DNA from: a virus | Virus record (IMG/VR): IMGVR_UViG_3300020442_000006 | Coordinates: 1-64,000 of that record | Reading direction: 5' to 3' (one strand) | Length of the DNA stretch: 64,000 nucleotides | Shown here: positions 1-64,000 of the stretch, piece by piece | Layout: each line of letters begins with the position of its first letter | Position numbering within the stretch: the stretch's first letter is position 1 | The notes under the pieces: generated by a model | Told to the model about the DNA's origin: nothing | The model's input: only the letters and a program-made list of their open reading frames with translations | Databases searched by the model: none | Translations under genes and position numbers: made by a program

Positions 1-99
1 ATAGTTACGTCTGTAACCCCAAACCTCAATACCATCTTTCATCATACGACGAGACATACCCTCGCCCATACGACCCAGACCAATTAGTCCTACTCTCAT
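1..99 (-). CDS. gnd: 6-phosphogluconate dehydrogenase, N-terminal fragment (runs off the window)
   Basis: Only the first 33 codons lie in the window. They read MRVGLIGLGRMGEGMSRR and onward, which is the N-terminal beta strand and GxGxxG dinucleotide-binding loop of the 6-phosphogluconate dehydrogenase/beta-hydroxyacid dehydrogenase superfamily. The LGRMG.GM pattern is typical of decarboxylating 6PGDH (oxidative pentose phosphate pathway, NADPH supply), a known auxiliary gene of cyanomyoviruses. The ATG overlaps the PTOX stop codon (ATGA), so the two are probably translationally coupled in one operon. With only the nucleotide-binding motif visible, another member of the superfamily cannot be excluded. 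Confidence 0.72.
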   Translation of the reverse strand, partial: MRVGLIGLGRMGEGMSRRMMKDGIEVWGYRRNY

Positions 100-605
100 T
101 GTAAAATTAACTCCATTGCATTATGTAGTTCCTTTGAATGATTGATTTCATCCTTCATAATCTCCTCTATCTTGGTATCCTGACCATCTACAAATGCCAG
201 ATACTTACGGTAAGTTTCAGCAGCGTGTAGTTCAATCAGGTACGAGAGGTGGTAGGCAGAAACAGGAAGCAACCAATAATAAACCACATTGATCCAATAA
301 TAGATAAGTACCAGATGTCTGGCAACAAAGCGATCAATCCAATAAGCATTACCACCCCTAGATTCCATATAAACAAGATGTTCTGTTTCATTGACTGACT
401 GTTCAAAGTGTTCTTTCATCAAGTAGAAGTGGGATTCTGTTCGAAGTCCTAGTGATTCTCTTAAATGTAGCACGCTCAAAAAAGCAAAATAGGGTGCCCG
501 AGCAATCTCCTCAAGCACCCAAAATCTTGGAAAGTGACGACCTCTGTAGAGGTAGTCTATAATTGTGATAGTAACGTCAAGCGTTATTTTGTTTAGAGTT
601 TTCAT
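96..605 (-). CDS. ptoX: Plastoquinol terminal oxidase (PTOX, alternative oxidase family)
   Basis: This 169-aa protein belongs to the di-iron alternative oxidase/plastid terminal oxidase family, which oxidises plastoquinol and reduces O2 to water at the thylakoid membrane. The conserved blocks are visible in order: LEEIARAPYFAF (about 31-42, first Glu ligand), NETEHL (72-77, Glu and His), ELHAAETY (125-132) and DEINHSKEL (152-160, Glu153 and His156). Two hydrophobic interfacial stretches lie near 96-126. It is shorter than plant PTOX, as phage versions usually are. It sits downstream of petE in the same operon and overlaps gnd by 4 bp. The inferred role is a safety valve for electrons from photosystem II during infection. 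Confidence 0.93.
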   Translation of the reverse strand: MKTLNKITLDVTITIIDYLYRGRHFPRFWVLEEIARAPYFAFLSVLHLRESLGLRTESHFYLMKEHFEQSVNETEHLVYMESRGGNAYWIDRFVARHLVLIYYWINVVYYWLLPVSAYHLSYLIELHAAETYRKYLAFVDGQDTKIEEIMKDEINHSKELHNAMELILQ

Positions 606-608
606 AAG

Positions 609-791
609 TCATTTCCAAACTCTCCGTGGAATAGCAGAACTTTGCCTACGTTCCATTTCGTTAATTAGATGACCGTATTCTCGGTACATCCTGTCGCCTG
701 CGATGAAGCAACGTTGACGCTTCCATAAAGCATCGATGATCAATTTGTAATCCTCTTGAGAGAGGATATTGTAAGCGGTGTCTTGTGACAT
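609..791 (-). CDS. Hypothetical protein, 60 aa, in the petE-PTOX operon
   Basis: A short, basic, mostly helical protein without a recognised family. It starts MSQDTAYNILSQEDY, has a WKRQRC segment near residue 24 and an Arg-rich C-terminus (RRQSSAIPRRVWK). The ATG lies 11 bp below the stop of the 113-aa membrane protein, and the stop lies 3 bp above the PTOX start, so it is firmly inside the electron-transport operon. Its position suggests a function linked to its neighbours, but nothing in the sequence shows one. Confidence 0.7.
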   Translation of the reverse strand: MSQDTAYNILSQEDYKLIIDALWKRQRCFIAGDRMYREYGHLINEMERRQSSAIPRRVWK

Positions 792-802
792 AAGGTGTGG
801 GG

Positions 803-1144
803 TTACCCCATAATAGAAACGTCAATACCTAGGAAAGGTGCAATCTTACCAATTACTCTCAGAAAACCATCTACAAATGCTGCAAGGAACATAATTCCAA
901 GCACCATACTTACCATCGAGGCATTGCGGTTGTGACGCCGAATCTTTGCTTCGATCATTTCATCCACTTCATCACGTGTAGGATGTGATGGTAGGATTTC
1001 TTTGAAACGATGTGCCATAGGATCATCTCCGAGTTCAGGAATCCAATAATCTGCATCGAGATTTTCTTCATTCCAAAAATCTTCCCAATCTTTTTGAGAA
1101 TTAGTTACATCTTTTATAGATGGTTTGTCTGGTGTTTGAGTCAT
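803..1144 (-). CDS. Hypothetical single-pass membrane protein, 113 aa, between petE and PTOX genes
   Basis: The N-terminal two thirds are soluble and acidic (FWNEENLDADYW, ELGDDPMAHRF, and a charged helix around residues 55-73). One hydrophobic segment spans about 75-100 (MVSMVLGIMFLAAFVDGF...). The topology is likely a cytoplasmic domain anchored by a C-terminal helix. The ATG overlaps the petE stop (TAATG). I do not recognise the family. Being sandwiched between a lumenal electron carrier and a thylakoid oxidase makes a membrane role in photosynthetic electron transport a reasonable guess only. Confidence 0.78.
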   Translation of the reverse strand: MTQTPDKPSIKDVTNSQKDWEDFWNEENLDADYWIPELGDDPMAHRFKEILPSHPTRDEVDEMIEAKIRRHNRNASMVSMVLGIMFLAAFVDGFLRVIGKIAPFLGIDVSIMG

Positions 1145-1467
1145 TAGGATACGTGAATTGTTCCAGTCATTCCTGCTCCTTTATGTGGACCACAAAAGAA
1201 TTCATAGTCACCAGGATCAGTGAATGTGATGTCCTGCGATTCACCAGGAGAGAACATAAGCGACTCTCTTGATAGATCTGCACGACCTTCTACAATGATA
1301 TTATGTGGAGGCAACATACCATTCACAAAGTGAACAGTATCACCTGCAGAGATATTAATCTCGTTAGGTTCGAAAACTAGGTTTCCGCCACTACCCATTG
1401 TTATATCAACAGCATAGACAGGGAGTGCCAAGAACATTGTAGCAATTAATGCAAAAATGAACTTCAT
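1144..1467 (-). CDS. petE: Plastocyanin
   Basis: A 107-aa blue copper protein that carries electrons from cytochrome b6f to photosystem I in the thylakoid lumen. A signal peptide is clear: MKF, a hydrophobic core, and a probable cleavage after VYA (residue 19). The mature domain keeps all four type-1 copper ligands, His55 (PPHNI), Cys92, His95 and Met100 (FCGPHKGAGMTG). At roughly 88 aa the mature part is slightly shorter than cyanobacterial plastocyanin (about 97-105 aa). It follows the 84-aa gene after two tandem inverted repeats and is coupled by TAATG to the next gene. Encoding it on a phage should sustain electron flow independent of host transcription. Confidence 0.96.
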   Translation of the reverse strand: MKFIFALIATMFLALPVYAVDITMGSGGNLVFEPNEINISAGDTVHFVNGMLPPHNIIVEGRADLSRESLMFSPGESQDITFTDPGDYEFFCGPHKGAGMTGTIHVS

Positions 1468-1483
1468 ATAGTGTTTATCAACT

Positions 1484-1523
1484 ACTGGTATTTACACCAG
1501 TACACGACTGTGTAAACACAGTC
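1484..1523 (-). other. Two tandem perfect hairpins between the 84-aa gene and petE
   Basis: Two adjacent inverted repeats fill the gap upstream of petE: 1484-1501 (6-bp arms ACTGGT/ACCAGT, 6-nt loop) and 1506-1523 (7-bp arms GACTGTG/CACAGTC, 4-nt loop). The second begins 2 bp after the stop codon of the 84-aa gene. No T-run follows either, so they are not standard intrinsic terminators. They could be an RNA processing or stabilising element at the 5' end of the petE message, or a protein-binding site. Confidence 0.6.
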
Positions 1524-1525
1524 TG

Positions 1526-1780
1526 TCAGGGATTCCTGTCCTTAATTTGACTAAGTGCTCCGTCAATAAAACCACGTCGATATTCCCACGTATCACCGCC
1601 TGTTTTCCCTCTGCTAGGGTTAATACATTTGGTGTAGTCTGGGTCTGTTGTATCTATATTATTGCACACTAATCCTGCCAAGTCTAGTTCATTACCTTCA
1701 GCACCTGTACCAGTCCAACGGTGTTGACCGTTCAACCAAGTAGCGCCACATTTTTCGCAGACTCTTTGCTCGAATTGCAT
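1526..1780 (-). CDS. Hypothetical Cys-containing protein, 84 aa, first gene of the petE operon
   Basis: No family recognised. The N-terminus has a zinc-ribbon-like CEKCGATW knuckle (Cys8/Cys11), followed by an isolated His and two further Cys (about 39 and 52), so a metal site is possible but incomplete as a classical ribbon. The C-terminus is WEYRRGFIDGALSQIKDRNP. A GGAG Shine-Dalgarno sits 7-8 nt upstream of the ATG and a sigma70-like promoter lies 28-56 bp upstream. It is the first gene of the unit that continues into petE, PTOX and gnd. Confidence 0.75.
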   Translation of the reverse strand: MQFEQRVCEKCGATWLNGQHRWTGTGAEGNELDLAGLVCNNIDTTDPDYTKCINPSRGKTGGDTWEYRRGFIDGALSQIKDRNP

Positions 1781-1807
1781 AAAGTCATCTCCAAAGGTTA
1801 CTAGAAG

Positions 1808-1836
1808 AATTTAGGGTAGAATATTATATATGTCAA
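1808..1836 (-). promoter_or_regulatory. Sigma70-like promoter of the petE-PTOX-gnd operon
   Basis: On the minus strand a perfect -35 TTGACA (1831-1836) is followed, after 17 bp, by a TAAATT -10 (1808-1813; 4/6 match). The 84-aa gene starts 27 bp downstream. It resembles the host-type promoters used early by cyanophages, so the electron-transport operon probably has its own promoter independent of the late structural genes upstream. Confidence 0.6.
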
Positions 1837-1859
1837 GAAACTCTTTGCGAAATGATCAG

Positions 1860-1873
1860 TCACCTTTAGGTGA
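1860..1873. promoter_or_regulatory. Short perfect inverted repeat upstream of the petE-operon promoter
   Basis: TCACCT-NN-AGGTGA, 6-bp arms with a 2-bp spacer, lies 23 bp upstream of the -35 box at 1831-1836 and 37 bp downstream of the stop of the 177-aa gene. The 2-bp centre is too tight for an RNA hairpin, so a dimeric protein-binding site is the likelier reading. It may also be chance. Confidence 0.35.
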
Positions 1874-1910
1874 AACTTTGCTCTACCTATCGGTTTCTGT
1901 CTCTCGTCCA

Positions 1911-2444
1911 TTAGCACTTCCACTTGCGTAATGCTAACGCTTTTCTTGTTGGTTTTCCTTTATCATCTTTCATTGGTCCTTTCATTCCACCCATACGAGC
2001 ACAGAATGATCTCTTTCTAGGACCGCCTTCTGGTTGTGGTGCTTTGAGATCTGAACCAGGATTCTCTCTTTCATAGGACTTGCGTCCTTTCTCGTTCAGT
2101 CCACCACTAGGATTCTTGCCTTCCTTTCTTTGCCAAGCACTTTCTTTTACGTCCTTGTCCTGTAGGAATGAAACAGGAGATTTTTCTGGTTTCTTTTTCT
2201 TCTTATCCTTAACGCCAAGTGCTGCCTTAGCAACCTTGCCTGCTGAATAAGGATCGTCTTTCTGTTTATTTTTCTTAGTATCTCTAATGATTTCTCTCAT
2301 CTTCAATGCGTGAGAGATCTTTCTTCTTCTGGATGGTCTACCCAAAGGAGGATTAGTTTTGTCGATTGCTCGCGCTACAGTGAGTCCCACACCTTCTTCG
2401 ATGGGGTCATCTTTGGTTTCGTGAAACTCTCTGAATGATTTCAT
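1911..2444 (-). CDS. Basic 177-aa protein with a capsid-targeting-like N-terminus
   Basis: The protein begins MKSFREFHETKDDPIEEG. This resembles the capsid-targeting peptide of T4 internal head proteins (MKTYQEF type), and it contains I-x-E at residues 15-17, the T4 gp21 prohead-protease recognition pattern (I/L-x-E). The rest is very Lys/Arg-rich, with a C-terminal domain GRKSYERENPGSDLKAP ... RKRSFCARMGGMKGP ... ALALRKWKC that recurs in cyanophage proteins (I believe DUF6321, from memory). A packaged, proteolytically matured, DNA-associated head protein is plausible. The start overlaps the stop of the 47-aa gene by 4 bp. Confidence 0.75.
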   Translation of the reverse strand: MKSFREFHETKDDPIEEGVGLTVARAIDKTNPPLGRPSRRRKISHALKMREIIRDTKKNKQKDDPYSAGKVAKAALGVKDKKKKKPEKSPVSFLQDKDVKESAWQRKEGKNPSGGLNEKGRKSYERENPGSDLKAPQPEGGPRKRSFCARMGGMKGPMKDDKGKPTRKALALRKWKC

Positions 2445-2584
2445 TTTTCCTTGTTGTTCTTAGGGTTAGATGCACAATTTAGTTCGTGCTTTTCGATCCA
2501 AGTTTTAGGACGCCAATGTCCTTGAGGTGAAGTGAGTTCACAATACTGGCATACCCACTGTCCGTTTTCGTTTTGATTAGCCAT
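2441..2584 (-). CDS. 47-aa zinc-finger-like protein
   Basis: The chosen start gives MANQNENGQWVCQYCELTS, then GHWRPKTWIEKHELNCASN. CxxC (12/15) with a later His and Cys (HELNC) forms a plausible single zinc finger. A longer in-frame start at 2656 exists but would overlap the 229-aa gene by 80 bp with implausible sequence, so the ATG at 2584, overlapping its neighbour by only 8 bp, is preferred. Function unknown. It lies between two basic head-like proteins. Confidence 0.68.
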   Translation of the reverse strand: MANQNENGQWVCQYCELTSPQGHWRPKTWIEKHELNCASNPKNNKEK

Positions 2585-3266
2585 AATGAAACTTTCTGTC
2601 CTTAGTTTTAGATGGAAGTTTGCCTGAACGCACCTTAGTGGATGATGTTTCACCATATCCTGCAGGGTGCTTTCCTGCTTTTGTTTTACCGATGGTTTCA
2701 GACTTTGCCTTACTTCCTTTCTCGGTTGTATGAAGTTTTGCGGGTTTGTCTTTGTCTTTAGTAATCACAGATTCTTGTCCGTGCTTACGACCAAGACGAC
2801 GCATCACTTTGCCGAACCTACGTTTCGACATCTTATCAGGTTTGGAAGTGTGGTATGAAACCTCACGACCTGTCTCGCCAGAATCGTACTTGTATTCTCC
2901 TACACCTTTCTTGTGACCAATACCGTGCTTCTTAAGGTCTTTTTCAAGTCCTTTTCTTTTACCACGGTTCTCCTTTTCAGAAGATCCACGGTCAGCACTG
3001 ATATGTCCAGTCACTTTGGTGTTGGACTTTTGCATAGCACGAGCGATACCACCCTCAGAGATAAACTCTCCGAAACTTAGTATAGCATACGATTGGGTCT
3101 GTAGTGTCATATCGGTAGTCCCTTTGTTCTGAACTGATTTTCTCTGGAGTTGCAACTTCCTAAGATTGATCATAAGTTGTCTGCGGTCTAGAAGTTGCTT
3201 GGTCTTCTTGATCGCTTGATCCTTAGGATTGATCTTAGTTTTTTGAGGTGCTTCTGCTTTCTCCAT
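2577..3266 (-). CDS. Lys/Arg-rich 229-aa protein with internal capsid-targeting-like segment
   Basis: Residues 58-74 (SYAILSFGEFISEGG) resemble a T4-type capsid-targeting peptide ending in I-S-E, a potential gp21 prohead-protease site. The remainder is highly basic. The downstream part (HISADRGSSEKENRGKR ... LEKDL ... E.SYHTS ... RLGRKHGQESVI) looks like a widespread small phage/bacterial family with an SADR.....EN..R start and a KxGQxSV end, loosely like DUF3293; function unknown. An alternative ATG at 3110 would put the targeting-like segment at the N-terminus (MTLQTQSYAILSF), with a weak AAGGGA upstream. The longer start is kept because it follows the upstream stop by 2 bp. Confidence 0.72.
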   Translation of the reverse strand: MEKAEAPQKTKINPKDQAIKKTKQLLDRRQLMINLRKLQLQRKSVQNKGTTDMTLQTQSYAILSFGEFISEGGIARAMQKSNTKVTGHISADRGSSEKENRGKRKGLEKDLKKHGIGHKKGVGEYKYDSGETGREVSYHTSKPDKMSKRRFGKVMRRLGRKHGQESVITKDKDKPAKLHTTEKGSKAKSETIGKTKAGKHPAGYGETSSTKVRSGKLPSKTKDRKFHYG

Positions 3267-3268
3267 TC

Positions 3269-3820
3269 TTAACCACCAACGATTTGTACTTGTTCGACAA
3301 TGACGTTAGCAGAACCTGCTGTGAGTTTCACAGTTCTCTGGATTTGAGGAACTGTGTTTGCAACGATGTCTGCATCACTCAAGGTATATGCAGAACCTGC
3401 ACCAGATGCATCAATATCTGTTGTGATAGTCAGGTCAGTCACAGCAGTTACTTTCTTACCTGCTGATGCAGCAGACTCAAAGTCGGAACCAAAACCGTCT
3501 GTGTCTCCACCATCAACTGTTTGAATATAATCTCCAACAGCAAAAGTATGTCTTCCTCCTGCTCCTGAACCGACGCCCGCCCCACCAACGCTGAATACAG
3601 AACCGTTCGCGTTAGTCGCAGCGTGGACACTAACGTTCTTTGACTTTCCACAGGAAAGAAGAATTGCTTCGCCTGCTGCTAATGTAATAGCAGGACCCGC
3701 ACCGAACTGGATAGAAGAAGCACTAGCAGCATATGCCCGTACAACACCAGTTTTGACGACAATATAAGCGGTACCTGATCCACTCACTGTCGTAGTATCT
3801 AATACATTTAATACAGACAT
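3269..3820 (-). CDS. Probable virion structural protein, 183 aa
   Basis: Gly/Ala/Ser/Thr/Val-rich, low in charge, with no cysteine pairs except one LSCGK. The repeating beta-type texture (TAYIVVKTGVVRAYAAS, GVGSGAGGRHTFAVGDYI, ANVIVEQVQIVGG) is typical of small phage head or tail decoration proteins. It lies immediately downstream of gp16 with its own T4-type late promoter (3845-3852), which argues for a late, structural role. I cannot name a T4 counterpart. Confidence 0.7.
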   Translation of the reverse strand: MSVLNVLDTTTVSGSGTAYIVVKTGVVRAYAASASSIQFGAGPAITLAAGEAILLSCGKSKNVSVHAATNANGSVFSVGGAGVGSGAGGRHTFAVGDYIQTVDGGDTDGFGSDFESAASAGKKVTAVTDLTITTDIDASGAGSAYTLSDADIVANTVPQIQRTVKLTAGSANVIVEQVQIVGG

Positions 3821-3843
3821 CGACTTGGTAATACTTGTTTTTA

Positions 3844-4332
3844 CTATTTATCAGATTTCTGTTGCTTCAGGAACTTGGCGAGTTCCGCTGTTGAACCAAC
3901 AAACATCGTATTGTTTGTAACGTTTTGTGCTGCCTTGCCCTGTGGACCGTTCTCAATCTCCATCATTTTCTTGTGAAGGTCTGCCAATTTATCCGCAGTG
4001 TCAGCAACGTTCTTAATTAAATTACCTGCAACTTCGTATGCTCTAGGTGAGTCAGACTCTTGTGCTAATTCAAGAATACCATCAACTGCCTCCTGACCTT
4101 TCTCGATCAGAGAGTAGAAGTTTCCACGAGAATATTCATAGTCTTTAATCTGTTGATCAGTGACATTTGGTACGATTGCTTTCTTTTGTGGTTGACCTGG
4201 TTTGACCAGAGATGTTTCCACATCAAGGGCATCTTCAATACCGTCGTATTTACTCGTCGTTTCCTGTGACTGGGTTTCTTGATTTTCCATCTGAGAATTC
4301 ACTATAGAGTTCATTAAATCCGAAGTTATCAT
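3844..4332 (-). CDS. 16: Terminase small subunit gp16
   Basis: The 162-aa length matches T4 gp16 (164 aa). The diagnostic block is present: YEYSRGNFYSLIEKGQEAVD, then ILELAQESDSPRAYEVAGNL and DKLADLHKKMMEIE, corresponding to the conserved core of T4 gp16, the DNA-recognising regulatory subunit of the packaging motor. Start is uncertain: ATG at 4332 overlaps gp15 by 83 bp, and internal ATGs at 4314 and 4290 would shorten the overlap; none has a strong Shine-Dalgarno. The large subunit gp17 is not next to it; the next gene is a structural protein. Confidence 0.9.
   Translation of the reverse strand: MITSDLMNSIVNSQMENQETQSQETTSKYDGIEDALDVETSLVKPGQPQKKAIVPNVTDQQIKDYEYSRGNFYSLIEKGQEAVDGILELAQESDSPRAYEVAGNLIKNVADTADKLADLHKKMMEIENGPQGKAAQNVTNNTMFVGSTAELAKFLKQQKSDK
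3845..3852 (-). promoter_or_regulatory. T4-type late promoter, GATAAATA
   Basis: GATAAATA on the minus strand, 24 bp upstream of the 183-aa structural gene and overlapping the gp16 stop codon. T4 and cyanomyovirus late promoters are recognised by the phage sigma factor gp55 through an octamer close to TATAAATA. Placement just ahead of a late-type gene supports it. Confidence 0.6.
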
Positions 4333-5047
4333 CAGGATCAGCAGTAAGAGGATCAGGTTGAACTGTGTACCTCATCTCACGTGCAGCAGTACGTTTGCTG
4401 TCTGCAGCGGTATCCACGATCGCTTTCTTGATAAGTTTATCGGTAACGTCAGAGACAGGACCGTAAACATATGTTTTAGCAGAGAACGATAATGTATAAA
4501 TCAGAGTTCTACGTGTGGTGTAATCACCTTCGTAGTCATCTTCATAAACTACTGAGTTCAGTGTAACTGGGAAGTCCTTAGACTCACCGATTGCTTCCTG
4601 AAGATTCAGGGTGATGTTAAACATCGGTTGAAAGAATGGCAGGATCTGTTCAAGAATCTGTAAACCATCATCTTGGTTCTTTGCCATAATCGCTAATTCA
4701 AAGTCCACATTGTATGGGACTGGCATAAACGATTTCCTAGTTTTACTATCACTACCTGTATAACGAATCACCTGTGTTGGTGATACCTTTCTGGTAGCAT
4801 CATAAGCAAATCCAGAGATCTCAAAAGAGATTCTAGGTAGTGTAATCTGAACAGCATCTTTAGTTGTCAGATCTCCTACTTGCTTAAGACGTGCAAGGAA
4901 CTTATCTTTAGGACCATATGCCAAGGGTACTTTCATAACCTCAGTTCTAGAACCTTCAGTACGTTTGATTTCAATATTATTGAACAGCGTACCGAAAGCA
5001 ATAACAGTCTTTCTAAAGATTTCGTTGTAAGAATACGTTCCTAACAT
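4250..5047 (-). CDS. 15: Tail sheath stabiliser/completion protein gp15
   Basis: A 265-aa protein (T4 gp15 is 272 aa) with the typical gp15 N-terminus: MLGTYSYNEIFRKTVIAFG, then LFNNIEIKR and VPLAYGPKDKFLARL. gp15 forms the hexameric terminator of the contractile tail and joins it to the neck. It lies in the conserved order gp13-gp14-gp15-gp16, starts directly at the gp14 stop (TAATG-type junction) and overlaps gp16 at its 3' end. Confidence 0.93.
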   Translation of the reverse strand: MLGTYSYNEIFRKTVIAFGTLFNNIEIKRTEGSRTEVMKVPLAYGPKDKFLARLKQVGDLTTKDAVQITLPRISFEISGFAYDATRKVSPTQVIRYTGSDSKTRKSFMPVPYNVDFELAIMAKNQDDGLQILEQILPFFQPMFNITLNLQEAIGESKDFPVTLNSVVYEDDYEGDYTTRRTLIYTLSFSAKTYVYGPVSDVTDKLIKKAIVDTAADSKRTAAREMRYTVQPDPLTADPDDNFGFNELYSEFSDGKSRNPVTGNDE

Positions 5048-5913
5048 TAACTAGCACCTCCAATTTCACCAAAGGGATTGCCTTGACTGAAGTCAATGAT
5101 AGCGTCCCCAAGGGTCTCAAAGTCAGCGTTCGCATCAAACTCTGAGTTCGTATTATTTAGTGTATTGTAACTTGCAGTAGTCCAGGCAGCACCTGAAGTT
5201 TGACCAGTTACTGTTTCAGGAATGGTGAAAATACCAGACCTGTTATACACTTGCAGTTGTCTGTTGGTAGAATCCCAAGACTTAACTTCGGCAGTAACAT
5301 TAGAGGTACCACCTGCGATTTCCTCACCAACTGTGAATGTACCAGTACCGCCAGTAGCGAAGTTGACGGTAATGGTTTGTGCAAGGTTTCTCTCGATAAC
5401 ATCGATTTCTTCGACGCCAGTATCGAGATCCTCTCCGCTGTATTCGAAGAGTTCACACTTGAGACCCCATACGTGGATCTTATTTAATTGATAGAATGGT
5501 TGCTCGTGCTCAACATACTGAATAGAAAATAGTTTGTTAGCAAGAGGGAAGTAAACCAAATCTCCTTCGTTTGGTCTACCTTCTACAACCAGAGTTGTAT
5601 TATCATCTACTAAATCTTGAAATCTTTTACGTGCAATAACAAAGTTAACTTGGTCAGCAATCCTTACACCAAACTTACTGAACAGATCTCCATCTCCACC
5701 GAACCCTTGTACGTTTTCTAAGTACGCTTCTATTTGATATGCAGAGTCAAATGAGTTCAATGAATCTTCTCCAAGGACTGTATCCTCAGAAACTAGAGTT
5801 CTAGGGATGTAGTAAACCTCTACCCCGAACATTTTAATTTGTTCTACGACAAGATCTTCAACGAGTTGTTGCTCGCCGCTTGTCCCTTGTGTGAAAAAAG
5901 AATTTAATGGCAT
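5047..5913 (-). CDS. 14: Neck protein gp14
   Basis: A 288-aa homologue of T4 gp14 (256 aa), recognisable from MPLNSFFTQGTSGEQQLVEDLV, the VEVYYIPRTLV strand, and the FQDLVD and LVYFPLANKLFSIQYVEHEQPFYQ blocks. An inserted Gly/Thr-rich segment (about 190-245) contains a TFTVGEEI..GTS..TAEV.SWD motif that recurs in several tail proteins of this window. With gp13 it closes the filled head and provides the tail-docking neck. Confidence 0.92.
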   Translation of the reverse strand: MPLNSFFTQGTSGEQQLVEDLVVEQIKMFGVEVYYIPRTLVSEDTVLGEDSLNSFDSAYQIEAYLENVQGFGGDGDLFSKFGVRIADQVNFVIARKRFQDLVDDNTTLVVEGRPNEGDLVYFPLANKLFSIQYVEHEQPFYQLNKIHVWGLKCELFEYSGEDLDTGVEEIDVIERNLAQTITVNFATGGTGTFTVGEEIAGGTSNVTAEVKSWDSTNRQLQVYNRSGIFTIPETVTGQTSGAAWTTASYNTLNNTNSEFDANADFETLGDAIIDFSQGNPFGEIGGAS

Positions 5914-6707
5914 TACCCTATCATATCTAGAGGTGGCATTTCGTATGTGGTACGGAGAGTTTCTTCTAGTTGTTCTAGTTCAGTAACCGCATCACTATAG
6001 ATTTTTTCTCCGTTCAAGGTGACACCACCAGGAAGTTGCACGTTTTGGAACTTCGTAAGGTTGGTACCCCAGTATTTTTTAATCATTGCAGTTGCATAAT
6101 CTTTCACCCAAATAGTTCCATAAATCTTGCTCCAATTTGCAGGATCAAGAGCACGAACACAGTCAATGATAACGTACCCACCATCAACAACATCAGTCTT
6201 TGCATCGAAGTCAATATAAAGACGACCTTGAGTGGCATTGAACCTAGTTGGTTTCATACCTTCTAACAAGAAGTTAATGGTTTCAAGGTGTGTCTGAATC
6301 ATATAGTAGTGATAGAACTGTGTTGATGTAAAATCAAACAGATCATTCAATCTCATTTGATAACGAATATCAAACATATTGCGAGTACCTTTATCAGTGA
6401 AGGTGAAGATACCGTTCACTGAAGAAATGTGTTCTGGCAATGTCAAATAATTATTCTGTGTCTTAAAATCTGTAGTACCTACAGTCTCTGTAGTATCTGA
6501 TTGGAATGCAGTAATCTCATCAGCAGTAAACTGATGCTTTAGATATACCCTTTCCGATCCACCATAATGAAATTCCTGAAACTTCTCGATTGTATAATCG
6601 ATAGAATCATCAATCTGATCGTCCGATACGTTAACCTCCAAGACTGGTTTGCCCAGTCTACGGAGCGCATACTCTTTGAGTTCTGCTTTGGATGTAGGAT
6701 TTGCCAT
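5913..6707 (-). CDS. 13: Neck protein gp13
   Basis: A 264-aa homologue of T4 gp13 (309 aa). It starts MANPTSKAELKEYALRRLGKP and continues with VLEVNVSDDQIDDSIDYTIEKFQEFHY, the conserved head-completion/neck signature. It lies in canonical order ahead of gp14, with a TAATG-type junction. It forms the connector ring between portal and tail. Confidence 0.93.
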   Translation of the reverse strand: MANPTSKAELKEYALRRLGKPVLEVNVSDDQIDDSIDYTIEKFQEFHYGGSERVYLKHQFTADEITAFQSDTTETVGTTDFKTQNNYLTLPEHISSVNGIFTFTDKGTRNMFDIRYQMRLNDLFDFTSTQFYHYYMIQTHLETINFLLEGMKPTRFNATQGRLYIDFDAKTDVVDGGYVIIDCVRALDPANWSKIYGTIWVKDYATAMIKKYWGTNLTKFQNVQLPGGVTLNGEKIYSDAVTELEQLEETLRTTYEMPPLDMIG

Positions 6708-6711
6708 TTAA

Positions 6712-9700
6712 TTAACTTCTAGCGAGTGCGAGTAGTGCAGTCTTAAGTTGTGCGACTGTAGTGATAGAGTTGTCATTACCAATCGCAACTAACTGAGTAT
6801 AGATGTCATCAATATCAGTATCGTTAGCGTCTGCCTTTGTACCCTGTGCAGCAGTTGCATAAGCAGTGCTGTCAGTAGCAGCGGCAGTACCAAGAGTAGG
6901 TTTGCCAGTCAAGGCAGAGTATGCTCCAGAGAAGAGCGTAGGTAGATTAGACAGATCGTTGTAAGATCCGCTAGTTGCTACAGTTGCCAAGTCACCAGGT
7001 TGTGTGGCAGAATCAGCAAGCGTACCTTGTGCAGCAGTTGCATATGCAGTGCTGTTAGTGGTAGCAGCAGATCCAAGACCCAAAGCGGTGATTGCTGCTG
7101 AAGCACGGGCATCAGCACGAGCATCTGTGTAGTAGAGGTTAGTTCCCTCTGACAGATCGCTAGTAGACTGATTACTAATATCAAGGTTTGCACCAACTTG
7201 AAGTGCAATGCGAGCATCAGCACGAGCGTTGGTGTAATAGAGGTTGGTGCCCTCTGCAAGATCAGCAGTGTCTTTAGTTGCTAACTGGGTATCAAACCTA
7301 GCATTGGTGTAGAAGATATTTGTTGAACCTTCAGTAATATTGTCAGTGTTAATATCTGACTGAGTAACTGAGATAGTTCCTGCACCGTTATGTTCGATAC
7401 CAGTTCCATATGTGAAATGTGATCTGGTTCTAGCAGCAGTAGTAAAGAGATTTGTAGATCCCTCTGTGATGTTGTCAGTATTGATGTCTGCCTGAGTAGC
7501 ACTCAAGGTCAACATATTACCTGAATCATCATAGGTAGCAGTAATACCTGTACCACCGTTGATTAGGTTTGCAACTCGATCATCAACTCTCTCATTTGTA
7601 AAGTAAAGATTGGTACCTTCAGCAAGAGCAGTGGTTGTGTGGTTCGCGATAGAACCAACCTGTGACTGACCGAATGTAATATTACCCGTGATATTCAAGT
7701 TACCCTGAACTTCGAAGTTCGTTGTAGAAACGAAGTTAGTAACACTCAGAGTGTTAGAGAATGGGTTGTATGTGAGGTTGGCAGAGTCAACAAACATTCC
7801 CGTGTGCCCTGTGTTAGAGGAAGAGAATGTTGGGTAGAATGTAGTATTATTATTTGTATTGTTAACGTCAATATTGTTAGCGTTTGTTGCAGTTCCTGTA
7901 ACATCACCAGTCAAGTTACCTGTGATCTGACCAGTTACATTCAAGGTGTTGCCCATTGTGACAGCATCAGTGAATGCACCAGTACCTGATGTAGTCAGGT
8001 TACCTGCCATAGTAACGTGTCCAGTTGTGGACTCAAGAGTAATCTTGTCCTGACTGTTACCATTCTGAAGTTTCAGTGTCTTAGAAGCACCACGAAGGAT
8101 AACGTCATCTTTCAACAGTGAAGTGCTGTTGTTTACAAGAGCAGCATTCAGTGTAGTTCCACCATCAACATTCAGTGTGCTGTCAAAGTCAACTGCCTGA
8201 GTCACATTCAATGTGTCATCAATAACAGTTGCACCAAGAACATCAAGTGAACCATCGATGTCAGTGTTACCGTTGGAAGAGTTAACGTTGAACTTGTTAT
8301 TACCAATAGCAAGGTTACCACCGATCGTTACGGTAGACTGAAGATCAGCAACACCTGAAGCGGTGACAGTTGCGATCGTGGTATTACCAGTAACTCCCAA
8401 GTTACCACCGATTGCAGTAGTACCTGTAGGACCGTCAACAGTGAATGCACCACCACCAACGTCTAGGTCATCACCAATGTATGCCTTCTTGGATACTGCT
8501 AATCCACCTGCTGTGAAAATTGAAGCGACATTGCTAGATGAACTGACTGCATCTGCATTGTTATTGAATCTTGCCTTTTCTGAATAAGTCTGAATGCCTG
8601 CATAACTTACAGTCCCGTCGATAACAGAATTGCCATAGATGCGAACATCATTTGAAACGACAAGATTCTGTCCAATGGAAGCACCACCTGTTACTCTAAG
8701 AGCACCATCGCCAGTATAATTACCTGTTGTGGTTGCCGATCCATTGTTGGTGAGGGAAACAATACCAGTAGCACCAAACGTATTAGTGACGTTCGTTGCA
8801 CCATCAACATCTAACGTGCCCCCAATGGTTGTATTGGATGTCACTGCAAGGGTGCTAGAAAGCGTTGTAGCGTTCGTAACCCCTAAAGTACCACCAATAG
8901 TGGTGTTACTGCTTACCGCCAGTGTAGAGGACAGTGTGGCAGCACCAGAGGATCCGAATGTACCTGCTACTTGTGTATTACCTGTTCCTGCATCTACTGT
9001 AAACTTGTTATTATTAACTGCAAGATCGTCAGTAACATCAAATGTTCCTGTTACTGAAAGGTTACCGCCGAAGGACCCATCGTCTGTGACAATGAGATCA
9101 TCGCCGACATAAAGATCCAGACCGATGCCTGCACCACCGCCAACGATAAGAGCACCAGACCCTGAGTTAGACGCATTGGTTGTATCGAATAGTTTGATTG
9201 ATCCTGCATCGATACCTGATCTTGTTCCTGCGAATGCTTCACTTGAGTTTGTTGCGTTGTGATAAAGAGCAAATCTTGAGGCAGAATTGTCCCACCCGAA
9301 GAATCCAAGTTTAGCAGATCCATCGTAGTATCTGAACTCAACACCACGATCCTTAGCATCTGATGATTGAGGAGCAGTATCTCCACCCAGTGTGATAACT
9401 GGATCATCAAGTTGTGTTGTGGTTGAGTTAACAGTTGTTGTAGTTCCGTTAACAGTCAAGTTACCTTCGATCAAGGTATTTGTATTGACTGTCAAGTCAC
9501 CATCAATAGTTACATTGTCAGTGAACTGAGAAACTGCATTGACTGTAAGAGTGTCAGAGTTCTGGTTACCAACCGTTGTGTTACCATTGATTGCAACATT
9601 ACGATTAAATGTACCGTCACCGTGAACAGTTAGAGTACCTGCAGTTGATGAACCCTGTCCAGTTCTACCAATCTCAGTGTTACCTGATTCACCAAGTACA

Positions 9701-12615
9701 CTAAACTCAACAGTATCACCAGAGTTAAGTTTACCGATGTATAGATCGTCACCGATGTGAAGGTCGGTAGCAATACCTGCACCACCATAGACTCTCAAGT
9801 TAGAGTTGTTATGTGTAGCGTAGGAAGGAGTATATGCAGCAGTTGTACCAGTTCTAAACTTATATCGTACTCTCAAGTAGTTCTGTGTACTGAATGTTTC
9901 AGTCGCAGTACCTTGGTCTTTCTGGTTGATAGCACCGTTGATATAGATGTCATTATTGAATAGAGTATCTCCTTCAATGTAACCACCACCATCAAATCTA
10001 AATGCACCGTAGTCACCACCACTGATAACAAAGTTATTGTTACCGTCAGTAGAGATTGTAGGTGTATCGTTATCTTCAAGATATACAAACTGAGCAACGT
10101 TTAGAGTTCCTTCAATATCAGTGTTACCATTTGTGCTAGTAACTTGGAACTTATTGACAGAACCATTTGTAATGGTCAGTGTCTTACCAGTTGTATCGAG
10201 AAGAATATTATTATGGAAGGTTGAGTTACCATCAACATCCAATTCAGCATTCAATGTTGTGTTGTTGTCAACATCAAGAGTGCTGTTGAATGTGACACCA
10301 CCGTCAACATCAAGAGTACCATCACTGTGTGCATTACCATTATCTGTATCAATATCGAATACAGATGTACCACCTGCGGTTTTAATCTCAAACTTTTTAT
10401 TGTCCGCCTGAACGATCAGGTTATCAGTAATTTTGGTCTCTAGTTGTACATCAAGAGTACCTTCGATAACTGTGTTACCTGTGTCAGTATCAACTGTAAA
10501 CTTATCTACACCTGCTGCAGTCTGAATCTTAAAGTCTTCGTTATCAGATTTGATAAGAAGAGTATCATTAATTTCTGTCTGACCTGCGATTGTTACTTCA
10601 CCGCCGATATGTGCGTTCTCAGAAAGACCAAAACCACCAGTAACTACAAGTGTACCTGTGGTAGTTGATGTAGATCCAGTGTTTGTAGTTAGAGAAAGAG
10701 CACCTGCTTTGATGTATGCATCAGTTCCAGTAAATGTCTCACTGCTGTTTGTTGCATTATAAAGGAATGCATAACCACCAGTACCAGAATCAAGACGTGT
10801 TAGATCCTCATCCCATCCAAAGAAACCAACTCTTGCCTGTGAATCATAGTATTTGAACTCAATACCACGATCTAGACCATCGTCAGATGAAGGTGCAGTG
10901 TCTCCACCAAGGGTAAAGATAGGATCATCAATAGTAACAGTCGTGCTGTTAACAGTTGTTGTAGTTCCATCGACCTGCAAATCACCCCAAACTCTAACTG
11001 TACCTGTGTTTGCTCTGTCATCACCAGGATCAAGGTGAAGAGTTGCGTTAGTCGTAGCAATATAGTTCTCTTGAATTCTAGCATCTTCAATCCAAATCTT
11101 ACCTGCAGCATCAGTTGCAGTGATCTGTACTGTATCTTCTGCTGTAATGATTACATTAGAAGTTCCTGATCCTGCGTTAGTAGCAAGAATATTGAGGTTT
11201 CTATTTGAAGCAGAGTCTTGTGTTGTCTGGAATGTTAGATGACCATCTCCAGTCTTATCCAGTGTCTGATCAACTGTTCCATCAAGAGTAATATCAGGAT
11301 CAGAAAAATAGGAACGGACGTTAACATCAACCTCACCAGACCCACCGTCGCCTGTATTATTAGCGCCAAACAGTAGGTTGCCACTAGTGTCATTAACTTT
11401 AACATAATTCAGATAGTTGAAACCACGATACCCTGATGTGGCAGTCAGTTCGTTGTCAAGTTCAAATGTTTCTAGAGTATTTCCGTCTGCAAATCCAACT
11501 ACATTATTTTGAAGTTGTGTATTGTCAACTGCTGCGGCGGCAATGGTGACGTGCCCGTTGCTGTCAACGTCGAAATCTTCCTGTGCAAATGATGCCAGTC
11601 CTTTCTGCTCCGTCGCTTCAGCCGCGAGGTAGCGCCAACCTCCATTATCGCCAGAGGTATGAGTAGGAGCACCAAGACCACTCCCAAGGTCTTGAAGTGC
11701 TTGGTAAACTTTCGATGCGTTCGTGATGATGTCATATCTGCTGTACGAAGTACCTGCATCATATGATGGCATCTTTGTGCCTTCAGTTGCTGTAGCAATA
11801 GGCACAGTTAAGGCAGCGGTCAAACGACCGTACCTGTCTACAGTAAATTTGGTAGCATTGACAGTTTCACTAGAAGCATTTCCAGTAACGGATGTCAGCG
11901 ATTCCGTATTATATGAACCAACGACCACTGCAGTATCTGCAAGATCGATGAATGGGTTTTGAGATGTTCCGTCAGGAACTGTGAATATAATTCTTCCTCC
12001 ACCACCAGTTAATTGTCTGGTAAGAATATTTCCTTGCGATGCACGAACAAGAATACCAACGTTCGTAAGTTGAGCAAGTGATGTTAGATCATCATCTAAT
12101 TCCTGAGCATCAGTAATACCATAGTCAGCAAGTGTAGATGCAAGTTCAGCACCAACCACACGACCCTGTGAGTTAACTCTAACTCTTGTATAGAGTGCTT
12201 CAGCAGAAGGGTTAGCAGGATCATAGTGAGGCAAACTCGTCATAAGTGACAAGTCTGTGTTCAATGTCAAGTTGGATGATCCATCAAAGGAACCTGATCC
12301 AGTAACCTGACCTGAAAGTTGAATTTGACGTGCGTTAGATAGTCTAGTGGCAGTTGAGGCATTACCAATAAGAGTCGCAGTAACAGCACCTGCTTGGAAG
12401 TTACCGTCAGCGTCCCTCTTTACAAGAGTGTTTGCAGCATTGGATTCTGTCTCCAATGGTCGCTCATATTTCAATGAGTTCCAAGGGGTAACACCGTCAC
12501 CGATTTTGATACGTGAAGTATCGATCTCGATTCCAAGTTCACCTTGTGCAAGGATTGGGTTGATGTTTGCCCACTGCTGAGCACCATCACGTCTTAGTTG
12601 GATTCTATTTGCCAT
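6712..12615 (-). CDS. Giant fibre-like tail structural protein, 1967 aa
   Basis: The N-terminus (MANRIQLRRDGAQQWANINP ... LAQGELGIEIDTSRIKIGDG) is the short beta domain found at the start of many phage fibre proteins, similar to the N-terminal domain of the Bordetella phage major tropism determinant. The body is built of Asn/Thr/Gly-rich beta repeats (T.IGGTL.V.GAT.LSSTLAV type). A unit GTTTTVNSTT...DDP..TLGGDTAP...GFFGWD occurs at least twice, near residues 550-640 and 1060-1150. Towards the C-terminus, EGTNLYYTxAR repeats occur (about 1660-1840). It occupies the T4 gp12/wac position before gp13. A trimeric host-recognition or whisker-like fibre is likely. Confidence 0.85.
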   Translation of the reverse strand: MANRIQLRRDGAQQWANINPILAQGELGIEIDTSRIKIGDGVTPWNSLKYERPLETESNAANTLVKRDADGNFQAGAVTATLIGNASTATRLSNARQIQLSGQVTGSGSFDGSSNLTLNTDLSLMTSLPHYDPANPSAEALYTRVRVNSQGRVVGAELASTLADYGITDAQELDDDLTSLAQLTNVGILVRASQGNILTRQLTGGGGRIIFTVPDGTSQNPFIDLADTAVVVGSYNTESLTSVTGNASSETVNATKFTVDRYGRLTAALTVPIATATEGTKMPSYDAGTSYSRYDIITNASKVYQALQDLGSGLGAPTHTSGDNGGWRYLAAEATEQKGLASFAQEDFDVDSNGHVTIAAAAVDNTQLQNNVVGFADGNTLETFELDNELTATSGYRGFNYLNYVKVNDTSGNLLFGANNTGDGGSGEVDVNVRSYFSDPDITLDGTVDQTLDKTGDGHLTFQTTQDSASNRNLNILATNAGSGTSNVIITAEDTVQITATDAAGKIWIEDARIQENYIATTNATLHLDPGDDRANTGTVRVWGDLQVDGTTTTVNSTTVTIDDPIFTLGGDTAPSSDDGLDRGIEFKYYDSQARVGFFGWDEDLTRLDSGTGGYAFLYNATNSSETFTGTDAYIKAGALSLTTNTGSTSTTTGTLVVTGGFGLSENAHIGGEVTIAGQTEINDTLLIKSDNEDFKIQTAAGVDKFTVDTDTGNTVIEGTLDVQLETKITDNLIVQADNKKFEIKTAGGTSVFDIDTDNGNAHSDGTLDVDGGVTFNSTLDVDNNTTLNAELDVDGNSTFHNNILLDTTGKTLTITNGSVNKFQVTSTNGNTDIEGTLNVAQFVYLEDNDTPTISTDGNNNFVISGGDYGAFRFDGGGYIEGDTLFNNDIYINGAINQKDQGTATETFSTQNYLRVRYKFRTGTTAAYTPSYATHNNSNLRVYGGAGIATDLHIGDDLYIGKLNSGDTVEFSVLGESGNTEIGRTGQGSSTAGTLTVHGDGTFNRNVAINGNTTVGNQNSDTLTVNAVSQFTDNVTIDGDLTVNTNTLIEGNLTVNGTTTTVNSTTTQLDDPVITLGGDTAPQSSDAKDRGVEFRYYDGSAKLGFFGWDNSASRFALYHNATNSSEAFAGTRSGIDAGSIKLFDTTNASNSGSGALIVGGGAGIGLDLYVGDDLIVTDDGSFGGNLSVTGTFDVTDDLAVNNNKFTVDAGTGNTQVAGTFGSSGAATLSSTLAVSSNTTIGGTLGVTNATTLSSTLAVTSNTTIGGTLDVDGATNVTNTFGATGIVSLTNNGSATTTGNYTGDGALRVTGGASIGQNLVVSNDVRIYGNSVIDGTVSYAGIQTYSEKARFNNNADAVSSSSNVASIFTAGGLAVSKKAYIGDDLDVGGGAFTVDGPTGTTAIGGNLGVTGNTTIATVTASGVADLQSTVTIGGNLAIGNNKFNVNSSNGNTDIDGSLDVLGATVIDDTLNVTQAVDFDSTLNVDGGTTLNAALVNNSTSLLKDDVILRGASKTLKLQNGNSQDKITLESTTGHVTMAGNLTTSGTGAFTDAVTMGNTLNVTGQITGNLTGDVTGTATNANNIDVNNTNNNTTFYPTFSSSNTGHTGMFVDSANLTYNPFSNTLSVTNFVSTTNFEVQGNLNITGNITFGQSQVGSIANHTTTALAEGTNLYFTNERVDDRVANLINGGTGITATYDDSGNMLTLSATQADINTDNITEGSTNLFTTAARTRSHFTYGTGIEHNGAGTISVTQSDINTDNITEGSTNIFYTNARFDTQLATKDTADLAEGTNLYYTNARADARIALQVGANLDISNQSTSDLSEGTNLYYTDARADARASAAITALGLGSAATTNSTAYATAAQGTLADSATQPGDLATVATSGSYNDLSNLPTLFSGAYSALTGKPTLGTAAATDSTAYATAAQGTKADANDTDIDDIYTQLVAIGNDNSITTVAQLKTALLALARS

Positions 12616-12665
12616 TGTTTAACACACGTGGGGTATCCGATTACGGAGATAGTCTGCCTCTCAGA

Positions 12666-12673
12666 TATTTATA
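12666..12673 (-). promoter_or_regulatory. T4-type late promoter, perfect TATAAATA
   Basis: A perfect TATAAATA on the minus strand, 50 bp upstream of the 1967-aa fibre gene and directly after the intrinsic terminator of the preceding operon. The terminator-then-promoter arrangement marks a transcription-unit boundary. Confidence 0.8.
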
Positions 12674-12676
12674 CGC

Positions 12677-12701
12677 AAATAAAAAGGACCCTTTCGGGTC
12701 C
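12677..12701 (-). terminator. Intrinsic terminator after the small coiled-coil genes
   Basis: On the minus strand, GGACCC-GAAA-GGGTCC (12686-12701) forms a 6-bp GC-rich stem with a GAAA tetraloop, followed by TTTTTATTT. It begins 6 bp after the stop of the 75-aa gene. This is the clearest rho-independent terminator in the structural region. Confidence 0.88.
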
Positions 12702-12706
12702 AGGGT

Positions 12707-12934
12707 TTATGCAGCGTCTACGTTATCCACTTCGGGTCCAGTGTCCGCTTCTTCTCCTTTACCGAGGCAGTATTCTAAAGTTTCGATAGCACCTTGAAGT
12801 TTAAGTGCTTGTTGTTCATTTGCGCGAATCATCTTCGCCATTCTTTGATTATCTTCAATGAGACGCTTGTAACGTTCTTGAAAATCGCCAAGAAGTTTAT
12901 CTTGGTCAACTGATTCAGGTTGATCTGCAGGCAT
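12707..12934 (-). CDS. Hypothetical coiled-coil protein, 75 aa
   Basis: Heptad-like helix from about residue 12 to 58 (LLGDFQERYKRLIEDNQRMA ... ALKLQGAIETLEYCLGKG), flanked by acidic disordered ends. It starts at the stop of the 73-aa gene (TAATG junction) and is the last gene before an intrinsic terminator. A small trimeric or dimeric tail component or chaperone is possible; family not recognised. Confidence 0.72.
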   Translation of the reverse strand: MPADQPESVDQDKLLGDFQERYKRLIEDNQRMAKMIRANEQQALKLQGAIETLEYCLGKGEEADTGPEVDNVDAA

Positions 12935-13155
12935 TACTTTTGCTCCAATAATGTTTTCAGTAAGGTTTTGATTTCCGACATATCTGATTTTAGCACATCT
13001 ACGTCAGATTTCAAGTTATCGATGGTTTCATCCTTCCTTTTCCGCGCTTTAGCAGCGGTCCCAGGAGGTGTGGGTTTTGTATTTAGTATCGCTTTAGAGG
13101 TGGAATCCCGAACTAAATCGGGATGACCTTTAACGGGAATGTAATCAGAGGTCAC
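12934..13155 (-). CDS. Hypothetical coiled-coil protein, 73 aa
   Basis: The N-terminal half is extended (MTSDYIPVKGHPDLVRDSTS, then PTPPGTAAKARKRK). The C-terminal half is a clean coiled coil (IDNLKSDVDVLKSDMSEIKT, then LLKTLLEQK). It overlaps the end of the 2403-aa gene by 11 bp. Its position between two large tail proteins suggests a structural or assembly role; family not recognised. Confidence 0.72.
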   Translation of the reverse strand: MTSDYIPVKGHPDLVRDSTSKAILNTKPTPPGTAAKARKRKDETIDNLKSDVDVLKSDMSEIKTLLKTLLEQK

Positions 13156-16100
13156 TTAATGCCATTACGCGAAGGTTTTTAAGTTCAGGAACATACGCTT
13201 GGTTCTTAGAGGTCATAATAATTTTGATCTGTGCAGAACTAAACTCGGTTCCTTCGAATGTGTATTCGAGGTCACGATAGAGAATGCCTTCTGTCTTAGG
13301 AACAGTTTTGTCTTCCTTACCGTTACCGTTAAAATATGTATAACCGATCTCATCAAATGTCAGTGAGGTGCCCACAGGCAACGTACGGTACATTACGTGA
13401 ATTTCGGTATCAGGGTGTCTCCACGCTTCGAATGAAACTCTCAAGGAGTTTGCAGGTTGAAGCAGGTTCATAACCTTGGAGATGTAAACAGCAGCGTTCA
13501 AATCACCTGTTCTGTCCTCAGCATTTGAGTTAGCAGGACTGATTTCATTGATTCTGTTTGAAGTTGTAATGAGTGAACAACGGTCACGGTCAACAATAGG
13601 TGACACGTTTGCGTTTTGTGTACTCAACAACAACTGGAATGCCAATGACTTAGAACCAGATAGTTTAGCATCTTCGTTAACTTGTGAACAAACCATCTTG
13701 GGGAATCCAAGGTAGTTGTCTTCGTTAGAAATACAATCGATGTAAACACCATCATTGATGAATGATGCTTCGCTTGTATTGTTACCATCCAAGAGAGAGG
13801 TTGCTGAAACAACGTTGATTCTAGGATTAACTTCTGTCTCAGGATAAACAGTCATCTGAATCTGAGGATAGAACTGTTCAAACTGGACGTTTTGTGTTGC
13901 TGTAACATCTGATCCACCGTTTCTAATACCATTGCTAGACACAGATGTAACTGCAATCTTGTAAGTATCGAGTGTAGGTGAACCAATCTGAGTGTGAAGT
14001 TTGTTGATCTCAACCAATGGAATACCATCAAGGTTGTAGCACTCAACAATAGTGTTCGCATTGTGAATCAGAGCAGCAGTTCCTGACTGACCACGAGAAC
14101 CTGAAGGTAGAGTTAGGATCTTACCATCACCAGAGATGCCATTGTACTGGACGATCTCAAAGTGTTTCTGTCCAACATCAGGATCGCGAAGAATAATATA
14201 ACCAGGGTTACTGGTAGAAACTGCAGCACCATTAATAAGAGTATGGAAGGCAGCAGCATCAGCAACGTGTAACTGGAAAGTACCAGACACACCATCAGAT
14301 GCAGTGATTCCATTTGTATGATATGCAGAGTCAATAACTGTTGGTGAAACTTCAGAAATTACACCTTCAATCTTCACGTTGTTTGCAACATCGTGCATAC
14401 AGTGGTTAGCGTGATGAATAGTAACTTCAGTCGCTTTGTTAAAGTATGAGATAGGAGCAGAAGCATAATCATTAATATCGTCACCACTTAGTGCGACACC
14501 AGATGAACCGATAGTACCAGAACCAGTTGTAGTTGCGTTGATTGTCTGAGTGATAGGATCAGCATCAGAGAATGTACCTGTAACTGACTTGATAGTCAAG
14601 ATACCTGAACCTGCATTCCAAGCAGTAACCATACCAGATGCACCACTACCATTCGTAACTGGTTCGTCAACAGTAAATGTACCTGTGACACCAGTTAGAG
14701 TGAGGTTAGCGATAGATCTAGATGATACCAATCTGTAGATATAATTCTGTCCAGATGCAACACCTTCTCTAAATTCACCTGCAACATCATCGACAATGAT
14801 GTAAGCGTTAGATGAACCTGAGATACCTTGAACAACTTCTCTAACGATCGCAGAAGGAACTGGGTTTGTATCAGTCTGAGTAAGTTCAGCACCGATAGTA
14901 AAGTTAGCAACGTGATCAGAAAGAATAATCTTAAGTTGTGGTTTCAGTGTTTCGATAGGATTGTGACGCAATCTACTAATACCACCGTTACCAATAGCAA
15001 GTTGAGCGTTATTGAATACAGCAGTACCAGTTGAGTTTGGTGAGAACTCTGCCTTATGAAGGATAAACTTAAGATCCTCATACTGGTCAGCAGTCCAAGT
15101 AGAAGCGTTCTGTGATTTGAAGAGCACACCTGCATATGGTTGCTCAGAGATCGTTCTATCGTTTGTAATATCGTCTTCACCCATTCTGGAGATCCAGAGT
15201 TTGTATTCGTTGGAGTCAGAAAGAACAACCAAACAGTATTCTCTGTTCTCTGTCACATAGACAGGTGATGGGAATGTAAACTTAGTAGAGACTGTTCCAT
15301 TTTCAGATAGATTGATCTGTGAAGGAAGAAGTGTAACGTCAGAGAATGCAAGAACTTTAGTGGTTGGATAACCATTTGCCATCTCTCTAACCTGTACAGA
15401 TACTGGGATTCTTTCATCCTTAGTATTGAAGTACAGTTCAGCACCAGTCAAGAATGCACCACCCTTAGACTCAACCAAGAAGGACTGAGCAAGAGGGTCA
15501 TACCAACCTGTGTCTCTGGTTGATGTACTTGAACTGTTAACAGTTCTGTCTTGAGTAACGGTGTCTCTAACAACGTCAGCGTTTCTAACAGCAAGGATAG
15601 TTGTCTGTTTAGTCTCGATAACACCAGATGCAACATAGTTTGCAGACGCAGCAGAGTCAACCTGACCAGGAACTCTAGAGTCAGTTGGTGAAGTTGTAAG
15701 ACGGATGACACGTGTACCTGTAGCAAATCTTGGGTTGGTATCAACGCCAGGATTAGGAATCCACATAATACCTTCAAGGTCACCGTTGGTGTTAGCAACA
15801 AGACGCTTAGTCTTAACAACAGCACGAGCACCAGAAGTTTGACCAACAAGGATCTCACCTTCTAGAGGGTTACCATAATATTCACCTGCAACGGTCTCCG
15901 ACATAATCTTAGTGTCGATATTAAGGAGAGGCGTTGTTGAAGCATAGGAACTAGGAAGTTCGCTAGAGTCATAGGGGTTCAGATCGTCATCAAAACCAGT
16001 ATTAGGATCCATTAACTTAAGATGACATCCAGATGACTGTCCAACAGCGGTCTCTCCTACAACGAAAGGAGTATTGTTTGTTCTTGTATCATCAACAGGA

Positions 16101-19100
16101 TTCTTAATAACTTCGAGCAATCGAGGCGTTGTGTAGAAATTAACATTAACGTTATCGATGAAAGCATAGAATCTTGTATTTGGTTTCAGACGCTGAATCT
16201 TAAATGCAATGTTTCTTGATCTAATGAACGGAATAACTGTACGCTCAATAACTCTATCACCAAGAGACTGACGATCAATTCTAGGAACAACGTTAGTTCT
16301 AATACCTGCTCTAGATTGTGATGAAACTGTGGTAGTAGTGTTAGTAAAGATTCTTCTGATAAACGGCCAGGAACCTCTTCTCATAAACTGCTGAGATGAA
16401 GAACTGCTGCTAGAAGACCAGTTAGTTCTCCAAGAGTTCCACTGTGTAGGAACAAAACCTGTATTAGTGTCACCACCAAGTGCTTGAACCTGTGCAGTGA
16501 AGTCACCTTCAATGTTCACAACTCTATCAGGTTCTCTCTCTTCTGACACCCAGTCATCGGATGATGGGAATAGATCCAATCTACCAATATAAGCAAACAC
16601 GTTGAATGGGTTTACATTCTCAACTCGTGATGCATATGGTTGAACAATAAACTGAATTTCATTATATGGAAGAGTCAGTGTACCAACTGAGTGGTTAGTA
16701 ATACCTGCAGAAGCGGTATCGTTATACTCAAGAGATACGTTTGTTGTATAGTGAGATGCTCTCAAGATACCTTCAGAGAAGTCAAGAGCACAAGCAAAGT
16801 CTTCGTGTCTAGTTTGAGCAGAATCAAATGATGAGAAGTTGTCAACTAGGAATCCATTCTTGAACTTATCGAAACCGTCAGCATCCTTAACAGAGAATGA
16901 TGCAGTTTCCATCTCAAGCATATTAAGAGATGTATAGTATTCAAGGTTATCAACTCTCTTTTCAATCTTACCGATGTCACGCATTGTGAAACGACGGTTG
17001 TTCTCTCTAGAGATTCTTACATCAGCAGGACTGTAACCATATGGTTTGTGGAAGAATGTTGCAAGCAACATTGCATTGTCCAAATCAGAAGGAAGTTCTT
17101 GACCTTCGCCAGAGATACCTTTAACAACTTTGAATTGTTGCTGATCAGTTAAGAATAGTTTATCAACTCTACCTAAGAAATAATCGTAGTCACAACGGAA
17201 GTCTGATTCTGGTTTTGGAATATCAATAACCGTAGCGTTGTTTGCAACACCACCAGAAGAGAATCCTCTGTCTTTGAAGTCAAGTGATGCACAGTTTACA
17301 TAGTAAGGTGATGAAACAGTACCAGATCCTGAAAGAACAGGAGTAACAGCAGGTCTGAAATCAAGAACATCTCTAAGTTCTTTTGTTACACCATTCTCTG
17401 TGAATGCAGGAATCTTACCGTAGTCAATACCAACATAAGATTGTGCAGCAAAATAGTCACCCGTTGCTTCGTGGGTGAATCTATCAAACACAATCATCAA
17501 CTTACGAAGTGGTTTGGTTGATCCTGCATACCTTACCAACTTAGAAATATCATAGAAGTGACCTTTCTGGTTAGGATCAAGGAAGAAGTCTGACGTAATG
17601 TTCTTAGATCCATTATTGATGCTGCCCTCAGCATCGTTAATTAGACCACTAATAACTTCATCATTAGCATCAAAACCACGAACAGTTTCACCTAAGAAGA
17701 ACTGATTATTGTTTTCATATACAAAATGACAGACATAAGACACAGCGTTGAAGTTTACAACACGTGCTTTTGCTTTAGATGTCTGACCTTCAATGATAGT
17801 ACCTTCTTTGAAGATAGTTGCGTCTTGCATCTGCAAGTTAGGAATCACTGCTGCTTCATTATCAGTTGATTCGTAAATAGCGTGAATATTATAAACGTCT
17901 GTTGATCCAAGTGAAATCTCTTCGTCTTCAATACGGGTTCCATACAATGAACCATATGTAAGACCATACTTAACTCTATCAGATGAATTACTGGTTCTCT
18001 CAACCTTCATAACTTCCATCTGAGTGGCGTTCTTCAACTTCTTCTCTGCTTGGTTTTTAGAGATAGAAGCGATCAAACGACAAGATGTAACACCTGTCAA
18101 ACCAGAAACAGTCAATGATGTTCTAGGAGTACCAGTGCTGTTAAATGCAAGGTTAGATTCGATGTCAATCAGTGTACCTGGGGTAGGTGCAAGAGACACC
18201 AACTGATAGTGATCCTTATCATATGCAAGGAACTGTTCATCAGCAGGTAGAGAGATCGTAAAGTCGTTAGCACCAGTAACTGTGATGTCATCAAAAGAAC
18301 GTGCAACGATTGCAGATTCATCACTAATATTATTGATAGATTCTTTAGGCATCTCGATCATAAGATCGGCAGTCTCTCTATCAAAGATTTGAGGACGCAA
18401 TCTAACTAAGAATCCATAATCACCTGCAGGAATATTATTGCTAGAGTAAGTAGCAGTGATTGCATTTGTGATCTTATTATCAATATTGGTTGATGCAGTG
18501 CTGATTCTATCAATAGTAAGTGAGTTTACACCATTCTGAGTGAAGATGTCATTCGGTCTGACATCCAATGTGAAGTTAGATTGTGTACCAGTCAATGTAC
18601 CAGTAGCACCACCAGAACTAACATTGAAGTTAGTACCAAGAATAACAACCTGAGAATCCATCATCAGGTCAGCAGCAAATCTAATATTGTTTGTATCTGG
18701 ATCTCTACCGATCATTGAACGTGCATCAGTAACCTCAAATGCAAAGTGATCGCTTAGAGTACCGATTTCAATACCATCACGCTCAAGAATCTCCCCATTT
18801 CTGAATGTACCATAAACCTGATACACCTTGAACATCGATCCACCAGAAACATCTGCTTCAACAAATGCTTTTGCCTTAGAAGTTCTACCTCTAATAACGT
18901 GACCCTGAGTAAGTGTAACCGCAGCATCAGTCTTAAAGATTGTTAGAGGTTGTAGGTCAAAAACGTATGCTTTGAAAATTGTATTAGTTGCATTTACAGT
19001 TGTACCACTGTGATATTCAAACGCAGCGATACGACCAAGTGCAACAATCTGTCCATTACTAGAGAGACTACTGCCTTGTGCTTGATCTCTGAACTCAACA

Positions 19101-20356
19101 ACCTGATAGTTTGCAGTAATATTGTTACCGTTGATGATAGGGGAACCCTGTACATTATTCATCAACATATACTGACCCAACTCAAACGGGATGATTGAGT
19201 TTTGTAGAGCAAGAGTATCTCTTGGTTTGATCAGATCGATAAAAGTAGGAACAAGAGTTTCAGACTCATATCCTCTAACGTATGCTTTACCAGGTCCAAT
19301 CTCTACAGCATAGTGTGCAGTGGATGCATTATTACCTTGAGGAGAGATCTCACCAGGAAGATATACACCACCATTAGCACCATCATTATAATGTTCTCTA
19401 ATACGAACATCAAAATCACGAACTGTGTAGTCACCAGACTCGTCAAATGTTCTTCTAGCAAGTTCTTTTGCTAGTTCGTTATATGCAGATCTTTCAACAA
19501 AAGATTCTACTTGTGATCTCTTAATTCTTAAAAGTTCGATGAAGTTCTTGTCGGTGTCATCATCAATAACCTTCTTGACGAGGGAAGTCCTGATTCTAAA
19601 CCTATGAGCACCAGGAGCAGAGTAGTTAGACGTACCAGTTGCATTGTCATTTAGACTAGGATCATCTTCAGGAGTAACAATAGATTCAAAAATTTCTAGA
19701 CCAATTCTATATGAAGGGTTGTTTGTATATTGATCAAGAATAATAGTCTGTGCATTTACATCTACAAAGTGCCCTCTAATAAAGTAAACACCATTGGCGA
19801 TACTAGCAGTAGAACCAACAGCGGTAGAGTTTGTAGGAAGTAACTGTGCAAATGGAGTTCCAATCTCAATTAGAGATGAACCGTAAGTAATTTCAGAAGC
19901 ACAAACCAACTGTTCATTATTAACGAACTCTCTTGTATCTGAATCAGTACCACCAGATGTCAGATATTTAACGTATAGAGTAATATAACCACGCTCAGAT
20001 TCAGTAGAAGAAATACTGAATAAAACTTTTGCCTTAATACCAGTTGTCAGACCCTCAACAATCGTACCTGTAATTTGACTTCTATATTGTTCAACGTCTG
20101 CACCCAAGAATGAACCCTGAAGGATAACTGCTTTAGCATCAAGGTCATAACCAATCTGACCAGGGATGACCATACTGCCATCCTTAAACATATGTGTACC
20201 GAACGATTCAATCTGATTTTGCATCAGGGATTGAAGCGTCGTCAGTTCACGAGCTTGGATAGGATACCCAGGGCGGAATAGCACTCGGTAAAAATTATTC
20301 GCCTTATCGAAATCGTCGAAATAAGGGGCGATATTCAGATTGGTATTCTGAGGCAT
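13145..20356 (-). CDS. Large tail/baseplate structural protein with DUF4815-type N-terminus, 2403 aa
   Basis: The N-terminus (NLNIAPYFDDFDKANNFYRV ... LFRPGYPIQARELTTLQSLM) is the signature of the DUF4815 phage structural family common in cyanomyoviruses. The rest alternates beta domains with TVDEPVTNGSGASGMVTAW-type modules. It also has a Ser-run (WSSSSSSSSQQ, about residue 1310) and a jelly-roll-like block DTGWYDPLAQSFLVESKGGA (about 1620) of a type often described as DUF4082-like. It lies directly after gp8, where T4 has gp9/gp10/gp11, and probably forms peripheral baseplate or fibre-attachment structure. I see no direct homology to T4 gp9 or gp11. Confidence 0.87.
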   Translation of the reverse strand: MPQNTNLNIAPYFDDFDKANNFYRVLFRPGYPIQARELTTLQSLMQNQIESFGTHMFKDGSMVIPGQIGYDLDAKAVILQGSFLGADVEQYRSQITGTIVEGLTTGIKAKVLFSISSTESERGYITLYVKYLTSGGTDSDTREFVNNEQLVCASEITYGSSLIEIGTPFAQLLPTNSTAVGSTASIANGVYFIRGHFVDVNAQTIILDQYTNNPSYRIGLEIFESIVTPEDDPSLNDNATGTSNYSAPGAHRFRIRTSLVKKVIDDDTDKNFIELLRIKRSQVESFVERSAYNELAKELARRTFDESGDYTVRDFDVRIREHYNDGANGGVYLPGEISPQGNNASTAHYAVEIGPGKAYVRGYESETLVPTFIDLIKPRDTLALQNSIIPFELGQYMLMNNVQGSPIINGNNITANYQVVEFRDQAQGSSLSSNGQIVALGRIAAFEYHSGTTVNATNTIFKAYVFDLQPLTIFKTDAAVTLTQGHVIRGRTSKAKAFVEADVSGGSMFKVYQVYGTFRNGEILERDGIEIGTLSDHFAFEVTDARSMIGRDPDTNNIRFAADLMMDSQVVILGTNFNVSSGGATGTLTGTQSNFTLDVRPNDIFTQNGVNSLTIDRISTASTNIDNKITNAITATYSSNNIPAGDYGFLVRLRPQIFDRETADLMIEMPKESINNISDESAIVARSFDDITVTGANDFTISLPADEQFLAYDKDHYQLVSLAPTPGTLIDIESNLAFNSTGTPRTSLTVSGLTGVTSCRLIASISKNQAEKKLKNATQMEVMKVERTSNSSDRVKYGLTYGSLYGTRIEDEEISLGSTDVYNIHAIYESTDNEAAVIPNLQMQDATIFKEGTIIEGQTSKAKARVVNFNAVSYVCHFVYENNNQFFLGETVRGFDANDEVISGLINDAEGSINNGSKNITSDFFLDPNQKGHFYDISKLVRYAGSTKPLRKLMIVFDRFTHEATGDYFAAQSYVGIDYGKIPAFTENGVTKELRDVLDFRPAVTPVLSGSGTVSSPYYVNCASLDFKDRGFSSGGVANNATVIDIPKPESDFRCDYDYFLGRVDKLFLTDQQQFKVVKGISGEGQELPSDLDNAMLLATFFHKPYGYSPADVRISRENNRRFTMRDIGKIEKRVDNLEYYTSLNMLEMETASFSVKDADGFDKFKNGFLVDNFSSFDSAQTRHEDFACALDFSEGILRASHYTTNVSLEYNDTASAGITNHSVGTLTLPYNEIQFIVQPYASRVENVNPFNVFAYIGRLDLFPSSDDWVSEEREPDRVVNIEGDFTAQVQALGGDTNTGFVPTQWNSWRTNWSSSSSSSSQQFMRRGSWPFIRRIFTNTTTTVSSQSRAGIRTNVVPRIDRQSLGDRVIERTVIPFIRSRNIAFKIQRLKPNTRFYAFIDNVNVNFYTTPRLLEVIKNPVDDTRTNNTPFVVGETAVGQSSGCHLKLMDPNTGFDDDLNPYDSSELPSSYASTTPLLNIDTKIMSETVAGEYYGNPLEGEILVGQTSGARAVVKTKRLVANTNGDLEGIMWIPNPGVDTNPRFATGTRVIRLTTSPTDSRVPGQVDSAASANYVASGVIETKQTTILAVRNADVVRDTVTQDRTVNSSSTSTRDTGWYDPLAQSFLVESKGGAFLTGAELYFNTKDERIPVSVQVREMANGYPTTKVLAFSDVTLLPSQINLSENGTVSTKFTFPSPVYVTENREYCLVVLSDSNEYKLWISRMGEDDITNDRTISEQPYAGVLFKSQNASTWTADQYEDLKFILHKAEFSPNSTGTAVFNNAQLAIGNGGISRLRHNPIETLKPQLKIILSDHVANFTIGAELTQTDTNPVPSAIVREVVQGISGSSNAYIIVDDVAGEFREGVASGQNYIYRLVSSRSIANLTLTGVTGTFTVDEPVTNGSGASGMVTAWNAGSGILTIKSVTGTFSDADPITQTINATTTGSGTIGSSGVALSGDDINDYASAPISYFNKATEVTIHHANHCMHDVANNVKIEGVISEVSPTVIDSAYHTNGITASDGVSGTFQLHVADAAAFHTLINGAAVSTSNPGYIILRDPDVGQKHFEIVQYNGISGDGKILTLPSGSRGQSGTAALIHNANTIVECYNLDGIPLVEINKLHTQIGSPTLDTYKIAVTSVSSNGIRNGGSDVTATQNVQFEQFYPQIQMTVYPETEVNPRINVVSATSLLDGNNTSEASFINDGVYIDCISNEDNYLGFPKMVCSQVNEDAKLSGSKSLAFQLLLSTQNANVSPIVDRDRCSLITTSNRINEISPANSNAEDRTGDLNAAVYISKVMNLLQPANSLRVSFEAWRHPDTEIHVMYRTLPVGTSLTFDEIGYTYFNGNGKEDKTVPKTEGILYRDLEYTFEGTEFSSAQIKIIMTSKNQAYVPELKNLRVMALSDL

Positions 20357-20360
20357 TGTT

Positions 20361-21896
20361 TTAGAACTCTACTACGATCTTGATGTCTTCAATTTGGTCG
20401 CCAGCACGGGAAATTGCTCTCCTATTGTCTATGTAGATCACTTTACCAGAGTCTTTTTTCACCTCGGGTTTGGCGTAACCAGATGTGAATGACATACCTA
20501 GGTCATACTCAGTGTTGTTAATAACACGAGTCGCTTCACCAGGAACGATAGGGAAGTTAATATCAGGGTCGGCAGAAGTACCAGAACCTGAACCAACAAC
20601 AGTGTTACCACCGTCAAAGACTGTTTTATTACCAGAGATTTCAGGGAAGATACCATCAACTCTGTTTTGGTAATACTTGAGAACTTTTGTTGTGGAGTTC
20701 CAAGACACAACTCGACCTCTAGCAGTCACCTGTTGACCACCAACAGTACGAGTCTGTGTAATAATTTCGTCAGTATTAAATGAACCTGTGAAATCGGGCG
20801 AGAAAATCACAGCGTTAGTAGCAGACAAAGTGATTGCGTCTGCCAATTCTTCAGTTCCAAACTTAAGAGGGTTCAGAACCAAACCGATACGTCTGTAATC
20901 GTTATCAGTTGGGAAATCACCAGAACCTTCATCGTATGTGAACTTAGTGTTGATCATTACACGGAAACCACCCAACTCAATTTGGGGACCTGAACCGTGT
21001 CCACCTTTCGGAGGAATGATCACGTCGATAGCACCACCAGATCCAGTACCTGCACCGATACCGTTGATCTCATCAATAATAACCTTACCGAAGGAATAGT
21101 TAGCACCACCAGAAGTTACAGTAGCAGAGACGATACGACCACCGTCAACCACAACAGAGATTCTTCCACCAGTACCATCACCTTTGATGGGGATGTTTTC
21201 ATATGTACCGTTGTTATATCCAGAACCTGCAGATTGGATAACAACAGTGTCAATCTCACCACCAACAGCATCAGACACAACAGCAGTATCTGTCAACACA
21301 GGCATATAGTCACCTGAGAAGAACTTCAGCACCTGACCCACAGGGATCGTGTACATATACTTCCAACGATAACCGTCAGCAGTTGTGATAATAGATGTAG
21401 ATGTACCTGTCGGTTCAACCGTTGAAGGTTTACCGTTAGGATCACTTGGAGATGTACCGTTGTAGATACACTTGTACGTTTGATAAGATGAGTTAACAAC
21501 GTAGAAGTCAGCATCATATAGTTTGGTAGCACCAGAAGATGCTGTTTTACTGGATGAATAATCGTGACGATACATATCGTACACATAACCCAAACCACCA
21601 GTGGTTTGTTCGGGTGGGATCCAGTCAATACGACGAATAACCTGAACAGCGTCGTTCGCAAGAACACGCTTCATCGAGATCATATCATCGAATGAATCAG
21701 AAAACTCCTGAAAAGAATCAACGGGGGTCGGAGGATTGTTCTCGTTATCCCATTCTTGAGGACGCCCAATGTACACATATAGACGATCCCTATTTGCACC
21801 AGCCGCTATGTCCGACTGGTTCTTGTCAGGACCTTCCAGTGATTTGATGAATTTTTCCGCAGTAAAAATTCTAAATTGGTCAGTAAGTAGTGCCAT
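20361..21896 (-). CDS. 8: Baseplate wedge protein gp8
   Basis: A 511-aa protein with the T4 gp8 (334 aa) pattern along its length. It has an N-terminal FRIFTAEKFIKSL and YVYIGRPQEWDNE, a VIRRIDW block, then YDADFYVVNSSYQTYKCIYN, VEPTGTS and DGYRWKYMYTIP. The C-terminal RRIGLVLNPLKFG and GKVIYIDNRRAISRAGDQIE correspond to the T4 gp8 ending (Y/I-DNR-P-I...DQ.E.I...F). The extra length is an inserted Gly-rich segment around 205-300. gp8 is a dimer in each baseplate wedge. It carries its own late promoter (21919-21926). Confidence 0.85.
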   Translation of the reverse strand: MALLTDQFRIFTAEKFIKSLEGPDKNQSDIAAGANRDRLYVYIGRPQEWDNENNPPTPVDSFQEFSDSFDDMISMKRVLANDAVQVIRRIDWIPPEQTTGGLGYVYDMYRHDYSSSKTASSGATKLYDADFYVVNSSYQTYKCIYNGTSPSDPNGKPSTVEPTGTSTSIITTADGYRWKYMYTIPVGQVLKFFSGDYMPVLTDTAVVSDAVGGEIDTVVIQSAGSGYNNGTYENIPIKGDGTGGRISVVVDGGRIVSATVTSGGANYSFGKVIIDEINGIGAGTGSGGAIDVIIPPKGGHGSGPQIELGGFRVMINTKFTYDEGSGDFPTDNDYRRIGLVLNPLKFGTEELADAITLSATNAVIFSPDFTGSFNTDEIITQTRTVGGQQVTARGRVVSWNSTTKVLKYYQNRVDGIFPEISGNKTVFDGGNTVVGSGSGTSADPDINFPIVPGEATRVINNTEYDLGMSFTSGYAKPEVKKDSGKVIYIDNRRAISRAGDQIEDIKIVVEF

Positions 21897-21918
21897 TGGA
21901 CAGTTTCTACCTTCTCTT

Positions 21919-21926
21919 TATTTATG
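21919..21926 (-). promoter_or_regulatory. T4-type late promoter, CATAAATA
   Basis: CATAAATA on the minus strand, 22 bp upstream of the gp8 start, in the 36-bp gap after the 624-aa gene. It fits the NATAAATA late consensus and the usual spacing. Confidence 0.65.
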
Positions 21927-21932
21927 AGGGTT

Positions 21933-23807
21933 TTAGTCGGGTTCGTTTCTGAGGTATGAGAGATACTCAATTTTCAGTGGTGTACCTACCGTTCCTGTCG
22001 AACCACCAGTAACGGTTTCGTTGTTATTCCAAAGGAAGTTACCTGCATTTCCTACTACAGTTTTAACTACCAGAGTCCGAGATGTTGAATCCCAAGACTT
22101 CACAGTGGCACTAATACCAGTGATAGATCCTGTAACAGTTTCATCAACTGTAAAGTTTCCATTTACGGGGTCAGTGCTACGCATAATAAATTGCACCTCA
22201 GCAGGGTGCAAATCACCATCTCCCAGTTCACCTGCTACAGATACTGTAGGAGATAGTGGAGGATTGGATCCATCAGTCATCTGGTCTCCAATCGCAAACA
22301 AAGTGGTATTTGTACCACCAACAGTTTCTTCAATACCATAAAGTGAAGATGCAATTCCACCGTCAAGGTTGATTTCACCTTCAAAGTCAGTATTAGTATT
22401 TACCAAATCGGGGATGCCATCGCCCGCTCCACCTACTTCATCGTCATCTTCGAATGCCTTATCTTGAATATAACTGATAGGAACAGTCAAGGTTATGATT
22501 CTTGCATCAGCAAGATCTATCAAGACGTGTGGTTCAACACCAGTTGAGGATGCTGAAGCAACACCACCAGTAAAGTCAATAACCTGTGACTTAACTTGAG
22601 AGGAACCACCATCAATGAAAGCAAGTTCATCAACCTCGAAAACGAGGAAGAGTGCTCTCTCAGATGGAATCCAGTCATATACTCTGGCAATTTTGTTACT
22701 AGAACTTTCTGTGGTTCTAATAACTCTGTCTCCGACGTTAAAGTTATATCCTGAAACGCCATTCGAATCATTTGCCAGGGAATCGACCGTTACCTTTTGA
22801 TCATATCGGAAGTTAAGAGCACGGTCGCAACCAGTGAAGGAGGTAAGTGTTTTACCCGTATATCGGATAACTTCTCGACCGATAAGAATTTTGCCTGAAC
22901 CAGGGTAAGGAGCAGTCGTTTGTACATAAATGGTTTGATCATTCTCGTCTACGTCTGCAAGTAGACCAGATATGTTATAGATGTTAGAGTTAAATGATTG
23001 ACGGTTTCTTGACTGTTTAGTCAAGTCAGTGTTCCGTGTAAACAGAACAGAGGGTGCAGACGAATATCCCCCACCAGGGTTGACAACATCAATAGATGTA
23101 ATGGAACCTAGATTGATGTTTGCTTTCGCAACACCACCAGATCCACCACCACCGTTGAGTAGGATAGTAGGTGCAGTTTCATAAAACTCACCAACGTTGG
23201 ATACTTGGATAGATTTGACAACGCCAAATTCATCCACCTCAGCAACGCCAGTTGCACCTTGTCCCCCGCCACCAGAGACAACTAAGTTGATGTCTCCCAA
23301 TTCATAGTTTGCACCAGGATTTTCTAGTGACAAACCAGTAACGAGTCCAACAACAGGACGAAGTTCAGCACCTGATCCACCACCACCTTTTACTTCAGCA
23401 GTTGTGGGAGATGAGAAATACTCGTCACCGTTAGACAAAACTTGTATGTATTGAATAGATCCTGCAGGAGCAATAATAGTACCATCAGGTGCAACTTCAT
23501 CCTGCTCATACAAGATTGCTTTTGCCACTGCACCGTGACCTACTCCTTCAGTTTCTAATTCAATTCTAAATGGATCGTATCCTTCTCCAGGATCCAAAAC
23601 CCTTACTGAAGCAATCTGACCATTTGATATTACTGGTTGTAAGACTGCTTCTCTAATTGGTGTACCACAGTTGCCGACTTTAAGTTGAGGAGGGTCAGAT
23701 GGATTATATCCATTCCCACCATCTACCACATAAACCTCTCTAACGCCATAGATGCTGTTAAAGATAGGTTCAATAATTGCTCCGCTACCAGGTACTGTTC
23801 TTGGCAT
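21933..23807 (-). CDS. Tail structural protein with GxGY beta repeats, 624 aa
   Basis: The N-terminal third consists of about six repeats of the form V-x-x-G-x-G-Y-x-x-x-P-x-V/L-x-(GGGGSGA) (DGGNGYNPSDPP, LDPGEGYDPF, GGGGSGAELRPV, GGGGQGATG, GGGGSGGVAKA, NPGGGYSSAPSV). The same module is abundant in the giant gp7-like protein. A central IGREVIRYTGKTLTSFTGCD block and a C-terminal GNFTVDETVTGSITGISATV module follow. It lies between gp8 and the gp10-like gene. It is a virion protein by context; no named family. Confidence 0.78.
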   Translation of the reverse strand: MPRTVPGSGAIIEPIFNSIYGVREVYVVDGGNGYNPSDPPQLKVGNCGTPIREAVLQPVISNGQIASVRVLDPGEGYDPFRIELETEGVGHGAVAKAILYEQDEVAPDGTIIAPAGSIQYIQVLSNGDEYFSSPTTAEVKGGGGSGAELRPVVGLVTGLSLENPGANYELGDINLVVSGGGGQGATGVAEVDEFGVVKSIQVSNVGEFYETAPTILLNGGGGSGGVAKANINLGSITSIDVVNPGGGYSSAPSVLFTRNTDLTKQSRNRQSFNSNIYNISGLLADVDENDQTIYVQTTAPYPGSGKILIGREVIRYTGKTLTSFTGCDRALNFRYDQKVTVDSLANDSNGVSGYNFNVGDRVIRTTESSSNKIARVYDWIPSERALFLVFEVDELAFIDGGSSQVKSQVIDFTGGVASASSTGVEPHVLIDLADARIITLTVPISYIQDKAFEDDDEVGGAGDGIPDLVNTNTDFEGEINLDGGIASSLYGIEETVGGTNTTLFAIGDQMTDGSNPPLSPTVSVAGELGDGDLHPAEVQFIMRSTDPVNGNFTVDETVTGSITGISATVKSWDSTSRTLVVKTVVGNAGNFLWNNNETVTGGSTGTVGTPLKIEYLSYLRNEPD

Positions 23808-23811
23808 TTAC

Positions 23812-25488
23812 TTATCTGATGTCAATGGTCCCAATCATTCCTGGGTGGATAGTGCACTGGTAATACAAAGTAGTAGGTGCATCCATAGGAACCGTGAAGA
23901 TCTGGAGACCAGTGTTACCACCAGTGATTCCAGTTGTGTATGCAGATCCACCATTCGATGTTCTAATCGCTAGTGGGTGAGCACCACCTGCTTGGTTATA
24001 CAAATCATATGTAAATCCACGGTACAAAATGATAGTAGGACTACCAGTAGCACCTGATGAAGGGAACCCTGGTCCTTGCACTGTATAACTTGATTGTCCT
24101 GCAGCAGTAAATCTGAACAGGATAGTAGGAGAAGGTTTATGGATTGTTACGTTATTATGTCCCTTAATGATTGATGATCCGATAGGAGCATTGTTGATCT
24201 GAGATTGGAATCCTCCACCAACTTCATTAAAGGTAGTACCATCGTTTGCAATCTCCAACTCACCATTGGCACCAATCTTCATTCTCTTGGTTCCAACCTT
24301 AATCTCTGTATCAGCAGGAAGTTCTAAGTTATCATTAGCATCGAACTTTAGTTTCTTAGTTCCACCAGATCCGAAACGAAGTTCTGCAGTATCTGGAACT
24401 TCGAGGTTACCAGATCCATCGAACTTGATTGATTTAGCAGCATCACCACCAAAGCGAATGTCAGTGCCAACAGGAAGATCCAAATTGCCACTACTGTCCA
24501 TAGCAATGACTTTCGCAGAGCCAGAAGCACCAAAACGAATAGAACTAGTTGAAGGAAGTTCAAGGATTCCGTCATCATCAAATTTAATTTCTTTACCTGC
24601 AGCAAATTTTAGTGCTTGTCCACCCAACTCAATGTTGCCTCCTTCATCCTCAGAAACCATACGGTTGTAGGATGTAATCTTGACAGCACTAGAGACAGAC
24701 AACTCTTGTGACTGATCAGCACCTGCAGCGGTTGTTGTTATATATCCACGTGCAGCACCTGCTTCAGCAACGAAGGTAGCAAACGTGACTGTTGCTTTAG
24801 CACCAGTAGCATCTTCAATTTGCAACTTAGTGCCTGCTTTCATTGCAGAGAATCTAAGTCTAAACTTCTCTTCTTGTGTAGAATCTTCAGAAGCAAGTTT
24901 AGATGCAATAGTACGAGTAGCACCAGTGTCAATGCTGTTAACAGTGTGCTCTTGTCTCTTTCTACGATTTAATTCTTGTGTTACTGTATCAGTAGAAATA
25001 CCAGTATCTCCCATCCAAATGGTAGATGTATCGAGGTACAGGTCTCTGAATTTCAGTGAGGGTGAACCCAGATCGTATGTTGCATCTGAGTTAGGAAGGA
25101 AATGTGTATCAATAACAACGTTACCCGATCCGTTGTTAGAAAGATTAGTGATTGAAGAACCACCGCCTCCACCACCTTGTAGATCGTCCCCTGCTTGCCA
25201 ACGAGCGTTTGCTTCGTTCCACTTCAGAACCTGTCCGTTACTGACACCGCTAACATCAATATCGGTAAGATTAGAAATAGAAAGTTGACCTTCAGTAAAT
25301 ACTGAACCATTCCATTTTAGAACCTGATTAGTTGACGGACTTCCGACACTAATTTGCAGGTTTGTGTTGTCTCCAAGAAAGGTATATAACTCATTGATAA
25401 CGTTGTTGAGTTTAATAGCACCATCTCTTAGGGTATCACCAGTGCCATCATTTGCTGACACACCAATGTTAAGATTTTGCTTAGCCAT
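23812..25488 (-). CDS. Tail protein with gp10-like N-terminus and C-terminal cupredoxin-type copper site, 558 aa
   Basis: The first 45 residues (QNLNIGVSANDGTGDTLRDG ... AIKLNNVINELYTFLGD) align closely by eye with the T4 gp10 N-terminus (QNINIG..DDGTGD.LR.GGIK.N....ELY..LGD), the part that anchors gp10 to the baseplate wedge. The middle is a striking set of 26-30-residue repeats (GxxLELPxxTxIRFGxxGxxKxIKFDxxGNLE, about 285-420). The last 100 residues look like a cupredoxin, with the type-1 copper ligand set His504, Cys545, His548 and Met551 (LYYQCTIHPGM). Copper binding is inferred from motif only. A late promoter precedes it. Confidence 0.82.
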   Translation of the reverse strand: MAKQNLNIGVSANDGTGDTLRDGAIKLNNVINELYTFLGDNTNLQISVGSPSTNQVLKWNGSVFTEGQLSISNLTDIDVSGVSNGQVLKWNEANARWQAGDDLQGGGGGGSSITNLSNNGSGNVVIDTHFLPNSDATYDLGSPSLKFRDLYLDTSTIWMGDTGISTDTVTQELNRRKRQEHTVNSIDTGATRTIASKLASEDSTQEEKFRLRFSAMKAGTKLQIEDATGAKATVTFATFVAEAGAARGYITTTAAGADQSQELSVSSAVKITSYNRMVSEDEGGNIELGGQALKFAAGKEIKFDDDGILELPSTSSIRFGASGSAKVIAMDSSGNLDLPVGTDIRFGGDAAKSIKFDGSGNLEVPDTAELRFGSGGTKKLKFDANDNLELPADTEIKVGTKRMKIGANGELEIANDGTTFNEVGGGFQSQINNAPIGSSIIKGHNNVTIHKPSPTILFRFTAAGQSSYTVQGPGFPSSGATGSPTIILYRGFTYDLYNQAGGAHPLAIRTSNGGSAYTTGITGGNTGLQIFTVPMDAPTTLYYQCTIHPGMIGTIDIR

Positions 25489-25512
25489 AGCGGTGGGGTT
25501 TTTCTACAGTTT

Positions 25513-25520
25513 TATTTATG
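25513..25520 (-). promoter_or_regulatory. T4-type late promoter, CATAAATA
   Basis: CATAAATA on the minus strand, 24 bp upstream of the 558-aa gp10-like gene, overlapping the stop codon of the 578-aa gene. Same octamer and spacing as the site before gp8. Confidence 0.65.
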
Positions 25521-27252
25521 TGAGGTCGAACTCGAAATTGGTCAAGTCAAATCTTAGGTTGTTCCTAGTGAAATCGGGATTGTTATTATCCCTATCAAGA
25601 GGAACCGCAGTCATATCATAACGTCCAACATTACTATCCCATTTCAAAACACCTGACGTATCTACTCCACTGGTTCCACCAGTAACAGTTAAGATAGCGA
25701 GGTTTGAGGATAGAGGAGAGTTTTGTGCTTGCTGAGGTTCACCAATAGGACCTATCAGCACACATCTATATCTATACCCAGTCATCCAAGAAAGTGCGAT
25801 AACGGTTAAAACGTTAGATGTTGCACCAGTAATATTAGACCAAGCAAAACCACCATCAGTGGAGACCTGCCACTGATAGTTAATAGTTCCTGCTTGTGGT
25901 TGAACCTCTGCTAGAACGGTAAACGTTTGAGTACCACCGTTGCTAACAGTAGCATTGGTTGGTTGCAAAGAGATTACCAAAGAAGGTGGATCTGGATCGT
26001 CACCACCTTGGTCTCCACCACCCTGCTGCTGTTCTTGGGTAATGCCTTGATTAGCAGGAACATTAACTTGTTCTTTTGATACTAGACCAAAGATGAATGG
26101 AAATTTAGGTTCATAACTCATATCTGCGATCACAGTGCCGATCGCATTGTTCGCCATACCTGAATGATTCAGGCAGTAATAATATAGATTAGCAGGTGCA
26201 TCTTGAGGAACTGTAATTACAGTTTTAGCACCAGGTTGCCCAGGAGTTCCGTGATATGTTACTCCTGAAGTGTATTCTGTACCTAGGTTCCAAGGTCCGT
26301 TCAAGGTCGCTGAGATACGAATATTGTGTGTGGCGTTAGAGGGGTCTGACTGATCAAATGTATAGGTAGAACCTTTGGTAAAGGTTATGTCAGGATATAA
26401 AACGCCATCAAGTCTGTATTTGTTGCCATCACTTTCTGAAGTGACAGTGACAACGAAAGTCTTATCGTCAGAAAGATCATCGTGAATCGACATAAAGTAC
26501 GCAAAGGTACCAGTCGGATATTCGGGAGTATGACAGAAACGCCCGTTATATGCATCTAGATGTCTTCCAGGGAGGTCTACATTGTATTCATAGTCTTGAA
26601 TAAATGCACCTTTAGGGTATGTTGAATCATATGCAGGTCTATTAACAGCAATCTGATCACGGATCGTATATCCTGTGACCATAATTTTGACTGCTGATGT
26701 ATTGTCAGTCGGGTTGTCATATCCATATGGTCCGTAGATAGGATACCCATCAAAGCAAAAACCGATGATCTTAGAGTGACCATCAGGGTGACGCATATTG
26801 TCACCTTCATATTGTGTTGAACCGTAGTAATCGTTATAACCTGCCATCACCTGATTTGCTTTCCAACAATTCAGGAGATGTGAGTCACGGTAATGATATT
26901 GTCCAGTTGTTTCAGGATAACCACCACAGTTGTCTTCACCAAAGTCAATAGCAGTATTTGTTCCTGATGCAACCCAGTTGAACCCTTGTGGAGGAGTTCC
27001 TTGTGATCCACCTGAAGGATTATAAATGGCAACTCCATTGGCACTAAGACCAACGATGCCTACAGGAAGAGATCCTGAAGTTGTTGAGTTTGTCCCACCT
27101 CTATAGGTAAAGTTGTGGGAGAAAGTATATGATGTAATCGTATTGGCATTATCACTATTCGGGAACGTACCAGGAACTACAGGAGTTGGAAGACCATCAC
27201 CTGTGATTGTTAGTATGTCTGTTACTGAATTGTAACTCCCATTTGCTGCCAT
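25516..27252 (-). CDS. Tail protein with YHYH, cupredoxin-type and Ig-like domains, 578 aa
   Basis: Three domains are visible. Residues about 60-260 form a YHYH domain (QYHYRDSHLLNCWK at 118-131; HSKIIGFCFDGYPIYGPYGY at 159-178; DAYNGRFCHTPEYPTGTFAY at 233-252). Residues about 264-378 form a cupredoxin-like domain with His309, Cys360, His363 and Met366 (YYYCLNHSGM). A Gly/Gln/Asp linker near 405-423 leads into an Ig-like domain at about 425-530 (YQWQVSTDGG). It starts at the stop of the 65-aa gene. A carbohydrate- or envelope-binding tail adhesin is likely; metal binding is inferred. Confidence 0.82.
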   Translation of the reverse strand: MAANGSYNSVTDILTITGDGLPTPVVPGTFPNSDNANTITSYTFSHNFTYRGGTNSTTSGSLPVGIVGLSANGVAIYNPSGGSQGTPPQGFNWVASGTNTAIDFGEDNCGGYPETTGQYHYRDSHLLNCWKANQVMAGYNDYYGSTQYEGDNMRHPDGHSKIIGFCFDGYPIYGPYGYDNPTDNTSAVKIMVTGYTIRDQIAVNRPAYDSTYPKGAFIQDYEYNVDLPGRHLDAYNGRFCHTPEYPTGTFAYFMSIHDDLSDDKTFVVTVTSESDGNKYRLDGVLYPDITFTKGSTYTFDQSDPSNATHNIRISATLNGPWNLGTEYTSGVTYHGTPGQPGAKTVITVPQDAPANLYYYCLNHSGMANNAIGTVIADMSYEPKFPFIFGLVSKEQVNVPANQGITQEQQQGGGDQGGDDPDPPSLVISLQPTNATVSNGGTQTFTVLAEVQPQAGTINYQWQVSTDGGFAWSNITGATSNVLTVIALSWMTGYRYRCVLIGPIGEPQQAQNSPLSSNLAILTVTGGTSGVDTSGVLKWDSNVGRYDMTAVPLDRDNNNPDFTRNNLRFDLTNFEFDLT

Positions 27253-27449
27253 TAGTCGATTTCCGTAAGGTTATATTCACAGATCATCGCAAAGGTTTGT
27301 TTCTTCAAATATTCGAGAAACTGTTGTTCTTCTACAGGTCTCGCAGGAGAACCTGGCCACATCTTGATCGAGTAACAAAGGTGATCATAGAATGCACGAA
27401 GTTCGTGGATTCCCATCTTCCACTCGCAATAGAATTCATTATCTTCCAT
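27252..27449 (-). CDS. Hypothetical protein, 65 aa, in the tail operon
   Basis: Helical, with aromatic and Cys residues (MEDNEFYCEWKMGIHELRAF, then YDHLCYSIKMW and FLEYLKKQTFAMICEYNLTE). It lies 3 bp after the giant gene's stop and its stop overlaps the start of the 578-aa gene. It is not fibrous, unlike its neighbours, so an assembly factor or chaperone is a fair guess. Family not recognised. Confidence 0.7.
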   Translation of the reverse strand: MEDNEFYCEWKMGIHELRAFYDHLCYSIKMWPGSPARPVEEQQFLEYLKKQTFAMICEYNLTEID

Positions 27450-27452
27450 TAT

Positions 27453-30400
27453 TTAGTTGTCATCAAAGATCTGGTCGGGACTGAAGTTGTCCAAGGTAGT
27501 TGATCCAATGTTGATAGTGAGAACTGCGGAGTTAGAAAGTGTTGGGGTTGCACCTGCTGCGGTGAGACCACATCTGAATTCGTCACCTCCATCTGCCTGT
27601 GTGGTAACAGGAGTTGTGTATGAAGGAGATGTAGCACCGTTAATGTTGTTCCAATCACTCTCACCGTAGTTCTTCTTCTGCCACTGATAAGCGATTGTGC
27701 CGCCTACAGGGACTGTAGAAGCGATGACTGTGAAGGATGCCACTTGACCTTGGTTAACAGTTGTGTTAACTGGTTGTGACTCGATAACGATTGCCTGTTC
27801 ACCCTGTGCCTGAGATTCACCTGGGGGAACGTAGTTAGGATCATAGATGTCGATACCACCGTTGACTCCAACACCTGAAGGTGCGAAGAAGTTATCAGGA
27901 ACGGTAGTGTTCACATTGATTTTTGGTTGTACATAACCTTGACCTGCGTTCTTCACGTCAATGCGTGCGAGACCAACAAGTGCCTTGATGCGTGCACCAA
28001 AACCAGAGGATGAAATCACATCCACGTTAGGACGTGAATCGTAACCATCACCAGAGTTTGTAAGGATTGCTTCAGTAACACGACCCTTCTCGATTGTTGC
28101 AAGAGCAGAACCGTTACGTCCCTTAACAGCACCTGAGTATTCGAATGTGATAAGTGAGTTAGAAGATTCAATCAGAGCAACCTCTCTACTCTCATCCTCA
28201 CCTTCGATCTGCAGAATGTCACCTGCCTCAACAGGAGGAACGACAGTTGCAGCGATAACGTCAACGTCAGAACCGATGTAGGAGAAGGCAACGAAGGTTG
28301 AACCTGCACGAGGAACTTCAGAGAAGATGATTCTAGAACCAACGATCTCGAAACCAATTCCAGGTTCCTGAATAACACCGTTCAACTGACAGATGATGTT
28401 GTTTTCAGGGAGGATAGTGTTGGACTGTACACCGTCAGTCAGTGTAAGTGAGTAGAACACACCACCAAGTTTCAAGTTGAAGGAGTTCCTCAAGGAGTCG
28501 AAGTCGAATGAGATGTCATCCAACTGTCTCAACTTACCAACGTACACACCGTGGAATGTAGATCCAACAGCAGGTGCCTCAGTGAACTGGATATTGTCGG
28601 AGAACGCTGTGTAAGCGTTGTTACCACCAGGAGGTTGGAGAATACCATTCACGAAGATCATCATATGACCTGCAGGATCTGGGAAGTATGCAGTACCGTT
28701 TCCAGTGGTCAACTTGAAGTTCTGCTGAACACCGTCAAATCCTCTGAAGAATCTCTTCACACGCCCGCGTAGAGTCTTAGCAACTGAACACGCTGCTCTG
28801 AATCCAAAGTCACCAACAATCTGAGCATTCTTAACGAATGTTCCAGAAGTATCACCAAGGTGAATGATCAAGCGAAGACCGATTTGTTGGATCTTCTCAA
28901 TCTTACCGTAGGCAGTTGTTGGAGTTTGTGTGACTAATGTAATACCAGATGTGTAAACGCTTGGGAAGTTAGATCCAGGTGGAATCTTAGCAAGTTGATA
29001 TGCTGAGTCATTTGCGATGACGCTAAGGTTATCACCAATGCTCACGAAACGACCAGTCTCATTTGCGAGGTAAATTTCGTTATTTTGAATGTCGTGTTCA
29101 GTAACAACGAAGGTATGACCAACAGACTGACCAGAGTTTTGGAGTTGTAGTACATCACCAACTTCGAATGTGTCAGTAACACCTGTATCAGTGATCAATC
29201 CTGCGTATGTAAACTTAGTAATCTCGGTAGAATGGATGTACTCACCGAATCCTGGGAGGACTGAGAATGATTCAACCTCGATAATTTGATCAGTAACAGA
29301 ACCGTAGATAACGTCATTAGGAGCAAATTCACCCTTAACAGTTTCAATGTCATAGGTAATTCTACCTGATTGGTTATCAACCAGAGCACCATCGTTGTTT
29401 CTAACGATAAGAGCGTTTGCTTTACCTGAATCTTCCTTAGAATAAAGGATGTCAGTAGCAATAAACTCACCTTGCTTGAAGTTGACAAGCAATCTGTCGT
29501 GCATTCCAGTGTTAACTGTAGCAGTTGCACCTGAAGTTACGCCCTCAATATTGTCAGTAGCAGCAAATGAACCACTGGTCATTTGTACTTTTATGTAAGT
29601 TGCGTTGTCGGTAGCGATAATCTTACCTGCATTACCTGTAGCACCAGTCTTAACGATGTCCTCACCGTTAGCAAATACTTCAGGAGCAGATGTAACTGTA
29701 ATTGGAAGATACTTAACTTTGTAGTTAACAGCAGCAAGGTTGTCCTGAACTCTGATAACTTCAGCGTATGCACCTGATGTTGTTCCGTAGAAGATGTCAG
29801 CAGGTTCAATACCACCAGATGTAGGTGTAGGAATAACACGATCACCGTAAGTGGTTGGAATCCTAGTGACACCAGTCTCTCTGGCGACAGAGAATGTGTG
29901 GATTTCACCTGGGAGACCTGGAGTTAGAGATGTAAGTTTGTGTCCATCAATGTATTCTGCCAAGTAGATGTGGGTTGAAGTAGTATCTGGGTGGATGTAG
30001 TATGACGCCCTGTCAAGTTCCACAATGTTTGTACCCAAGACAGTGTAATTAACTCGATCATATGCTTCAAATGGGTGATTTGGTTTATGGATAGAACCAT
30101 CAGAGTTCACATCAACACCAACGTCAATCGCTTGCTTAAGATATACAGTTGGCAACTTAGATTCTGCAAGAGCAGTGTAAACCAAATGCCACAACTGCTG
30201 AATCTTATGTACAGCGGTCATTGTTGGACGCATCTCTCTGTCCTTGTAGAGAGATTCAAAGTTATAAGTTCCTGGTTCAGGAGCAGTGCCAGAAAGGATA
30301 TGAGTGATCATATCTGTGGTTGCTTCTGCGTGGAAGATCAAGTAGGTTCTGAAGATGTTAGGGAATGCGACGAAATTACCCTCGGCATCAAACCAACTGT

Positions 30401-33400
30401 TGATTAACTGGACGGTCATAGCATTACCGTCAGTCAACATATCGTAAATGTATGCTTTTCTAATGGAATCACCGAATGACTGATCACCCGTGTATCCTGC
30501 ATACTGATTCATTGTCTTATAGTATGCCTCTCTATTAATATACTGATCATTGATGGCAATAAGACGTGTTGCTTGACGATACATCTCAGGAGCAGATCCC
30601 AGTGTATCCTCAAGAAGATCAAAGAGAACGTTAGCAGCAGATGTCACGTTATAGCAGACACCACCACCGAACAGTAGAGTGTTGTTCTGTACAGGTGTGT
30701 TTCTAGTAATACCTTGGTTAGTAAAGTAACTACCATTACCTGCAGCAGCATCTTTAACAACGCCGATAACAATATCAAAGAGAGAACTGATAGTTGAAGA
30801 TTCAACGTTACAAGCACCCTGACCTGCCTGATCATATGTGATAGTAAGATCACGAACAGCGGCACGCTCACCTGTCAGTGGCCATTCGCCTGGCAGCGTG
30901 CGGGCAATGCCATCTATGTAATTTTGTGGGTTACTTGTACCAGTGTTGAACAGATCTATAGTAATTCCCATCAATGTTGTGATAGCAGATGCCTGTGAAG
31001 CACATCTTGTTGCTCCACCACCACCTGTGATCCAACTAATTGAGTTAGTTGTAGAACTGACGAATGTGTGGTTATAGTTACCACCACCCTGTACAGCGTT
31101 AGATACAGCAGATACGAATGTATGAGGATACTGTTCGCTAGAAGGTGAAGGGTTAACATTAACCTTGATTCGACCATTCTTAAATCTGATTCCGTTTGCA
31201 ACTGCACTTGTAAATGTGTGAGTGTAGTTACCACCTGCAGAAATTGCATTGGTTGTAGCACTTACGAATGTGTGTGTAGTTGTGTTGGTTGAAGGAGTTC
31301 TACCAGAGGCAAGAACGTTGACTGTGACTGTAGTTGCAGTAGCAGCAGTAACTTCAAGAGGAACATCGTATGCTCTATCCTTCTTCCAAGTAACACCACT
31401 AGATGTTGCTGAAATGAAGTTGTGAGCAGTAACGTTAGTTGAAGGAATACCATCAGAAAGAAGAACCTGAACCTTAAAGGTATTGGCAGTTACGTTAGAG
31501 ATTTCCAACCAAGAGTTTGATGCAGGGTCACTGCTTCTTGGATATGTGTGATCTGACTGATAGTTATCCTCTGCACATCTAAAGGTTAGAGAGTTATCAG
31601 CAATCTTGATTTGATCACCATTAGAGAACCCGTGCTGAGGAATGGTCAGCGTCATAATACCAGTTGTGCCATTATATTCAGCACCTGTAACTGTATGAGT
31701 TGTAGTTGTAGTTCTAGGATATGAGTGGTTGGTTTGGTTATCGTCTTCCTCACAAGTAAAGGTTAGTGAGTTAGGTTGGATCTTAAGATGTGATCCAGTA
31801 ACAAGACCGTGACCTTGACCCAAAGTCAGAACCATATTTCCTGTAATAGGATTGTATGCAACGTTTGAAGGTGTGAAGTTGACTGTACCTGTAGTACCAA
31901 CGTTTACAGTGAATGTATTTGTAGTTACGTTACCAACAGGAAGATACTTGTTAGCAGCAGGGTCAGATACACGAGGATATGAATGAACAGTGTAGTTGTT
32001 GTCCATATCACAAGTGAAGTTCAGAGAATTGTTAACAATCTGAACGTTGTCCCCGTTAGAGAACCCGTGGTTAGGAACTGTAAGTGTAAGAACACCAGTT
32101 GAAGGAACGTATGCTGCACCAGTTGCAGTAAACTCAGAATCTCCAATCTCAAGAACAGTTAGAGATCTACCAGATGCATAGTCAGTGGAACGAGGATATG
32201 AGTGGTTTGTAGCATTACCATCCTTGGTGCAAGTAAATGTAATTGCATTATCAGGTAACTTGACGTGTCTACCAACATCCAAGGTGTTGGAACCGATGTC
32301 AAGGAACATATCACCAGTTGTTTCATTGTATATTGCATTAGTTACATCGTAGTTAACGTTAGTAGTTGTACCAACATTGACTGTAAATGTAGAAGATGTA
32401 GAACCTGTAACGGGGAGAAGAGCACCGTTTGAAGGATCAAGAGGTCTTGGATAAGTATGCTCTGTCTGATTACTGTCAAAGTCACAAGTAAACTTCAATC
32501 CATAAGTTGCAATTTGAACAGCATCACCTGTTACCAGACCGTGACCAGTCTTAGTCAAGGTCAAATCACCTGTTGCAGGATTGTAAGTTGCGTTTGTAGG
32601 AGTTAACTGACCAGTCTGTGAACTACTGGAGTCAATAGTAATACCAGTATCATACTGAGCATAACCTTCAGTGTAACCATTGACAGAAACCAACTGCTGT
32701 CTCATCACCTGAATGGCGATGTCACGTGCCTGTTCGAAGATGTACTTAACTTCAGTAGACTGTGAATTGATGTGCTGAATAGCGTTTGCATCAGTGATAT
32801 AGAATTCAGTTGCATACCAAACCTTGTTATTACCACCGTGCTTGAGGTTCCACGCCATTGCCTCAAGGATGTCAATAACATCATCGATACAAGACTGATA
32901 ACCATAACCACCAAATGTAAGGTTAGGATACTGAGCATATCCACGTCCTACAGCAGTAGAAGCGATGAATCTCAAATTATTGAGGATCTCGTTACCTGCA
33001 TCGTAGTCTTTATTAGTAGTAGCGTTATTATCATAATCACCACGTGGAACTCCACCACCAATGGCATTTCCACCTTGTCCACCGCCACCACCTGCAGTAT
33101 TATCTTCGAAGGGAGTAAACCCAAGTTTATTGCGGATCGCGAGAATTGACATATCTCTTGCCATCTTATAGGCATAGATTGTCTCTTGTGATTGACCAGT
33201 GACGTGCTTAAGACCCATATCTGTATTCAGATAGAGTGCAGCAGCATCATATACTTCGCTGTTAGAAGAGAATCTCAAGTCGTGAGCAACAGAGTTGATG
33301 AAATCAACGATGTCGTCTTCACAATGAACCTTACCACCAGGAACTCTGAAGTTGTAATGCTTGAATGCAGAGGTCTTAGTTACAATGTCAACTGCCTCAG

Positions 33401-36400
33401 CAGCAATGGTACGAGCATTTCTTTCAATAATATTGGCAGAGTCTAGTGCTCTGTGAGTACCTTGGAAGATCTTAGGATCAGGAGGATAGAATGTGCTCTC
33501 AGTAATAACACTGTCAGTCAGATCATAGTTAACAGCAGGATCATACTCTTTTCTGTATGCACTAAGGTCACTGTACTGAAGTTGATAGAAATCATCAACA
33601 GTATTAGGAGTTGTGCCTGCAATGTTAGCAATGTTCTCATTTCTACCAACCAAGAGGTTCTGAAGTGCTTTACTTGAAAGGAACTTAACGTGCTCAAGAG
33701 CATCCAGCATCGCCAGCAATTCATCTTCGATGTAGTTGATATTGCTTTGTGAATCAAGGTAAGAATCAATCATACCCTGAATATTTGAGTTACCACCAGT
33801 TAGAAGGTCTCCCGCAACAGCAGGAACGATGTGATCTCTAATATCTCTAACACACTTCGCTCTGCTAGGAATGTCGATCTTATCCTGTTGGATAAAGTTG
33901 ATCATAACATCCCATTCTGCCTCCATCATAGAGACTGCTTCATCAGCAATCACTGCACGGTTGAAGTAAAGAAGGTCAGCACCATCACGGAATCTGTGAC
34001 CAGTAGGTGCCATCACATCCAACATATCATCCACAAGATCCATAATAAATGTCTGGATCACTGTAGGTGCAGGAGTTGAGAAGTAATTAGGAATACGAAC
34101 ACGTTGTGTGTATTCTCCAGTCAAATCATCTTCATTCTTGGTAATAATGTCGATGCAAAGTTTGGCAACTTCACGCCAGGTATAGATTGACTGTAGAAGT
34201 TCACCATTAACGTGCTTCAGAGCACCTGATCCTTCCAAATATCCACGACCTGCAACAATAGTATTGAAGTTACCACCTAATTTAAGGTCATTAACGATTG
34301 CAGGAATGATGAATGAATGTGTGTCACGAATACACTTGTCAGTACCTTGAGTGGATGTTCCTGTATCACCTGGGATGAGGAATGCAGGATACTTCTCCTT
34401 CATACGACCAACTGCTTCTTCTGCAATCCAATAACGGTTCTTTTCAATAATATCAGCACAATCTCTGTAAATATCACGAGAAACATCAATTTCCTCAGTC
34501 ATAATCTCTTCACGCCAGAGTTCAACACCATCAGCGTTAGCAGAGGAGATGATAGTCTGTTGATATGTTGCGTAAACAGCAGCAAGTTCTACAGGGAAAG
34601 GTGCTTCGCCATTGAAACCGAATGACACGTCAAGTGCACGGAAATCATAAACGGTGGGGGGTATAAACCCACTAGAGTAGCTGGCGGTTCCTTTTCTAAC
34701 AATAAAGTTATCAATGTTACCTGTGAAAGTCTCACCGTTGTTCCAAGATGCACCAACAGCGATTGGTGAGTTACCATAATCAGAAGCGTCAGTATAATCA
34801 GACCCAACAGGTTGACCGTTGACAAACATCTTGGTAACGTTAGATGCTCTGGAAACAGCAATGTGATACCACTGATTTGCAGTAGGAATAGCACCTGCAG
34901 CAGTAATATGGTCAGTTGTAGCGATACCAAACTTCAGTGATGTACCTTGTAAGAATACTGAAGCAGCGTTACTACTGGATGCAGTTCTGAAATCAACAAG
35001 TCTCTGTGTTCCAGATACAGTTGTAGGATAGATCCACATCTCAACAGTGTAATCATTAACACCAAATGCAAATGCAGCATTGGAAGCGTGATTGATTCTG
35101 GAAGATGTACCACTGAATTCTAGTGATCCAGTACCAGTTCCAGGGTTCAATTTGTCAACAGTAACGTTGTTATAGGTGATTGTGGAGTTTGTGACGTACT
35201 CAGCGTCAGTAAATGAACCAGTAACACCCTTTGTATAGACCCACTTACTACCTGCATTGGTTCCAATGATCTCTGCAACAGCACCTGAAGACACACCTTT
35301 CAGTGTTTGACCGAAGTTGAAGAATCCACCAGATGATTTGTCCTTATAAGAATGCTTGATAGAACGAATTGTCTCACCCTCTTCGAAGGTGTACGCAGGT
35401 GCAATTCTAGGAACATTGCTAATAGACCACTGATAGGTAGTAGGATCGGCACCAGTAGGATCTTGTAAGGTATCAGTAATGATTCTGAAGAAGTTTGCAA
35501 CAGCAGATGTCTGAGCAACACAAGCATTTTCATTAGGAATAGTTGTTCTACCCTGTGAATAGTCTGCCTGAGGAGCAGTTTGAGTAACTGCTGCTTGGAA
35601 TGCTTCTCTAGTTCCTGGAGATGCAGTTGTACCAAGAGCATTGATGAGAATATCCATCAATGTTGTGATAGAAGCAGCAACTGCTTGACAAGTTGGACTT
35701 GCAGTGTCAGCAGTGATAGAAATAGTTACTTGGTTCCAATCGTGTGATCCTGCCTTGGTAACAGCAATATTTCTCATAATATCAAGAGACATTGCCTTTG
35801 CCTTAGTAAAGGAGTTGACAATAGTGTCTCTATCACCAGATGTCACACCATAGTGAAGAATTCTGTCTGTTGCTTCCCAGATGAAATCATTACCACCGTG
35901 GGCAACGTTATAAGCAAGTGCTTCAACAACATCTACGATGTCAGAGAGGCAATGCTCATCTCCACCAGATACGTTATATCCTGGGTTCTGGGTCTTAGCA
36001 TAGTGAAGTGACTCGTATGCAATAAACCATTTGTTAGCAAGCAACAAGGTTCTAGCATCACCGTGACTGTTACTTACAACCTCATATTCAGGAGTAATGG
36101 TAAGATCCTTCCACTGAGACAATGTTGTGAACTCTGTGGTGATATTAACCATATTAATGCACTTGTTAGCGAGATCTCTCGCTTGATTCATTGCATATAC
36201 AGTCTGAGGAACCTGTCCATTAACGTGATAGATGGTATTGTTCTGAACATAGAAGTTTGCAGCATCCCAGACTTCAGAGTTACCATCGTGCTCAAGTTGC
36301 CAAGCAATTAGATTGAGCATATCAACGATGTCGTCCTCACAATTAACTTTACCTGTAGGAACAGTAAAGGAGGGGTAGAAATCTAACATCTTACCCACCG

Positions 36401-39400
36401 CTTCTTCAGCGATGAATTTAGCGTTCTTAACTAGTGCCTCTGCAGCGTTGTTAGCACGGGTATCGGGTACAGTTCTAATAGATGAGTTACCGAAGTAGAT
36501 CTTCTTAAGTCTGATATTAGTGCCAGGTGCAAAGTCAGTACCAACTAGACCATCATAACGAATCTCTTGGTTTCTAACAGATTCGAAATCTAGGAAGTCT
36601 TGGTTGTTAGGTGACTCAGAATCATAGAGTTCAGTTGGGTTAATAACAGTTTCACCGATGTCATCAAGAATAACGTTCGGATATGTAATTGAAGGAACTC
36701 TCTGGAAGACAAGAGCAAAGAAACTAGATGAAGGTGAAAGGTCAACAGTATCGATGATCTGCTCTGAAACCTCGTCCTGATAAGGAGAGATAGCAGAAAC
36801 AGTTGCTGCAATCTTAGATCTTGCAGAATAGATGACATCGTTGAACTTGATTTCAAATTCACCAGTTTCAAACTTAGCAGTACCAGATGTTCTAGAAACA
36901 ACTAAAGATGTGTTGATAGTACCATCGTCAAGGTTGTTTTCTTCAATAATTGCAAACTTACCATCAAGGTTAGTGATTCTCTCACCTTGTTCGAAGATGG
37001 TTTTAGATGAGACAGGATTTACAGTATCAAGAGTGGAGTTGAATCCAGTAGCACTGCTAAGAACTGACTCACCAGACTGGAAAGTACCCTCAATGTCAAT
37101 AACATCGATGTAATCAGTACCAGAGTCGATTACAACAGCAGTTGCCTCTGAAACAAGACCTCTGACTCTATTACCAGTCAACGGGAAGATACCACCGATA
37201 ACACTGAATGTTAAACGAGTGATTTGTAGTTGAGTAAAGTCAATATTTCTAAACTTAATTCTAGAAGGTGCCTTTGGAGGTTCAGAGAACACAATAGAAG
37301 GACCTGAAGTAGAGAATGAATCTCCAGGAGACTGTGCAACACCATTGAGAAGAACAAACATCTGATCTTCAGTTGCAGTGATAGAACTACCCTCAACATT
37401 CAATGGGAACTGAGTTCTTACACCATCAAAATCATCAGAAACGTTATCAATCTTCTTAACGATAGAAGTTAGAATTTCCTCAGAGTTAGTCAGTCTCTTC
37501 TGTCTGAAGAGCACCTCAGTGTTATTAAACTGGGTATAGATCGGTTGTGCGTTAGCAAATGATGTGATCTGGTTAATATTAGTAAATGCGTTGATATTAA
37601 CTTCTTTAATCAGATCAGAAACAACCTTTCTTCCTGAAATATCCTTACCACCTGTGATTGCCAATTCACCGAAGAGGTTGAAACCAACAGGGTGGTTTGT
37701 CTCAAGAACTGGTTTTCTCCACTGGTTAATAGGTGTTTCAGACTTAATAACATAAGAGAAGTTCTGATAGAAGTAAGAGTCCTGAATTTTCTGGACAATC
37801 TCAGAAGGTTTACCAACGTCATCAATAAACTGACCAGGTGTATTGGTTAGAGAGTCAATATTAAGAGTACCACGAGCGATTGATAGATTGTCAATCAAAC
37901 CAGAAGCACGAGAAACCTCACCAGTTACACGCTCACCTGGGGTCCAAACACCTTTATAGTTCTCAAGTTTCAGGATTCTAGGACCGATCTGCCAACCTTG
38001 GTTAGTAGAAACGTAACCAGTTGCAGATGCAAGTTCAAGAGATGAACCTTGATAAACAAGTTCACCCTCAAGGAATCTTGAAGTTTCAACAATAGCAGTT
38101 GCTTGACCACCAAACACTTCGGTCAAGAGAATCTGTCTACCTTCACCCTGTGTCAAGAATGTGATATAAGAACCAGATTCAGCGTCAAGTTTAGTCAGTG
38201 AGATACGAAGTTGGTCAGATTCAAGACCATTTGCCTCACCTGCAATAGCATAGTAAGTCTGAGATGAAGACAAACTAACCAAACCTGCAGAACTTGGTTT
38301 TGGAAGGATACCAACTGTAGATCCAAGGTCTTCTGCTCTCAACTGGATTTCAGCACCAGTTGTAATACCGTGTGGGAAGTTAAACTGCAGATAACCCAAG
38401 TCGATGTTAACAACATAGTTAAATTCTGACTTAAGTGTGACTGAAGGTTCAGAACTGTATCCTGCACCTGGATCTTTGATGATAACTTCAGAAAGTCTGT
38501 TGTTCTTAACAACTGCTTCTGCATTAGCACCTGATCCACCACCACCTTCGATTACAACAGCAGGAGTTGAGGTATAACCAGAACCAGGGTCTGTAATCTT
38601 GATTTCTGAAAGAATAGCGGTATTAAACAACTGAAGGTTCACGGGGAAAGTGATTTCAGGTCTCAGAGTGTAGTCGTGAGAATAACCGAAACCAAATTCG
38701 TTGTTCTTAAGTTTCTTGATACGTCCGATGCTCTTACCTTGTAGGAACACAGAAGCACCTGAACCTTCAGAAGGGATCACAACATCAAGTTGTGCACCAG
38801 AACCTGCAAGTAGAGGTCCAAGAATGCCAGGAATAGCATCAACATCAATGGATGCTGTGGTATAACCTTTACCTGCTGATGTCAAAACAACATCAGTGAT
38901 GACTCCTTCGAAGTCTCCATCATCGGTAACAGTGATATTACAAGAAGCACCTTCACCATCTCCACCGATAGGAACGTTATAGTAGACACCGTTAACATAT
39001 TCAGTACCACCATTCAGGATACGAACCTTTTCAATCTCTCTATTAGATGCAATATCAGTAACAATAGGAAGTTTTTGGTAGAATCCACCTGGGTTTACCA
39101 GTTTGATGGTTGCAATAGGTCCAATCGCCTTGAGTGAGGTTGTAGAATACAAGGAACGTGGGTTTCCGAACTCATTATTACCGACAGGAGCGTTAGATTT
39201 CTCTGGTTCAACCAAAAGTGGGAAGTCAAACTCCAATCCATCGTTAGAAACTCTATTAACAGTAAATGTACCTTGGTAAGGAGACTGAATAACGTCAATA
39301 AATGACCCTTCACCAACAGGAGAGTTGTCTGGTGTGGTTCTAGATGGGTCAAAATAGTATGAAATGTTAGTAACATCGTCATTAATGATGAATTTAACCA

Positions 39401-42400
39401 ACGGAGTCGGTGAATCATCATCGGTAAATCCAGGTGTACCCTCTCTAATGATGTTAATGAATGGATATTCCAGTTTATACTGGTTATCTTTAGAGAATGA
39501 TAGGAAGTATCCAAGGTTAGATGAATCATCAAGGTCAAAGATATACTGATGTCCTCTAACAAATAGGAACTTAGGATGCTTAGCGTAGATATTAATGTTA
39601 GAAACAGAAGAACCTTGTCCAGAGAATGTAGGATCCTGAACAGCAGTGCTTCTTAATTTGTATGTGAAGTCTCTAGAAGTGAATACTTCTTGTACAAAGA
39701 ATGAACCATTATACTCATTAGTAGAGAATCTCTCAGTAAAGATGATGTCATTTGCTGAGAAGTTGTGTCTACTAGTAGCAGAGCAGTAAACAAGGTCAGT
39801 ATTTGTCAGTGCCTGTGAAGGAACAACGTCTTTGTTAAGTTTTGCTTGAAGATTGAACTGCTTAACACCAACAAGACCACCAAATGTTGCGATCTTACCA
39901 GTTGCATCAACATCAAATGTCAAGTTAACAGCGTCAGCATCAATAGTGTCACCTTTGATGAATGTTGAATCAGCATAGATCTGCTGAATTCTAATGGTGT
40001 AGTCGGAAGCATTGAAAGGTTTCCAAGATGCAAACTGTGCAAGAGTGCCAGATCCGTGTACACTATTCGCCAAATCTACTGAGAAGATACCTGCAACGCT
40101 TGTAAACGCCCAGTTGATGTTACCATCAGAAACAGTACCTGATGTATGTTCAGGAGCAAGAGGTCCTGCAGTTGCAGCAGTACCAGATGTATAGATCTTA
40201 CCATTACTATAGACAACATCACCAACAGCATAGTTCTGATTCTGCTGCCAAACAGGAACTGTAGTGTCAACGGTGAACTCTTTGTCCATCTCGTTAATAT
40301 CACCTGCAGTAGACTTCAGCAGTTTGCTTGTGTCAAAACTACCAATAATCTTACCAATCTTACAGGAATTGGTTCCAGATTCAACGACAGTACCATATGC
40401 AGATACAACATCGTTACCACCAATTACAGAATACTGTTGAAGAACAGATCCTTTAGTAAATGTGGCATTCTGGTTAAATGTAATAGTCTTTACAAGGTCA
40501 ATACTTGAGTATCTTGCATCTCTGATGTAGAACTTAGGAATAACCTTAGTAGTGAGGAGTAGTTTCTTACCACCTTGTGTAGGAATGGTTGCAGTTCTAC
40601 TTGCATATGCTTCATCAGTAGATGTAATAGTATAGACTCCAGGGATGTGAGTCGATATAACATCTGAGTAATCAAGAATCTGAATACCTGCAGGACCCAT
40701 TATCCAAGGGTTAACAGCAACTGACTGGGTATTAAACGTATAATTGCTTCCTGCGGCGACGTTTAGGGTATGTCCTGCCTCTACATCGTCTAGGGTGAAT
40801 GTACCAAGTTTTGTCTTATCTTTGTCAATCTTATAAATGAATGCCTTAGATACTGAGTTTGTACCAGTAATAAGACCTGCAGTGAATGCATCTGTGTACT
40901 TAGCAGAAGGTGTAAGAACAAAGTTGTCAATCCAACCGATCCAGTTGTTAGTAGAACTTGGAGTTGAGATAGGACCAAGTGTTGCCTGCATCAAGTTAAC
41001 ATCAACAGTAGAACTGTTAACTGAATGTGCCTCTACACCATTAACGTAGATACGATAGATGTAAGAACCAACACCAGGGCGTTCCTTAGAAATAGCAATG
41101 TGAACCCACGCCTCAGAGTTAAAGGCAGTCCAGAATGTTGTACCAGTAGAATATGAAACAGATCCATTCAAATCAAGGAATATCTTACCAAAATTGGGAC
41201 TGCTTGAAGTTCCATCAACACCAACCTTGACTTCCTGTGTCAACTGAGAGACAACACCGAAGAATTCTGGTTTAGATGCTTGTGCAGAATATTGAGTATT
41301 ACCAAGAGCAAACCAACCTTCCATTGTCCACTCAATACTAACATCAGTAGTTGTGCTGTACTGAAGGAGCATTGAGTTAGGAGCATCAAGTTTTACTGAA
41401 GATGCACCGTTATAGAACTTAGTATTATCGATAATAGCGTTACCTGAGGCAGCCCACTGCTTATTTGAACCAGTTCTTAGGATGTCATTATATGTTTCAT
41501 CAAACAGATTGTCTGCAGTGTTCCAGTTAAAGATAGCAAGTTGATCTGCCTCAACCTTGTTACCTGCAACAATAGTGTCACCAGAGTTATCGTTTGCAAC
41601 ACAAGTTGGATGGTAACCAATACCATTGGTCTCTGTTACCTCAGCAGCAGAAAGAACATTACCACTATTCCAAGAAATCTTGGCAGTAATTGATTGAACA
41701 GCGTTGAAATCTCTTTCTACAACAGCACTGATGTCGATATTACCAAATACGTCAAAGGAAACACCTGCATTCTTAATAGAGGTGTAAGTTCCAGTAGGAA
41801 CGTACATCTTAGCAAGAGATACTGCTGTATAGTCTTGGTTATCAAACTTAGCGTAGAGAACACCATAGTTCTTACCATTTGTGTCAATAGCAGTTGCAGT
41901 TACATAAACTGAACCATATTCATCAATAGTAAAGGTAGGATCAGCAAACTGGTAAGCACCAGACTCGATCTGCTTAGACCATTGAACCTCAATAGTAGCA
42001 GTATCGTAATATGTCTCACCAATAACAATGTTAGCATCACCTGCAGGGTCAGAGATACCACAGAAGAGGAATGTATCATCTGTTCTCCACTGAATCTGAT
42101 GAAGATGCTCACTGCCTGCAGCAGAAGCAATCTTACGCTTCTCCATCATAGATCCATCAAGATCAAGCAAACCAACCCACATATCGTCAGGTGCAGTAGA
42201 GTTGGAGTCTGTATAACCTGCAATCATTACTCGACCGTCTTGGTCAAGTCTGATGTCAGTAGCATAGTCTCTTCTAGTAGAACCAGAGATACCTGCAATA
42301 TCACGTTGCCACTGAATGATACCATCAGGGTTGTTAGCAATATCAAAACCAGACTGATACTTAGCAACAACGATGTCAGGGTTGTGAGTAAGGTTACCAA

Positions 42401-45400
42401 CGTTAGGAACAGTCTCACCAATCACATAGATGTTGTGAGGATTGCTGTTTTCAATATGAAGTGCCTTCCAAGATAGTGACTTATCAGCGTTTGAAGGAAC
42501 AGTAGGAATCAGAGTACGCTTCCAAAGCATTCTACCGTCACTGTTAAACTTAGCAAGAACACCTGCTGTATTACCATCTACAACCGTTGTTTGACCACAG
42601 ACATAGAAAGTACGATCATCAGCAACCTTAATATCATTAATCGTTACAGTAGAACCCGCTTCTGTTAGAAGTGAGAGGAAATAACTTGCTTTCTTAAATC
42701 TTTGAGGATGAGAAACACGAATTTGAGGTGGATTGTTCTCATCATATCCTGAACCAGAGTTGATAATATCAACAGTTCTTACAGCACCACCCTCATCTCT
42801 ATTGATATTAATGTTGAAGTCTTGTCCAGAGTTAGTAATAACCTCGTAACTAGGAGGAATATCTTCAGAATAACCAAGACCTTCCTGATCAATAGTAACT
42901 CTTTCTACACCAGAGATAACTTTTACCTTGAATGTCTTGTTAGTGTCATCAAGAATAGGTGTGCTAGTTACGATGATTTGATCATCTATACGCAATTCGT
43001 GCTCATTTGCAGTAGTGATACGACCATATGGAAGATCGTTCTGCATATATGAAGTATAACCTGCAATATCTAAACCTTTAACTGCTTCAACTTTTGCAGA
43101 GGCTCCGAAACCATCAGTTCCTTCGTTATCAAAGAACAGTTTGTCATTAACCTTGTAGGAGACACCTGGGTTCTCAACCACAAATCCATCAACTTTAGCG
43201 TCTTCAAACTTAGTCGTAGTCTCAATATCGATGTCAACAACTGATCTTGTAGAGACTTTAGGGTAGTAATCAAATAATTGTAGTACGGGTTCTTCAGTAA
43301 TCTGAATGGGAGTGGTTGATTCATCATTATTGATAAGACCATCTCTGTTAGTATCTTCGATTTCAAAGATAAGATCCTCACCAAGTTCAGTAACAAGAGT
43401 GTCAGTTGCTTGGTTAGGTGTACGATCAATATCAATATCCACATCCTCGTAAGGATCACGGAATCTAACCACGTTAGATGGGATATTTGTCTGTACAGCA
43501 TCCTGAGAGAAGTTCCATTCATCAGGTGAAGAGTACAGTTGAGGACCACAAATGTATGGGAATACAGGGTTACCTGCATCAGATGCATCGATTGATACAA
43601 AATATGCGTAAACACCTTCAGGGAATTCAGGAGTCTTACAGAAACGACCGTTATACTGGTCTAGATCACCCTCTTGGAACACATATTCAAAGTCATCAAT
43701 GAATGATCCTGCAATGTAATCAGTAAGAAGAGGACCATCTGCGCGAACAGGATTCAAGTTTGTCGCAGCATCATAGATGAGTGCGGGTTTAATTCTGTAG
43801 GATGAACGAATTCTTCTAATACCAGATGACTGGTCAGTGGCATCAATGTAACCGTAAGGTCCGTAGATAGGGTTACCATCGAATGCCCAACCCAAAATAG
43901 GAGAGTGTTGGTATCCAGTTGTAAGTTCTTGTAGTTGCTGAGTTGACTGATTCTTGAATACGTTGTCACCAAGAACGTATCTTAGTTGCTTAGGATCGGA
44001 AAGGTGTGCATATTCACCGCCATACTGTGTGTTATAACCTGCAAACACATAACCACGTGCTGTGTCAAAGTTCTGTCCTAGTTCATCTTGAAGGTTTCTA
44101 GTCCACTCAAACACAGTTGCAGTGAACTCTGCCATCTCACCAACCGCATCTAGACGGACAGTTGTATTACCAGTGGAGTAACCTACACCTCTGTTTACAA
44201 CAGTAACACCGATAACCTTACCTCTATCTTCACCAACAGCACCAATAGTTGCTCTTGCAATAGCACCATAACCGTCTCCATTGATCACAATCTCAGGAGC
44301 AGTTGTATATCCTCTACCTGCTGCAATGATAGCGATAGAAACGATTCTACCGTTAATAATAATAGGTTGAGCAACAGCACCCTCACCAGAGTTTAGTTTG
44401 ATGTCAGGAGATGATGTGTACGCTGCGCCTGTTTGGTCTACATTTACAGATTGGATAGGACCACGCACCTGTGCAGTAGCAAGACAACCATTGCCGCCTC
44501 CACCAGAGATAGAAACGTCAGGTTGTGATGTATATCCTTGACCTGGAGTTTCAACCAGAATCTTTGATACTACACCATTGGTAATAACAGCGGTAGCAGT
44601 AGCACCGAATCCGCCACCACCCACGATAGAAACAAGAGGACTAGAAGTGTAACCAGTACCCCCGTTAGAAACTTCGATTTCACTTAAAGCACCGTTAACA
44701 ACAACACTTGCCTTAGCACCAGATCCACCGCCACCATTGATCTCAATGATCGGAGGATTAGCAGCGTCATATCCTTGACCAGGGTTGTCAATAGTTATAC
44801 CAGTCAATCCACCAAACTTAATCTTAGTCTCAGACTTATAGGACCAAGTTGATACACCGTTAACCCAAGCACCGATAGGACCGAATGATGTATCTGTACG
44901 TCTAGAGATTGTATTGATAACTCTAGGGATACGGATCAACTTACGTTGGTTACCAGGAAGTAGCGCAGATCCTACAAAAGGACCAACTTGATAGTTAGGA
45001 ATACCAGAGGATGCAATGTATGCATACTGATCATTGAAGAATGTATTCTGTACGTTGGTAGTAAAGTCTCTGATAGCAACGCTGATACCCTCTTCTGGAG
45101 ACTTACCTTTGTTCAGGTCAACAGAAAGAAGGATGTTACCCTGTGGAGCATTAGGAGCAGGAGCAGGGATGTTATATTCAAACTGTGTATTATTGATACG
45201 TGATGTAACCAAGAAGGTTCCGTTGAACACAGTTGGGTTTGCACCGTAGATGGTAACAGTGTCACCAACCAACAGACCGTGGTTATTAGAGCAAGTAACA
45301 GTTGCAGTCTGGTTATTAAGACCACCAGGAACGATTTCGTTGATATTGATCAGTTTCTTAACGTTGTACAACCAAGAAGTGATTCTCTGGTCATTAGAAG

Positions 45401-48209
45401 TCGAACCAAGTGATGCAACGTTTAGTTTGTCACCAGGAAGATAGTATGAACCATTATCAGACAGAACTGTAGATTCTGCATCAGCAATACCAAGAACACG
45501 CAACTTACACTCGTTTTCAGTGCCACGGTTGACATAAACGAAGATGTCAGAGAAAACTGTAGTACCTGCATCCCAATCTTCAACTACACCGTTCTTAGAA
45601 CGAGTACATTCGATGAACTGGTTCAGTGTTTTCTCTTTGTACTGTACAACCTCAGCGTCATCAATACGGATAGTACCGTTTCTTTCTGGCCAACCAATCG
45701 TAGAGTCAACTGTAATAATTGATTCAGAGGTAGAAAGTTCCTCAACCAGTGTGGTTTTGTAGGGAATTGTGAACGCACCTTGCAGAGTTTCTTCTGAAAT
45801 TGCAAGTTCATACACAGTACCAACACCAGTGTTGATGGCAATAACGTTCTCAATCAGTGCAGATGCACCTCTTACGTTAGTGTCAACGTCATCAATATAC
45901 TGAATCAACTGTGAATCAAGTAGATTCTCTGGAGAACCCTCCAAAAGATCTGCTCTAAGAACCGTATCTACGTTCCAAGTTGCAGCAGAAGGTTTGATAA
46001 TCTCATCCTTAGGATAAGAAACATCAACATTTTCGGAGTAAAGGATCTTAAAGAGGTACTGTGTGGAGATCTTCGTACCTTTAGATGCGTAAAAATCCGA
46101 AATAGTTTTAATAATTTGCGGAGCGTTGACTCTGTTATAGTCGATTTCCGCATTAGGTAGATATTGATTTACGAATCTTCTGTATAATTCTTTGGCAAAA
46201 AGATTATCAAGATTGTGAATTGTTGCTCCTACAGCGTGAGAAGACTGTACCAGACTGGATTCTCCACTGTAAACTTGATGACCTTTCTGGTCGTATGATG
46301 TAACACCAGATACTCCGCGCTTTACACCAACAAATGCTGAAGGTTGATAGTTTTGTCCCGCACTGTGGATTGTGAAACCTGTAATTTCTCCAAAACCAAC
46401 GTCACAAGACGCTTCTGGAACAGGAGGAGCAGCAATGAACACTTTAGGAGGTTCTGTGTCTGAGTATCCAGTACCAAAACTAGTGATATTGATGTCAGTG
46501 ATTTCACCGTTAAAGATGGTAGCAACAGCAGTTGCACCAGTACCACCAATAGGAACACCGTTAGTATCCTTTCTATTATCAACGATATACACAGATGGAG
46601 CATCTGTATAACCCTTACCACCAGTTAGTAGTTCAATATTAGTAACTCTACCACCAGTACAAGATACATCAAGGATCTGAGCACCAACAGGATCAATAAT
46701 TCTTGCCCTGATGTTACCTTCATATCCCTGACCTGCTGATATGATGTCAATTCTTGATACTCTACCGTCATCATCAAGGATTGCTTGAGCAGTTGCATTG
46801 ATAGCATTATCCCCTGTAGGAGGATCCATATACACCAAAGGTGCAGTTGTATAACCAGAACCAGAAGCGGTTACTTCGATTGATCCGATGACGATTGATC
46901 CGTTTTCAACTGTAGGATCTGAGCAAGTAGCACCACCAGGATTAACAAACTTAATTGAAGGAATGCGGTCATATCCACTTCCTGAAGAAGTAACACGCAG
47001 TTCCGATACACCTTCGAGTTCATCTGAGACAATAGCAGTAATTTGTGCTCTGGTTCCCTCTTCATCAGCAGGAGCATCCACAACCACGATAGGTGGGTTG
47101 TCAGAAGAGTAACCTTGTCCAGGGAATAGAAGTTGAGTATTCTTGATACCGTTTACAAGTGCTTCCGCTGTAGCACCTGAACCAGTACCCTTATTTGACT
47201 GGATAGTGATTCTAGGAGCAAAACTTACTCTGTAACCAGAACCACCATTTCTAACAAGGATGTCGTTAACAGCACCGCCATCGATTTGAGATACTGCTGA
47301 AGCACCTGAACCAAATTCAGGAGCAATGAGTTCAACAGAACGTACATCTATTGTAGCATTTTGTGATACATCCTGCTTGAAGATGAGTTTATCTTCAAAA
47401 ACTGTAAAGTCCTCAAAAGGTCTCTTCTCAACTCTGTTAACAACAACGATTGATGAAACAGTAGAAAGAGGACTGTATGGTTGAGTATTGAGTTTCAGTG
47501 AAAACTCTTTAGCATCATTAGCAACTGTAATAGTGTCCAGAGAACGAACTGGAACGCTTGTGTAACCGATAAGGTAGCGAATGGTATTGATTGCACCTGT
47601 CAACGCCCCTGTAGTCGGTTCTGGAGGGTTTACAAAGCGAATACGGTCACCTTCAACGAAGTAGTCCCTATCAGGGAACATAAAATCGTTATTTACAATC
47701 ACCAAAAGGTGATTAGAAGACTGAGGTGAAACAGGTCTACCTAACAGTCTTAAATTAAATTCTGTCTTTGAACTATCAAACTGAGTGTTAATAGGTTCAA
47801 ATTCTTGTACTTTTCTATCAAATTCTTGCTTATTAACCCCTGGAGTGAAAACAATGTCAGGAGAATGTGTTACAGACTCGTAATATAGAACCTCATTATC
47901 AATTTTTAGCGTACCATCTTTCTCTAAGAAGTAATTTACATTCTCAGCAACGATTTTATTTTGCGTCGGATCAACCGCCTCCAACACAGCAGACTCTGAT
48001 GACAAGAAGTTAGGGTTAAATTCCCCTGACCCAATGTCAACATATGCTAGTATATTGTTCAGGATGTCGTATGGACGCCCCGATTTCTCTTGTGACTTAT
48101 AGTATTCTGTCAGCAAGTTGACGAACTGGTCGTTATCCTCCTTGATAAACGCAGGAATCTGACTGTTCAGTCTCTGAGAGACCTTAATTGCTGTGTTATG
48201 TGCAACCAT
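27453..48209 (-). CDS. Giant 6918-aa baseplate/tail protein, expanded gp7-like
   Basis: It occupies the T4 gp7 position (gp6 -> this -> gp8). Three segments look like conserved parts of T4 gp7 (1032 aa): IPAFIKEDNDQFVNLLTEYY (about 18-60), IIKTISDFYASKGTKIS...LFKILYSENV (about 695-725) and SYVIKSETPINQWRKPV...HPVGF (about 3485-3507). Between and after them sit inserted modules: GxGYxxxP beta repeats; a YHYH domain (about 43.5-44.0 kb); a propeller-like stretch (about 41.5-42.7 kb); two LamG-like domains (about 40.9-41.5 and 34.65-35.15 kb); six helical repeats; HSYPR and HTFVSA repeats; and a C-terminal Ig-like domain (about 27.5-27.8 kb). Inferred role: wedge core plus a very long adhesive structure. 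Confidence 0.85.
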   Translation of the reverse strand: MVAHNTAIKVSQRLNSQIPAFIKEDNDQFVNLLTEYYKSQEKSGRPYDILNNILAYVDIGSGEFNPNFLSSESAVLEAVDPTQNKIVAENVNYFLEKDGTLKIDNEVLYYESVTHSPDIVFTPGVNKQEFDRKVQEFEPINTQFDSSKTEFNLRLLGRPVSPQSSNHLLVIVNNDFMFPDRDYFVEGDRIRFVNPPEPTTGALTGAINTIRYLIGYTSVPVRSLDTITVANDAKEFSLKLNTQPYSPLSTVSSIVVVNRVEKRPFEDFTVFEDKLIFKQDVSQNATIDVRSVELIAPEFGSGASAVSQIDGGAVNDILVRNGGSGYRVSFAPRITIQSNKGTGSGATAEALVNGIKNTQLLFPGQGYSSDNPPIVVVDAPADEEGTRAQITAIVSDELEGVSELRVTSSGSGYDRIPSIKFVNPGGATCSDPTVENGSIVIGSIEVTASGSGYTTAPLVYMDPPTGDNAINATAQAILDDDGRVSRIDIISAGQGYEGNIRARIIDPVGAQILDVSCTGGRVTNIELLTGGKGYTDAPSVYIVDNRKDTNGVPIGGTGATAVATIFNGEITDINITSFGTGYSDTEPPKVFIAAPPVPEASCDVGFGEITGFTIHSAGQNYQPSAFVGVKRGVSGVTSYDQKGHQVYSGESSLVQSSHAVGATIHNLDNLFAKELYRRFVNQYLPNAEIDYNRVNAPQIIKTISDFYASKGTKISTQYLFKILYSENVDVSYPKDEIIKPSAATWNVDTVLRADLLEGSPENLLDSQLIQYIDDVDTNVRGASALIENVIAINTGVGTVYELAISEETLQGAFTIPYKTTLVEELSTSESIITVDSTIGWPERNGTIRIDDAEVVQYKEKTLNQFIECTRSKNGVVEDWDAGTTVFSDIFVYVNRGTENECKLRVLGIADAESTVLSDNGSYYLPGDKLNVASLGSTSNDQRITSWLYNVKKLININEIVPGGLNNQTATVTCSNNHGLLVGDTVTIYGANPTVFNGTFLVTSRINNTQFEYNIPAPAPNAPQGNILLSVDLNKGKSPEEGISVAIRDFTTNVQNTFFNDQYAYIASSGIPNYQVGPFVGSALLPGNQRKLIRIPRVINTISRRTDTSFGPIGAWVNGVSTWSYKSETKIKFGGLTGITIDNPGQGYDAANPPIIEINGGGGSGAKASVVVNGALSEIEVSNGGTGYTSSPLVSIVGGGGFGATATAVITNGVVSKILVETPGQGYTSQPDVSISGGGGNGCLATAQVRGPIQSVNVDQTGAAYTSSPDIKLNSGEGAVAQPIIINGRIVSIAIIAAGRGYTTAPEIVINGDGYGAIARATIGAVGEDRGKVIGVTVVNRGVGYSTGNTTVRLDAVGEMAEFTATVFEWTRNLQDELGQNFDTARGYVFAGYNTQYGGEYAHLSDPKQLRYVLGDNVFKNQSTQQLQELTTGYQHSPILGWAFDGNPIYGPYGYIDATDQSSGIRRIRSSYRIKPALIYDAATNLNPVRADGPLLTDYIAGSFIDDFEYVFQEGDLDQYNGRFCKTPEFPEGVYAYFVSIDASDAGNPVFPYICGPQLYSSPDEWNFSQDAVQTNIPSNVVRFRDPYEDVDIDIDRTPNQATDTLVTELGEDLIFEIEDTNRDGLINNDESTTPIQITEEPVLQLFDYYPKVSTRSVVDIDIETTTKFEDAKVDGFVVENPGVSYKVNDKLFFDNEGTDGFGASAKVEAVKGLDIAGYTSYMQNDLPYGRITTANEHELRIDDQIIVTSTPILDDTNKTFKVKVISGVERVTIDQEGLGYSEDIPPSYEVITNSGQDFNININRDEGGAVRTVDIINSGSGYDENNPPQIRVSHPQRFKKASYFLSLLTEAGSTVTINDIKVADDRTFYVCGQTTVVDGNTAGVLAKFNSDGRMLWKRTLIPTVPSNADKSLSWKALHIENSNPHNIYVIGETVPNVGNLTHNPDIVVAKYQSGFDIANNPDGIIQWQRDIAGISGSTRRDYATDIRLDQDGRVMIAGYTDSNSTAPDDMWVGLLDLDGSMMEKRKIASAAGSEHLHQIQWRTDDTFLFCGISDPAGDANIVIGETYYDTATIEVQWSKQIESGAYQFADPTFTIDEYGSVYVTATAIDTNGKNYGVLYAKFDNQDYTAVSLAKMYVPTGTYTSIKNAGVSFDVFGNIDISAVVERDFNAVQSITAKISWNSGNVLSAAEVTETNGIGYHPTCVANDNSGDTIVAGNKVEADQLAIFNWNTADNLFDETYNDILRTGSNKQWAASGNAIIDNTKFYNGASSVKLDAPNSMLLQYSTTTDVSIEWTMEGWFALGNTQYSAQASKPEFFGVVSQLTQEVKVGVDGTSSSPNFGKIFLDLNGSVSYSTGTTFWTAFNSEAWVHIAISKERPGVGSYIYRIYVNGVEAHSVNSSTVDVNLMQATLGPISTPSSTNNWIGWIDNFVLTPSAKYTDAFTAGLITGTNSVSKAFIYKIDKDKTKLGTFTLDDVEAGHTLNVAAGSNYTFNTQSVAVNPWIMGPAGIQILDYSDVISTHIPGVYTITSTDEAYASRTATIPTQGGKKLLLTTKVIPKFYIRDARYSSIDLVKTITFNQNATFTKGSVLQQYSVIGGNDVVSAYGTVVESGTNSCKIGKIIGSFDTSKLLKSTAGDINEMDKEFTVDTTVPVWQQNQNYAVGDVVYSNGKIYTSGTAATAGPLAPEHTSGTVSDGNINWAFTSVAGIFSVDLANSVHGSGTLAQFASWKPFNASDYTIRIQQIYADSTFIKGDTIDADAVNLTFDVDATGKIATFGGLVGVKQFNLQAKLNKDVVPSQALTNTDLVYCSATSRHNFSANDIIFTERFSTNEYNGSFFVQEVFTSRDFTYKLRSTAVQDPTFSGQGSSVSNINIYAKHPKFLFVRGHQYIFDLDDSSNLGYFLSFSKDNQYKLEYPFINIIREGTPGFTDDDSPTPLVKFIINDDVTNISYYFDPSRTTPDNSPVGEGSFIDVIQSPYQGTFTVNRVSNDGLEFDFPLLVEPEKSNAPVGNNEFGNPRSLYSTTSLKAIGPIATIKLVNPGGFYQKLPIVTDIASNREIEKVRILNGGTEYVNGVYYNVPIGGDGEGASCNITVTDDGDFEGVITDVVLTSAGKGYTTASIDVDAIPGILGPLLAGSGAQLDVVIPSEGSGASVFLQGKSIGRIKKLKNNEFGFGYSHDYTLRPEITFPVNLQLFNTAILSEIKITDPGSGYTSTPAVVIEGGGGSGANAEAVVKNNRLSEVIIKDPGAGYSSEPSVTLKSEFNYVVNIDLGYLQFNFPHGITTGAEIQLRAEDLGSTVGILPKPSSAGLVSLSSSQTYYAIAGEANGLESDQLRISLTKLDAESGSYITFLTQGEGRQILLTEVFGGQATAIVETSRFLEGELVYQGSSLELASATGYVSTNQGWQIGPRILKLENYKGVWTPGERVTGEVSRASGLIDNLSIARGTLNIDSLTNTPGQFIDDVGKPSEIVQKIQDSYFYQNFSYVIKSETPINQWRKPVLETNHPVGFNLFGELAITGGKDISGRKVVSDLIKEVNINAFTNINQITSFANAQPIYTQFNNTEVLFRQKRLTNSEEILTSIVKKIDNVSDDFDGVRTQFPLNVEGSSITATEDQMFVLLNGVAQSPGDSFSTSGPSIVFSEPPKAPSRIKFRNIDFTQLQITRLTFSVIGGIFPLTGNRVRGLVSEATAVVIDSGTDYIDVIDIEGTFQSGESVLSSATGFNSTLDTVNPVSSKTIFEQGERITNLDGKFAIIEENNLDDGTINTSLVVSRTSGTAKFETGEFEIKFNDVIYSARSKIAATVSAISPYQDEVSEQIIDTVDLSPSSSFFALVFQRVPSITYPNVILDDIGETVINPTELYDSESPNNQDFLDFESVRNQEIRYDGLVGTDFAPGTNIRLKKIYFGNSSIRTVPDTRANNAAEALVKNAKFIAEEAVGKMLDFYPSFTVPTGKVNCEDDIVDMLNLIAWQLEHDGNSEVWDAANFYVQNNTIYHVNGQVPQTVYAMNQARDLANKCINMVNITTEFTTLSQWKDLTITPEYEVVSNSHGDARTLLLANKWFIAYESLHYAKTQNPGYNVSGGDEHCLSDIVDVVEALAYNVAHGGNDFIWEATDRILHYGVTSGDRDTIVNSFTKAKAMSLDIMRNIAVTKAGSHDWNQVTISITADTASPTCQAVAASITTLMDILINALGTTASPGTREAFQAAVTQTAPQADYSQGRTTIPNENACVAQTSAVANFFRIITDTLQDPTGADPTTYQWSISNVPRIAPAYTFEEGETIRSIKHSYKDKSSGGFFNFGQTLKGVSSGAVAEIIGTNAGSKWVYTKGVTGSFTDAEYVTNSTITYNNVTVDKLNPGTGTGSLEFSGTSSRINHASNAAFAFGVNDYTVEMWIYPTTVSGTQRLVDFRTASSSNAASVFLQGTSLKFGIATTDHITAAGAIPTANQWYHIAVSRASNVTKMFVNGQPVGSDYTDASDYGNSPIAVGASWNNGETFTGNIDNFIVRKGTASYSSGFIPPTVYDFRALDVSFGFNGEAPFPVELAAVYATYQQTIISSANADGVELWREEIMTEEIDVSRDIYRDCADIIEKNRYWIAEEAVGRMKEKYPAFLIPGDTGTSTQGTDKCIRDTHSFIIPAIVNDLKLGGNFNTIVAGRGYLEGSGALKHVNGELLQSIYTWREVAKLCIDIITKNEDDLTGEYTQRVRIPNYFSTPAPTVIQTFIMDLVDDMLDVMAPTGHRFRDGADLLYFNRAVIADEAVSMMEAEWDVMINFIQQDKIDIPSRAKCVRDIRDHIVPAVAGDLLTGGNSNIQGMIDSYLDSQSNINYIEDELLAMLDALEHVKFLSSKALQNLLVGRNENIANIAGTTPNTVDDFYQLQYSDLSAYRKEYDPAVNYDLTDSVITESTFYPPDPKIFQGTHRALDSANIIERNARTIAAEAVDIVTKTSAFKHYNFRVPGGKVHCEDDIVDFINSVAHDLRFSSNSEVYDAAALYLNTDMGLKHVTGQSQETIYAYKMARDMSILAIRNKLGFTPFEDNTAGGGGGQGGNAIGGGVPRGDYDNNATTNKDYDAGNEILNNLRFIASTAVGRGYAQYPNLTFGGYGYQSCIDDVIDILEAMAWNLKHGGNNKVWYATEFYITDANAIQHINSQSTEVKYIFEQARDIAIQVMRQQLVSVNGYTEGYAQYDTGITIDSSSSQTGQLTPTNATYNPATGDLTLTKTGHGLVTGDAVQIATYGLKFTCDFDSNQTEHTYPRPLDPSNGALLPVTGSTSSTFTVNVGTTTNVNYDVTNAIYNETTGDMFLDIGSNTLDVGRHVKLPDNAITFTCTKDGNATNHSYPRSTDYASGRSLTVLEIGDSEFTATGAAYVPSTGVLTLTVPNHGFSNGDNVQIVNNSLNFTCDMDNNYTVHSYPRVSDPAANKYLPVGNVTTNTFTVNVGTTGTVNFTPSNVAYNPITGNMVLTLGQGHGLVTGSHLKIQPNSLTFTCEEDDNQTNHSYPRTTTTTHTVTGAEYNGTTGIMTLTIPQHGFSNGDQIKIADNSLTFRCAEDNYQSDHTYPRSSDPASNSWLEISNVTANTFKVQVLLSDGIPSTNVTAHNFISATSSGVTWKKDRAYDVPLEVTAATATTVTVNVLASGRTPSTNTTTHTFVSATTNAISAGGNYTHTFTSAVANGIRFKNGRIKVNVNPSPSSEQYPHTFVSAVSNAVQGGGNYNHTFVSSTTNSISWITGGGGATRCASQASAITTLMGITIDLFNTGTSNPQNYIDGIARTLPGEWPLTGERAAVRDLTITYDQAGQGACNVESSTISSLFDIVIGVVKDAAAGNGSYFTNQGITRNTPVQNNTLLFGGGVCYNVTSAANVLFDLLEDTLGSAPEMYRQATRLIAINDQYINREAYYKTMNQYAGYTGDQSFGDSIRKAYIYDMLTDGNAMTVQLINSWFDAEGNFVAFPNIFRTYLIFHAEATTDMITHILSGTAPEPGTYNFESLYKDREMRPTMTAVHKIQQLWHLVYTALAESKLPTVYLKQAIDVGVDVNSDGSIHKPNHPFEAYDRVNYTVLGTNIVELDRASYYIHPDTTSTHIYLAEYIDGHKLTSLTPGLPGEIHTFSVARETGVTRIPTTYGDRVIPTPTSGGIEPADIFYGTTSGAYAEVIRVQDNLAAVNYKVKYLPITVTSAPEVFANGEDIVKTGATGNAGKIIATDNATYIKVQMTSGSFAATDNIEGVTSGATATVNTGMHDRLLVNFKQGEFIATDILYSKEDSGKANALIVRNNDGALVDNQSGRITYDIETVKGEFAPNDVIYGSVTDQIIEVESFSVLPGFGEYIHSTEITKFTYAGLITDTGVTDTFEVGDVLQLQNSGQSVGHTFVVTEHDIQNNEIYLANETGRFVSIGDNLSVIANDSAYQLAKIPPGSNFPSVYTSGITLVTQTPTTAYGKIEKIQQIGLRLIIHLGDTSGTFVKNAQIVGDFGFRAACSVAKTLRGRVKRFFRGFDGVQQNFKLTTGNGTAYFPDPAGHMMIFVNGILQPPGGNNAYTAFSDNIQFTEAPAVGSTFHGVYVGKLRQLDDISFDFDSLRNSFNLKLGGVFYSLTLTDGVQSNTILPENNIICQLNGVIQEPGIGFEIVGSRIIFSEVPRAGSTFVAFSYIGSDVDVIAATVVPPVEAGDILQIEGEDESREVALIESSNSLITFEYSGAVKGRNGSALATIEKGRVTEAILTNSGDGYDSRPNVDVISSSGFGARIKALVGLARIDVKNAGQGYVQPKINVNTTVPDNFFAPSGVGVNGGIDIYDPNYVPPGESQAQGEQAIVIESQPVNTTVNQGQVASFTVIASTVPVGGTIAYQWQKKNYGESDWNNINGATSPSYTTPVTTQADGGDEFRCGLTAAGATPTLSNSAVLTINIGSTTLDNFSPDQIFDDN
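31500..32600 (-). repeat. HSYPR beta repeats inside the giant protein
   Basis: Five tandem protein-level repeats of roughly 65-75 residues with the pattern L-x-H-G-(L/F)-x-x-G-D-x-(V/I)-x-I ... L-x-F-x-C-x-x-D-x-N-x-x-x-H-(S/T)-Y-P-R, separated by NTFTVNVGTT-like strands. Immediately downstream (about 31.0-31.5 kb), five H-(T/N)-F-(V/I/T)-S-(A/S) units follow. Boundaries are approximate. Confidence 0.7.
32690..36450 (-). repeat. Six copies of a ~95-residue helical module inside the giant protein
   Basis: Each copy has (N/A)-(R/K)-x-x-I-A-x-E-(A/S)-(V/L) ... C-x-x-D-(I/T)-x-(D/H)-x-(I/V)-x-x-x-(A/V)-x-(D/N/Q)-(L/V) ... (G/S)-(G/S)-N then a helix ending in a basic stretch. They start near 36.44, 36.04, 34.45, 33.97, 33.43 and 32.99 kb. 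A LamG-like domain and linkers interrupt the array. This is protein-level repetition; boundaries are approximate. Confidence 0.72.
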
Positions 48210-48227
48210 CTTTTAAGTACGGCGGTC

Positions 48228-50315
48228 TTAGAAACAGGAGTTGAACTCAGGAAGTTCAAACACTGTGCTTGGATAATCAATGATATTTAGTGCGGTTCCG
48301 TCAAAGTTGATTGCAGTAAAGTCGAACGGATCGAATGCGCCAATATTGCTGCCATCAATAGTGTAATCAATGGTTGTTACAATCGGGTTAAAGATTGTTG
48401 GGTCAACACCAGAACCAATGTTGATATTTGGTGATTTAGGAATCACTGTTACAGGGATACGGTTTGTTCCATCAGGTGTAGAATCTACATCCACAGGACC
48501 AACACAAACCTGTCCAGACTTGTAATCTACAGTACCGACTGAAGATTTAAGGGTAACTTCCTTCTCATCCTGCTTTGTCACCATAATAAGGTTTCCATAA
48601 CCATCATCACGGATATTTACAGGGAGAAGTGCTGATGTGTCATTATCAATGAATGATGTAGCAGAAATAGAGTTAGATGATGTACCTTGAATGGCAAGAA
48701 GGTTTTCTGTGTAACCAGTAGCATAGAATGTACCAGTCTTCACACTTGAATACTTCGGTAAACATTGTCCATCTCCACCAGAACCGTCTCCACTTCCTTT
48801 TGCACCACCAGAGAGATCATTAGGATTCTCGATCTCATTTTCAAAGTCAACACACTTGGAGAAGGTTTGACCGAACTCAAATCCTTCAATATTCATACCA
48901 AGGGTCATATGAGTGACATTACCGCTAATAGCAGGATCTGAATCGTCAATCATTCTCTGATATGCAGAGATGTCAATTCTACCGCTGAATCTAGACGCAG
49001 AACCTTGATTATTGTACTGATCAATGGATCCAAGGATAGTTGTCGCAATTTCGTTATTTGATAGTGAAGTTTTAGTACCATCAAAGAATGCCCAAGTCTT
49101 AGGTCTGATATAAAGTGAAATAGGATCAATAATTACTGGTTCGATAGCAGCAATCGCATATTTCTGCAAATTATTCTTAATACGCTTCTTAGTTGTAGTA
49201 TTCAGCGTAGCACCAGACTTAGTACGGATAGCAACGTACACCTTTCCGTAAACTGGGGGATTTAGACGCTCTCCACCATATGCAGTTACAGATCTTGCTT
49301 GAGGATACACCTTTTTAGTGATGTACTCGTAATCTGACTCAGTAACCGCTCTGTTCTGACTGTTAAACGCCCTAGGAGCGTTATATTTGATGCTCAGGGT
49401 AGTCTCTAGGTTCTCACCGTCTTGTGACCCGTCTATGGTCGCTAGAGAGACACTGGCATTGTTGATGAAACGGTTCTCACTGTCAACAACTCTACCAATG
49501 AAGTTAAATCTCTTACATCCATTTGCATCAGGACCATCTGTACGAACATACTTCAAACGGATGACCTCACCAGAGATCAACCTACGACAAATAACGCCAT
49601 CACCAAAAATGACGTTATAACGTAGATCATCAGTCTCTTCTAGGAAGTAACCACGAGTTGTACCGTCTACATCAACAATATTCTGTACAAGGTTGTAAGT
49701 ATCGATTTCTGTTGACTGTGCATTAGGAGAAATGGACACTGATAGCAGCGTAGTGTCTACATTCTCTGCAGGAATTAAGTATTCTCTCTTGTTAACGTCA
49801 TCAACTGTGTAAGTGTACTCAAGAGTGTTGCCCTGATAGATGATAATCTTATCAAACGTCGCAACACCATCAGATTGATTAACAGTTGCTCTGATCTCGT
49901 TAGGGAGAGTGAACGTGAATGGTTCACCATTAGTAGTAGAAACAAAAACATCTCCCGCTTGGAGAGTGACTTGTGTTGGGAACGATACACCATCACCTAG
50001 GTATGCTGTCTGCACACTGAATCTAACACACGCTTTGGACGCTTTGATAGATCTAGGAGTGTAATTAAGTTGCTTGGCAATCTTTACAACGTTGTCTCTA
50101 ACGGTTGCAGATTCCAAGAATGCCTCGTTCATCGCCATATTAGCGTTGAAGGCAGCATAGTATGTGTTATATGACAGAACGTCCAAAAGATATGACGCAG
50201 CACTACCATCAAAGTCATAGTCCGTGAACTCGTCTCTCGTTCGCAGATATGATCTGATAGATTCTCTGATTTCAGTAAAATCTAGGGATGTTAAATTTGA
50301 GGGAATTGCTGCCAT
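48228..50315 (-). CDS. 6: Baseplate wedge protein gp6
   Basis: A 695-aa homologue of T4 gp6 (660 aa), a baseplate J-like protein whose dimers build the wedge ring. Diagnostic blocks: the N-terminal LDFTEIRESIRSYLRTRDEF, YLLDVLSYNTYYAAFNANMA and NVVKIAKQLNYTPRS, and a central RAVTESDYEYITKKVYPQAR. It follows gp25 in T4 order with a 3-bp gap. Confidence 0.94.
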   Translation of the reverse strand: MAAIPSNLTSLDFTEIRESIRSYLRTRDEFTDYDFDGSAASYLLDVLSYNTYYAAFNANMAMNEAFLESATVRDNVVKIAKQLNYTPRSIKASKACVRFSVQTAYLGDGVSFPTQVTLQAGDVFVSTTNGEPFTFTLPNEIRATVNQSDGVATFDKIIIYQGNTLEYTYTVDDVNKREYLIPAENVDTTLLSVSISPNAQSTEIDTYNLVQNIVDVDGTTRGYFLEETDDLRYNVIFGDGVICRRLISGEVIRLKYVRTDGPDANGCKRFNFIGRVVDSENRFINNASVSLATIDGSQDGENLETTLSIKYNAPRAFNSQNRAVTESDYEYITKKVYPQARSVTAYGGERLNPPVYGKVYVAIRTKSGATLNTTTKKRIKNNLQKYAIAAIEPVIIDPISLYIRPKTWAFFDGTKTSLSNNEIATTILGSIDQYNNQGSASRFSGRIDISAYQRMIDDSDPAISGNVTHMTLGMNIEGFEFGQTFSKCVDFENEIENPNDLSGGAKGSGDGSGGDGQCLPKYSSVKTGTFYATGYTENLLAIQGTSSNSISATSFIDNDTSALLPVNIRDDGYGNLIMVTKQDEKEVTLKSSVGTVDYKSGQVCVGPVDVDSTPDGTNRIPVTVIPKSPNINIGSGVDPTIFNPIVTTIDYTIDGSNIGAFDPFDFTAINFDGTALNIIDYPSTVFELPEFNSCF

Positions 50316-50318
50316 TTT

Positions 50319-50726
50319 TTACGCCTTCTCTAGGAGGAAGTCTACAGTGTAAACAAGTTGTTCACCGATGATTGTGTAATCAATCTCCACTGCTAGTTCG
50401 TTAGTGTCATCCACATTGCAACGAACATCATTAACTGTCACCCTAGGTTCTAGACGTTTCAGTGTATTCCTGATTTCGTCAGTCAAACCCTCAATCATAA
50501 AGACATCGAAGTTTTCAAATAACATCGATTTGACACGAGAACCTGTTTTTGGTTGAAATGGTCTTTCACCAAATTGTGTCAACAACAGGTTCTTCATTGC
50601 CTGCTTGATTGCGTTTTCGTTTTTTACAATAGAAAAATCTTCAGTATTAGGATTTGCTTTCATCCCAATACTGAAGTCTCTAAACTGCCTGCTTAGATTT
50701 TTCTCTGCTCTGAACCTGTACGCCAC
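50319..50726 (-). CDS. 25: Baseplate wedge protein gp25 (GTG start)
   Basis: A 135-aa protein (T4 gp25 is 132 aa) of the GPW/gp25 family: FRDFSIGMKANPNTEDFSIV, VKNENAIKQAMKNLLLTQFG, ERPFQPKTGS, then LFENFD. It anchors the wedge and sheath initiation. The only sensible start is GTG at 50726, because an in-frame TAA lies five codons upstream and the next ATG is at residue 22. The start is nested in a 47-aa ORF in another frame and has its own late promoter (50747-50754), with no strong Shine-Dalgarno. Confidence 0.93.
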   Translation of the reverse strand: MAYRFRAEKNLSRQFRDFSIGMKANPNTEDFSIVKNENAIKQAMKNLLLTQFGERPFQPKTGSRVKSMLFENFDVFMIEGLTDEIRNTLKRLEPRVTVNDVRCNVDDTNELAVEIDYTIIGEQLVYTVDFLLEKA

Positions 50727-50823
50727 GATCTGATACTTGTTTTAAGTATTTATCAGCTCTAGGATCAGTTATTAGTCTCATACCAGATTGAATGAACCAA
50801 TCTGCTTGATCAACCTTAATCAT
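50680..50823 (-). CDS. 47-aa microprotein overlapping the start of gp25
   Basis: Begins MIKVDQADWFIQSGMRLITD and ends QVQSREKSKQAV. A GGAG Shine-Dalgarno sits 7 nt ahead of the ATG. The last 47 bp overlap gp25 in another frame, so translation may be coupled to the weak GTG start of gp25. A candidate late octamer TCTAAATA lies at 50881-50888. No family recognised. Confidence 0.6.
   Translation of the reverse strand: MIKVDQADWFIQSGMRLITDPRADKYLKQVSDRGVQVQSREKSKQAV
50747..50754 (-). promoter_or_regulatory. T4-type late promoter, GATAAATA, for gp25
   Basis: GATAAATA on the minus strand, 20 bp upstream of the gp25 GTG, inside the 47-aa ORF. Good octamer and spacing. A monocistronic gp25 leader starting here would exclude the microprotein's start. 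Confidence 0.6.
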
Positions 50824-50879
50824 AATTGTTCTCCGTTGTTAATGAAGAACTTTTATAGTGGTTCCTATCACTAATGATT

Positions 50880-51038
50880 TTATTTAGATAGTTTCCACGT
50901 GGGAGGATGAAAAGCACAATATTCATTAAATGTGATCTTCATCTCTTTGTTAGTAAGACCGCAATGCTCTGCTGCTTTAGGAAGATTCCATTTAGCACCC
51001 CAGAGCATTTCCATCGCTTCGCGAGTCTCGGGTCTCAC
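50880..51038 (-). CDS. 52-aa conserved-looking microprotein (GTG start, GTGA overlap)
   Basis: Starts at GTG overlapping the upstream stop (GTGA); an ATG also exists at codon 9. It reads REAMEMLWGAKWNLPKAAEH, then CGLTNKEMKITFNEYCAFHP and PTWKLSK. The KAAEHCGLTNKEMK stretch resembles a helix-turn-helix-like segment and the composition is clearly that of a real protein. Function unknown; it lies in the late tail cluster above gp25. Confidence 0.65.
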   Translation of the reverse strand: MRPETREAMEMLWGAKWNLPKAAEHCGLTNKEMKITFNEYCAFHPPTWKLSK

Positions 51039-51181
51039 TTACCCTGACCCCTGTACTTCTTCCTTGCCTTATTACGGGAAGTTGCTGAATATTTGGTGTT
51101 TTTACCGTTACCCTGACGAGTGCTCTTAGGGTTTGATTCAATAAAGACGCCTCCAGAGAGACCTACTTTTGCTCGTGCCAT
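51035..51181 (-). CDS. 48-aa basic microprotein
   Basis: MARAKVGLSGGVFIESNPKS, followed by a highly basic tail (RNKARKKYRGQGK). It lies 35 bp after the PAAR-like gene. Upstream on the minus strand are GATAAATG (51214-51221, a possible late octamer variant) and TATAAT (51205-51210). No clear Shine-Dalgarno. Family not recognised, but gene-like by its junctions and composition. Confidence 0.65.
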   Translation of the reverse strand: MARAKVGLSGGVFIESNPKSTRQGNGKNTKYSATSRNKARKKYRGQGK

Positions 51182-51216
51182 AATTGTTGTGTGACTACCG
51201 TAGAATTATAACACAT

Positions 51217-51738
51217 TTATCCCGCTAGGACATTAGGAGATCCATAAGCGATCTTAGAAGAGCACGGGTACCCCTTCGGACCTAGTGAATCACCCAATCT
51301 ACCTATCGGTATCTTGAACGCCCTTACAGACTGATATAGACCCGTTGAGAGAACTCTAGGGTGACCACCTGATATATCCTCAGCAGTCAGAAGTGAACAG
51401 ACTGTTGGAGTCGGAACAATACAAGTTGCTTTACCGCAAGGACACAAATAGTTAATAATATTGGTTGTTGGTGACAAATGAGGTGTAAATGCATCACCAT
51501 TGATCATAATTGGCAGACCATTGACCACTACCATTGCCCTAGCAGGGTTAAGAGCAGTCAAAGGCACCAAAGGAGTAGGTGGCCACAAGCAAGTTTTGTT
51601 CTTCATCACGATTCCTAACCTAATAGGAGGTGTTTTACACGCTTGTGTAGAGTGAATTGTAGAAGGAATCGGAATACCGTGTCCTGTACAGGGTAAACCG
51701 TTATGATTCGCTACTGGTTTGTTTAATCCTAGTGCCAT
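51217..51738 (-). CDS. PAAR-like tail spike tip protein (gp5.4-like role)
   Basis: A 173-aa protein rich in Pro, Gly, Cys and His. It opens MALGLNKPVANHNGLPCTGH, contains VVNGLPIMINGDAFTPH, and ends with the PAAR-type GDSLGPKGYPCSSKIAYGSP pattern (GD...G...CSS.I..GSPNV..G). PAAR proteins cap the membrane-piercing spike of contractile tails, often with a bound metal at the tip; T4 uses gp5.4. It starts at the stop of the 1143-aa structural gene. Confidence 0.75.
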   Translation of the reverse strand: MALGLNKPVANHNGLPCTGHGIPIPSTIHSTQACKTPPIRLGIVMKNKTCLWPPTPLVPLTALNPARAMVVVNGLPIMINGDAFTPHLSPTTNIINYLCPCGKATCIVPTPTVCSLLTAEDISGGHPRVLSTGLYQSVRAFKIPIGRLGDSLGPKGYPCSSKIAYGSPNVLAG

Positions 51739-54700
51739 TAGTAGTCCGTTAGATCACATTCGTCGAAATAGGGGTTCCCAAAGTTATCTAGGGACCTATC
51801 CATAAGGATGGTTGCCCCTGTTAAGTAGTTTGTATAGTTCAATCTACCTCCAATCGGAGCAAGTTCGATGTTATTGTCAACATCTGAGATCGCACCTGGG
51901 TCAAAAGCGATGGTTGCATAGATCACATTCCTCAATGCTGCACAGTTAGAGAAGTAATTACTGAATGGAGCATTGGTACAAAGACTACTTGCCCAGGTAT
52001 CACTCGGATTTCCACTGTTATTCCAAGAGTTATAAGCATCCAACACACCATCTACCACAAAATTATGCCAACACGGGTTAGGAAACTTGCCTCCAGAGCA
52101 GGATGAGAGTTGAATTGTGTTGTATGTAAGGGTATAGGTCTGTGTTACACCTGTTTCTGAGTTAGTAACAGTGTGTGTAGAGGTGCCTGTACCATAAGAA
52201 CTGAAGTTTCCATCACCTAACCACGTCTCCAACTGCTCTAATTCTGTACCATAGAAGTCAAAAGTGTTCTCATCACCTGAATCTGGGACGAATGTGTACT
52301 GACCTTTACCAGTTTCATAGCATTTACCCTCTACATTTGACCCTCTCTTACAAGAATGCGACTTATCCTTACCTGCAATACCCACAATACGCGGTGCAGT
52401 GAGGGTTGGTTTGGGCAATTCCTTCAAAAAGTCAATAAAATCAGTGTTTATTGCCTCTCCTTTCTTAATTACATTACCTTCAACCTCCATTGTTACCTTA
52501 ACTTGTGCGTGTTCTCTGCTAGATCCGCAATATTTGTACGGTAAAAATCCAAAAGTACGCGAAACTCCGTCTTTTCCGACCTTAACTTCGGGACAAGGTA
52601 TGTCAAAGAAGCGTCTGACACCGTATAAAACGCTTTGTGACACCTCAAGACACTCTCCACCGAGGATTCCGTTCATTCCATTGTTCAATCTACGGTTAAT
52701 TGTGCTAGAACTGTCCTCACTATCAGTAACAAGACGAGTAATTGCTTCTTCTTCCTTCTCTAGATTGGGATTATACTGCTTTGCCTGTGCATATAACTTT
52801 GAAGGATCGATGTAAGTTGACAGTTTATGCCAGTCTGCACCGATTCCTGGGTCTAAACACTCAACAGGAATCACATCTTTACAGAACTTCATCTTCTCAG
52901 TATCACTTTTTTCGTGTGCTTTGAGGTAAGATGTCGTATATGTGGTTGTAATAGGTTCGTCAAACTCCTTAACAGCGTCTGAATAGGCAGATTGTGCGTC
53001 ATCAAACAAAGTATTGGTCGAAACGGTCACAATATTGCCATTTTCATCCCGAACTTGAGCAGGAGTGTCTACCATCGGCATATCTGGGTCATTAAATGAC
53101 TTATTGAAGCGTGCAGAGGTCTCTTTCATCCCACCACCGATGAAATCGTCTTGTCTGGACTCAGTTTCCCTCTCTACAACGTAAACAGCAACCTTATCTC
53201 CAGGTGTATAACCTTTTCCCTTCTCAGTAATGGTTACAGACTTAACAGCACCCTCTTCATTCAGTGTAATACGTGCTTTTGCCTGTTTAACTTCCTTTTG
53301 GAATCCTGCATCAGTCAGAAACTTCTCTTTTCTGATTTTACGCACTAATTTACGAGGTGCCTTGTCTGCATTCTCGAATTCATCGCTAGTTTCAAGATTA
53401 ATGTTGTAATTATTGAGTTTACTGTCTGCAAATGCCTCAACTTGGTTCTCTGCGGTATCTGTGAACCCTTCTTCCTTCAATTCGTCGGGAATAGACACCA
53501 CAACATCGGGATTGATGTAACCAAGACCCGCATTGATGATCTCAATCGACCCAACACGCCCTTTTTTGTCAATAGTTGCCTCTAGAATCGCTTCATCGAG
53601 TGTTCTTCTTGGAATTAACGCTCTATTATCAATTTCTACCTTAAAATAACTGATTTTTTTCGGAAATTCGTACACTCCGAAGAAAGCAGCGCGATCTTTG
53701 ATGCCATAACCCGCTAAAGCGAGTCCAGTTGCACCATCAGGAGCGGTAATTGTCTCATTATAACTAAAAGTCTGTCCTAAACGGTTCTTTTTCTGCCTTA
53801 AACGCATATAACCGCATCTAAGTTCGTCTCCAAAGTACCTAACTTGACTAATACGCCATCCTTTGAGGGTATCACCGATCAAAAACGCACCAGTTGACGA
53901 TGTATAACGGAAAAACAGCATCTGATCGTCTGTTCCACACCCCCAGAATGAATCAGCGATGCCATCTCCGTTAGGTGCAGCAACTTTTATGTGTGTTTTC
54001 TGCGTTTGCCACGCATCTTCTCTAATCTTATAGTAGATACTCCTATATGTGACGGTAGGTTCTTCCTCATCATCATAAGAACCACTAATACAGGGAGCAT
54101 CAGTAGTAGTGAAGTTGATACCAAAGACAGGTCCCGCAAATGGATACTCTGTATTATACAGATAGTACACAAACTGCCCTTCAAAGGCATCGTGGAATCC
54201 TAAGAACCTAGGCAGTGCACATTTGACTGCTCCGTTCTTACCAAAGTACCATTCGAAGTTTGCCTGAGTAGATGCAATGTCTGCTGCATTAGGATCACCC
54301 CACCCCTGCTGTGCAGGAGTCAGTGTTTCGTCTTCATATCTCCTTTGAGAGTAAGTTTCATCGTATTGATACCAAGAACTACGGTCTACTTCACCAGTAT
54401 TCTGTGGACCACCAGTGTCTATGACAGTTCCTCTCCTTCTAGGAGCGAATGCATTCATCACATACCCATAGATACCCTGATATTGGTATTCTTGCCCTCT
54501 GGGTTTAGGTGAGTCAGGTACTCCTGGGATACCAATCTGTAGATTGACCTCTCCTGCAGGGTTTACGGTGTAGAAATCATCTACATCACCGTTTGAGTTC
54601 TTTCTATAATGATATAGAGGTTGCAGTGTCTCACCTGGGTTCAGTACATCACTAGGTGCACTATTACTAGTGAAGATATGCCCAAGCAGTTCTACAGCAC

Positions 54701-55169
54701 CACTAGAAGAACTAGAAAAATAAGAATTAAAGTTTGAAGAATCATAATGTAAGTATAACGGACTTGTCCCAGTTTGGGAAGATGCCATCAAGTAAAATGA
54801 CCAGATACCATTCCTAGGTTCTCTGTTATATCTCTTTGGGTTCTGTGGAGACTTATCAGGCATCTCCGTGTCATACCAATAAGTATGATCCTCTCTTCGT
54901 GCACTATAAAAACGATATACTTCTCTTCTCTCTACTTCACAGTGTGCAATACAAGTCTCATTCTGTACACCGATATAATATACCTCATCACGACCAAAGG
55001 CATAGGAACCAGGTCCCATACCTTCAATCTGTATCTGCCCAAGCGGTCTCCCATCCTCATCATTGCCTGAGAAGGACGGGTGATCATCAGTTGTGTATTG
55101 ACGTTGGTAGTCATAAGAATCAATAGGATTCTCATAACTTCTCCCCGTTTCAATTATGAATATGCTCAC
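51738..55169 (-). CDS. Tail/baseplate structural protein with DUF5648-like N-terminal repeats, 1143 aa
   Basis: Residues about 75-245 contain two copies of a pattern seen in DUF5648-type secreted proteins: VYRFYSARREDHTYWYDTE, and PLYHYRKNSNGDVDDFYTVN ending YQYQGIYGYVMNAF. These are likely small beta domains for surface binding. The centre has GxGY modules (NAGLGYINPD, TEKGKGYTPGD) shared with other tail proteins here. Several Cys residues lie in the C-terminal half (GCGTDDQM, CLEVSQSV, CSGGKFPNPCW). It precedes the PAAR-like gene, so it may be baseplate-central or spike-associated. No T4 counterpart recognised. Confidence 0.75.
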   Translation of the reverse strand: MSIFIIETGRSYENPIDSYDYQRQYTTDDHPSFSGNDEDGRPLGQIQIEGMGPGSYAFGRDEVYYIGVQNETCIAHCEVERREVYRFYSARREDHTYWYDTEMPDKSPQNPKRYNREPRNGIWSFYLMASSQTGTSPLYLHYDSSNFNSYFSSSSSGAVELLGHIFTSNSAPSDVLNPGETLQPLYHYRKNSNGDVDDFYTVNPAGEVNLQIGIPGVPDSPKPRGQEYQYQGIYGYVMNAFAPRRRGTVIDTGGPQNTGEVDRSSWYQYDETYSQRRYEDETLTPAQQGWGDPNAADIASTQANFEWYFGKNGAVKCALPRFLGFHDAFEGQFVYYLYNTEYPFAGPVFGINFTTTDAPCISGSYDDEEEPTVTYRSIYYKIREDAWQTQKTHIKVAAPNGDGIADSFWGCGTDDQMLFFRYTSSTGAFLIGDTLKGWRISQVRYFGDELRCGYMRLRQKKNRLGQTFSYNETITAPDGATGLALAGYGIKDRAAFFGVYEFPKKISYFKVEIDNRALIPRRTLDEAILEATIDKKGRVGSIEIINAGLGYINPDVVVSIPDELKEEGFTDTAENQVEAFADSKLNNYNINLETSDEFENADKAPRKLVRKIRKEKFLTDAGFQKEVKQAKARITLNEEGAVKSVTITEKGKGYTPGDKVAVYVVERETESRQDDFIGGGMKETSARFNKSFNDPDMPMVDTPAQVRDENGNIVTVSTNTLFDDAQSAYSDAVKEFDEPITTTYTTSYLKAHEKSDTEKMKFCKDVIPVECLDPGIGADWHKLSTYIDPSKLYAQAKQYNPNLEKEEEAITRLVTDSEDSSSTINRRLNNGMNGILGGECLEVSQSVLYGVRRFFDIPCPEVKVGKDGVSRTFGFLPYKYCGSSREHAQVKVTMEVEGNVIKKGEAINTDFIDFLKELPKPTLTAPRIVGIAGKDKSHSCKRGSNVEGKCYETGKGQYTFVPDSGDENTFDFYGTELEQLETWLGDGNFSSYGTGTSTHTVTNSETGVTQTYTLTYNTIQLSSCSGGKFPNPCWHNFVVDGVLDAYNSWNNSGNPSDTWASSLCTNAPFSNYFSNCAALRNVIYATIAFDPGAISDVDNNIELAPIGGRLNYTNYLTGATILMDRSLDNFGNPYFDECDLTDY

Positions 55170-55446
55170 TCTTTAACTGGGCAATATCTTCTTCAATTTT
55201 ATTTAGTCGCTCAAACAGATTATCAAACAGTGCAGTCAGGTTCAAGTGCTTATCCTCACCCTCAGGTTTGTACTGAATCATATCAGCGCCCCTCTGGAGG
55301 AAAGACTCTACAGTTGCCTGACGGTGTGCAAGGTTCTTAATAGAAGAAGCAACCTTCTCAAATCTCCATTCCAGTTCTGCCTCATAAGAGTCAAACTGTG
55401 GTACACCTGGGGTAGGTTGCTGCTCAGCAGGAAAGTCAATGCTCAT
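55150..55446 (-). CDS. Hypothetical coiled-coil protein, 98 aa
   Basis: Helical with heptads (YEAELEWRFEKVASSIKNLA and LFDNLFERLNKIEEDIAQLK). It overlaps the start of the 1143-aa gene by 20 bp and begins within the stop of the upstream HNH gene (ATGA). A small tail assembly or trimerisation factor is plausible; family not recognised. Confidence 0.72.
   Translation of the reverse strand: MSIDFPAEQQPTPGVPQFDSYEAELEWRFEKVASSIKNLAHRQATVESFLQRGADMIQYKPEGEDKHLNLTALFDNLFERLNKIEEDIAQLKSEHIHN
55200..55207 (-). promoter_or_regulatory. Possible late promoter, ACTAAATA
   Basis: ACTAAATA on the minus strand, 30 bp upstream of the 1143-aa gene. It deviates from NATAAATA at one position, and CTAAATA also occurs inside coding regions of this window, so this is a weak call resting on its placement. 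Confidence 0.35.
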
Positions 55447-56327
55447 ACGAAAAATTGATCAAGTACAGATTCTTTAGAAGAGACGAATGCTTCTTCGTGA
55501 CTATTACTATGGTTTCCACCACGAGCAATCAATGCCTCGAAGTTGTTATCAACGCCCCTCTTGCGTTCTAGGTTTGTCCACCTACTATCATAACACCTTT
55601 GGTTCATATGATCAATCTCAAATAGAGATGCCATCTTACGTTTGCCCTTCTTGGACATACGATCCCAACCAATGTCCCTCAAGAACTCAGTGTCCCTGCA
55701 GGTAGGAGGAACTTCACATATATCAATGAAGGTGGCAGCGATGATCTGATGTGATCCAATGTCCTTTGTACCGTGCTCTGCAGCAGCACTTACAAATGGA
55801 GCATTCTTACCATTCACCCCCTCTGGGAGAAGCAATGGAGCGAAGTACCACTTATCACCATCACGATACTTAATTTTATAATGAATACGATCTCTCCACT
55901 TACCGTCCAGACCTTTCGTACTCTTCATCTTACCGAACGCTAGACAGTTATACTCTCGGGACCACGTTTCATTACACTTATACTTCTTATTATGACTGGG
56001 ATGATGCACGTGACTCACAAGTCGCCCCAGATTGCTCACGTGGTAGTACGGTATGATAACTTCCCTACCAGATTCATAATGACGCAAGCATCTCCAGATC
56101 TCTCCAGGCAGACACGTTACTACAGTCCCTTTCGGACATCCCCTCAAACCCAATACCTCTATTAGTTCATTATCTCCCTTAACTTCCAGTTCTTCTAACA
56201 ATTCCTTTCGACGCGGCGCTTGCACGTCATTTCCAGAGTTCTTCGTATTCAGAGGTTGCGTAAAGTTAGGTACCCAGTTCTGGTCCCAGTTCCTATCGTA
56301 GGTCCACGTATAGAGTTCGTATTTCAT
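55443..56327 (-). CDS. NUMOD4/HNH endonuclease, 294 aa
   Basis: A NUMOD4-like region at about 75-105 (GEIWRCLRHY ... YYHVSNLGRLVSH), an intermediate SHQIIAATF block (about 192-200), and an HNH core at 236-262 (FEIDHMNQRCYDSRWTNLER: Asp239-His240, Asn242, Asn252) identify a homing-type endonuclease. Such genes are mobile in T4-like phages and nick or cut at target loci. It stands alone, not in an intron, and is coupled by ATGA to the downstream coiled-coil gene, so it is embedded in the late operon. A 57-bp gap without features separates it from the oxygenase gene. Confidence 0.82.
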   Translation of the reverse strand: MKYELYTWTYDRNWDQNWVPNFTQPLNTKNSGNDVQAPRRKELLEELEVKGDNELIEVLGLRGCPKGTVVTCLPGEIWRCLRHYESGREVIIPYYHVSNLGRLVSHVHHPSHNKKYKCNETWSREYNCLAFGKMKSTKGLDGKWRDRIHYKIKYRDGDKWYFAPLLLPEGVNGKNAPFVSAAAEHGTKDIGSHQIIAATFIDICEVPPTCRDTEFLRDIGWDRMSKKGKRKMASLFEIDHMNQRCYDSRWTNLERKRGVDNNFEALIARGGNHSNSHEEAFVSSKESVLDQFFV

Positions 56328-56384
56328 AGTAGTTTTAGAATAGTTACGACGCTCGCGGGGTAACGTCTTAGTATGTTTAATACC

Positions 56385-56954
56385 TTAGAAGTAATTTAAG
56401 TTTAGCACAAATCGAAATTTAGTGTCTGTAGTTGATGTACCTGCGTGTGGTATGTTTACTGGAAAGAAGACAATCCTGTTCGCCTTAGATTGAACTCTGG
56501 TCCCGTCCTTGAAGAACGTATAACCATCGTTATCATTCAGATAGAACACAGCGGTTGTAGCGCCCTTAAAGACGTTCTCACCACCGTCAGGATGATACTC
56601 CCCACAGTCTGTGTGATAATCGTATTCTATTAATTCGTCTGTGTGATGGTTTAGATTCGCCTTGACACGTATTAACGCTCTCGGTTGTATCCGATTGATC
56701 AAAGGTAAGATCAAATCCCACTGTGGACTCTGAGGTCTCCCGCCCTCATAGAACTTGTGTACCATCTGCCAATTATATATCTCTTTCTTCTGTAATTCTG
56801 GGTCAATCATCCTTGCCACGTGCATTACCTTTGCGTGGTTCAAATACCAAGGAAAGCATTGGTCACCACATATCGCCTCTCTCATCTCAGAGAACTCTTC
56901 CTCTGGTAGGAAATTATCAACGATACGTTGATGCTGCATCTTGTGCATTGTCAT
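56385..56954 (-). CDS. 2OG-Fe(II) oxygenase (prolyl 4-hydroxylase-like)
   Basis: A 189-aa double-stranded beta-helix oxygenase with the full iron site His114-x-Asp116 (YHTD) and His170 (IPHAG), and the 2-oxoglutarate-binding Arg181 eleven residues later (KFRFVLNLNYF). Such proteins are frequent in cyanophages and resemble prolyl-4-hydroxylases; the substrate is unknown. The start overlaps the upstream stop (ATGA). ATGs at codons 3 and 6 are alternatives. Confidence 0.9.
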   Translation of the reverse strand: MTMHKMQHQRIVDNFLPEEEFSEMREAICGDQCFPWYLNHAKVMHVARMIDPELQKKEIYNWQMVHKFYEGGRPQSPQWDLILPLINRIQPRALIRVKANLNHHTDELIEYDYHTDCGEYHPDGGENVFKGATTAVFYLNDNDGYTFFKDGTRVQSKANRIVFFPVNIPHAGTSTTDTKFRFVLNLNYF

Positions 56955-57154
56955 ACAAATCCCTCAGTACAATCTAACTTCTCTCTCAGGGACTTGTGTA
57001 ACGCTTGTACCTTTGCTAACTCCTTGCCACCACATACTTCTGGTTTATACATCAGTGCCCAAGCACCACTATTACAAATCAGTTGACGTTCTTCTTTCGT
57101 CACAGTGATGGTCCAAGTTTCAGATGTCACAGTCTGTGTCTGACGCAATTTCAT
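56951..57154 (-). CDS. Hypothetical protein, 67 aa
   Basis: MKLRQTQTVTSETWTITVTK suggests an N-terminal beta hairpin followed by a helical part (GGKELAKVQALHKSLREKLD). It overlaps the upstream 61-aa gene by 35 bp and is coupled by ATGA to the oxygenase. Family not recognised. Confidence 0.65.
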   Translation of the reverse strand: MKLRQTQTVTSETWTITVTKEERQLICNSGAWALMYKPEVCGGKELAKVQALHKSLREKLDCTEGFV

Positions 57155-57305
57155 ACCGTTTCAAAGTACCATAAAGAGATGATAAGATCTCATCACACTT
57201 ATTATAGCGTTCACCCGAAGGTGTTGCGATCTTATTTAACTGATAGTAACGTACAGCATCATAAATGACCTGTTTGTGTTCGATTGATAACTTTTTCCAA
57301 TTCAT
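57120..57305 (-). CDS. Hypothetical protein, 61 aa
   Basis: MNWKKLSIEHKQVIYDAVRY begins a helical protein ending IASDTDCDI. It starts 1 bp after the stop of the AbrB-like gene (TAGTATG) and overlaps the 67-aa gene. Family not recognised. Confidence 0.65.
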   Translation of the reverse strand: MNWKKLSIEHKQVIYDAVRYYQLNKIATPSGERYNKCDEILSSLYGTLKRYEIASDTDCDI

Positions 57306-57306
57306 A

Positions 57307-57474
57307 CTAAGGTTCTTTGAATTTTTTCAAAGTGAGTTGGTCATCTTCGATGGAATATTCTAGTTCATCACCATAATACCATCCCATCTCATCCAAGAGA
57401 TCATCGGGGAGATTGAGTAGCAATTCTCCAGTATCGTCATCCTCATCTATTGTAAGGATATATCTATGAGACAT
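57307..57474 (-). CDS. AbrB/MazE-like small protein, 55 aa
   Basis: The pattern ILTIDEDDDTGELLLNLPDD, LLDEMGWYYGDELEY then SIEDDQLTLKKF matches the swapped-hairpin AbrB fold: a strand, (L/I)P-x-x-L-L-x-x-(M/L)-G-(W/L), G-D-x-(L/V), then a final strand. It is the shape of MazE-type antitoxins and phage transition-state regulators, but very acidic (unusual for DNA binding) and with no adjacent toxin. It overlaps the upstream NlpC/P60 gene by 11 bp. An anti-repressor, antitoxin or DNA-mimic role is speculative. Confidence 0.68.
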   Translation of the reverse strand: MSHRYILTIDEDDDTGELLLNLPDDLLDEMGWYYGDELEYSIEDDQLTLKKFKEP

Positions 57475-57883
57475 TCTTTCGTATCACATATAGTGTCTGT
57501 GGTATATAGGGTTTTACTTTCTCTATCCTCGACACGTCAAATGCTTTGTGATGTAATACGAATCCATCTCCAAGATACAATGCTCCGTGATTCAAGCGAT
57601 TGCTATCCAAGTTCATCAGAAGAATGTCATACTTCTCCAGATCCTCGATTGTGAACTCCTCGCCCATCTCGGAAGTCTTGATGGCGGACCATCCCTCGTC
57701 ATTCCATATAGACTTAAGGAAAGCACGCTGATTCAGACTATAGTCTTCCTTACAGACGTGATAACCAGTATTCACTCCATAGTCGTAGAGTAACTTGAAG
57801 CATCCCCCTCCTTTCTGACCTCCCCACTCTCTGCCGAGGTACTCAGCATACTCTTCACGGTACTGATCGATCTTTTTGGTCAT
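57464..57883 (-). CDS. NlpC/P60-type peptidase, probable tail-associated cell-wall hydrolase
   Basis: A 139-aa protein with a catalytic Cys28 in GGGCFKLLYDYG, then YDILLMNLDSNRLNHGALYL with His99, and GDGFVLHHKA with His111/His112. This order and spacing are those of NlpC/P60 papain-like peptidases used by phages to open peptidoglycan or carried on tail assembly proteins (lambda K type). It has no signal peptide. About 130 bp upstream is free of genes. Confidence 0.8.
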   Translation of the reverse strand: MTKKIDQYREEYAEYLGREWGGQKGGGCFKLLYDYGVNTGYHVCKEDYSLNQRAFLKSIWNDEGWSAIKTSEMGEEFTIEDLEKYDILLMNLDSNRLNHGALYLGDGFVLHHKAFDVSRIEKVKPYIPQTLYVIRKNVS

Positions 57884-58011
57884 TTTTTACCTGGAAAAAT
57901 TTTTGATATATGGGGGGACCCAAAATGGGATTTCGATAATATATGCGTCCCTATACTGTTGTAGGTTAACACTAGGTTCCCTTTTTAATATGTCGCAACA
58001 CTACTTGACAA
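57884..58011 (-). other. Intergenic leader upstream of the NlpC/P60 gene
   Basis: A 128-bp gap between the 58-aa gene and the peptidase gene. It is AT-rich with TATATTAT (around 57937-57945) that could be part of a -10, but no convincing -35 and no terminator hairpin. It probably holds the peptidase promoter; I cannot place it. Confidence 0.35.
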
Positions 58012-58188
58012 CTAACTCGGGACGTGGTAGCATAACCCCTCACTCACTAAGTAAGTAAGCAATTTATTATACTTAGTGAAGTGCGGTTGTAGTTCAGTAT
58101 CTAGCAAGAACTGACCCCACTCCACTAACTCCGAGGGTGGGCAAGAATTGGACTCGACTAACTCATTGAGAAATTCAAATCTTTTCAT
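58012..58188 (-). CDS. 58-aa microprotein
   Basis: MKRFEFLNELVESNSCPPSE, then LVEWGQFLLDTELQ and a helical end ...LLTYLVSEGLCYHVPS. Its ATG overlaps the stop of the 44-aa gene (ATGA). Family not recognised. Confidence 0.66.
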   Translation of the reverse strand: MKRFEFLNELVESNSCPPSELVEWGQFLLDTELQPHFTKYNKLLTYLVSEGLCYHVPS

Positions 58189-58319
58189 TGCTGTGTAGTA
58201 TAGTCAAGATCTAGATCATTAGATTCATCATCGTAAAATTCATAATCTAATTCTACCATATCATCATCGGGTTCGTCAAGTAGTAGATCAATCCAGTCTT
58301 TTGTCCTTGGGTCATTCAT
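58185..58319 (-). CDS. 44-aa highly acidic microprotein
   Basis: MNDPRTKDWIDLLLDEPDDD, then MVELDYEFYDDESNDLDLDY. About two fifths of residues are Asp or Glu. It overlaps the upstream 54-aa gene by 8 bp and the downstream gene by 4 bp. Strong negative charge could suit a DNA mimic or an inhibitor of a nucleic-acid-binding host enzyme, but that is only a guess. Confidence 0.66.
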   Translation of the reverse strand: MNDPRTKDWIDLLLDEPDDDMVELDYEFYDDESNDLDLDYTTQQ

Positions 58320-58476
58320 TGATAAAATCCTCGGGTGATTCGTAGCGATCTTGTTTCTTGTTTCGTCTCTGGTAATTCTTGTTAGTTAGGGGTTCGTTCA
58401 GTTTGTTCCTTTTTTCCCGTAGTGATTTCGCTCTGTTACTCTGGTAAGTGTCGTTACGTTTGTATGTGCGTCCCAT
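58312..58476 (-). CDS. 54-aa basic microprotein
   Basis: MGRTYKRNDTYQSNRAKSLR, then EKRNKLNEPLTNKNYQRRNK. It is strongly basic and first in a three-gene unit behind a sigma70 promoter at 58503-58531. A basic protein directly followed by a very acidic one is notable. Family not recognised. Confidence 0.68.
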   Translation of the reverse strand: MGRTYKRNDTYQSNRAKSLREKRNKLNEPLTNKNYQRRNKKQDRYESPEDFINE

Positions 58477-58502
58477 TGTTAGGGGTGATTGTGAACTGCT
58501 GA

Positions 58503-58531
58503 ATTATATACCATTTTCGACTACTTGGCAA
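58503..58531 (-). promoter_or_regulatory. Sigma70 promoter for the 54/44/58-aa microprotein operon
   Basis: TTGCCA (58526-58531), exactly 17 bp, then a perfect TATAAT (58503-58508) on the minus strand. The first gene starts 26 bp downstream. The 173-bp gap it lies in (58477-58649) has another weak TTGTCA/TAACAT pair just upstream and nothing else recognisable. Confidence 0.78.
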
Positions 58532-58649
58532 ATGTTACAATTTCGCTGTAATGCTTGACAACTTTCGATCGATATGTTAGGGTCTAAGGTTGCAATTCTT
58601 CCGTGTATTCTGAGTTAAATAAAATACTTACATATATTTATTTGTACAT

Positions 58650-58994
58650 TTATGAAATCGGTTGTTTATCTAGTCTAAGGTTAGAGACGTGATCATTTAA
58701 TTTGTTTCCGTCTATGTGTAACACATTGGTAACACTTGAGTGTGCCGATATAAATGCCAACGCGGTAAGTTTAGCAACTCGCCTTACTACGGTCTTACCA
58801 TTTTGCCTGAGAGTAACACGCCGATAACCATTTTCGTTTAAGTGGATTTTCAATTTTTTCCACTTTCCCCACTTAGTAGAGTAAATCATCCCGAGGTTAG
58901 AAACATAATAATCTTCGTAATTGGGGATAGGTTTGTATAATGTTCCCTCTGTGTCCTGATAGGTATTATCATCAATTTTTTTGAATGGGTTCAT
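58650..58994 (-). CDS. Small NUMOD4/HNH homing-endonuclease-like protein, 114 aa
   Basis: NUMOD4-like N-terminal half (IPNYEDYYVSNLGMIYSTKW at about 23-42, then KLKIHLNENGYRRVTL), followed by an HNH remnant or mini-core VLHIDGNKLNDHVSNLRL (His93, Asp95, Asn100, Asn105). It lacks the DNA-binding tail usual in such enzymes, so it may be minimal or truncated. It has its own consensus promoter overlapping a terminator, which is compatible with an independently inserted cassette. Confidence 0.75.
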   Translation of the reverse strand: MNPFKKIDDNTYQDTEGTLYKPIPNYEDYYVSNLGMIYSTKWGKWKKLKIHLNENGYRRVTLRQNGKTVVRRVAKLTALAFISAHSSVTNVLHIDGNKLNDHVSNLRLDKQPIS

Positions 58995-59004
58995 AATTTT
59001 CCAA

Positions 59005-59031
59005 TAAAAAAAGGACTGTGTGAGAGTCCTT
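59005..59031 (-). terminator. Intrinsic terminator after the 111-aa gene
   Basis: On the minus strand AAGGACT-(7 nt)-AGTCCTT (59011-59031) forms a 7-bp stem followed by a run of seven Ts. It lies 20 bp after the 111-aa stop codon and ahead of the HNH gene. The start point predicted for the promoter at 59035-59063 falls inside its 5' arm. Confidence 0.8.
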
Positions 59032-59034
59032 TAT

Positions 59035-59063
59035 ATTATAAGCGATTTGTGTTAGACTGTCAA
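59035..59063 (-). promoter_or_regulatory. Perfect-consensus sigma70 promoter at the end of the 111-aa gene
   Basis: TTGACA (59058-59063), exactly 17 bp, TATAAT (59035-59040) on the minus strand: both hexamers perfect. The -35 box lies inside the last codons of the 111-aa gene (coding Leu-Thr). The predicted start, about 7 bp past the -10, falls in the first arm of the terminator hairpin, so transcripts from here would carry only part of it. Confidence 0.8.
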
Positions 59064-59387
59064 CTCAATACCGCTGTAGAAATCAACTTTCTGAGATGGG
59101 TTGAAATTCTTACCGATAAACCACTCCCATTGCTTTTGAAATACAAATGTGCCATAAGCGAATTCATCAAGTAATGCATTCAAACGTGACTTAGTTGTAT
59201 TAGACTGCCAACCGCCATCGAATAATTGAAGTTTCCTTTCTGCGTGGAAATATGTAGCAATGTGATTACCGTGTAGGTAAACAGTAGACTCAAGACCATT
59301 ATCAGAAGTGAAAACTGTTGTATTAGCGTTTGCCCAGTTTGACTGAGTTCTGATTGCTTTGTTCATTTGAGTTTCGATTTTTCTCAT
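59052..59387 (-). CDS. Conserved phage hypothetical protein, 111 aa
   Basis: MRKIETQMNKAIRTQSNWAN, a strand-rich middle STVYLHGNHIATYF, then the distinctive LFDGGWQSNTTKSRLNALLD and VFQKQWEWFI. I recognise this layout as a family found in many unrelated phages, function unknown. An AGGAG Shine-Dalgarno precedes the ATG, and it is driven by module A of the palindrome promoters. Confidence 0.78.
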   Translation of the reverse strand: MRKIETQMNKAIRTQSNWANANTTVFTSDNGLESTVYLHGNHIATYFHAERKLQLFDGGWQSNTTKSRLNALLDEFAYGTFVFQKQWEWFIGKNFNPSQKVDFYSGIELTV

Positions 59388-59418
59388 TTGGATTGTCTCC
59401 TGTGTTGCTTATACTAAT

Positions 59419-59477
59419 ATTATAAAGGATAGAGCGGCGATTGCTCGGGTGTGTGTGCCACTTTGTGTACTGGCACA
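59419..59477 (-). promoter_or_regulatory. Palindrome/TATAAT promoter module A
   Basis: TATAAT at 59419-59424; 29-bp gap; 24-bp palindrome at 59454-59477 (plus-strand halves TGTGCCACT and ACTGGCACA around N6). The 111-aa gene starts 31 bp below the TATAAT. The palindrome directly abuts the stop codon of the 88-aa gene. There is no -35 hexamer at the expected place. Confidence 0.75.
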
Positions 59478-59744
59478 TTAGAACACACTATAGACGGTTT
59501 TTAGTGTACTGTCTTCCACGTATGCACGACCGTAGTCTGTTGCCCATTCTATGCAACTTTTTTTAGCATTTTCGAAATCGTCAGTATAATGCTCGTGAAT
59601 GCCTAGGGGATGATTAGGAACTACAATAGCATATTTGAAAATGTTCCTTGGGTGGTTTTTTTCTCTTTTGTAGTTTTTTCGCTGTGCTGCTTTTAACTCT
59701 TCTAAGGTTTGCTCTAGGTAGAGGATTTGAGATTTGTATGACAT
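59478..59744 (-). CDS. Hypothetical protein, 88 aa
   Basis: An N-terminal basic coiled-coil helix (ILYLEQTLEELKAAQRKNYK) followed by an alpha/beta part (KYAIVVPNHPLGIHEHYTDD, FENAKKSCIEWATDYG). It starts 2 bp after the 54-aa gene; its stop touches palindrome A. Family not recognised. Confidence 0.7.
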   Translation of the reverse strand: MSYKSQILYLEQTLEELKAAQRKNYKREKNHPRNIFKYAIVVPNHPLGIHEHYTDDFENAKKSCIEWATDYGRAYVEDSTLKTVYSVF

Positions 59745-59746
59745 AA

Positions 59747-59911
59747 TTATTTGATGTAAGTTTGGTTAGCGTTAACAATGGCATCTACCAAATTATCATA
59801 GGTTTGCATATCAAAATTTGGGTTGCTATCCTTGGGTTCTGCATTAACCACTATGTTGTATAACATCAAATACTGTGCTTGAGTGAAATCGCAGTTGAGT
59901 CCTTTTTTCAT
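59747..59911 (-). CDS. 54-aa microprotein
   Basis: MKKGLNCDFTQAQYLMLYNI, then VVNAEPKDSNPNFDMQTYDN and LVDAIVNANQTYIK. AAGGAAAT lies just ahead of the ATG, with TATAAT of module B 23 bp upstream. First gene of a two-gene unit with the 88-aa protein. Family not recognised. Confidence 0.7.
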   Translation of the reverse strand: MKKGLNCDFTQAQYLMLYNIVVNAEPKDSNPNFDMQTYDNLVDAIVNANQTYIK

Positions 59912-59934
59912 AAATTTCCTTTGTTGTTATATTC

Positions 59935-59993
59935 ATTATAGGGGAACATAGTGGGGAATAGTGTTATTATGTGCCACTTTCTAAACTGTCATA
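59935..59993 (-). promoter_or_regulatory. Palindrome/TATAAT promoter module B
   Basis: TATAAT at 59935-59940; 29-bp gap; palindrome at 59970-59993 (TGTGCCACT, N6, ACTGTCATA). Here the palindrome lies inside the last eight codons of the 60-aa gene (coding DSLESGT), so its sequence is held while also coding. Confidence 0.72.
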
Positions 59994-60149
59994 CACTCGG
60001 ATGCTTAACTCTGCATCTTGTGTTAATGTAATGCCTTCCGCGTCAAGTGCTTCCCAAATAAGGTTAGCAAGTTTAGAATGTTTGTCCTCTGGTATTACTT
60101 CCCATAGGTTAATATAACCATCAAGTTCTATAAGTTGTTTGTAATTCAT
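59967..60149 (-). CDS. Hypothetical protein, 60 aa
   Basis: MNYKQLIELDGYINLWEVIP, then a helical SKLANLIWEALDAEGITLTQ. The ATG overlaps the upstream stop (ATGA). The C-terminal residues are encoded by palindrome B. Family not recognised. Confidence 0.68.
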   Translation of the reverse strand: MNYKQLIELDGYINLWEVIPEDKHSKLANLIWEALDAEGITLTQDAELSIRVYDSLESGT

Positions 60150-60271
60150 TTTACTAACCTCTCTATAGTGTTTTTTCTCTCTGTCAAGACCTCTTTAAGA
60201 TTTGACTCGGAAAGTTCAACTAGGAGATTAATACCTAGTAGAAAAATAATCAAAGTGAATGCAATTCTCAT
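60146..60271 (-). CDS. 41-aa single-pass membrane microprotein
   Basis: MRIAFTLIIFLLGINLLVEL is a hydrophobic segment (membrane anchor or signal), followed by a charged helix SESNLKEVLTERKNTIERLV. It sits 5 bp after the 99-aa gene and overlaps the next start (ATGA). Likely an inner-membrane peptide; function unknown. Confidence 0.65.
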   Translation of the reverse strand: MRIAFTLIIFLLGINLLVELSESNLKEVLTERKNTIERLVK

Positions 60272-60276
60272 TGTAA

Positions 60277-60576
60277 TTAGTGTGAAGTTGATTTGTGTGC
60301 AAGTGCATCGCGAAATCCTTGACGATAGGATGCTTCGCGAGTCTCTGAAAGTTCCTCTAATTCTTCAGCGGTAAAACCACTCTCTTCAAACGCGAGAGCA
60401 TTATCTGAGAACTTTCTTAACTCTTCGATAACCTCATCAAAGGGAAAATTGCGGTTTATGGCATTCTCACCGAATGCTATTTCGTAAACCTCTGCTATAA
60501 ATTCGTCTTTAGTCATTTGTTGTTTAAGTGTGAGATTGTTTAATAAGATTTGAGTATCGAGAAATATATCGTTCAT
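60277..60576 (-). CDS. Hypothetical helical acidic protein, 99 aa
   Basis: MTKDEFIAEVYEIAFGENAI (from residue 21), then FDEVIEELRKFSDNALAFEE and FTAEELEELSETREASYRQG. Mostly helical and acidic. It starts at the stop of the 65-aa gene (TAATG). An internal ATG at residue 21 is an alternative start. Family not recognised. Confidence 0.7.
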   Translation of the reverse strand: MNDIFLDTQILLNNLTLKQQMTKDEFIAEVYEIAFGENAINRNFPFDEVIEELRKFSDNALAFEESGFTAEELEELSETREASYRQGFRDALAHKSTSH

Positions 60577-60773
60577 TAGAATGGGTTGCTCCAGTTGTAT
60601 GCTTGATAATCGGATACATATCCATCTTTGTTGAGAGAATCTACAAAATTGTTCCAGTCTTCTCTCTTTGCAACTACATCACCACGTAAACTAGGATTCT
60701 GTGCAACTGCTACTGACCAGTTATAACGAAACTGAGCGAGAACTGCTGCTTTTGTTGCTTTCCATTTTGACAT
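60576..60773 (-). CDS. Small conserved phage protein, 65 aa
   Basis: Ends in DWNNFVDSLNKDGYVSDYQA and YNWSNPF. The W..(F/Y).DSL...G.I...Q...W.NPF pattern is shared by small proteins of many phages; function unknown. GGAG Shine-Dalgarno present. First gene of a four-gene unit driven by module C. Confidence 0.72.
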   Translation of the reverse strand: MSKWKATKAAVLAQFRYNWSVAVAQNPSLRGDVVAKREDWNNFVDSLNKDGYVSDYQAYNWSNPF

Positions 60774-60803
60774 TGAATTTTTCTCCTTTGTTTGTATGTT
60801 CTT

Positions 60804-60863
60804 ATTATAGTGGATTAAAACCCGCCTGTGTAGGGTAGGTGTGCCAGTTCGTTAACTGTCCTA
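60804..60863 (-). promoter_or_regulatory. Palindrome/TATAAT promoter module C
   Basis: TATAAT at 60804-60809; 30-bp gap; palindrome at 60840-60863 (TGTGCCAGT, N6, ACTGTCCTA), the most degenerate copy. The 30-aa ORF reads through it and its stop codon lies within the TATAAT. Confidence 0.68.
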
Positions 60864-60897
60864 AAAAGTGGTCAGTCTTAACTGTCTCATCTATCAT
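60805..60897 (-). CDS. 30-aa ORF reading through promoter module C
   Basis: MIDETVKTDHFLGQLTNWHT, ten more residues, then TAA inside the -10 box. Support is limited to the ATGA overlap with the 47-aa gene and the absence of another frame ending before the palindrome. It could be non-coding. Confidence 0.4.
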   Translation of the reverse strand: MIDETVKTDHFLGQLTNWHTYPTQAGFNPL

Positions 60898-61037
60898 TTA
60901 TTAAGGGGACTATTAAAATATGCCTTATTAACTGTGTATAGAGTGAAAATTGCAACTAGGATACCAAAGAAACCTAAAATAAGGATAGGACTCTGGGGAA
61001 AATCGTAAGTTGGGATGGGTGTAGTCAAAAATGTCAT
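60894..61037 (-). CDS. 47-aa single-pass membrane microprotein
   Basis: MTFLTTPIPTYDFPQSP followed by a hydrophobic helix (ILILGFFGILVAIFTLYTV, about 18-36) and a short polar tail NKAYFNSPLNK. It starts 1 bp below the previous stop codon. Size and topology recall small photosystem/cytochrome b6f subunits, but I find no motif of PsbN, PsaJ, PetN or similar. Function unknown. Confidence 0.62.
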   Translation of the reverse strand: MTFLTTPIPTYDFPQSPILILGFFGILVAIFTLYTVNKAYFNSPLNK

Positions 61038-61038
61038 T

Positions 61039-61116
61039 TTAGTTGTTAGGATTGTAGTAATTAAGAATGAAAAGTAAAATTGCTATGATGAGCAATATGG
61101 ATATAAAAATAATCAT
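61039..61116 (-). CDS. 25-aa membrane microprotein
   Basis: Met followed by an almost uninterrupted hydrophobic helix (IIFISILLIIAILLFIL), then NYYNPNN. ATGA overlap with the 59-aa gene. It would insert as a lone membrane helix. Support comes from its junctions and hydrophobic pattern only. Confidence 0.5.
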   Translation of the reverse strand: MIIFISILLIIAILLFILNYYNPNN

Positions 61117-61292
61117 AGTCCGTAAATCCTATCCTCTTTTTTAACAACATCGTCACCAGTATTACAAACTAGATCAACAAGTGAATCGAAATCTTCTTCG
61201 ATCATATCGCCGCCAACTCCCAACTCATTGAAATAGCGAAGCATTTGAACTAGAACTGCGTCCTGTTTTTCGTTTAGTGTGTATGTAGTCAT
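61113..61292 (-). CDS. 59-aa hypothetical protein
   Basis: MTTYTLNEKQDAVLVQMLRY, then FNELGVGGDMIEEDFDSLVD. Helical and acidic. AAAGAGG lies 5 nt ahead of the ATG; module D is 23 bp upstream. First of four overlapping small genes, two of them membrane peptides. Family not recognised. Confidence 0.7.
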   Translation of the reverse strand: MTTYTLNEKQDAVLVQMLRYFNELGVGGDMIEEDFDSLVDLVCNTGDDVVKKEDRIYGL

Positions 61293-61315
61293 AAAACCTC
61301 TTTGTGTATGTTCTT

Positions 61316-61374
61316 ATTATAAAGGATGTGTGGGTGTAATGGGGAAACTGTGTGACACTAATGAAAGTGTCACA
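61316..61374 (-). promoter_or_regulatory. Palindrome/TATAAT promoter module D (perfect palindrome)
   Basis: TATAAT at 61316-61321; 29-bp gap; palindrome at 61351-61374 with perfect 9-bp arms TGTGACACT / AGTGTCACA around N6. It lies 13 bp below the stop of the 126-aa gene. The most symmetrical copy. Confidence 0.8.
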
Positions 61375-61387
61375 ACTGCGGTTGACT

Positions 61388-61768
61388 TTAGTAAATAATG
61401 CACTTATTAGATACTGTGACTATCATAAAACCGCACTTCTTTAAGATATTCTTATATCTTGTAACCTGATAGTCATCGCGATATGCTGAGAGATCATTGC
61501 CAAATGCAATATAACTCACTCTAGCATTTTGAGATTTGTCAAGATGAATTGCTCTATATTCTTCGATCGAAATATCATCGTGTGCTTCTTCATAAACAAC
61601 TTTCGCAACAACTTCGCCGCCGATCAATATATTTGAAAACATACTTTGATCGTGCTTATGATGTATTGACATACCATTTTTCCAGTCACCACTTCCATAA
61701 GTGTTAATTGCATCAACTAGTAATTTTTGGTATGTGTCAAGTTTGGGTTGAGTTGCTGTTAATGTCAT
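61388..61768 (-). CDS. Hypothetical protein, 126 aa
   Basis: Alpha/beta protein: KLLVDAINTYGSGDWKNGMS, a His-rich IHHKHDQSMF, then GGEVVAKVVYEEAHDDISIE and KKCGFMIVTVSNKCIIY. Nothing in it identifies a family. The leader from module E is A-rich with no Shine-Dalgarno (ACAAATG start). Confidence 0.7.
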   Translation of the reverse strand: MTLTATQPKLDTYQKLLVDAINTYGSGDWKNGMSIHHKHDQSMFSNILIGGEVVAKVVYEEAHDDISIEEYRAIHLDKSQNARVSYIAFGNDLSAYRDDYQVTRYKNILKKCGFMIVTVSNKCIIY

Positions 61769-61793
61769 TTGTTTTTTTGTTGCTTATATGCTT

Positions 61794-61853
61794 ATTATAG
61801 AGGAAGATTGCTCAATAAAAAACACCGTGTGTGCCACTAATACAAGTGTCACA
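61794..61853 (-). promoter_or_regulatory. Palindrome/TATAAT promoter module E
   Basis: TATAAT at 61794-61799; 30-bp gap; palindrome at 61830-61853 (TGTGCCACT, N6, AGTGTCACA). One base pair separates it from the stop of the 74-aa gene. Confidence 0.78.
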
Positions 61854-61854
61854 A

Positions 61855-62079
61855 CTAGAATCGCTCTAATACTTTGCATTTGGTATAATCTGAAACTGGG
61901 TGATAATTGCCTGACGTTGATTCATCGGTGCATATTTCAAGTTGGGGATTTGCATATTTTCCCCATCTTATAATAACTTGCCCGATAATTCTCTTGCCAT
62001 TGTCATTAGTGTAGGCAACTGTGTCACCTACTGAGATCTCGGAAAATGTCTCGTATGTGTTGTAACTAGGCATATGCAA
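61855..62079 (-). CDS. Hypothetical beta-rich protein, 74 aa
   Basis: TFSEISVGDTVAYTNDNGKR, then IIGQVIIRWG, reads like a small SH3-like barrel (V-G-D-x-V-x-Y ... G-x-V). Start at ATG 62079 overlaps the 76-aa gene by 14 bp; an ATG two codons later is equally possible. Function unknown. Confidence 0.68.
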   Translation of the reverse strand: MHMPSYNTYETFSEISVGDTVAYTNDNGKRIIGQVIIRWGKYANPQLEICTDESTSGNYHPVSDYTKCKVLERF

Positions 62080-62296
62080 CCGCCCTTGATTCGATGATAA
62101 TATCTCTCACTCTCTCGCGATCGAGTGAATCACCATCACCAAATTCAATATCGGTTGATGCACATAAATCGAGATATTTTAAGATCGCGATTGCTATCTC
62201 ACCTTGAGTTAAACCGTCTATTGGATATAATACATCTGCGTGATATGGTGCATAAAACATTTCGATGTACTGTAGAAATTCTTGAAAGTTGTGCAT
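62066..62296 (-). CDS. Hypothetical helical protein, 76 aa
   Basis: MHNFQEFLQYIEMFYAPYHA, GLTQGEIAIAILKYLDLC, then an acidic turn DIEFGDGDSLDRERVRDIII. Module F drives it, with an SD-less CAACA/ACAAATG leader. Family not recognised. Confidence 0.7.
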   Translation of the reverse strand: MHNFQEFLQYIEMFYAPYHADVLYPIDGLTQGEIAIAILKYLDLCASTDIEFGDGDSLDRERVRDIIIESRAVAYA

Positions 62297-62318
62297 TTGT
62301 TTTGTTGTGTATGTACTT

Positions 62319-62377
62319 ATTATAAAGGCATATTGCCGAGATTAGTTATACTGTGTGCCACTAATATAACTGTCACA
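62319..62377 (-). promoter_or_regulatory. Palindrome/TATAAT promoter module F
   Basis: TATAAT at 62319-62324; 29-bp gap; palindrome at 62354-62377 (TGTGCCACT, N6, ACTGTCACA). The next upstream stop codon (36-aa ORF) is 1 bp away. Confidence 0.78.
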
Positions 62378-62378
62378 C

Positions 62379-62489
62379 TTAACCAAATGAATGGGAATTG
62401 TAGTGTGTTCTAATTGGTTTGGGTGCCTTGAGATCTTTTTTAGGTTTTGTAACCTGTAGATAGATCTTTAATAATTGCTCACTTTTCAT
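62379..62489 (-). CDS. 36-aa basic microprotein
   Basis: MKSEQLLKIYLQVTKPKKDL, then KAPKPIRTHYNSHSFG. Basic; overlaps the 52-aa gene by 11 bp. Its stop falls exactly beside palindrome F, as for other genes in this region, which supports it being real. Confidence 0.6.
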   Translation of the reverse strand: MKSEQLLKIYLQVTKPKKDLKAPKPIRTHYNSHSFG

Positions 62490-62637
62490 TGTGTGTTTTT
62501 ACCAAATAGTCCCCAGTTTGGATTGCTTCAAAAACTGCGGTTTGATTGTCTGTTAGGGGATAATCCATATCTCTTAGGGTATCCCATAATTTGATCATTT
62601 CATATGCCTGATCAAATGAAACTGGTATATTAAGCAT
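62479..62637 (-). CDS. 52-aa microprotein
   Basis: MLNIPVSFDQAYEMIKLWDT, then LRDMDYPLTDNQTAVFEAIQ. Mostly helical. It overlaps the upstream 73-aa gene by 8 bp. Family not recognised. Confidence 0.66.
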   Translation of the reverse strand: MLNIPVSFDQAYEMIKLWDTLRDMDYPLTDNQTAVFEAIQTGDYLVKTHNEK

Positions 62638-62851
62638 CGTAGTTAACTCCTGAGAATACTCTTAACTGAGTTGCATAGTTAACCAACTGATTGAAACCGT
62701 CCTCATTAACCTTTATCTCATCAAGTAATTTTGAGTCTGCACACTCATCTAGGTATCTCATAATAGTTTCAAATTGCTCTAATGCTTCAAAACTAAATCC
62801 AGTCTCTGCTTCAACTTGTGAGCGATCTGGGAAAGTGTTGTTTTCAATCAT
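62630..62851 (-). CDS. Hypothetical helical acidic protein, 73 aa
   Basis: RSQVEAETGFSFEALEQFET, then IMRYLDECADSKLLDEIKVN and FNQLVNYATQLRVF. First of three overlapping genes behind module G, with an SD-less leader. Family not recognised. Confidence 0.7.
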   Translation of the reverse strand: MIENNTFPDRSQVEAETGFSFEALEQFETIMRYLDECADSKLLDEIKVNEDGFNQLVNYATQLRVFSGVNYDA

Positions 62852-62876
62852 TTGTTTCTGTGTTGCTTATGTTATT

Positions 62877-62935
62877 ATTATAGTCAATGTGTGTGAACTA
62901 TGGTGTTAGTTTGTGCCACTTATATAAGTGTCACA
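62877..62935 (-). promoter_or_regulatory. Palindrome/TATAAT promoter module G
   Basis: TATAAT at 62877-62882; 29-bp gap; palindrome at 62912-62935 (TGTGCCACT, N6, AGTGTCACA). It lies 11 bp below the stop of the Cys-rich 58-aa gene. Confidence 0.8.
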
Positions 62936-62946
62936 TAAACACTTGA

Positions 62947-63123
62947 CTATGCAGTTTGTAGTTCTTCTAATAGTGAATCGAGTTCCTCAGCACAACAACC
63001 ACATCGCCATCCTTGAATCTCGTCACCATAGTATGCATAACGATTGACATACCTACCAGTTCCAAATTTACAAGACTGGTCGCAGTCAACACAAATTTCT
63101 TGCCCAAATATGTCTCTTATCAT
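62947..63123 (-). CDS. Cys-rich putative zinc-binding protein, 58 aa
   Basis: The start at 63123 (ATGA overlap with the 52-aa gene) is preferred over an ATG at 63165 that would overlap by 46 bp. ICVDCDQSCKFG supplies three Cys and WRCGCCAEEL three more, so two CxxC-type knuckles could hold one zinc, as in small phage zinc ribbons. Function unknown. Confidence 0.7.
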   Translation of the reverse strand: MIRDIFGQEICVDCDQSCKFGTGRYVNRYAYYGDEIQGWRCGCCAEELDSLLEELQTA

Positions 63124-63278
63124 TGGCACATATCCTCGAATCTCTCGCGAGCAATATATTCGCAATGCTCTTGTAATGCTTCGGGGGTGAACATTTTATC
63201 CATCCCAGTTTTTTCCATTAGTTCCATTTCTTCTTCGAAGAATGTTTCTAACATATCTGCGTGATGTGCTACTGACAT
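63120..63278 (-). CDS. 52-aa hypothetical protein
   Basis: MSVAHHADMLETFFEEEMEL, then MEKTGMDKMFTPEALQEHCE. Helical, acidic, Met-rich. The ATG directly follows the previous stop (TAAATG). Family not recognised. Confidence 0.68.
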   Translation of the reverse strand: MSVAHHADMLETFFEEEMELMEKTGMDKMFTPEALQEHCEYIARERFEDMCQ

Positions 63279-63413
63279 TTACACTTCCTCCCAGTAAACT
63301 GTGTCTACTTTCTTGTAAAGATCAGCAACTTTACATCCCTTCCTTCTAGCAACTTGTCTTGCTATCATTGCTTCCCATCTTAGGAAACTTTCATAACGTT
63401 GTTTGTTTGTCAT
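63279..63413 (-). CDS. 44-aa basic microprotein
   Basis: MTNKQRYESFLRWEAMIARQ, then VARRKGCKVADLYKKVDTVY and WEEV. It has the helix-turn-helix-like look of a small DNA-binding peptide, but too short to assign. First gene of the unit driven by module H. No Shine-Dalgarno. Confidence 0.66.
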   Translation of the reverse strand: MTNKQRYESFLRWEAMIARQVARRKGCKVADLYKKVDTVYWEEV

Positions 63414-63440
63414 TTAAGTTTGTTGTTTGTTTATATTATT

Positions 63441-63499
63441 ATTATAGTAAATGTGTGGTTAGTATGGTGTTATGATGTGACACTTATTTAACTGTCACC
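63441..63499 (-). promoter_or_regulatory. Palindrome/TATAAT promoter module H
   Basis: TATAAT at 63441-63446; 29-bp gap; palindrome at 63476-63499 (TGTGACACT, N6, ACTGTCACC). The stop codon of the 79-aa gene lies within the central N6 (63488-63490). Confidence 0.75.
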
Positions 63500-63727
63500 T
63501 GTCCAGTCCATAAATATCCACTCATATGTACCATCTTCGGGGTCACGTCCATTAACTACGAACTCCTTAAAAATTGCGTCAGCATCCTCAAAACGATTGC
63601 TATCAATGTGACTAGTAACCATTTTCATATAATGCTCACCGAGGTGATCGATTGACTGTTGCATTTCGTTAGTAAAATCGCCGTGGTCGTGATACTCGTG
63701 GATTTCTCTAGAGAATTCTTGTTCCAT
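63488..63727 (-). CDS. Hypothetical protein, 79 aa
   Basis: MEQEFSREIHEYHDHGDFTN, a helical middle, then DADAIFKEFVVNGRDPEDGT and YEWIFMDWTGDS. It overlaps the upstream partial gene by 20 bp; the last four codons are part of palindrome H. Family not recognised. Confidence 0.7.
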   Translation of the reverse strand: MEQEFSREIHEYHDHGDFTNEMQQSIDHLGEHYMKMVTSHIDSNRFEDADAIFKEFVVNGRDPEDGTYEWIFMDWTGDS

Positions 63728-64000
63728 AGGTTTGGATTGCTTTGTTTGGGATTGTGTAACCTAGACGTGGGTCTTTTCTAACAGTATTAGAGTGAAATTG
63801 CTTCTTTAGACTAGGTAGCAGCAATTTAAGTACGTCATCGCCTGACATTTGCCAGACTTCAACAACTTGACCATTATGGTATCGTGCAAAGAAGTGATCT
63901 TTGTACTTACCAATTTTTTCTTCCTTCAGATACTTAACTTGATCTTCCCAAGTATCTTGAACTGAAATACCGTTGTATGTAGCGGTTAATTTCTTACCTA
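63708..64000 (-). CDS. Hypothetical protein, C-terminal fragment (starts outside the window)
   Basis: The last 96 codons of an open frame with no start in the window: GKKLTATYNGISVQDTWEDQ, IGKYKDHFFARYHNGQVVEV, DDVLKLLLPSLKKQF, then TVRKDPRLGYTIPNKAIQTY. Well-structured alpha/beta sequence, clearly coding. I do not recognise the family. Confidence 0.68.
   Translation of the reverse strand, partial: GKKLTATYNGISVQDTWEDQVKYLKEEKIGKYKDHFFARYHNGQVVEVWQMSGDDVLKLLLPSLKKQFHSNTVRKDPRLGYTIPNKAIQTYGTRIL

Follow-up and report, generated by a model that had tools for sequence, protein, structure and literature searches.

A giant gp7 ortholog from a T4-like marine cyanophage has a dispersed wedge core and phycobiliprotein-like modules

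Introduction

The baseplate wedge initiator gp7 of phage T4 has a homolog in the PDB entries 9f4a and 9f4b. In contractile injection systems, gp7-like regions such as the gp7-like part of Alg12 have been described as hotspots for evolutionary re-engineering (PMC8894135). A giant gp7 in the gp7 slot is already known for marine cyanophages, both in databases and in a virion proteome (PMC9146016). The annotated orthologs have lengths of 6737 aa (S-WAM1), 6619 aa (S-SZBM1), 7312 aa (P-SSM4) and 8573 aa (P-RSM6), and several giant orthologs are labelled baseplate wedge initiator or gp7. The P-RSM6 ortholog (HQ634193, 103907-129628) sits in the gp7 slot and is annotated only as a hypothetical protein. 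For S-SZBM1, 71 peptides of the 724 kDa product were detected in virions (PMC9146016). Because of these annotated orthologs and virion peptides, the giant size of gp7 can be taken as real, expressed and already known. Neither the annotation of the giant orthologs nor the papers that we found mention a dispersed core or phycobiliprotein-like modules.

Cyanophages also carry genes for pigment attachment and synthesis. The role of phage cpeT was called unresolved and that of pcyA and pebS a mystery, because Prochlorococcus hosts have no intact phycobilisomes (PMC3037559), and for bilin reductases of phages it was described as unclear what they bring to infection of Prochlorococcus (PMC2984593). 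Here we analysed a stretch of 64,000 nucleotides (the window), positions 1 to 64,000 of the IMG/VR virus record IMGVR_UViG_3300020442_000006, which has 187,493 bases in total.

Results

The window contains an ATG-started ORF of 6918 aa with no internal stops (Table 1), adjoined on its upstream side by gp6 (48228-50315; phrog_219, E 5.6e-194) and then gp25 (50319-50726). The downstream wedge cluster is closed by gp8 (20361-21896; phrog_438, E 4.5e-214). The protein thus occupies the gp7 slot between gp6 and gp8 of the wedge operon, as the original prediction had proposed, and the wedge gene order is identical in S-WAM1, S-SZBM1 and P-SSM4. With residues 1-3000 as tblastn query, 478 phage records were matched, nearly all from Synechococcus or Prochlorococcus phages, and 281 of them covered at least 80% of the query. 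Further giant tail ORFs of 1967 aa (window 6712-12615) and 2403 aa (13145-20356) were found after gp8, the latter in the position of the "tail fiber connector" of S-WAM1. The protein encoded after gp7 (578 aa, window 25516-27252) ends in a weak Ig-like part and contains a YHYH domain. The giant gp7 has these two parts as well, although there the Ig-like end is a possible assignment, and exchange of these parts between the two neighbours is possible.

Three stretches of the protein had been proposed to resemble T4 gp7, and we found them at IPAFIKEDNDQ (residue 18, segment A), ISDFYASKGTKIS (around residue 703, segment B) and QWRKPV...HPVGF (residues 3496-3510, segment C). A single-sequence PDB search with residues 1-1200 gave gp7 only at E 0.42 (9f4a residues 733-761, at segment B), so profiles were needed. 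They were built from non-T4 sequences only and searched against a set in which five T4-type gp7s were mixed with decoys, both shuffled and unrelated. Each of the three profiles matched all five gp7s at the expected place, and the order of the segments was kept. The E-values over the five proteins ranged from 3.5e-9 to 5.3e-8 for segment B and from 4e-4 to 1.6e-3 for segment C (8e-4 for T4 itself), as compared to 6.7 and 3.3 for the best of the 210 shuffled control sequences. Segment A gave E 0.12-9.7 (0.36 for T4 residues 648-692) with a best shuffled control of 1.9, and is statistically weak alone, yet colinear in all five. The three likenesses therefore go beyond chance as judged by the 210 shuffled sequences. 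Segment A agrees with the Pfam family Gp7_helical, which covers T4 residues 643-689, and at segment B phrog_17744 and phrog_26741 are common to T4 gp7 and the window protein. Homology thus extends over the core formed by the helical segment, the DFY motif and the HPxGF motif, significantly for B and C.

Two compact gp7 proteins place the segments in a single context. In the gp7 of a Desulfovibrio phage (586 aa), A through C align as one block with T4 644-897 (E 1.3e-8), and that of Cr30 (767 aa) aligns with T4 644-821 (E 1.6e-5). Both align through the part of T4 gp7 equivalent to the domain V-like segment. No counterpart of T4 residues 1-640 was detected in the window protein, where T4 matches start at 644. 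The gp7s of Cr30 and the Desulfovibrio phage likewise start at the helical segment, so we take T4 1-640 as a feature of the T4 group and not as a requirement of the family. Judged by position and profiles together, the 6918-aa protein is the gp7 ortholog of a cyanophage that is marine and T4-like.

A separate gp7 gene elsewhere in the genome, which would have spoken against this assignment, was rejected: only a single B segment was found in the 187-kb record, and a 624-aa ORF in the window (21933-23807) tried as gp7 was matched by none of the segment profiles. The S-SZBM1 ortholog of this 624-aa ORF is annotated "baseplate wedge initiator", a label that looks wrong. When residues 1-850 were modelled alone with AF2, A and B had mostly pLDDT <50 and the model gave no PDB match to gp7.

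The distance from A to C is about 240 residues in T4 (648-889), within the roughly 250 that had been proposed, and 3,530 in the window protein, in line with the predicted dispersal over about 3500. Comparison of gp7 proteins of different size showed where the residues were gained. The start of A and the B motif are some 90 residues apart in the gp7s of T4, the Desulfovibrio phage and Cr30. This spacing widens to 191-202 residues in the compact cyanophage gp7s (S-CAM1, ACG-2014e, S-SSM7, S-SM2, ACG-2014f) and to about 700 in the clade of S-WAM1, P-SSM4 and the window phage, a value also seen at almost all of 80 IMG/VR loci. From B to C there are 130 residues in T4, about 155 in the Desulfovibrio phage, about 600 in Cr30, 1600-2300 in the compact cyanophages and about 2770 in the window protein. 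After C, around 90-125 residues follow in MA01 and S-CRM01 versus about 3400 in the window protein. The compact gp7s of 586-767 aa thereby reveal two insertion sites and a C-terminal extension. At the S-SSM7 locus (3562-22656) the label gp7 is given to two genes, each about 3000 aa long, with one ORF between them; segments A, B and C are in the first of the two only.

As the outgroups share the short A-B spacing, insertion is a simpler reading than loss, and to this extent the growth by insertion that had been predicted was borne out. About half of the growth, however, is due not to insertion but to a C-terminal extension that follows C. The lack of the first ~640 residues of T4 gp7 further indicates an ancestor that was smaller, not T4-sized. 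The conserved core (A, B with the domain V-like segment, and C) makes up about 300 residues, or 4-5% of the chain.

The domains that separate the segments were only partly as proposed. Beta (GxGY) repeats and the YHYH domain were found, and the LamG-like domain between B and C fell below the cut-off, with a strong LamG domain located after C. The propeller region gave only sub-threshold matches to DUF5122/delta-60.

Table 1. Location of the gp7 ortholog, its parts and the bilin-related genes. Positions are those of the window unless marked as positions of the whole record.
Feature	Position	Strand	Remarks
gp7 ortholog, 6918 aa, baseplate wedge protein	27453..48209	(-)	phrog_701 matches most of length; gp6 upstream, gp8 downstream
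Segment A, helical, residues 5-76	47982..48197	(-)	equivalent of T4 gp7 648-692
Insertion 1, residues 77-663, beta-rich, seven GxGY repeats	46221..47981	(-)	AF2 pLDDT ~88 over residues 71-640
Segment B, residues 664-746, DFYxxKGT...LFKILYxE	45972..46220	(-)	equivalent of T4 730-758, E 5.3e-8
Domain V-like segment, residues ~747-830, right after B	45720..45971	(-)	position read by eye from sequences
Insertion 2, residues ~831-3468	37806..45719	(-)	GxGY repeats, YHYH, sub-threshold propeller repeats, LamG-like, CBM_5_12-like stretch
YHYH domain, residues 1369-1542, between B and C	43584-44105	(-)	E 1.5e-30
LamG-like domain, residues ~2290-2440, between B and C	~40890-41342	(-)	E 2.5e-5, just below Pfam cut-off
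Segment C, residues 3469-3535, SYFYQNFSYVIKS...HPVGFNLFGE	37605..37805	(-)	equivalent of T4 864-889
M1 (NCEDD)	36114..36476	(-)	phycobiliprotein-like module
M2 (HCLSD)	35733..36107	(-)	phycobiliprotein-like module
LamG/concanavalin A-like domain, residues 4372-4502, after C	34704..35096	(-)	Pfam Laminin_G_3 E 7.8e-24
M3 (KCIRD)	34134..34478	(-)	phycobiliprotein-like module; PF00502 E 1.1e-6, 29.1 bits vs cut-off 22.2; AF2 + Foldseek
M4 (KCVRD)	33621..33992	(-)	phycobiliprotein-like module; AF2 + Foldseek
M5 (HCEDD)	33111..33452	(-)	phycobiliprotein-like module
M6 (SCIDD)	32658..33068	(-)	phycobiliprotein-like module
M7, degenerate, Cys absent at motif	30297..30584	(-)	E 2.0e-5
Two adjacent CpeT-family genes (144, 143 aa)	record 90543-91368	minus	beside gp5-like hub/lysozyme gene
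PcyA-type phycocyanobilin:ferredoxin oxidoreductase gene	record 166384-166956	minus	by sigma-70-like gene, near UvsW

Besides the second LamG domain, the C-terminal extension has six strong and one weak helical modules of about 120 aa (M1-M7), all in this one gene of the window phage; they were absent from the domains listed in the original prediction. A profile of 14 modules was compared with the PDB (177,635 sequences), and among the matches listed 60 out of 60 were phycobiliproteins. The top match was phycocyanin alpha (E 5.1e-5), with the CxRD motif of bilin attachment aligned. In a profile-profile comparison with cyanobacterial phycobiliproteins the modules scored 55.5 (E 2.5e-9), as compared to 13.8 for the reversed profile and 16.0 for T4 gp7; none of 40 column shuffles scored above 16.4 (E 0.046 or worse). 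Homology to PF00502 was thus found at the sequence level, with the match covering about 60 of 117 positions around the Cys motif. Equivalents of Cys84 with Asp87 are present. In 256 unique modules, the motif Cys occurs in 226/240 and the Asp in 235/244 non-gap rows, and among 26 representatives of <60% identity the Cys has the top information content of all module columns, with the Asp near the top.

The phycobiliprotein fold was obtained by prediction. M3-M4 were modelled with AF2 from phage-only rows and no templates (pLDDT 74.6, pTM 0.71), and in a Foldseek search against the PDB phycobiliproteins were 49 of the best 50 matches with a probability of 1.00 and a TM on target of 0.56-0.78, at modest E-values of 0.028 at best. 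The modules can therefore be regarded as related to phycobiliproteins in sequence and predicted fold.

With regard to distribution, tblastn with the modules gave 339-347 records, all from Synechococcus or Prochlorococcus phages except for one named only "Marine". The proteins with modules are labelled gp7, short tail fibre, tail protein or tail fibre-like, and a structural search of viral models with the module returned tail proteins of cyanophages along with proteins from uncultured phages. In bacterial and archaeal genomes, no close relative was found with the module query. In 146 cyanobacterial genomes nearly all matches of the module profile at E<=0.01 lay in open frames of 163-213 aa, which, judged by length, agrees with phycobiliprotein subunits.

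The genes of the window phage also include one for a PcyA-like bilin reductase (E 3.5e-38 against solved PcyA) and a pair of CpeT-family genes about 40 kb from gp7. A CpeT-family gene was present in 13/13 module-bearing versus 0/6 module-free cyanophage records (Fisher 3.7e-5, n=19; 12/13 and p 2.6e-4 by Pfam alone), in a small, non-random sample of related genomes, some chosen for their modules, and with no correction for phylogeny. Within a subset, cyanophages of one type with compact gp7, CpeT accompanied the modules in 5/5 versus 0/4 without them (p 0.008). In Syn1, S-RSM4, ACG-2014e and S-CAM1, a giant short tail fibre gene that carries modules is preceded on the same strand by cpeT, 365-1064 bp upstream. 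Some phages thus have the modules in gp7, whereas others have them in the short tail fibre next to cpeT. Presence of a ferredoxin-dependent bilin reductase (FDBR; PcyA/PebS) did not track the modules in the 19 records (p = 1), so only CpeT is linked with them. The CpeT of P-HM1 is said, from work of Gasper et al. in 2017, to bind phycoerythrobilin with no transfer to the host beta subunit. In Syn1 (NC_015288), cpeT is annotated at 19938-20477 (T4-LIKE GC 338), contrary to Table 3 of PMC3037559, where Syn1 is given as lacking cpeT.

Discussion

Our results are best explained by a gp7 ortholog with a small dispersed core, two insertions and a C-terminal extension that carries phycobiliprotein-related modules, a reading to which we give a probability of about 0.87. 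In such a protein, segments A, B and C of each copy would join gp6 and build wedges as in T4, the dispersed core folding back together with gp6 into the wedge core. The added chains would project outward from the baseplate as fibre-like domains of the tail surface, and these domains may have a surface or adhesive role. A core wedge protein of contractile tails can thus retain a core of about 300 residues while two fixed sites take up thousands more, and gp7 forms a clear size series from 586 to 8573 aa. The dispersal of the T4 core by insertion, the phycobiliprotein-like modules and their association with CpeT were not found in the open-access literature searched.

Capture of a light-harvesting domain from the host is the simplest explanation for the origin of the modules. 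Domains of this type are thereby placed in the virion tails of viruses that are abundant in the ocean. As a hypothesis, a CpeT-type lyase encoded by the phage would attach bilins to the cysteines of the modules. Captured host domains in cyano-myovirus tails would then be loaded with bilins derived from phage or host PcyA/PebS, the phage lyase would have its substrate in the phage rather than in the host antenna, and infectious virions would have chromophorylated tails. If true, this would explain why phages of Prochlorococcus, a host without phycobilisomes, keep such genes. We consider this proposal rather unlikely; a phage-encoded candidate acceptor nevertheless makes the puzzle of the phage pigment-attachment enzymes testable.

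For the present role of the modules we lean towards colourless structural spacers or protein-binding tail domains derived from phycobiliproteins, in which Cys and Asp are kept for folding and CpeT and PcyA act on host pigment. Tail domains work outside the cell, where light harvesting makes little sense. The Cys is missing from M7 and a minority of the other modules, Arg86 is replaced in many of them, and PcyA/PebS do not follow their distribution. Moreover, infection with S-PM2 is reported to raise host phycoerythrin, a finding cited by PMC2984593 and PMC10452541. Less easily accommodated are the conservation of Cys and Asp among representatives of <60% identity and the CpeT genes, which follow the modules in all 13 records and, in four genomes, share synteny with a tail fibre gene that bears modules.

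This last association could instead reflect common descent, with CpeT and modules kept in the same cyanophage lineages and functionally unrelated, an account that is possible, although we do not favour it. The relatedness and selection of the 19 genomes agree with it, and so does the cpeT pair of the window phage, since its location beside gp5, some 40 kb from gp7, may be ancestral. On the other hand, the association persists within the compact-gp7 subset, and the modules occupy gp7 in some phages and the short tail fibre adjacent to cpeT in others.

A convergent origin of the modules, as a helical bundle with a CxRD motif acquired by chance, would be compatible with the partial sequence match and with Foldseek E-values that are not small. 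It is improbable in view of the gap between the profile-profile E-value and those of the column shuffles, the single family among the PDB matches listed, the agreement of the predicted fold and the confinement of the modules, by sequence search, to phages of cyanobacteria. That the ORF is a fusion made in assembly or annotation, with a real gp7 of the first ~800 residues only, is hardly credible: S-SSM7 with its two genes labelled gp7 and one gene between them could be read that way, but orthologs of 6619-8573 aa are intact in independently sequenced isolates, peptides of the S-SZBM1 product occur in virions (PMC9146016), and with segment C starting at residue 3469 a short gp7 would miss part of the core.

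In comparison to known systems, the giant gp7 ortholog shares with T4 gp7 the gene order 25-6-7...8 and the segments A, B, V and C in identical order. It differs by having no counterpart of T4 1-640, two large internal insertions, a C-terminal extension of 3,400 aa and 6.7 times the length. Alg12 resembles it in the conserved gp6/gp7 core bundle, whereas the gp6- and gp7-like parts of Alg12 are fused and far smaller (PMC8894135). As compared to phycobiliproteins (phycocyanin, phycoerythrin; PF00502), the modules have equivalents of Cys84 and Asp87, the predicted fold and the spacing around the Cys motif in common; they differ in being arranged in tandem and embedded in a virion tail protein, and their alignment mainly covers the region around the bilin site. 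Also close are the giant orthologs among the cyanophage wedge initiator/phrog_701 proteins (S-WAM1, S-SZBM1, P-SSM4, P-RSM6), of which S-WAM1, S-SZBM1 and P-RSM6 show about 49% identity to the window protein over residues 1-3000, and which diverge from it in detail only.
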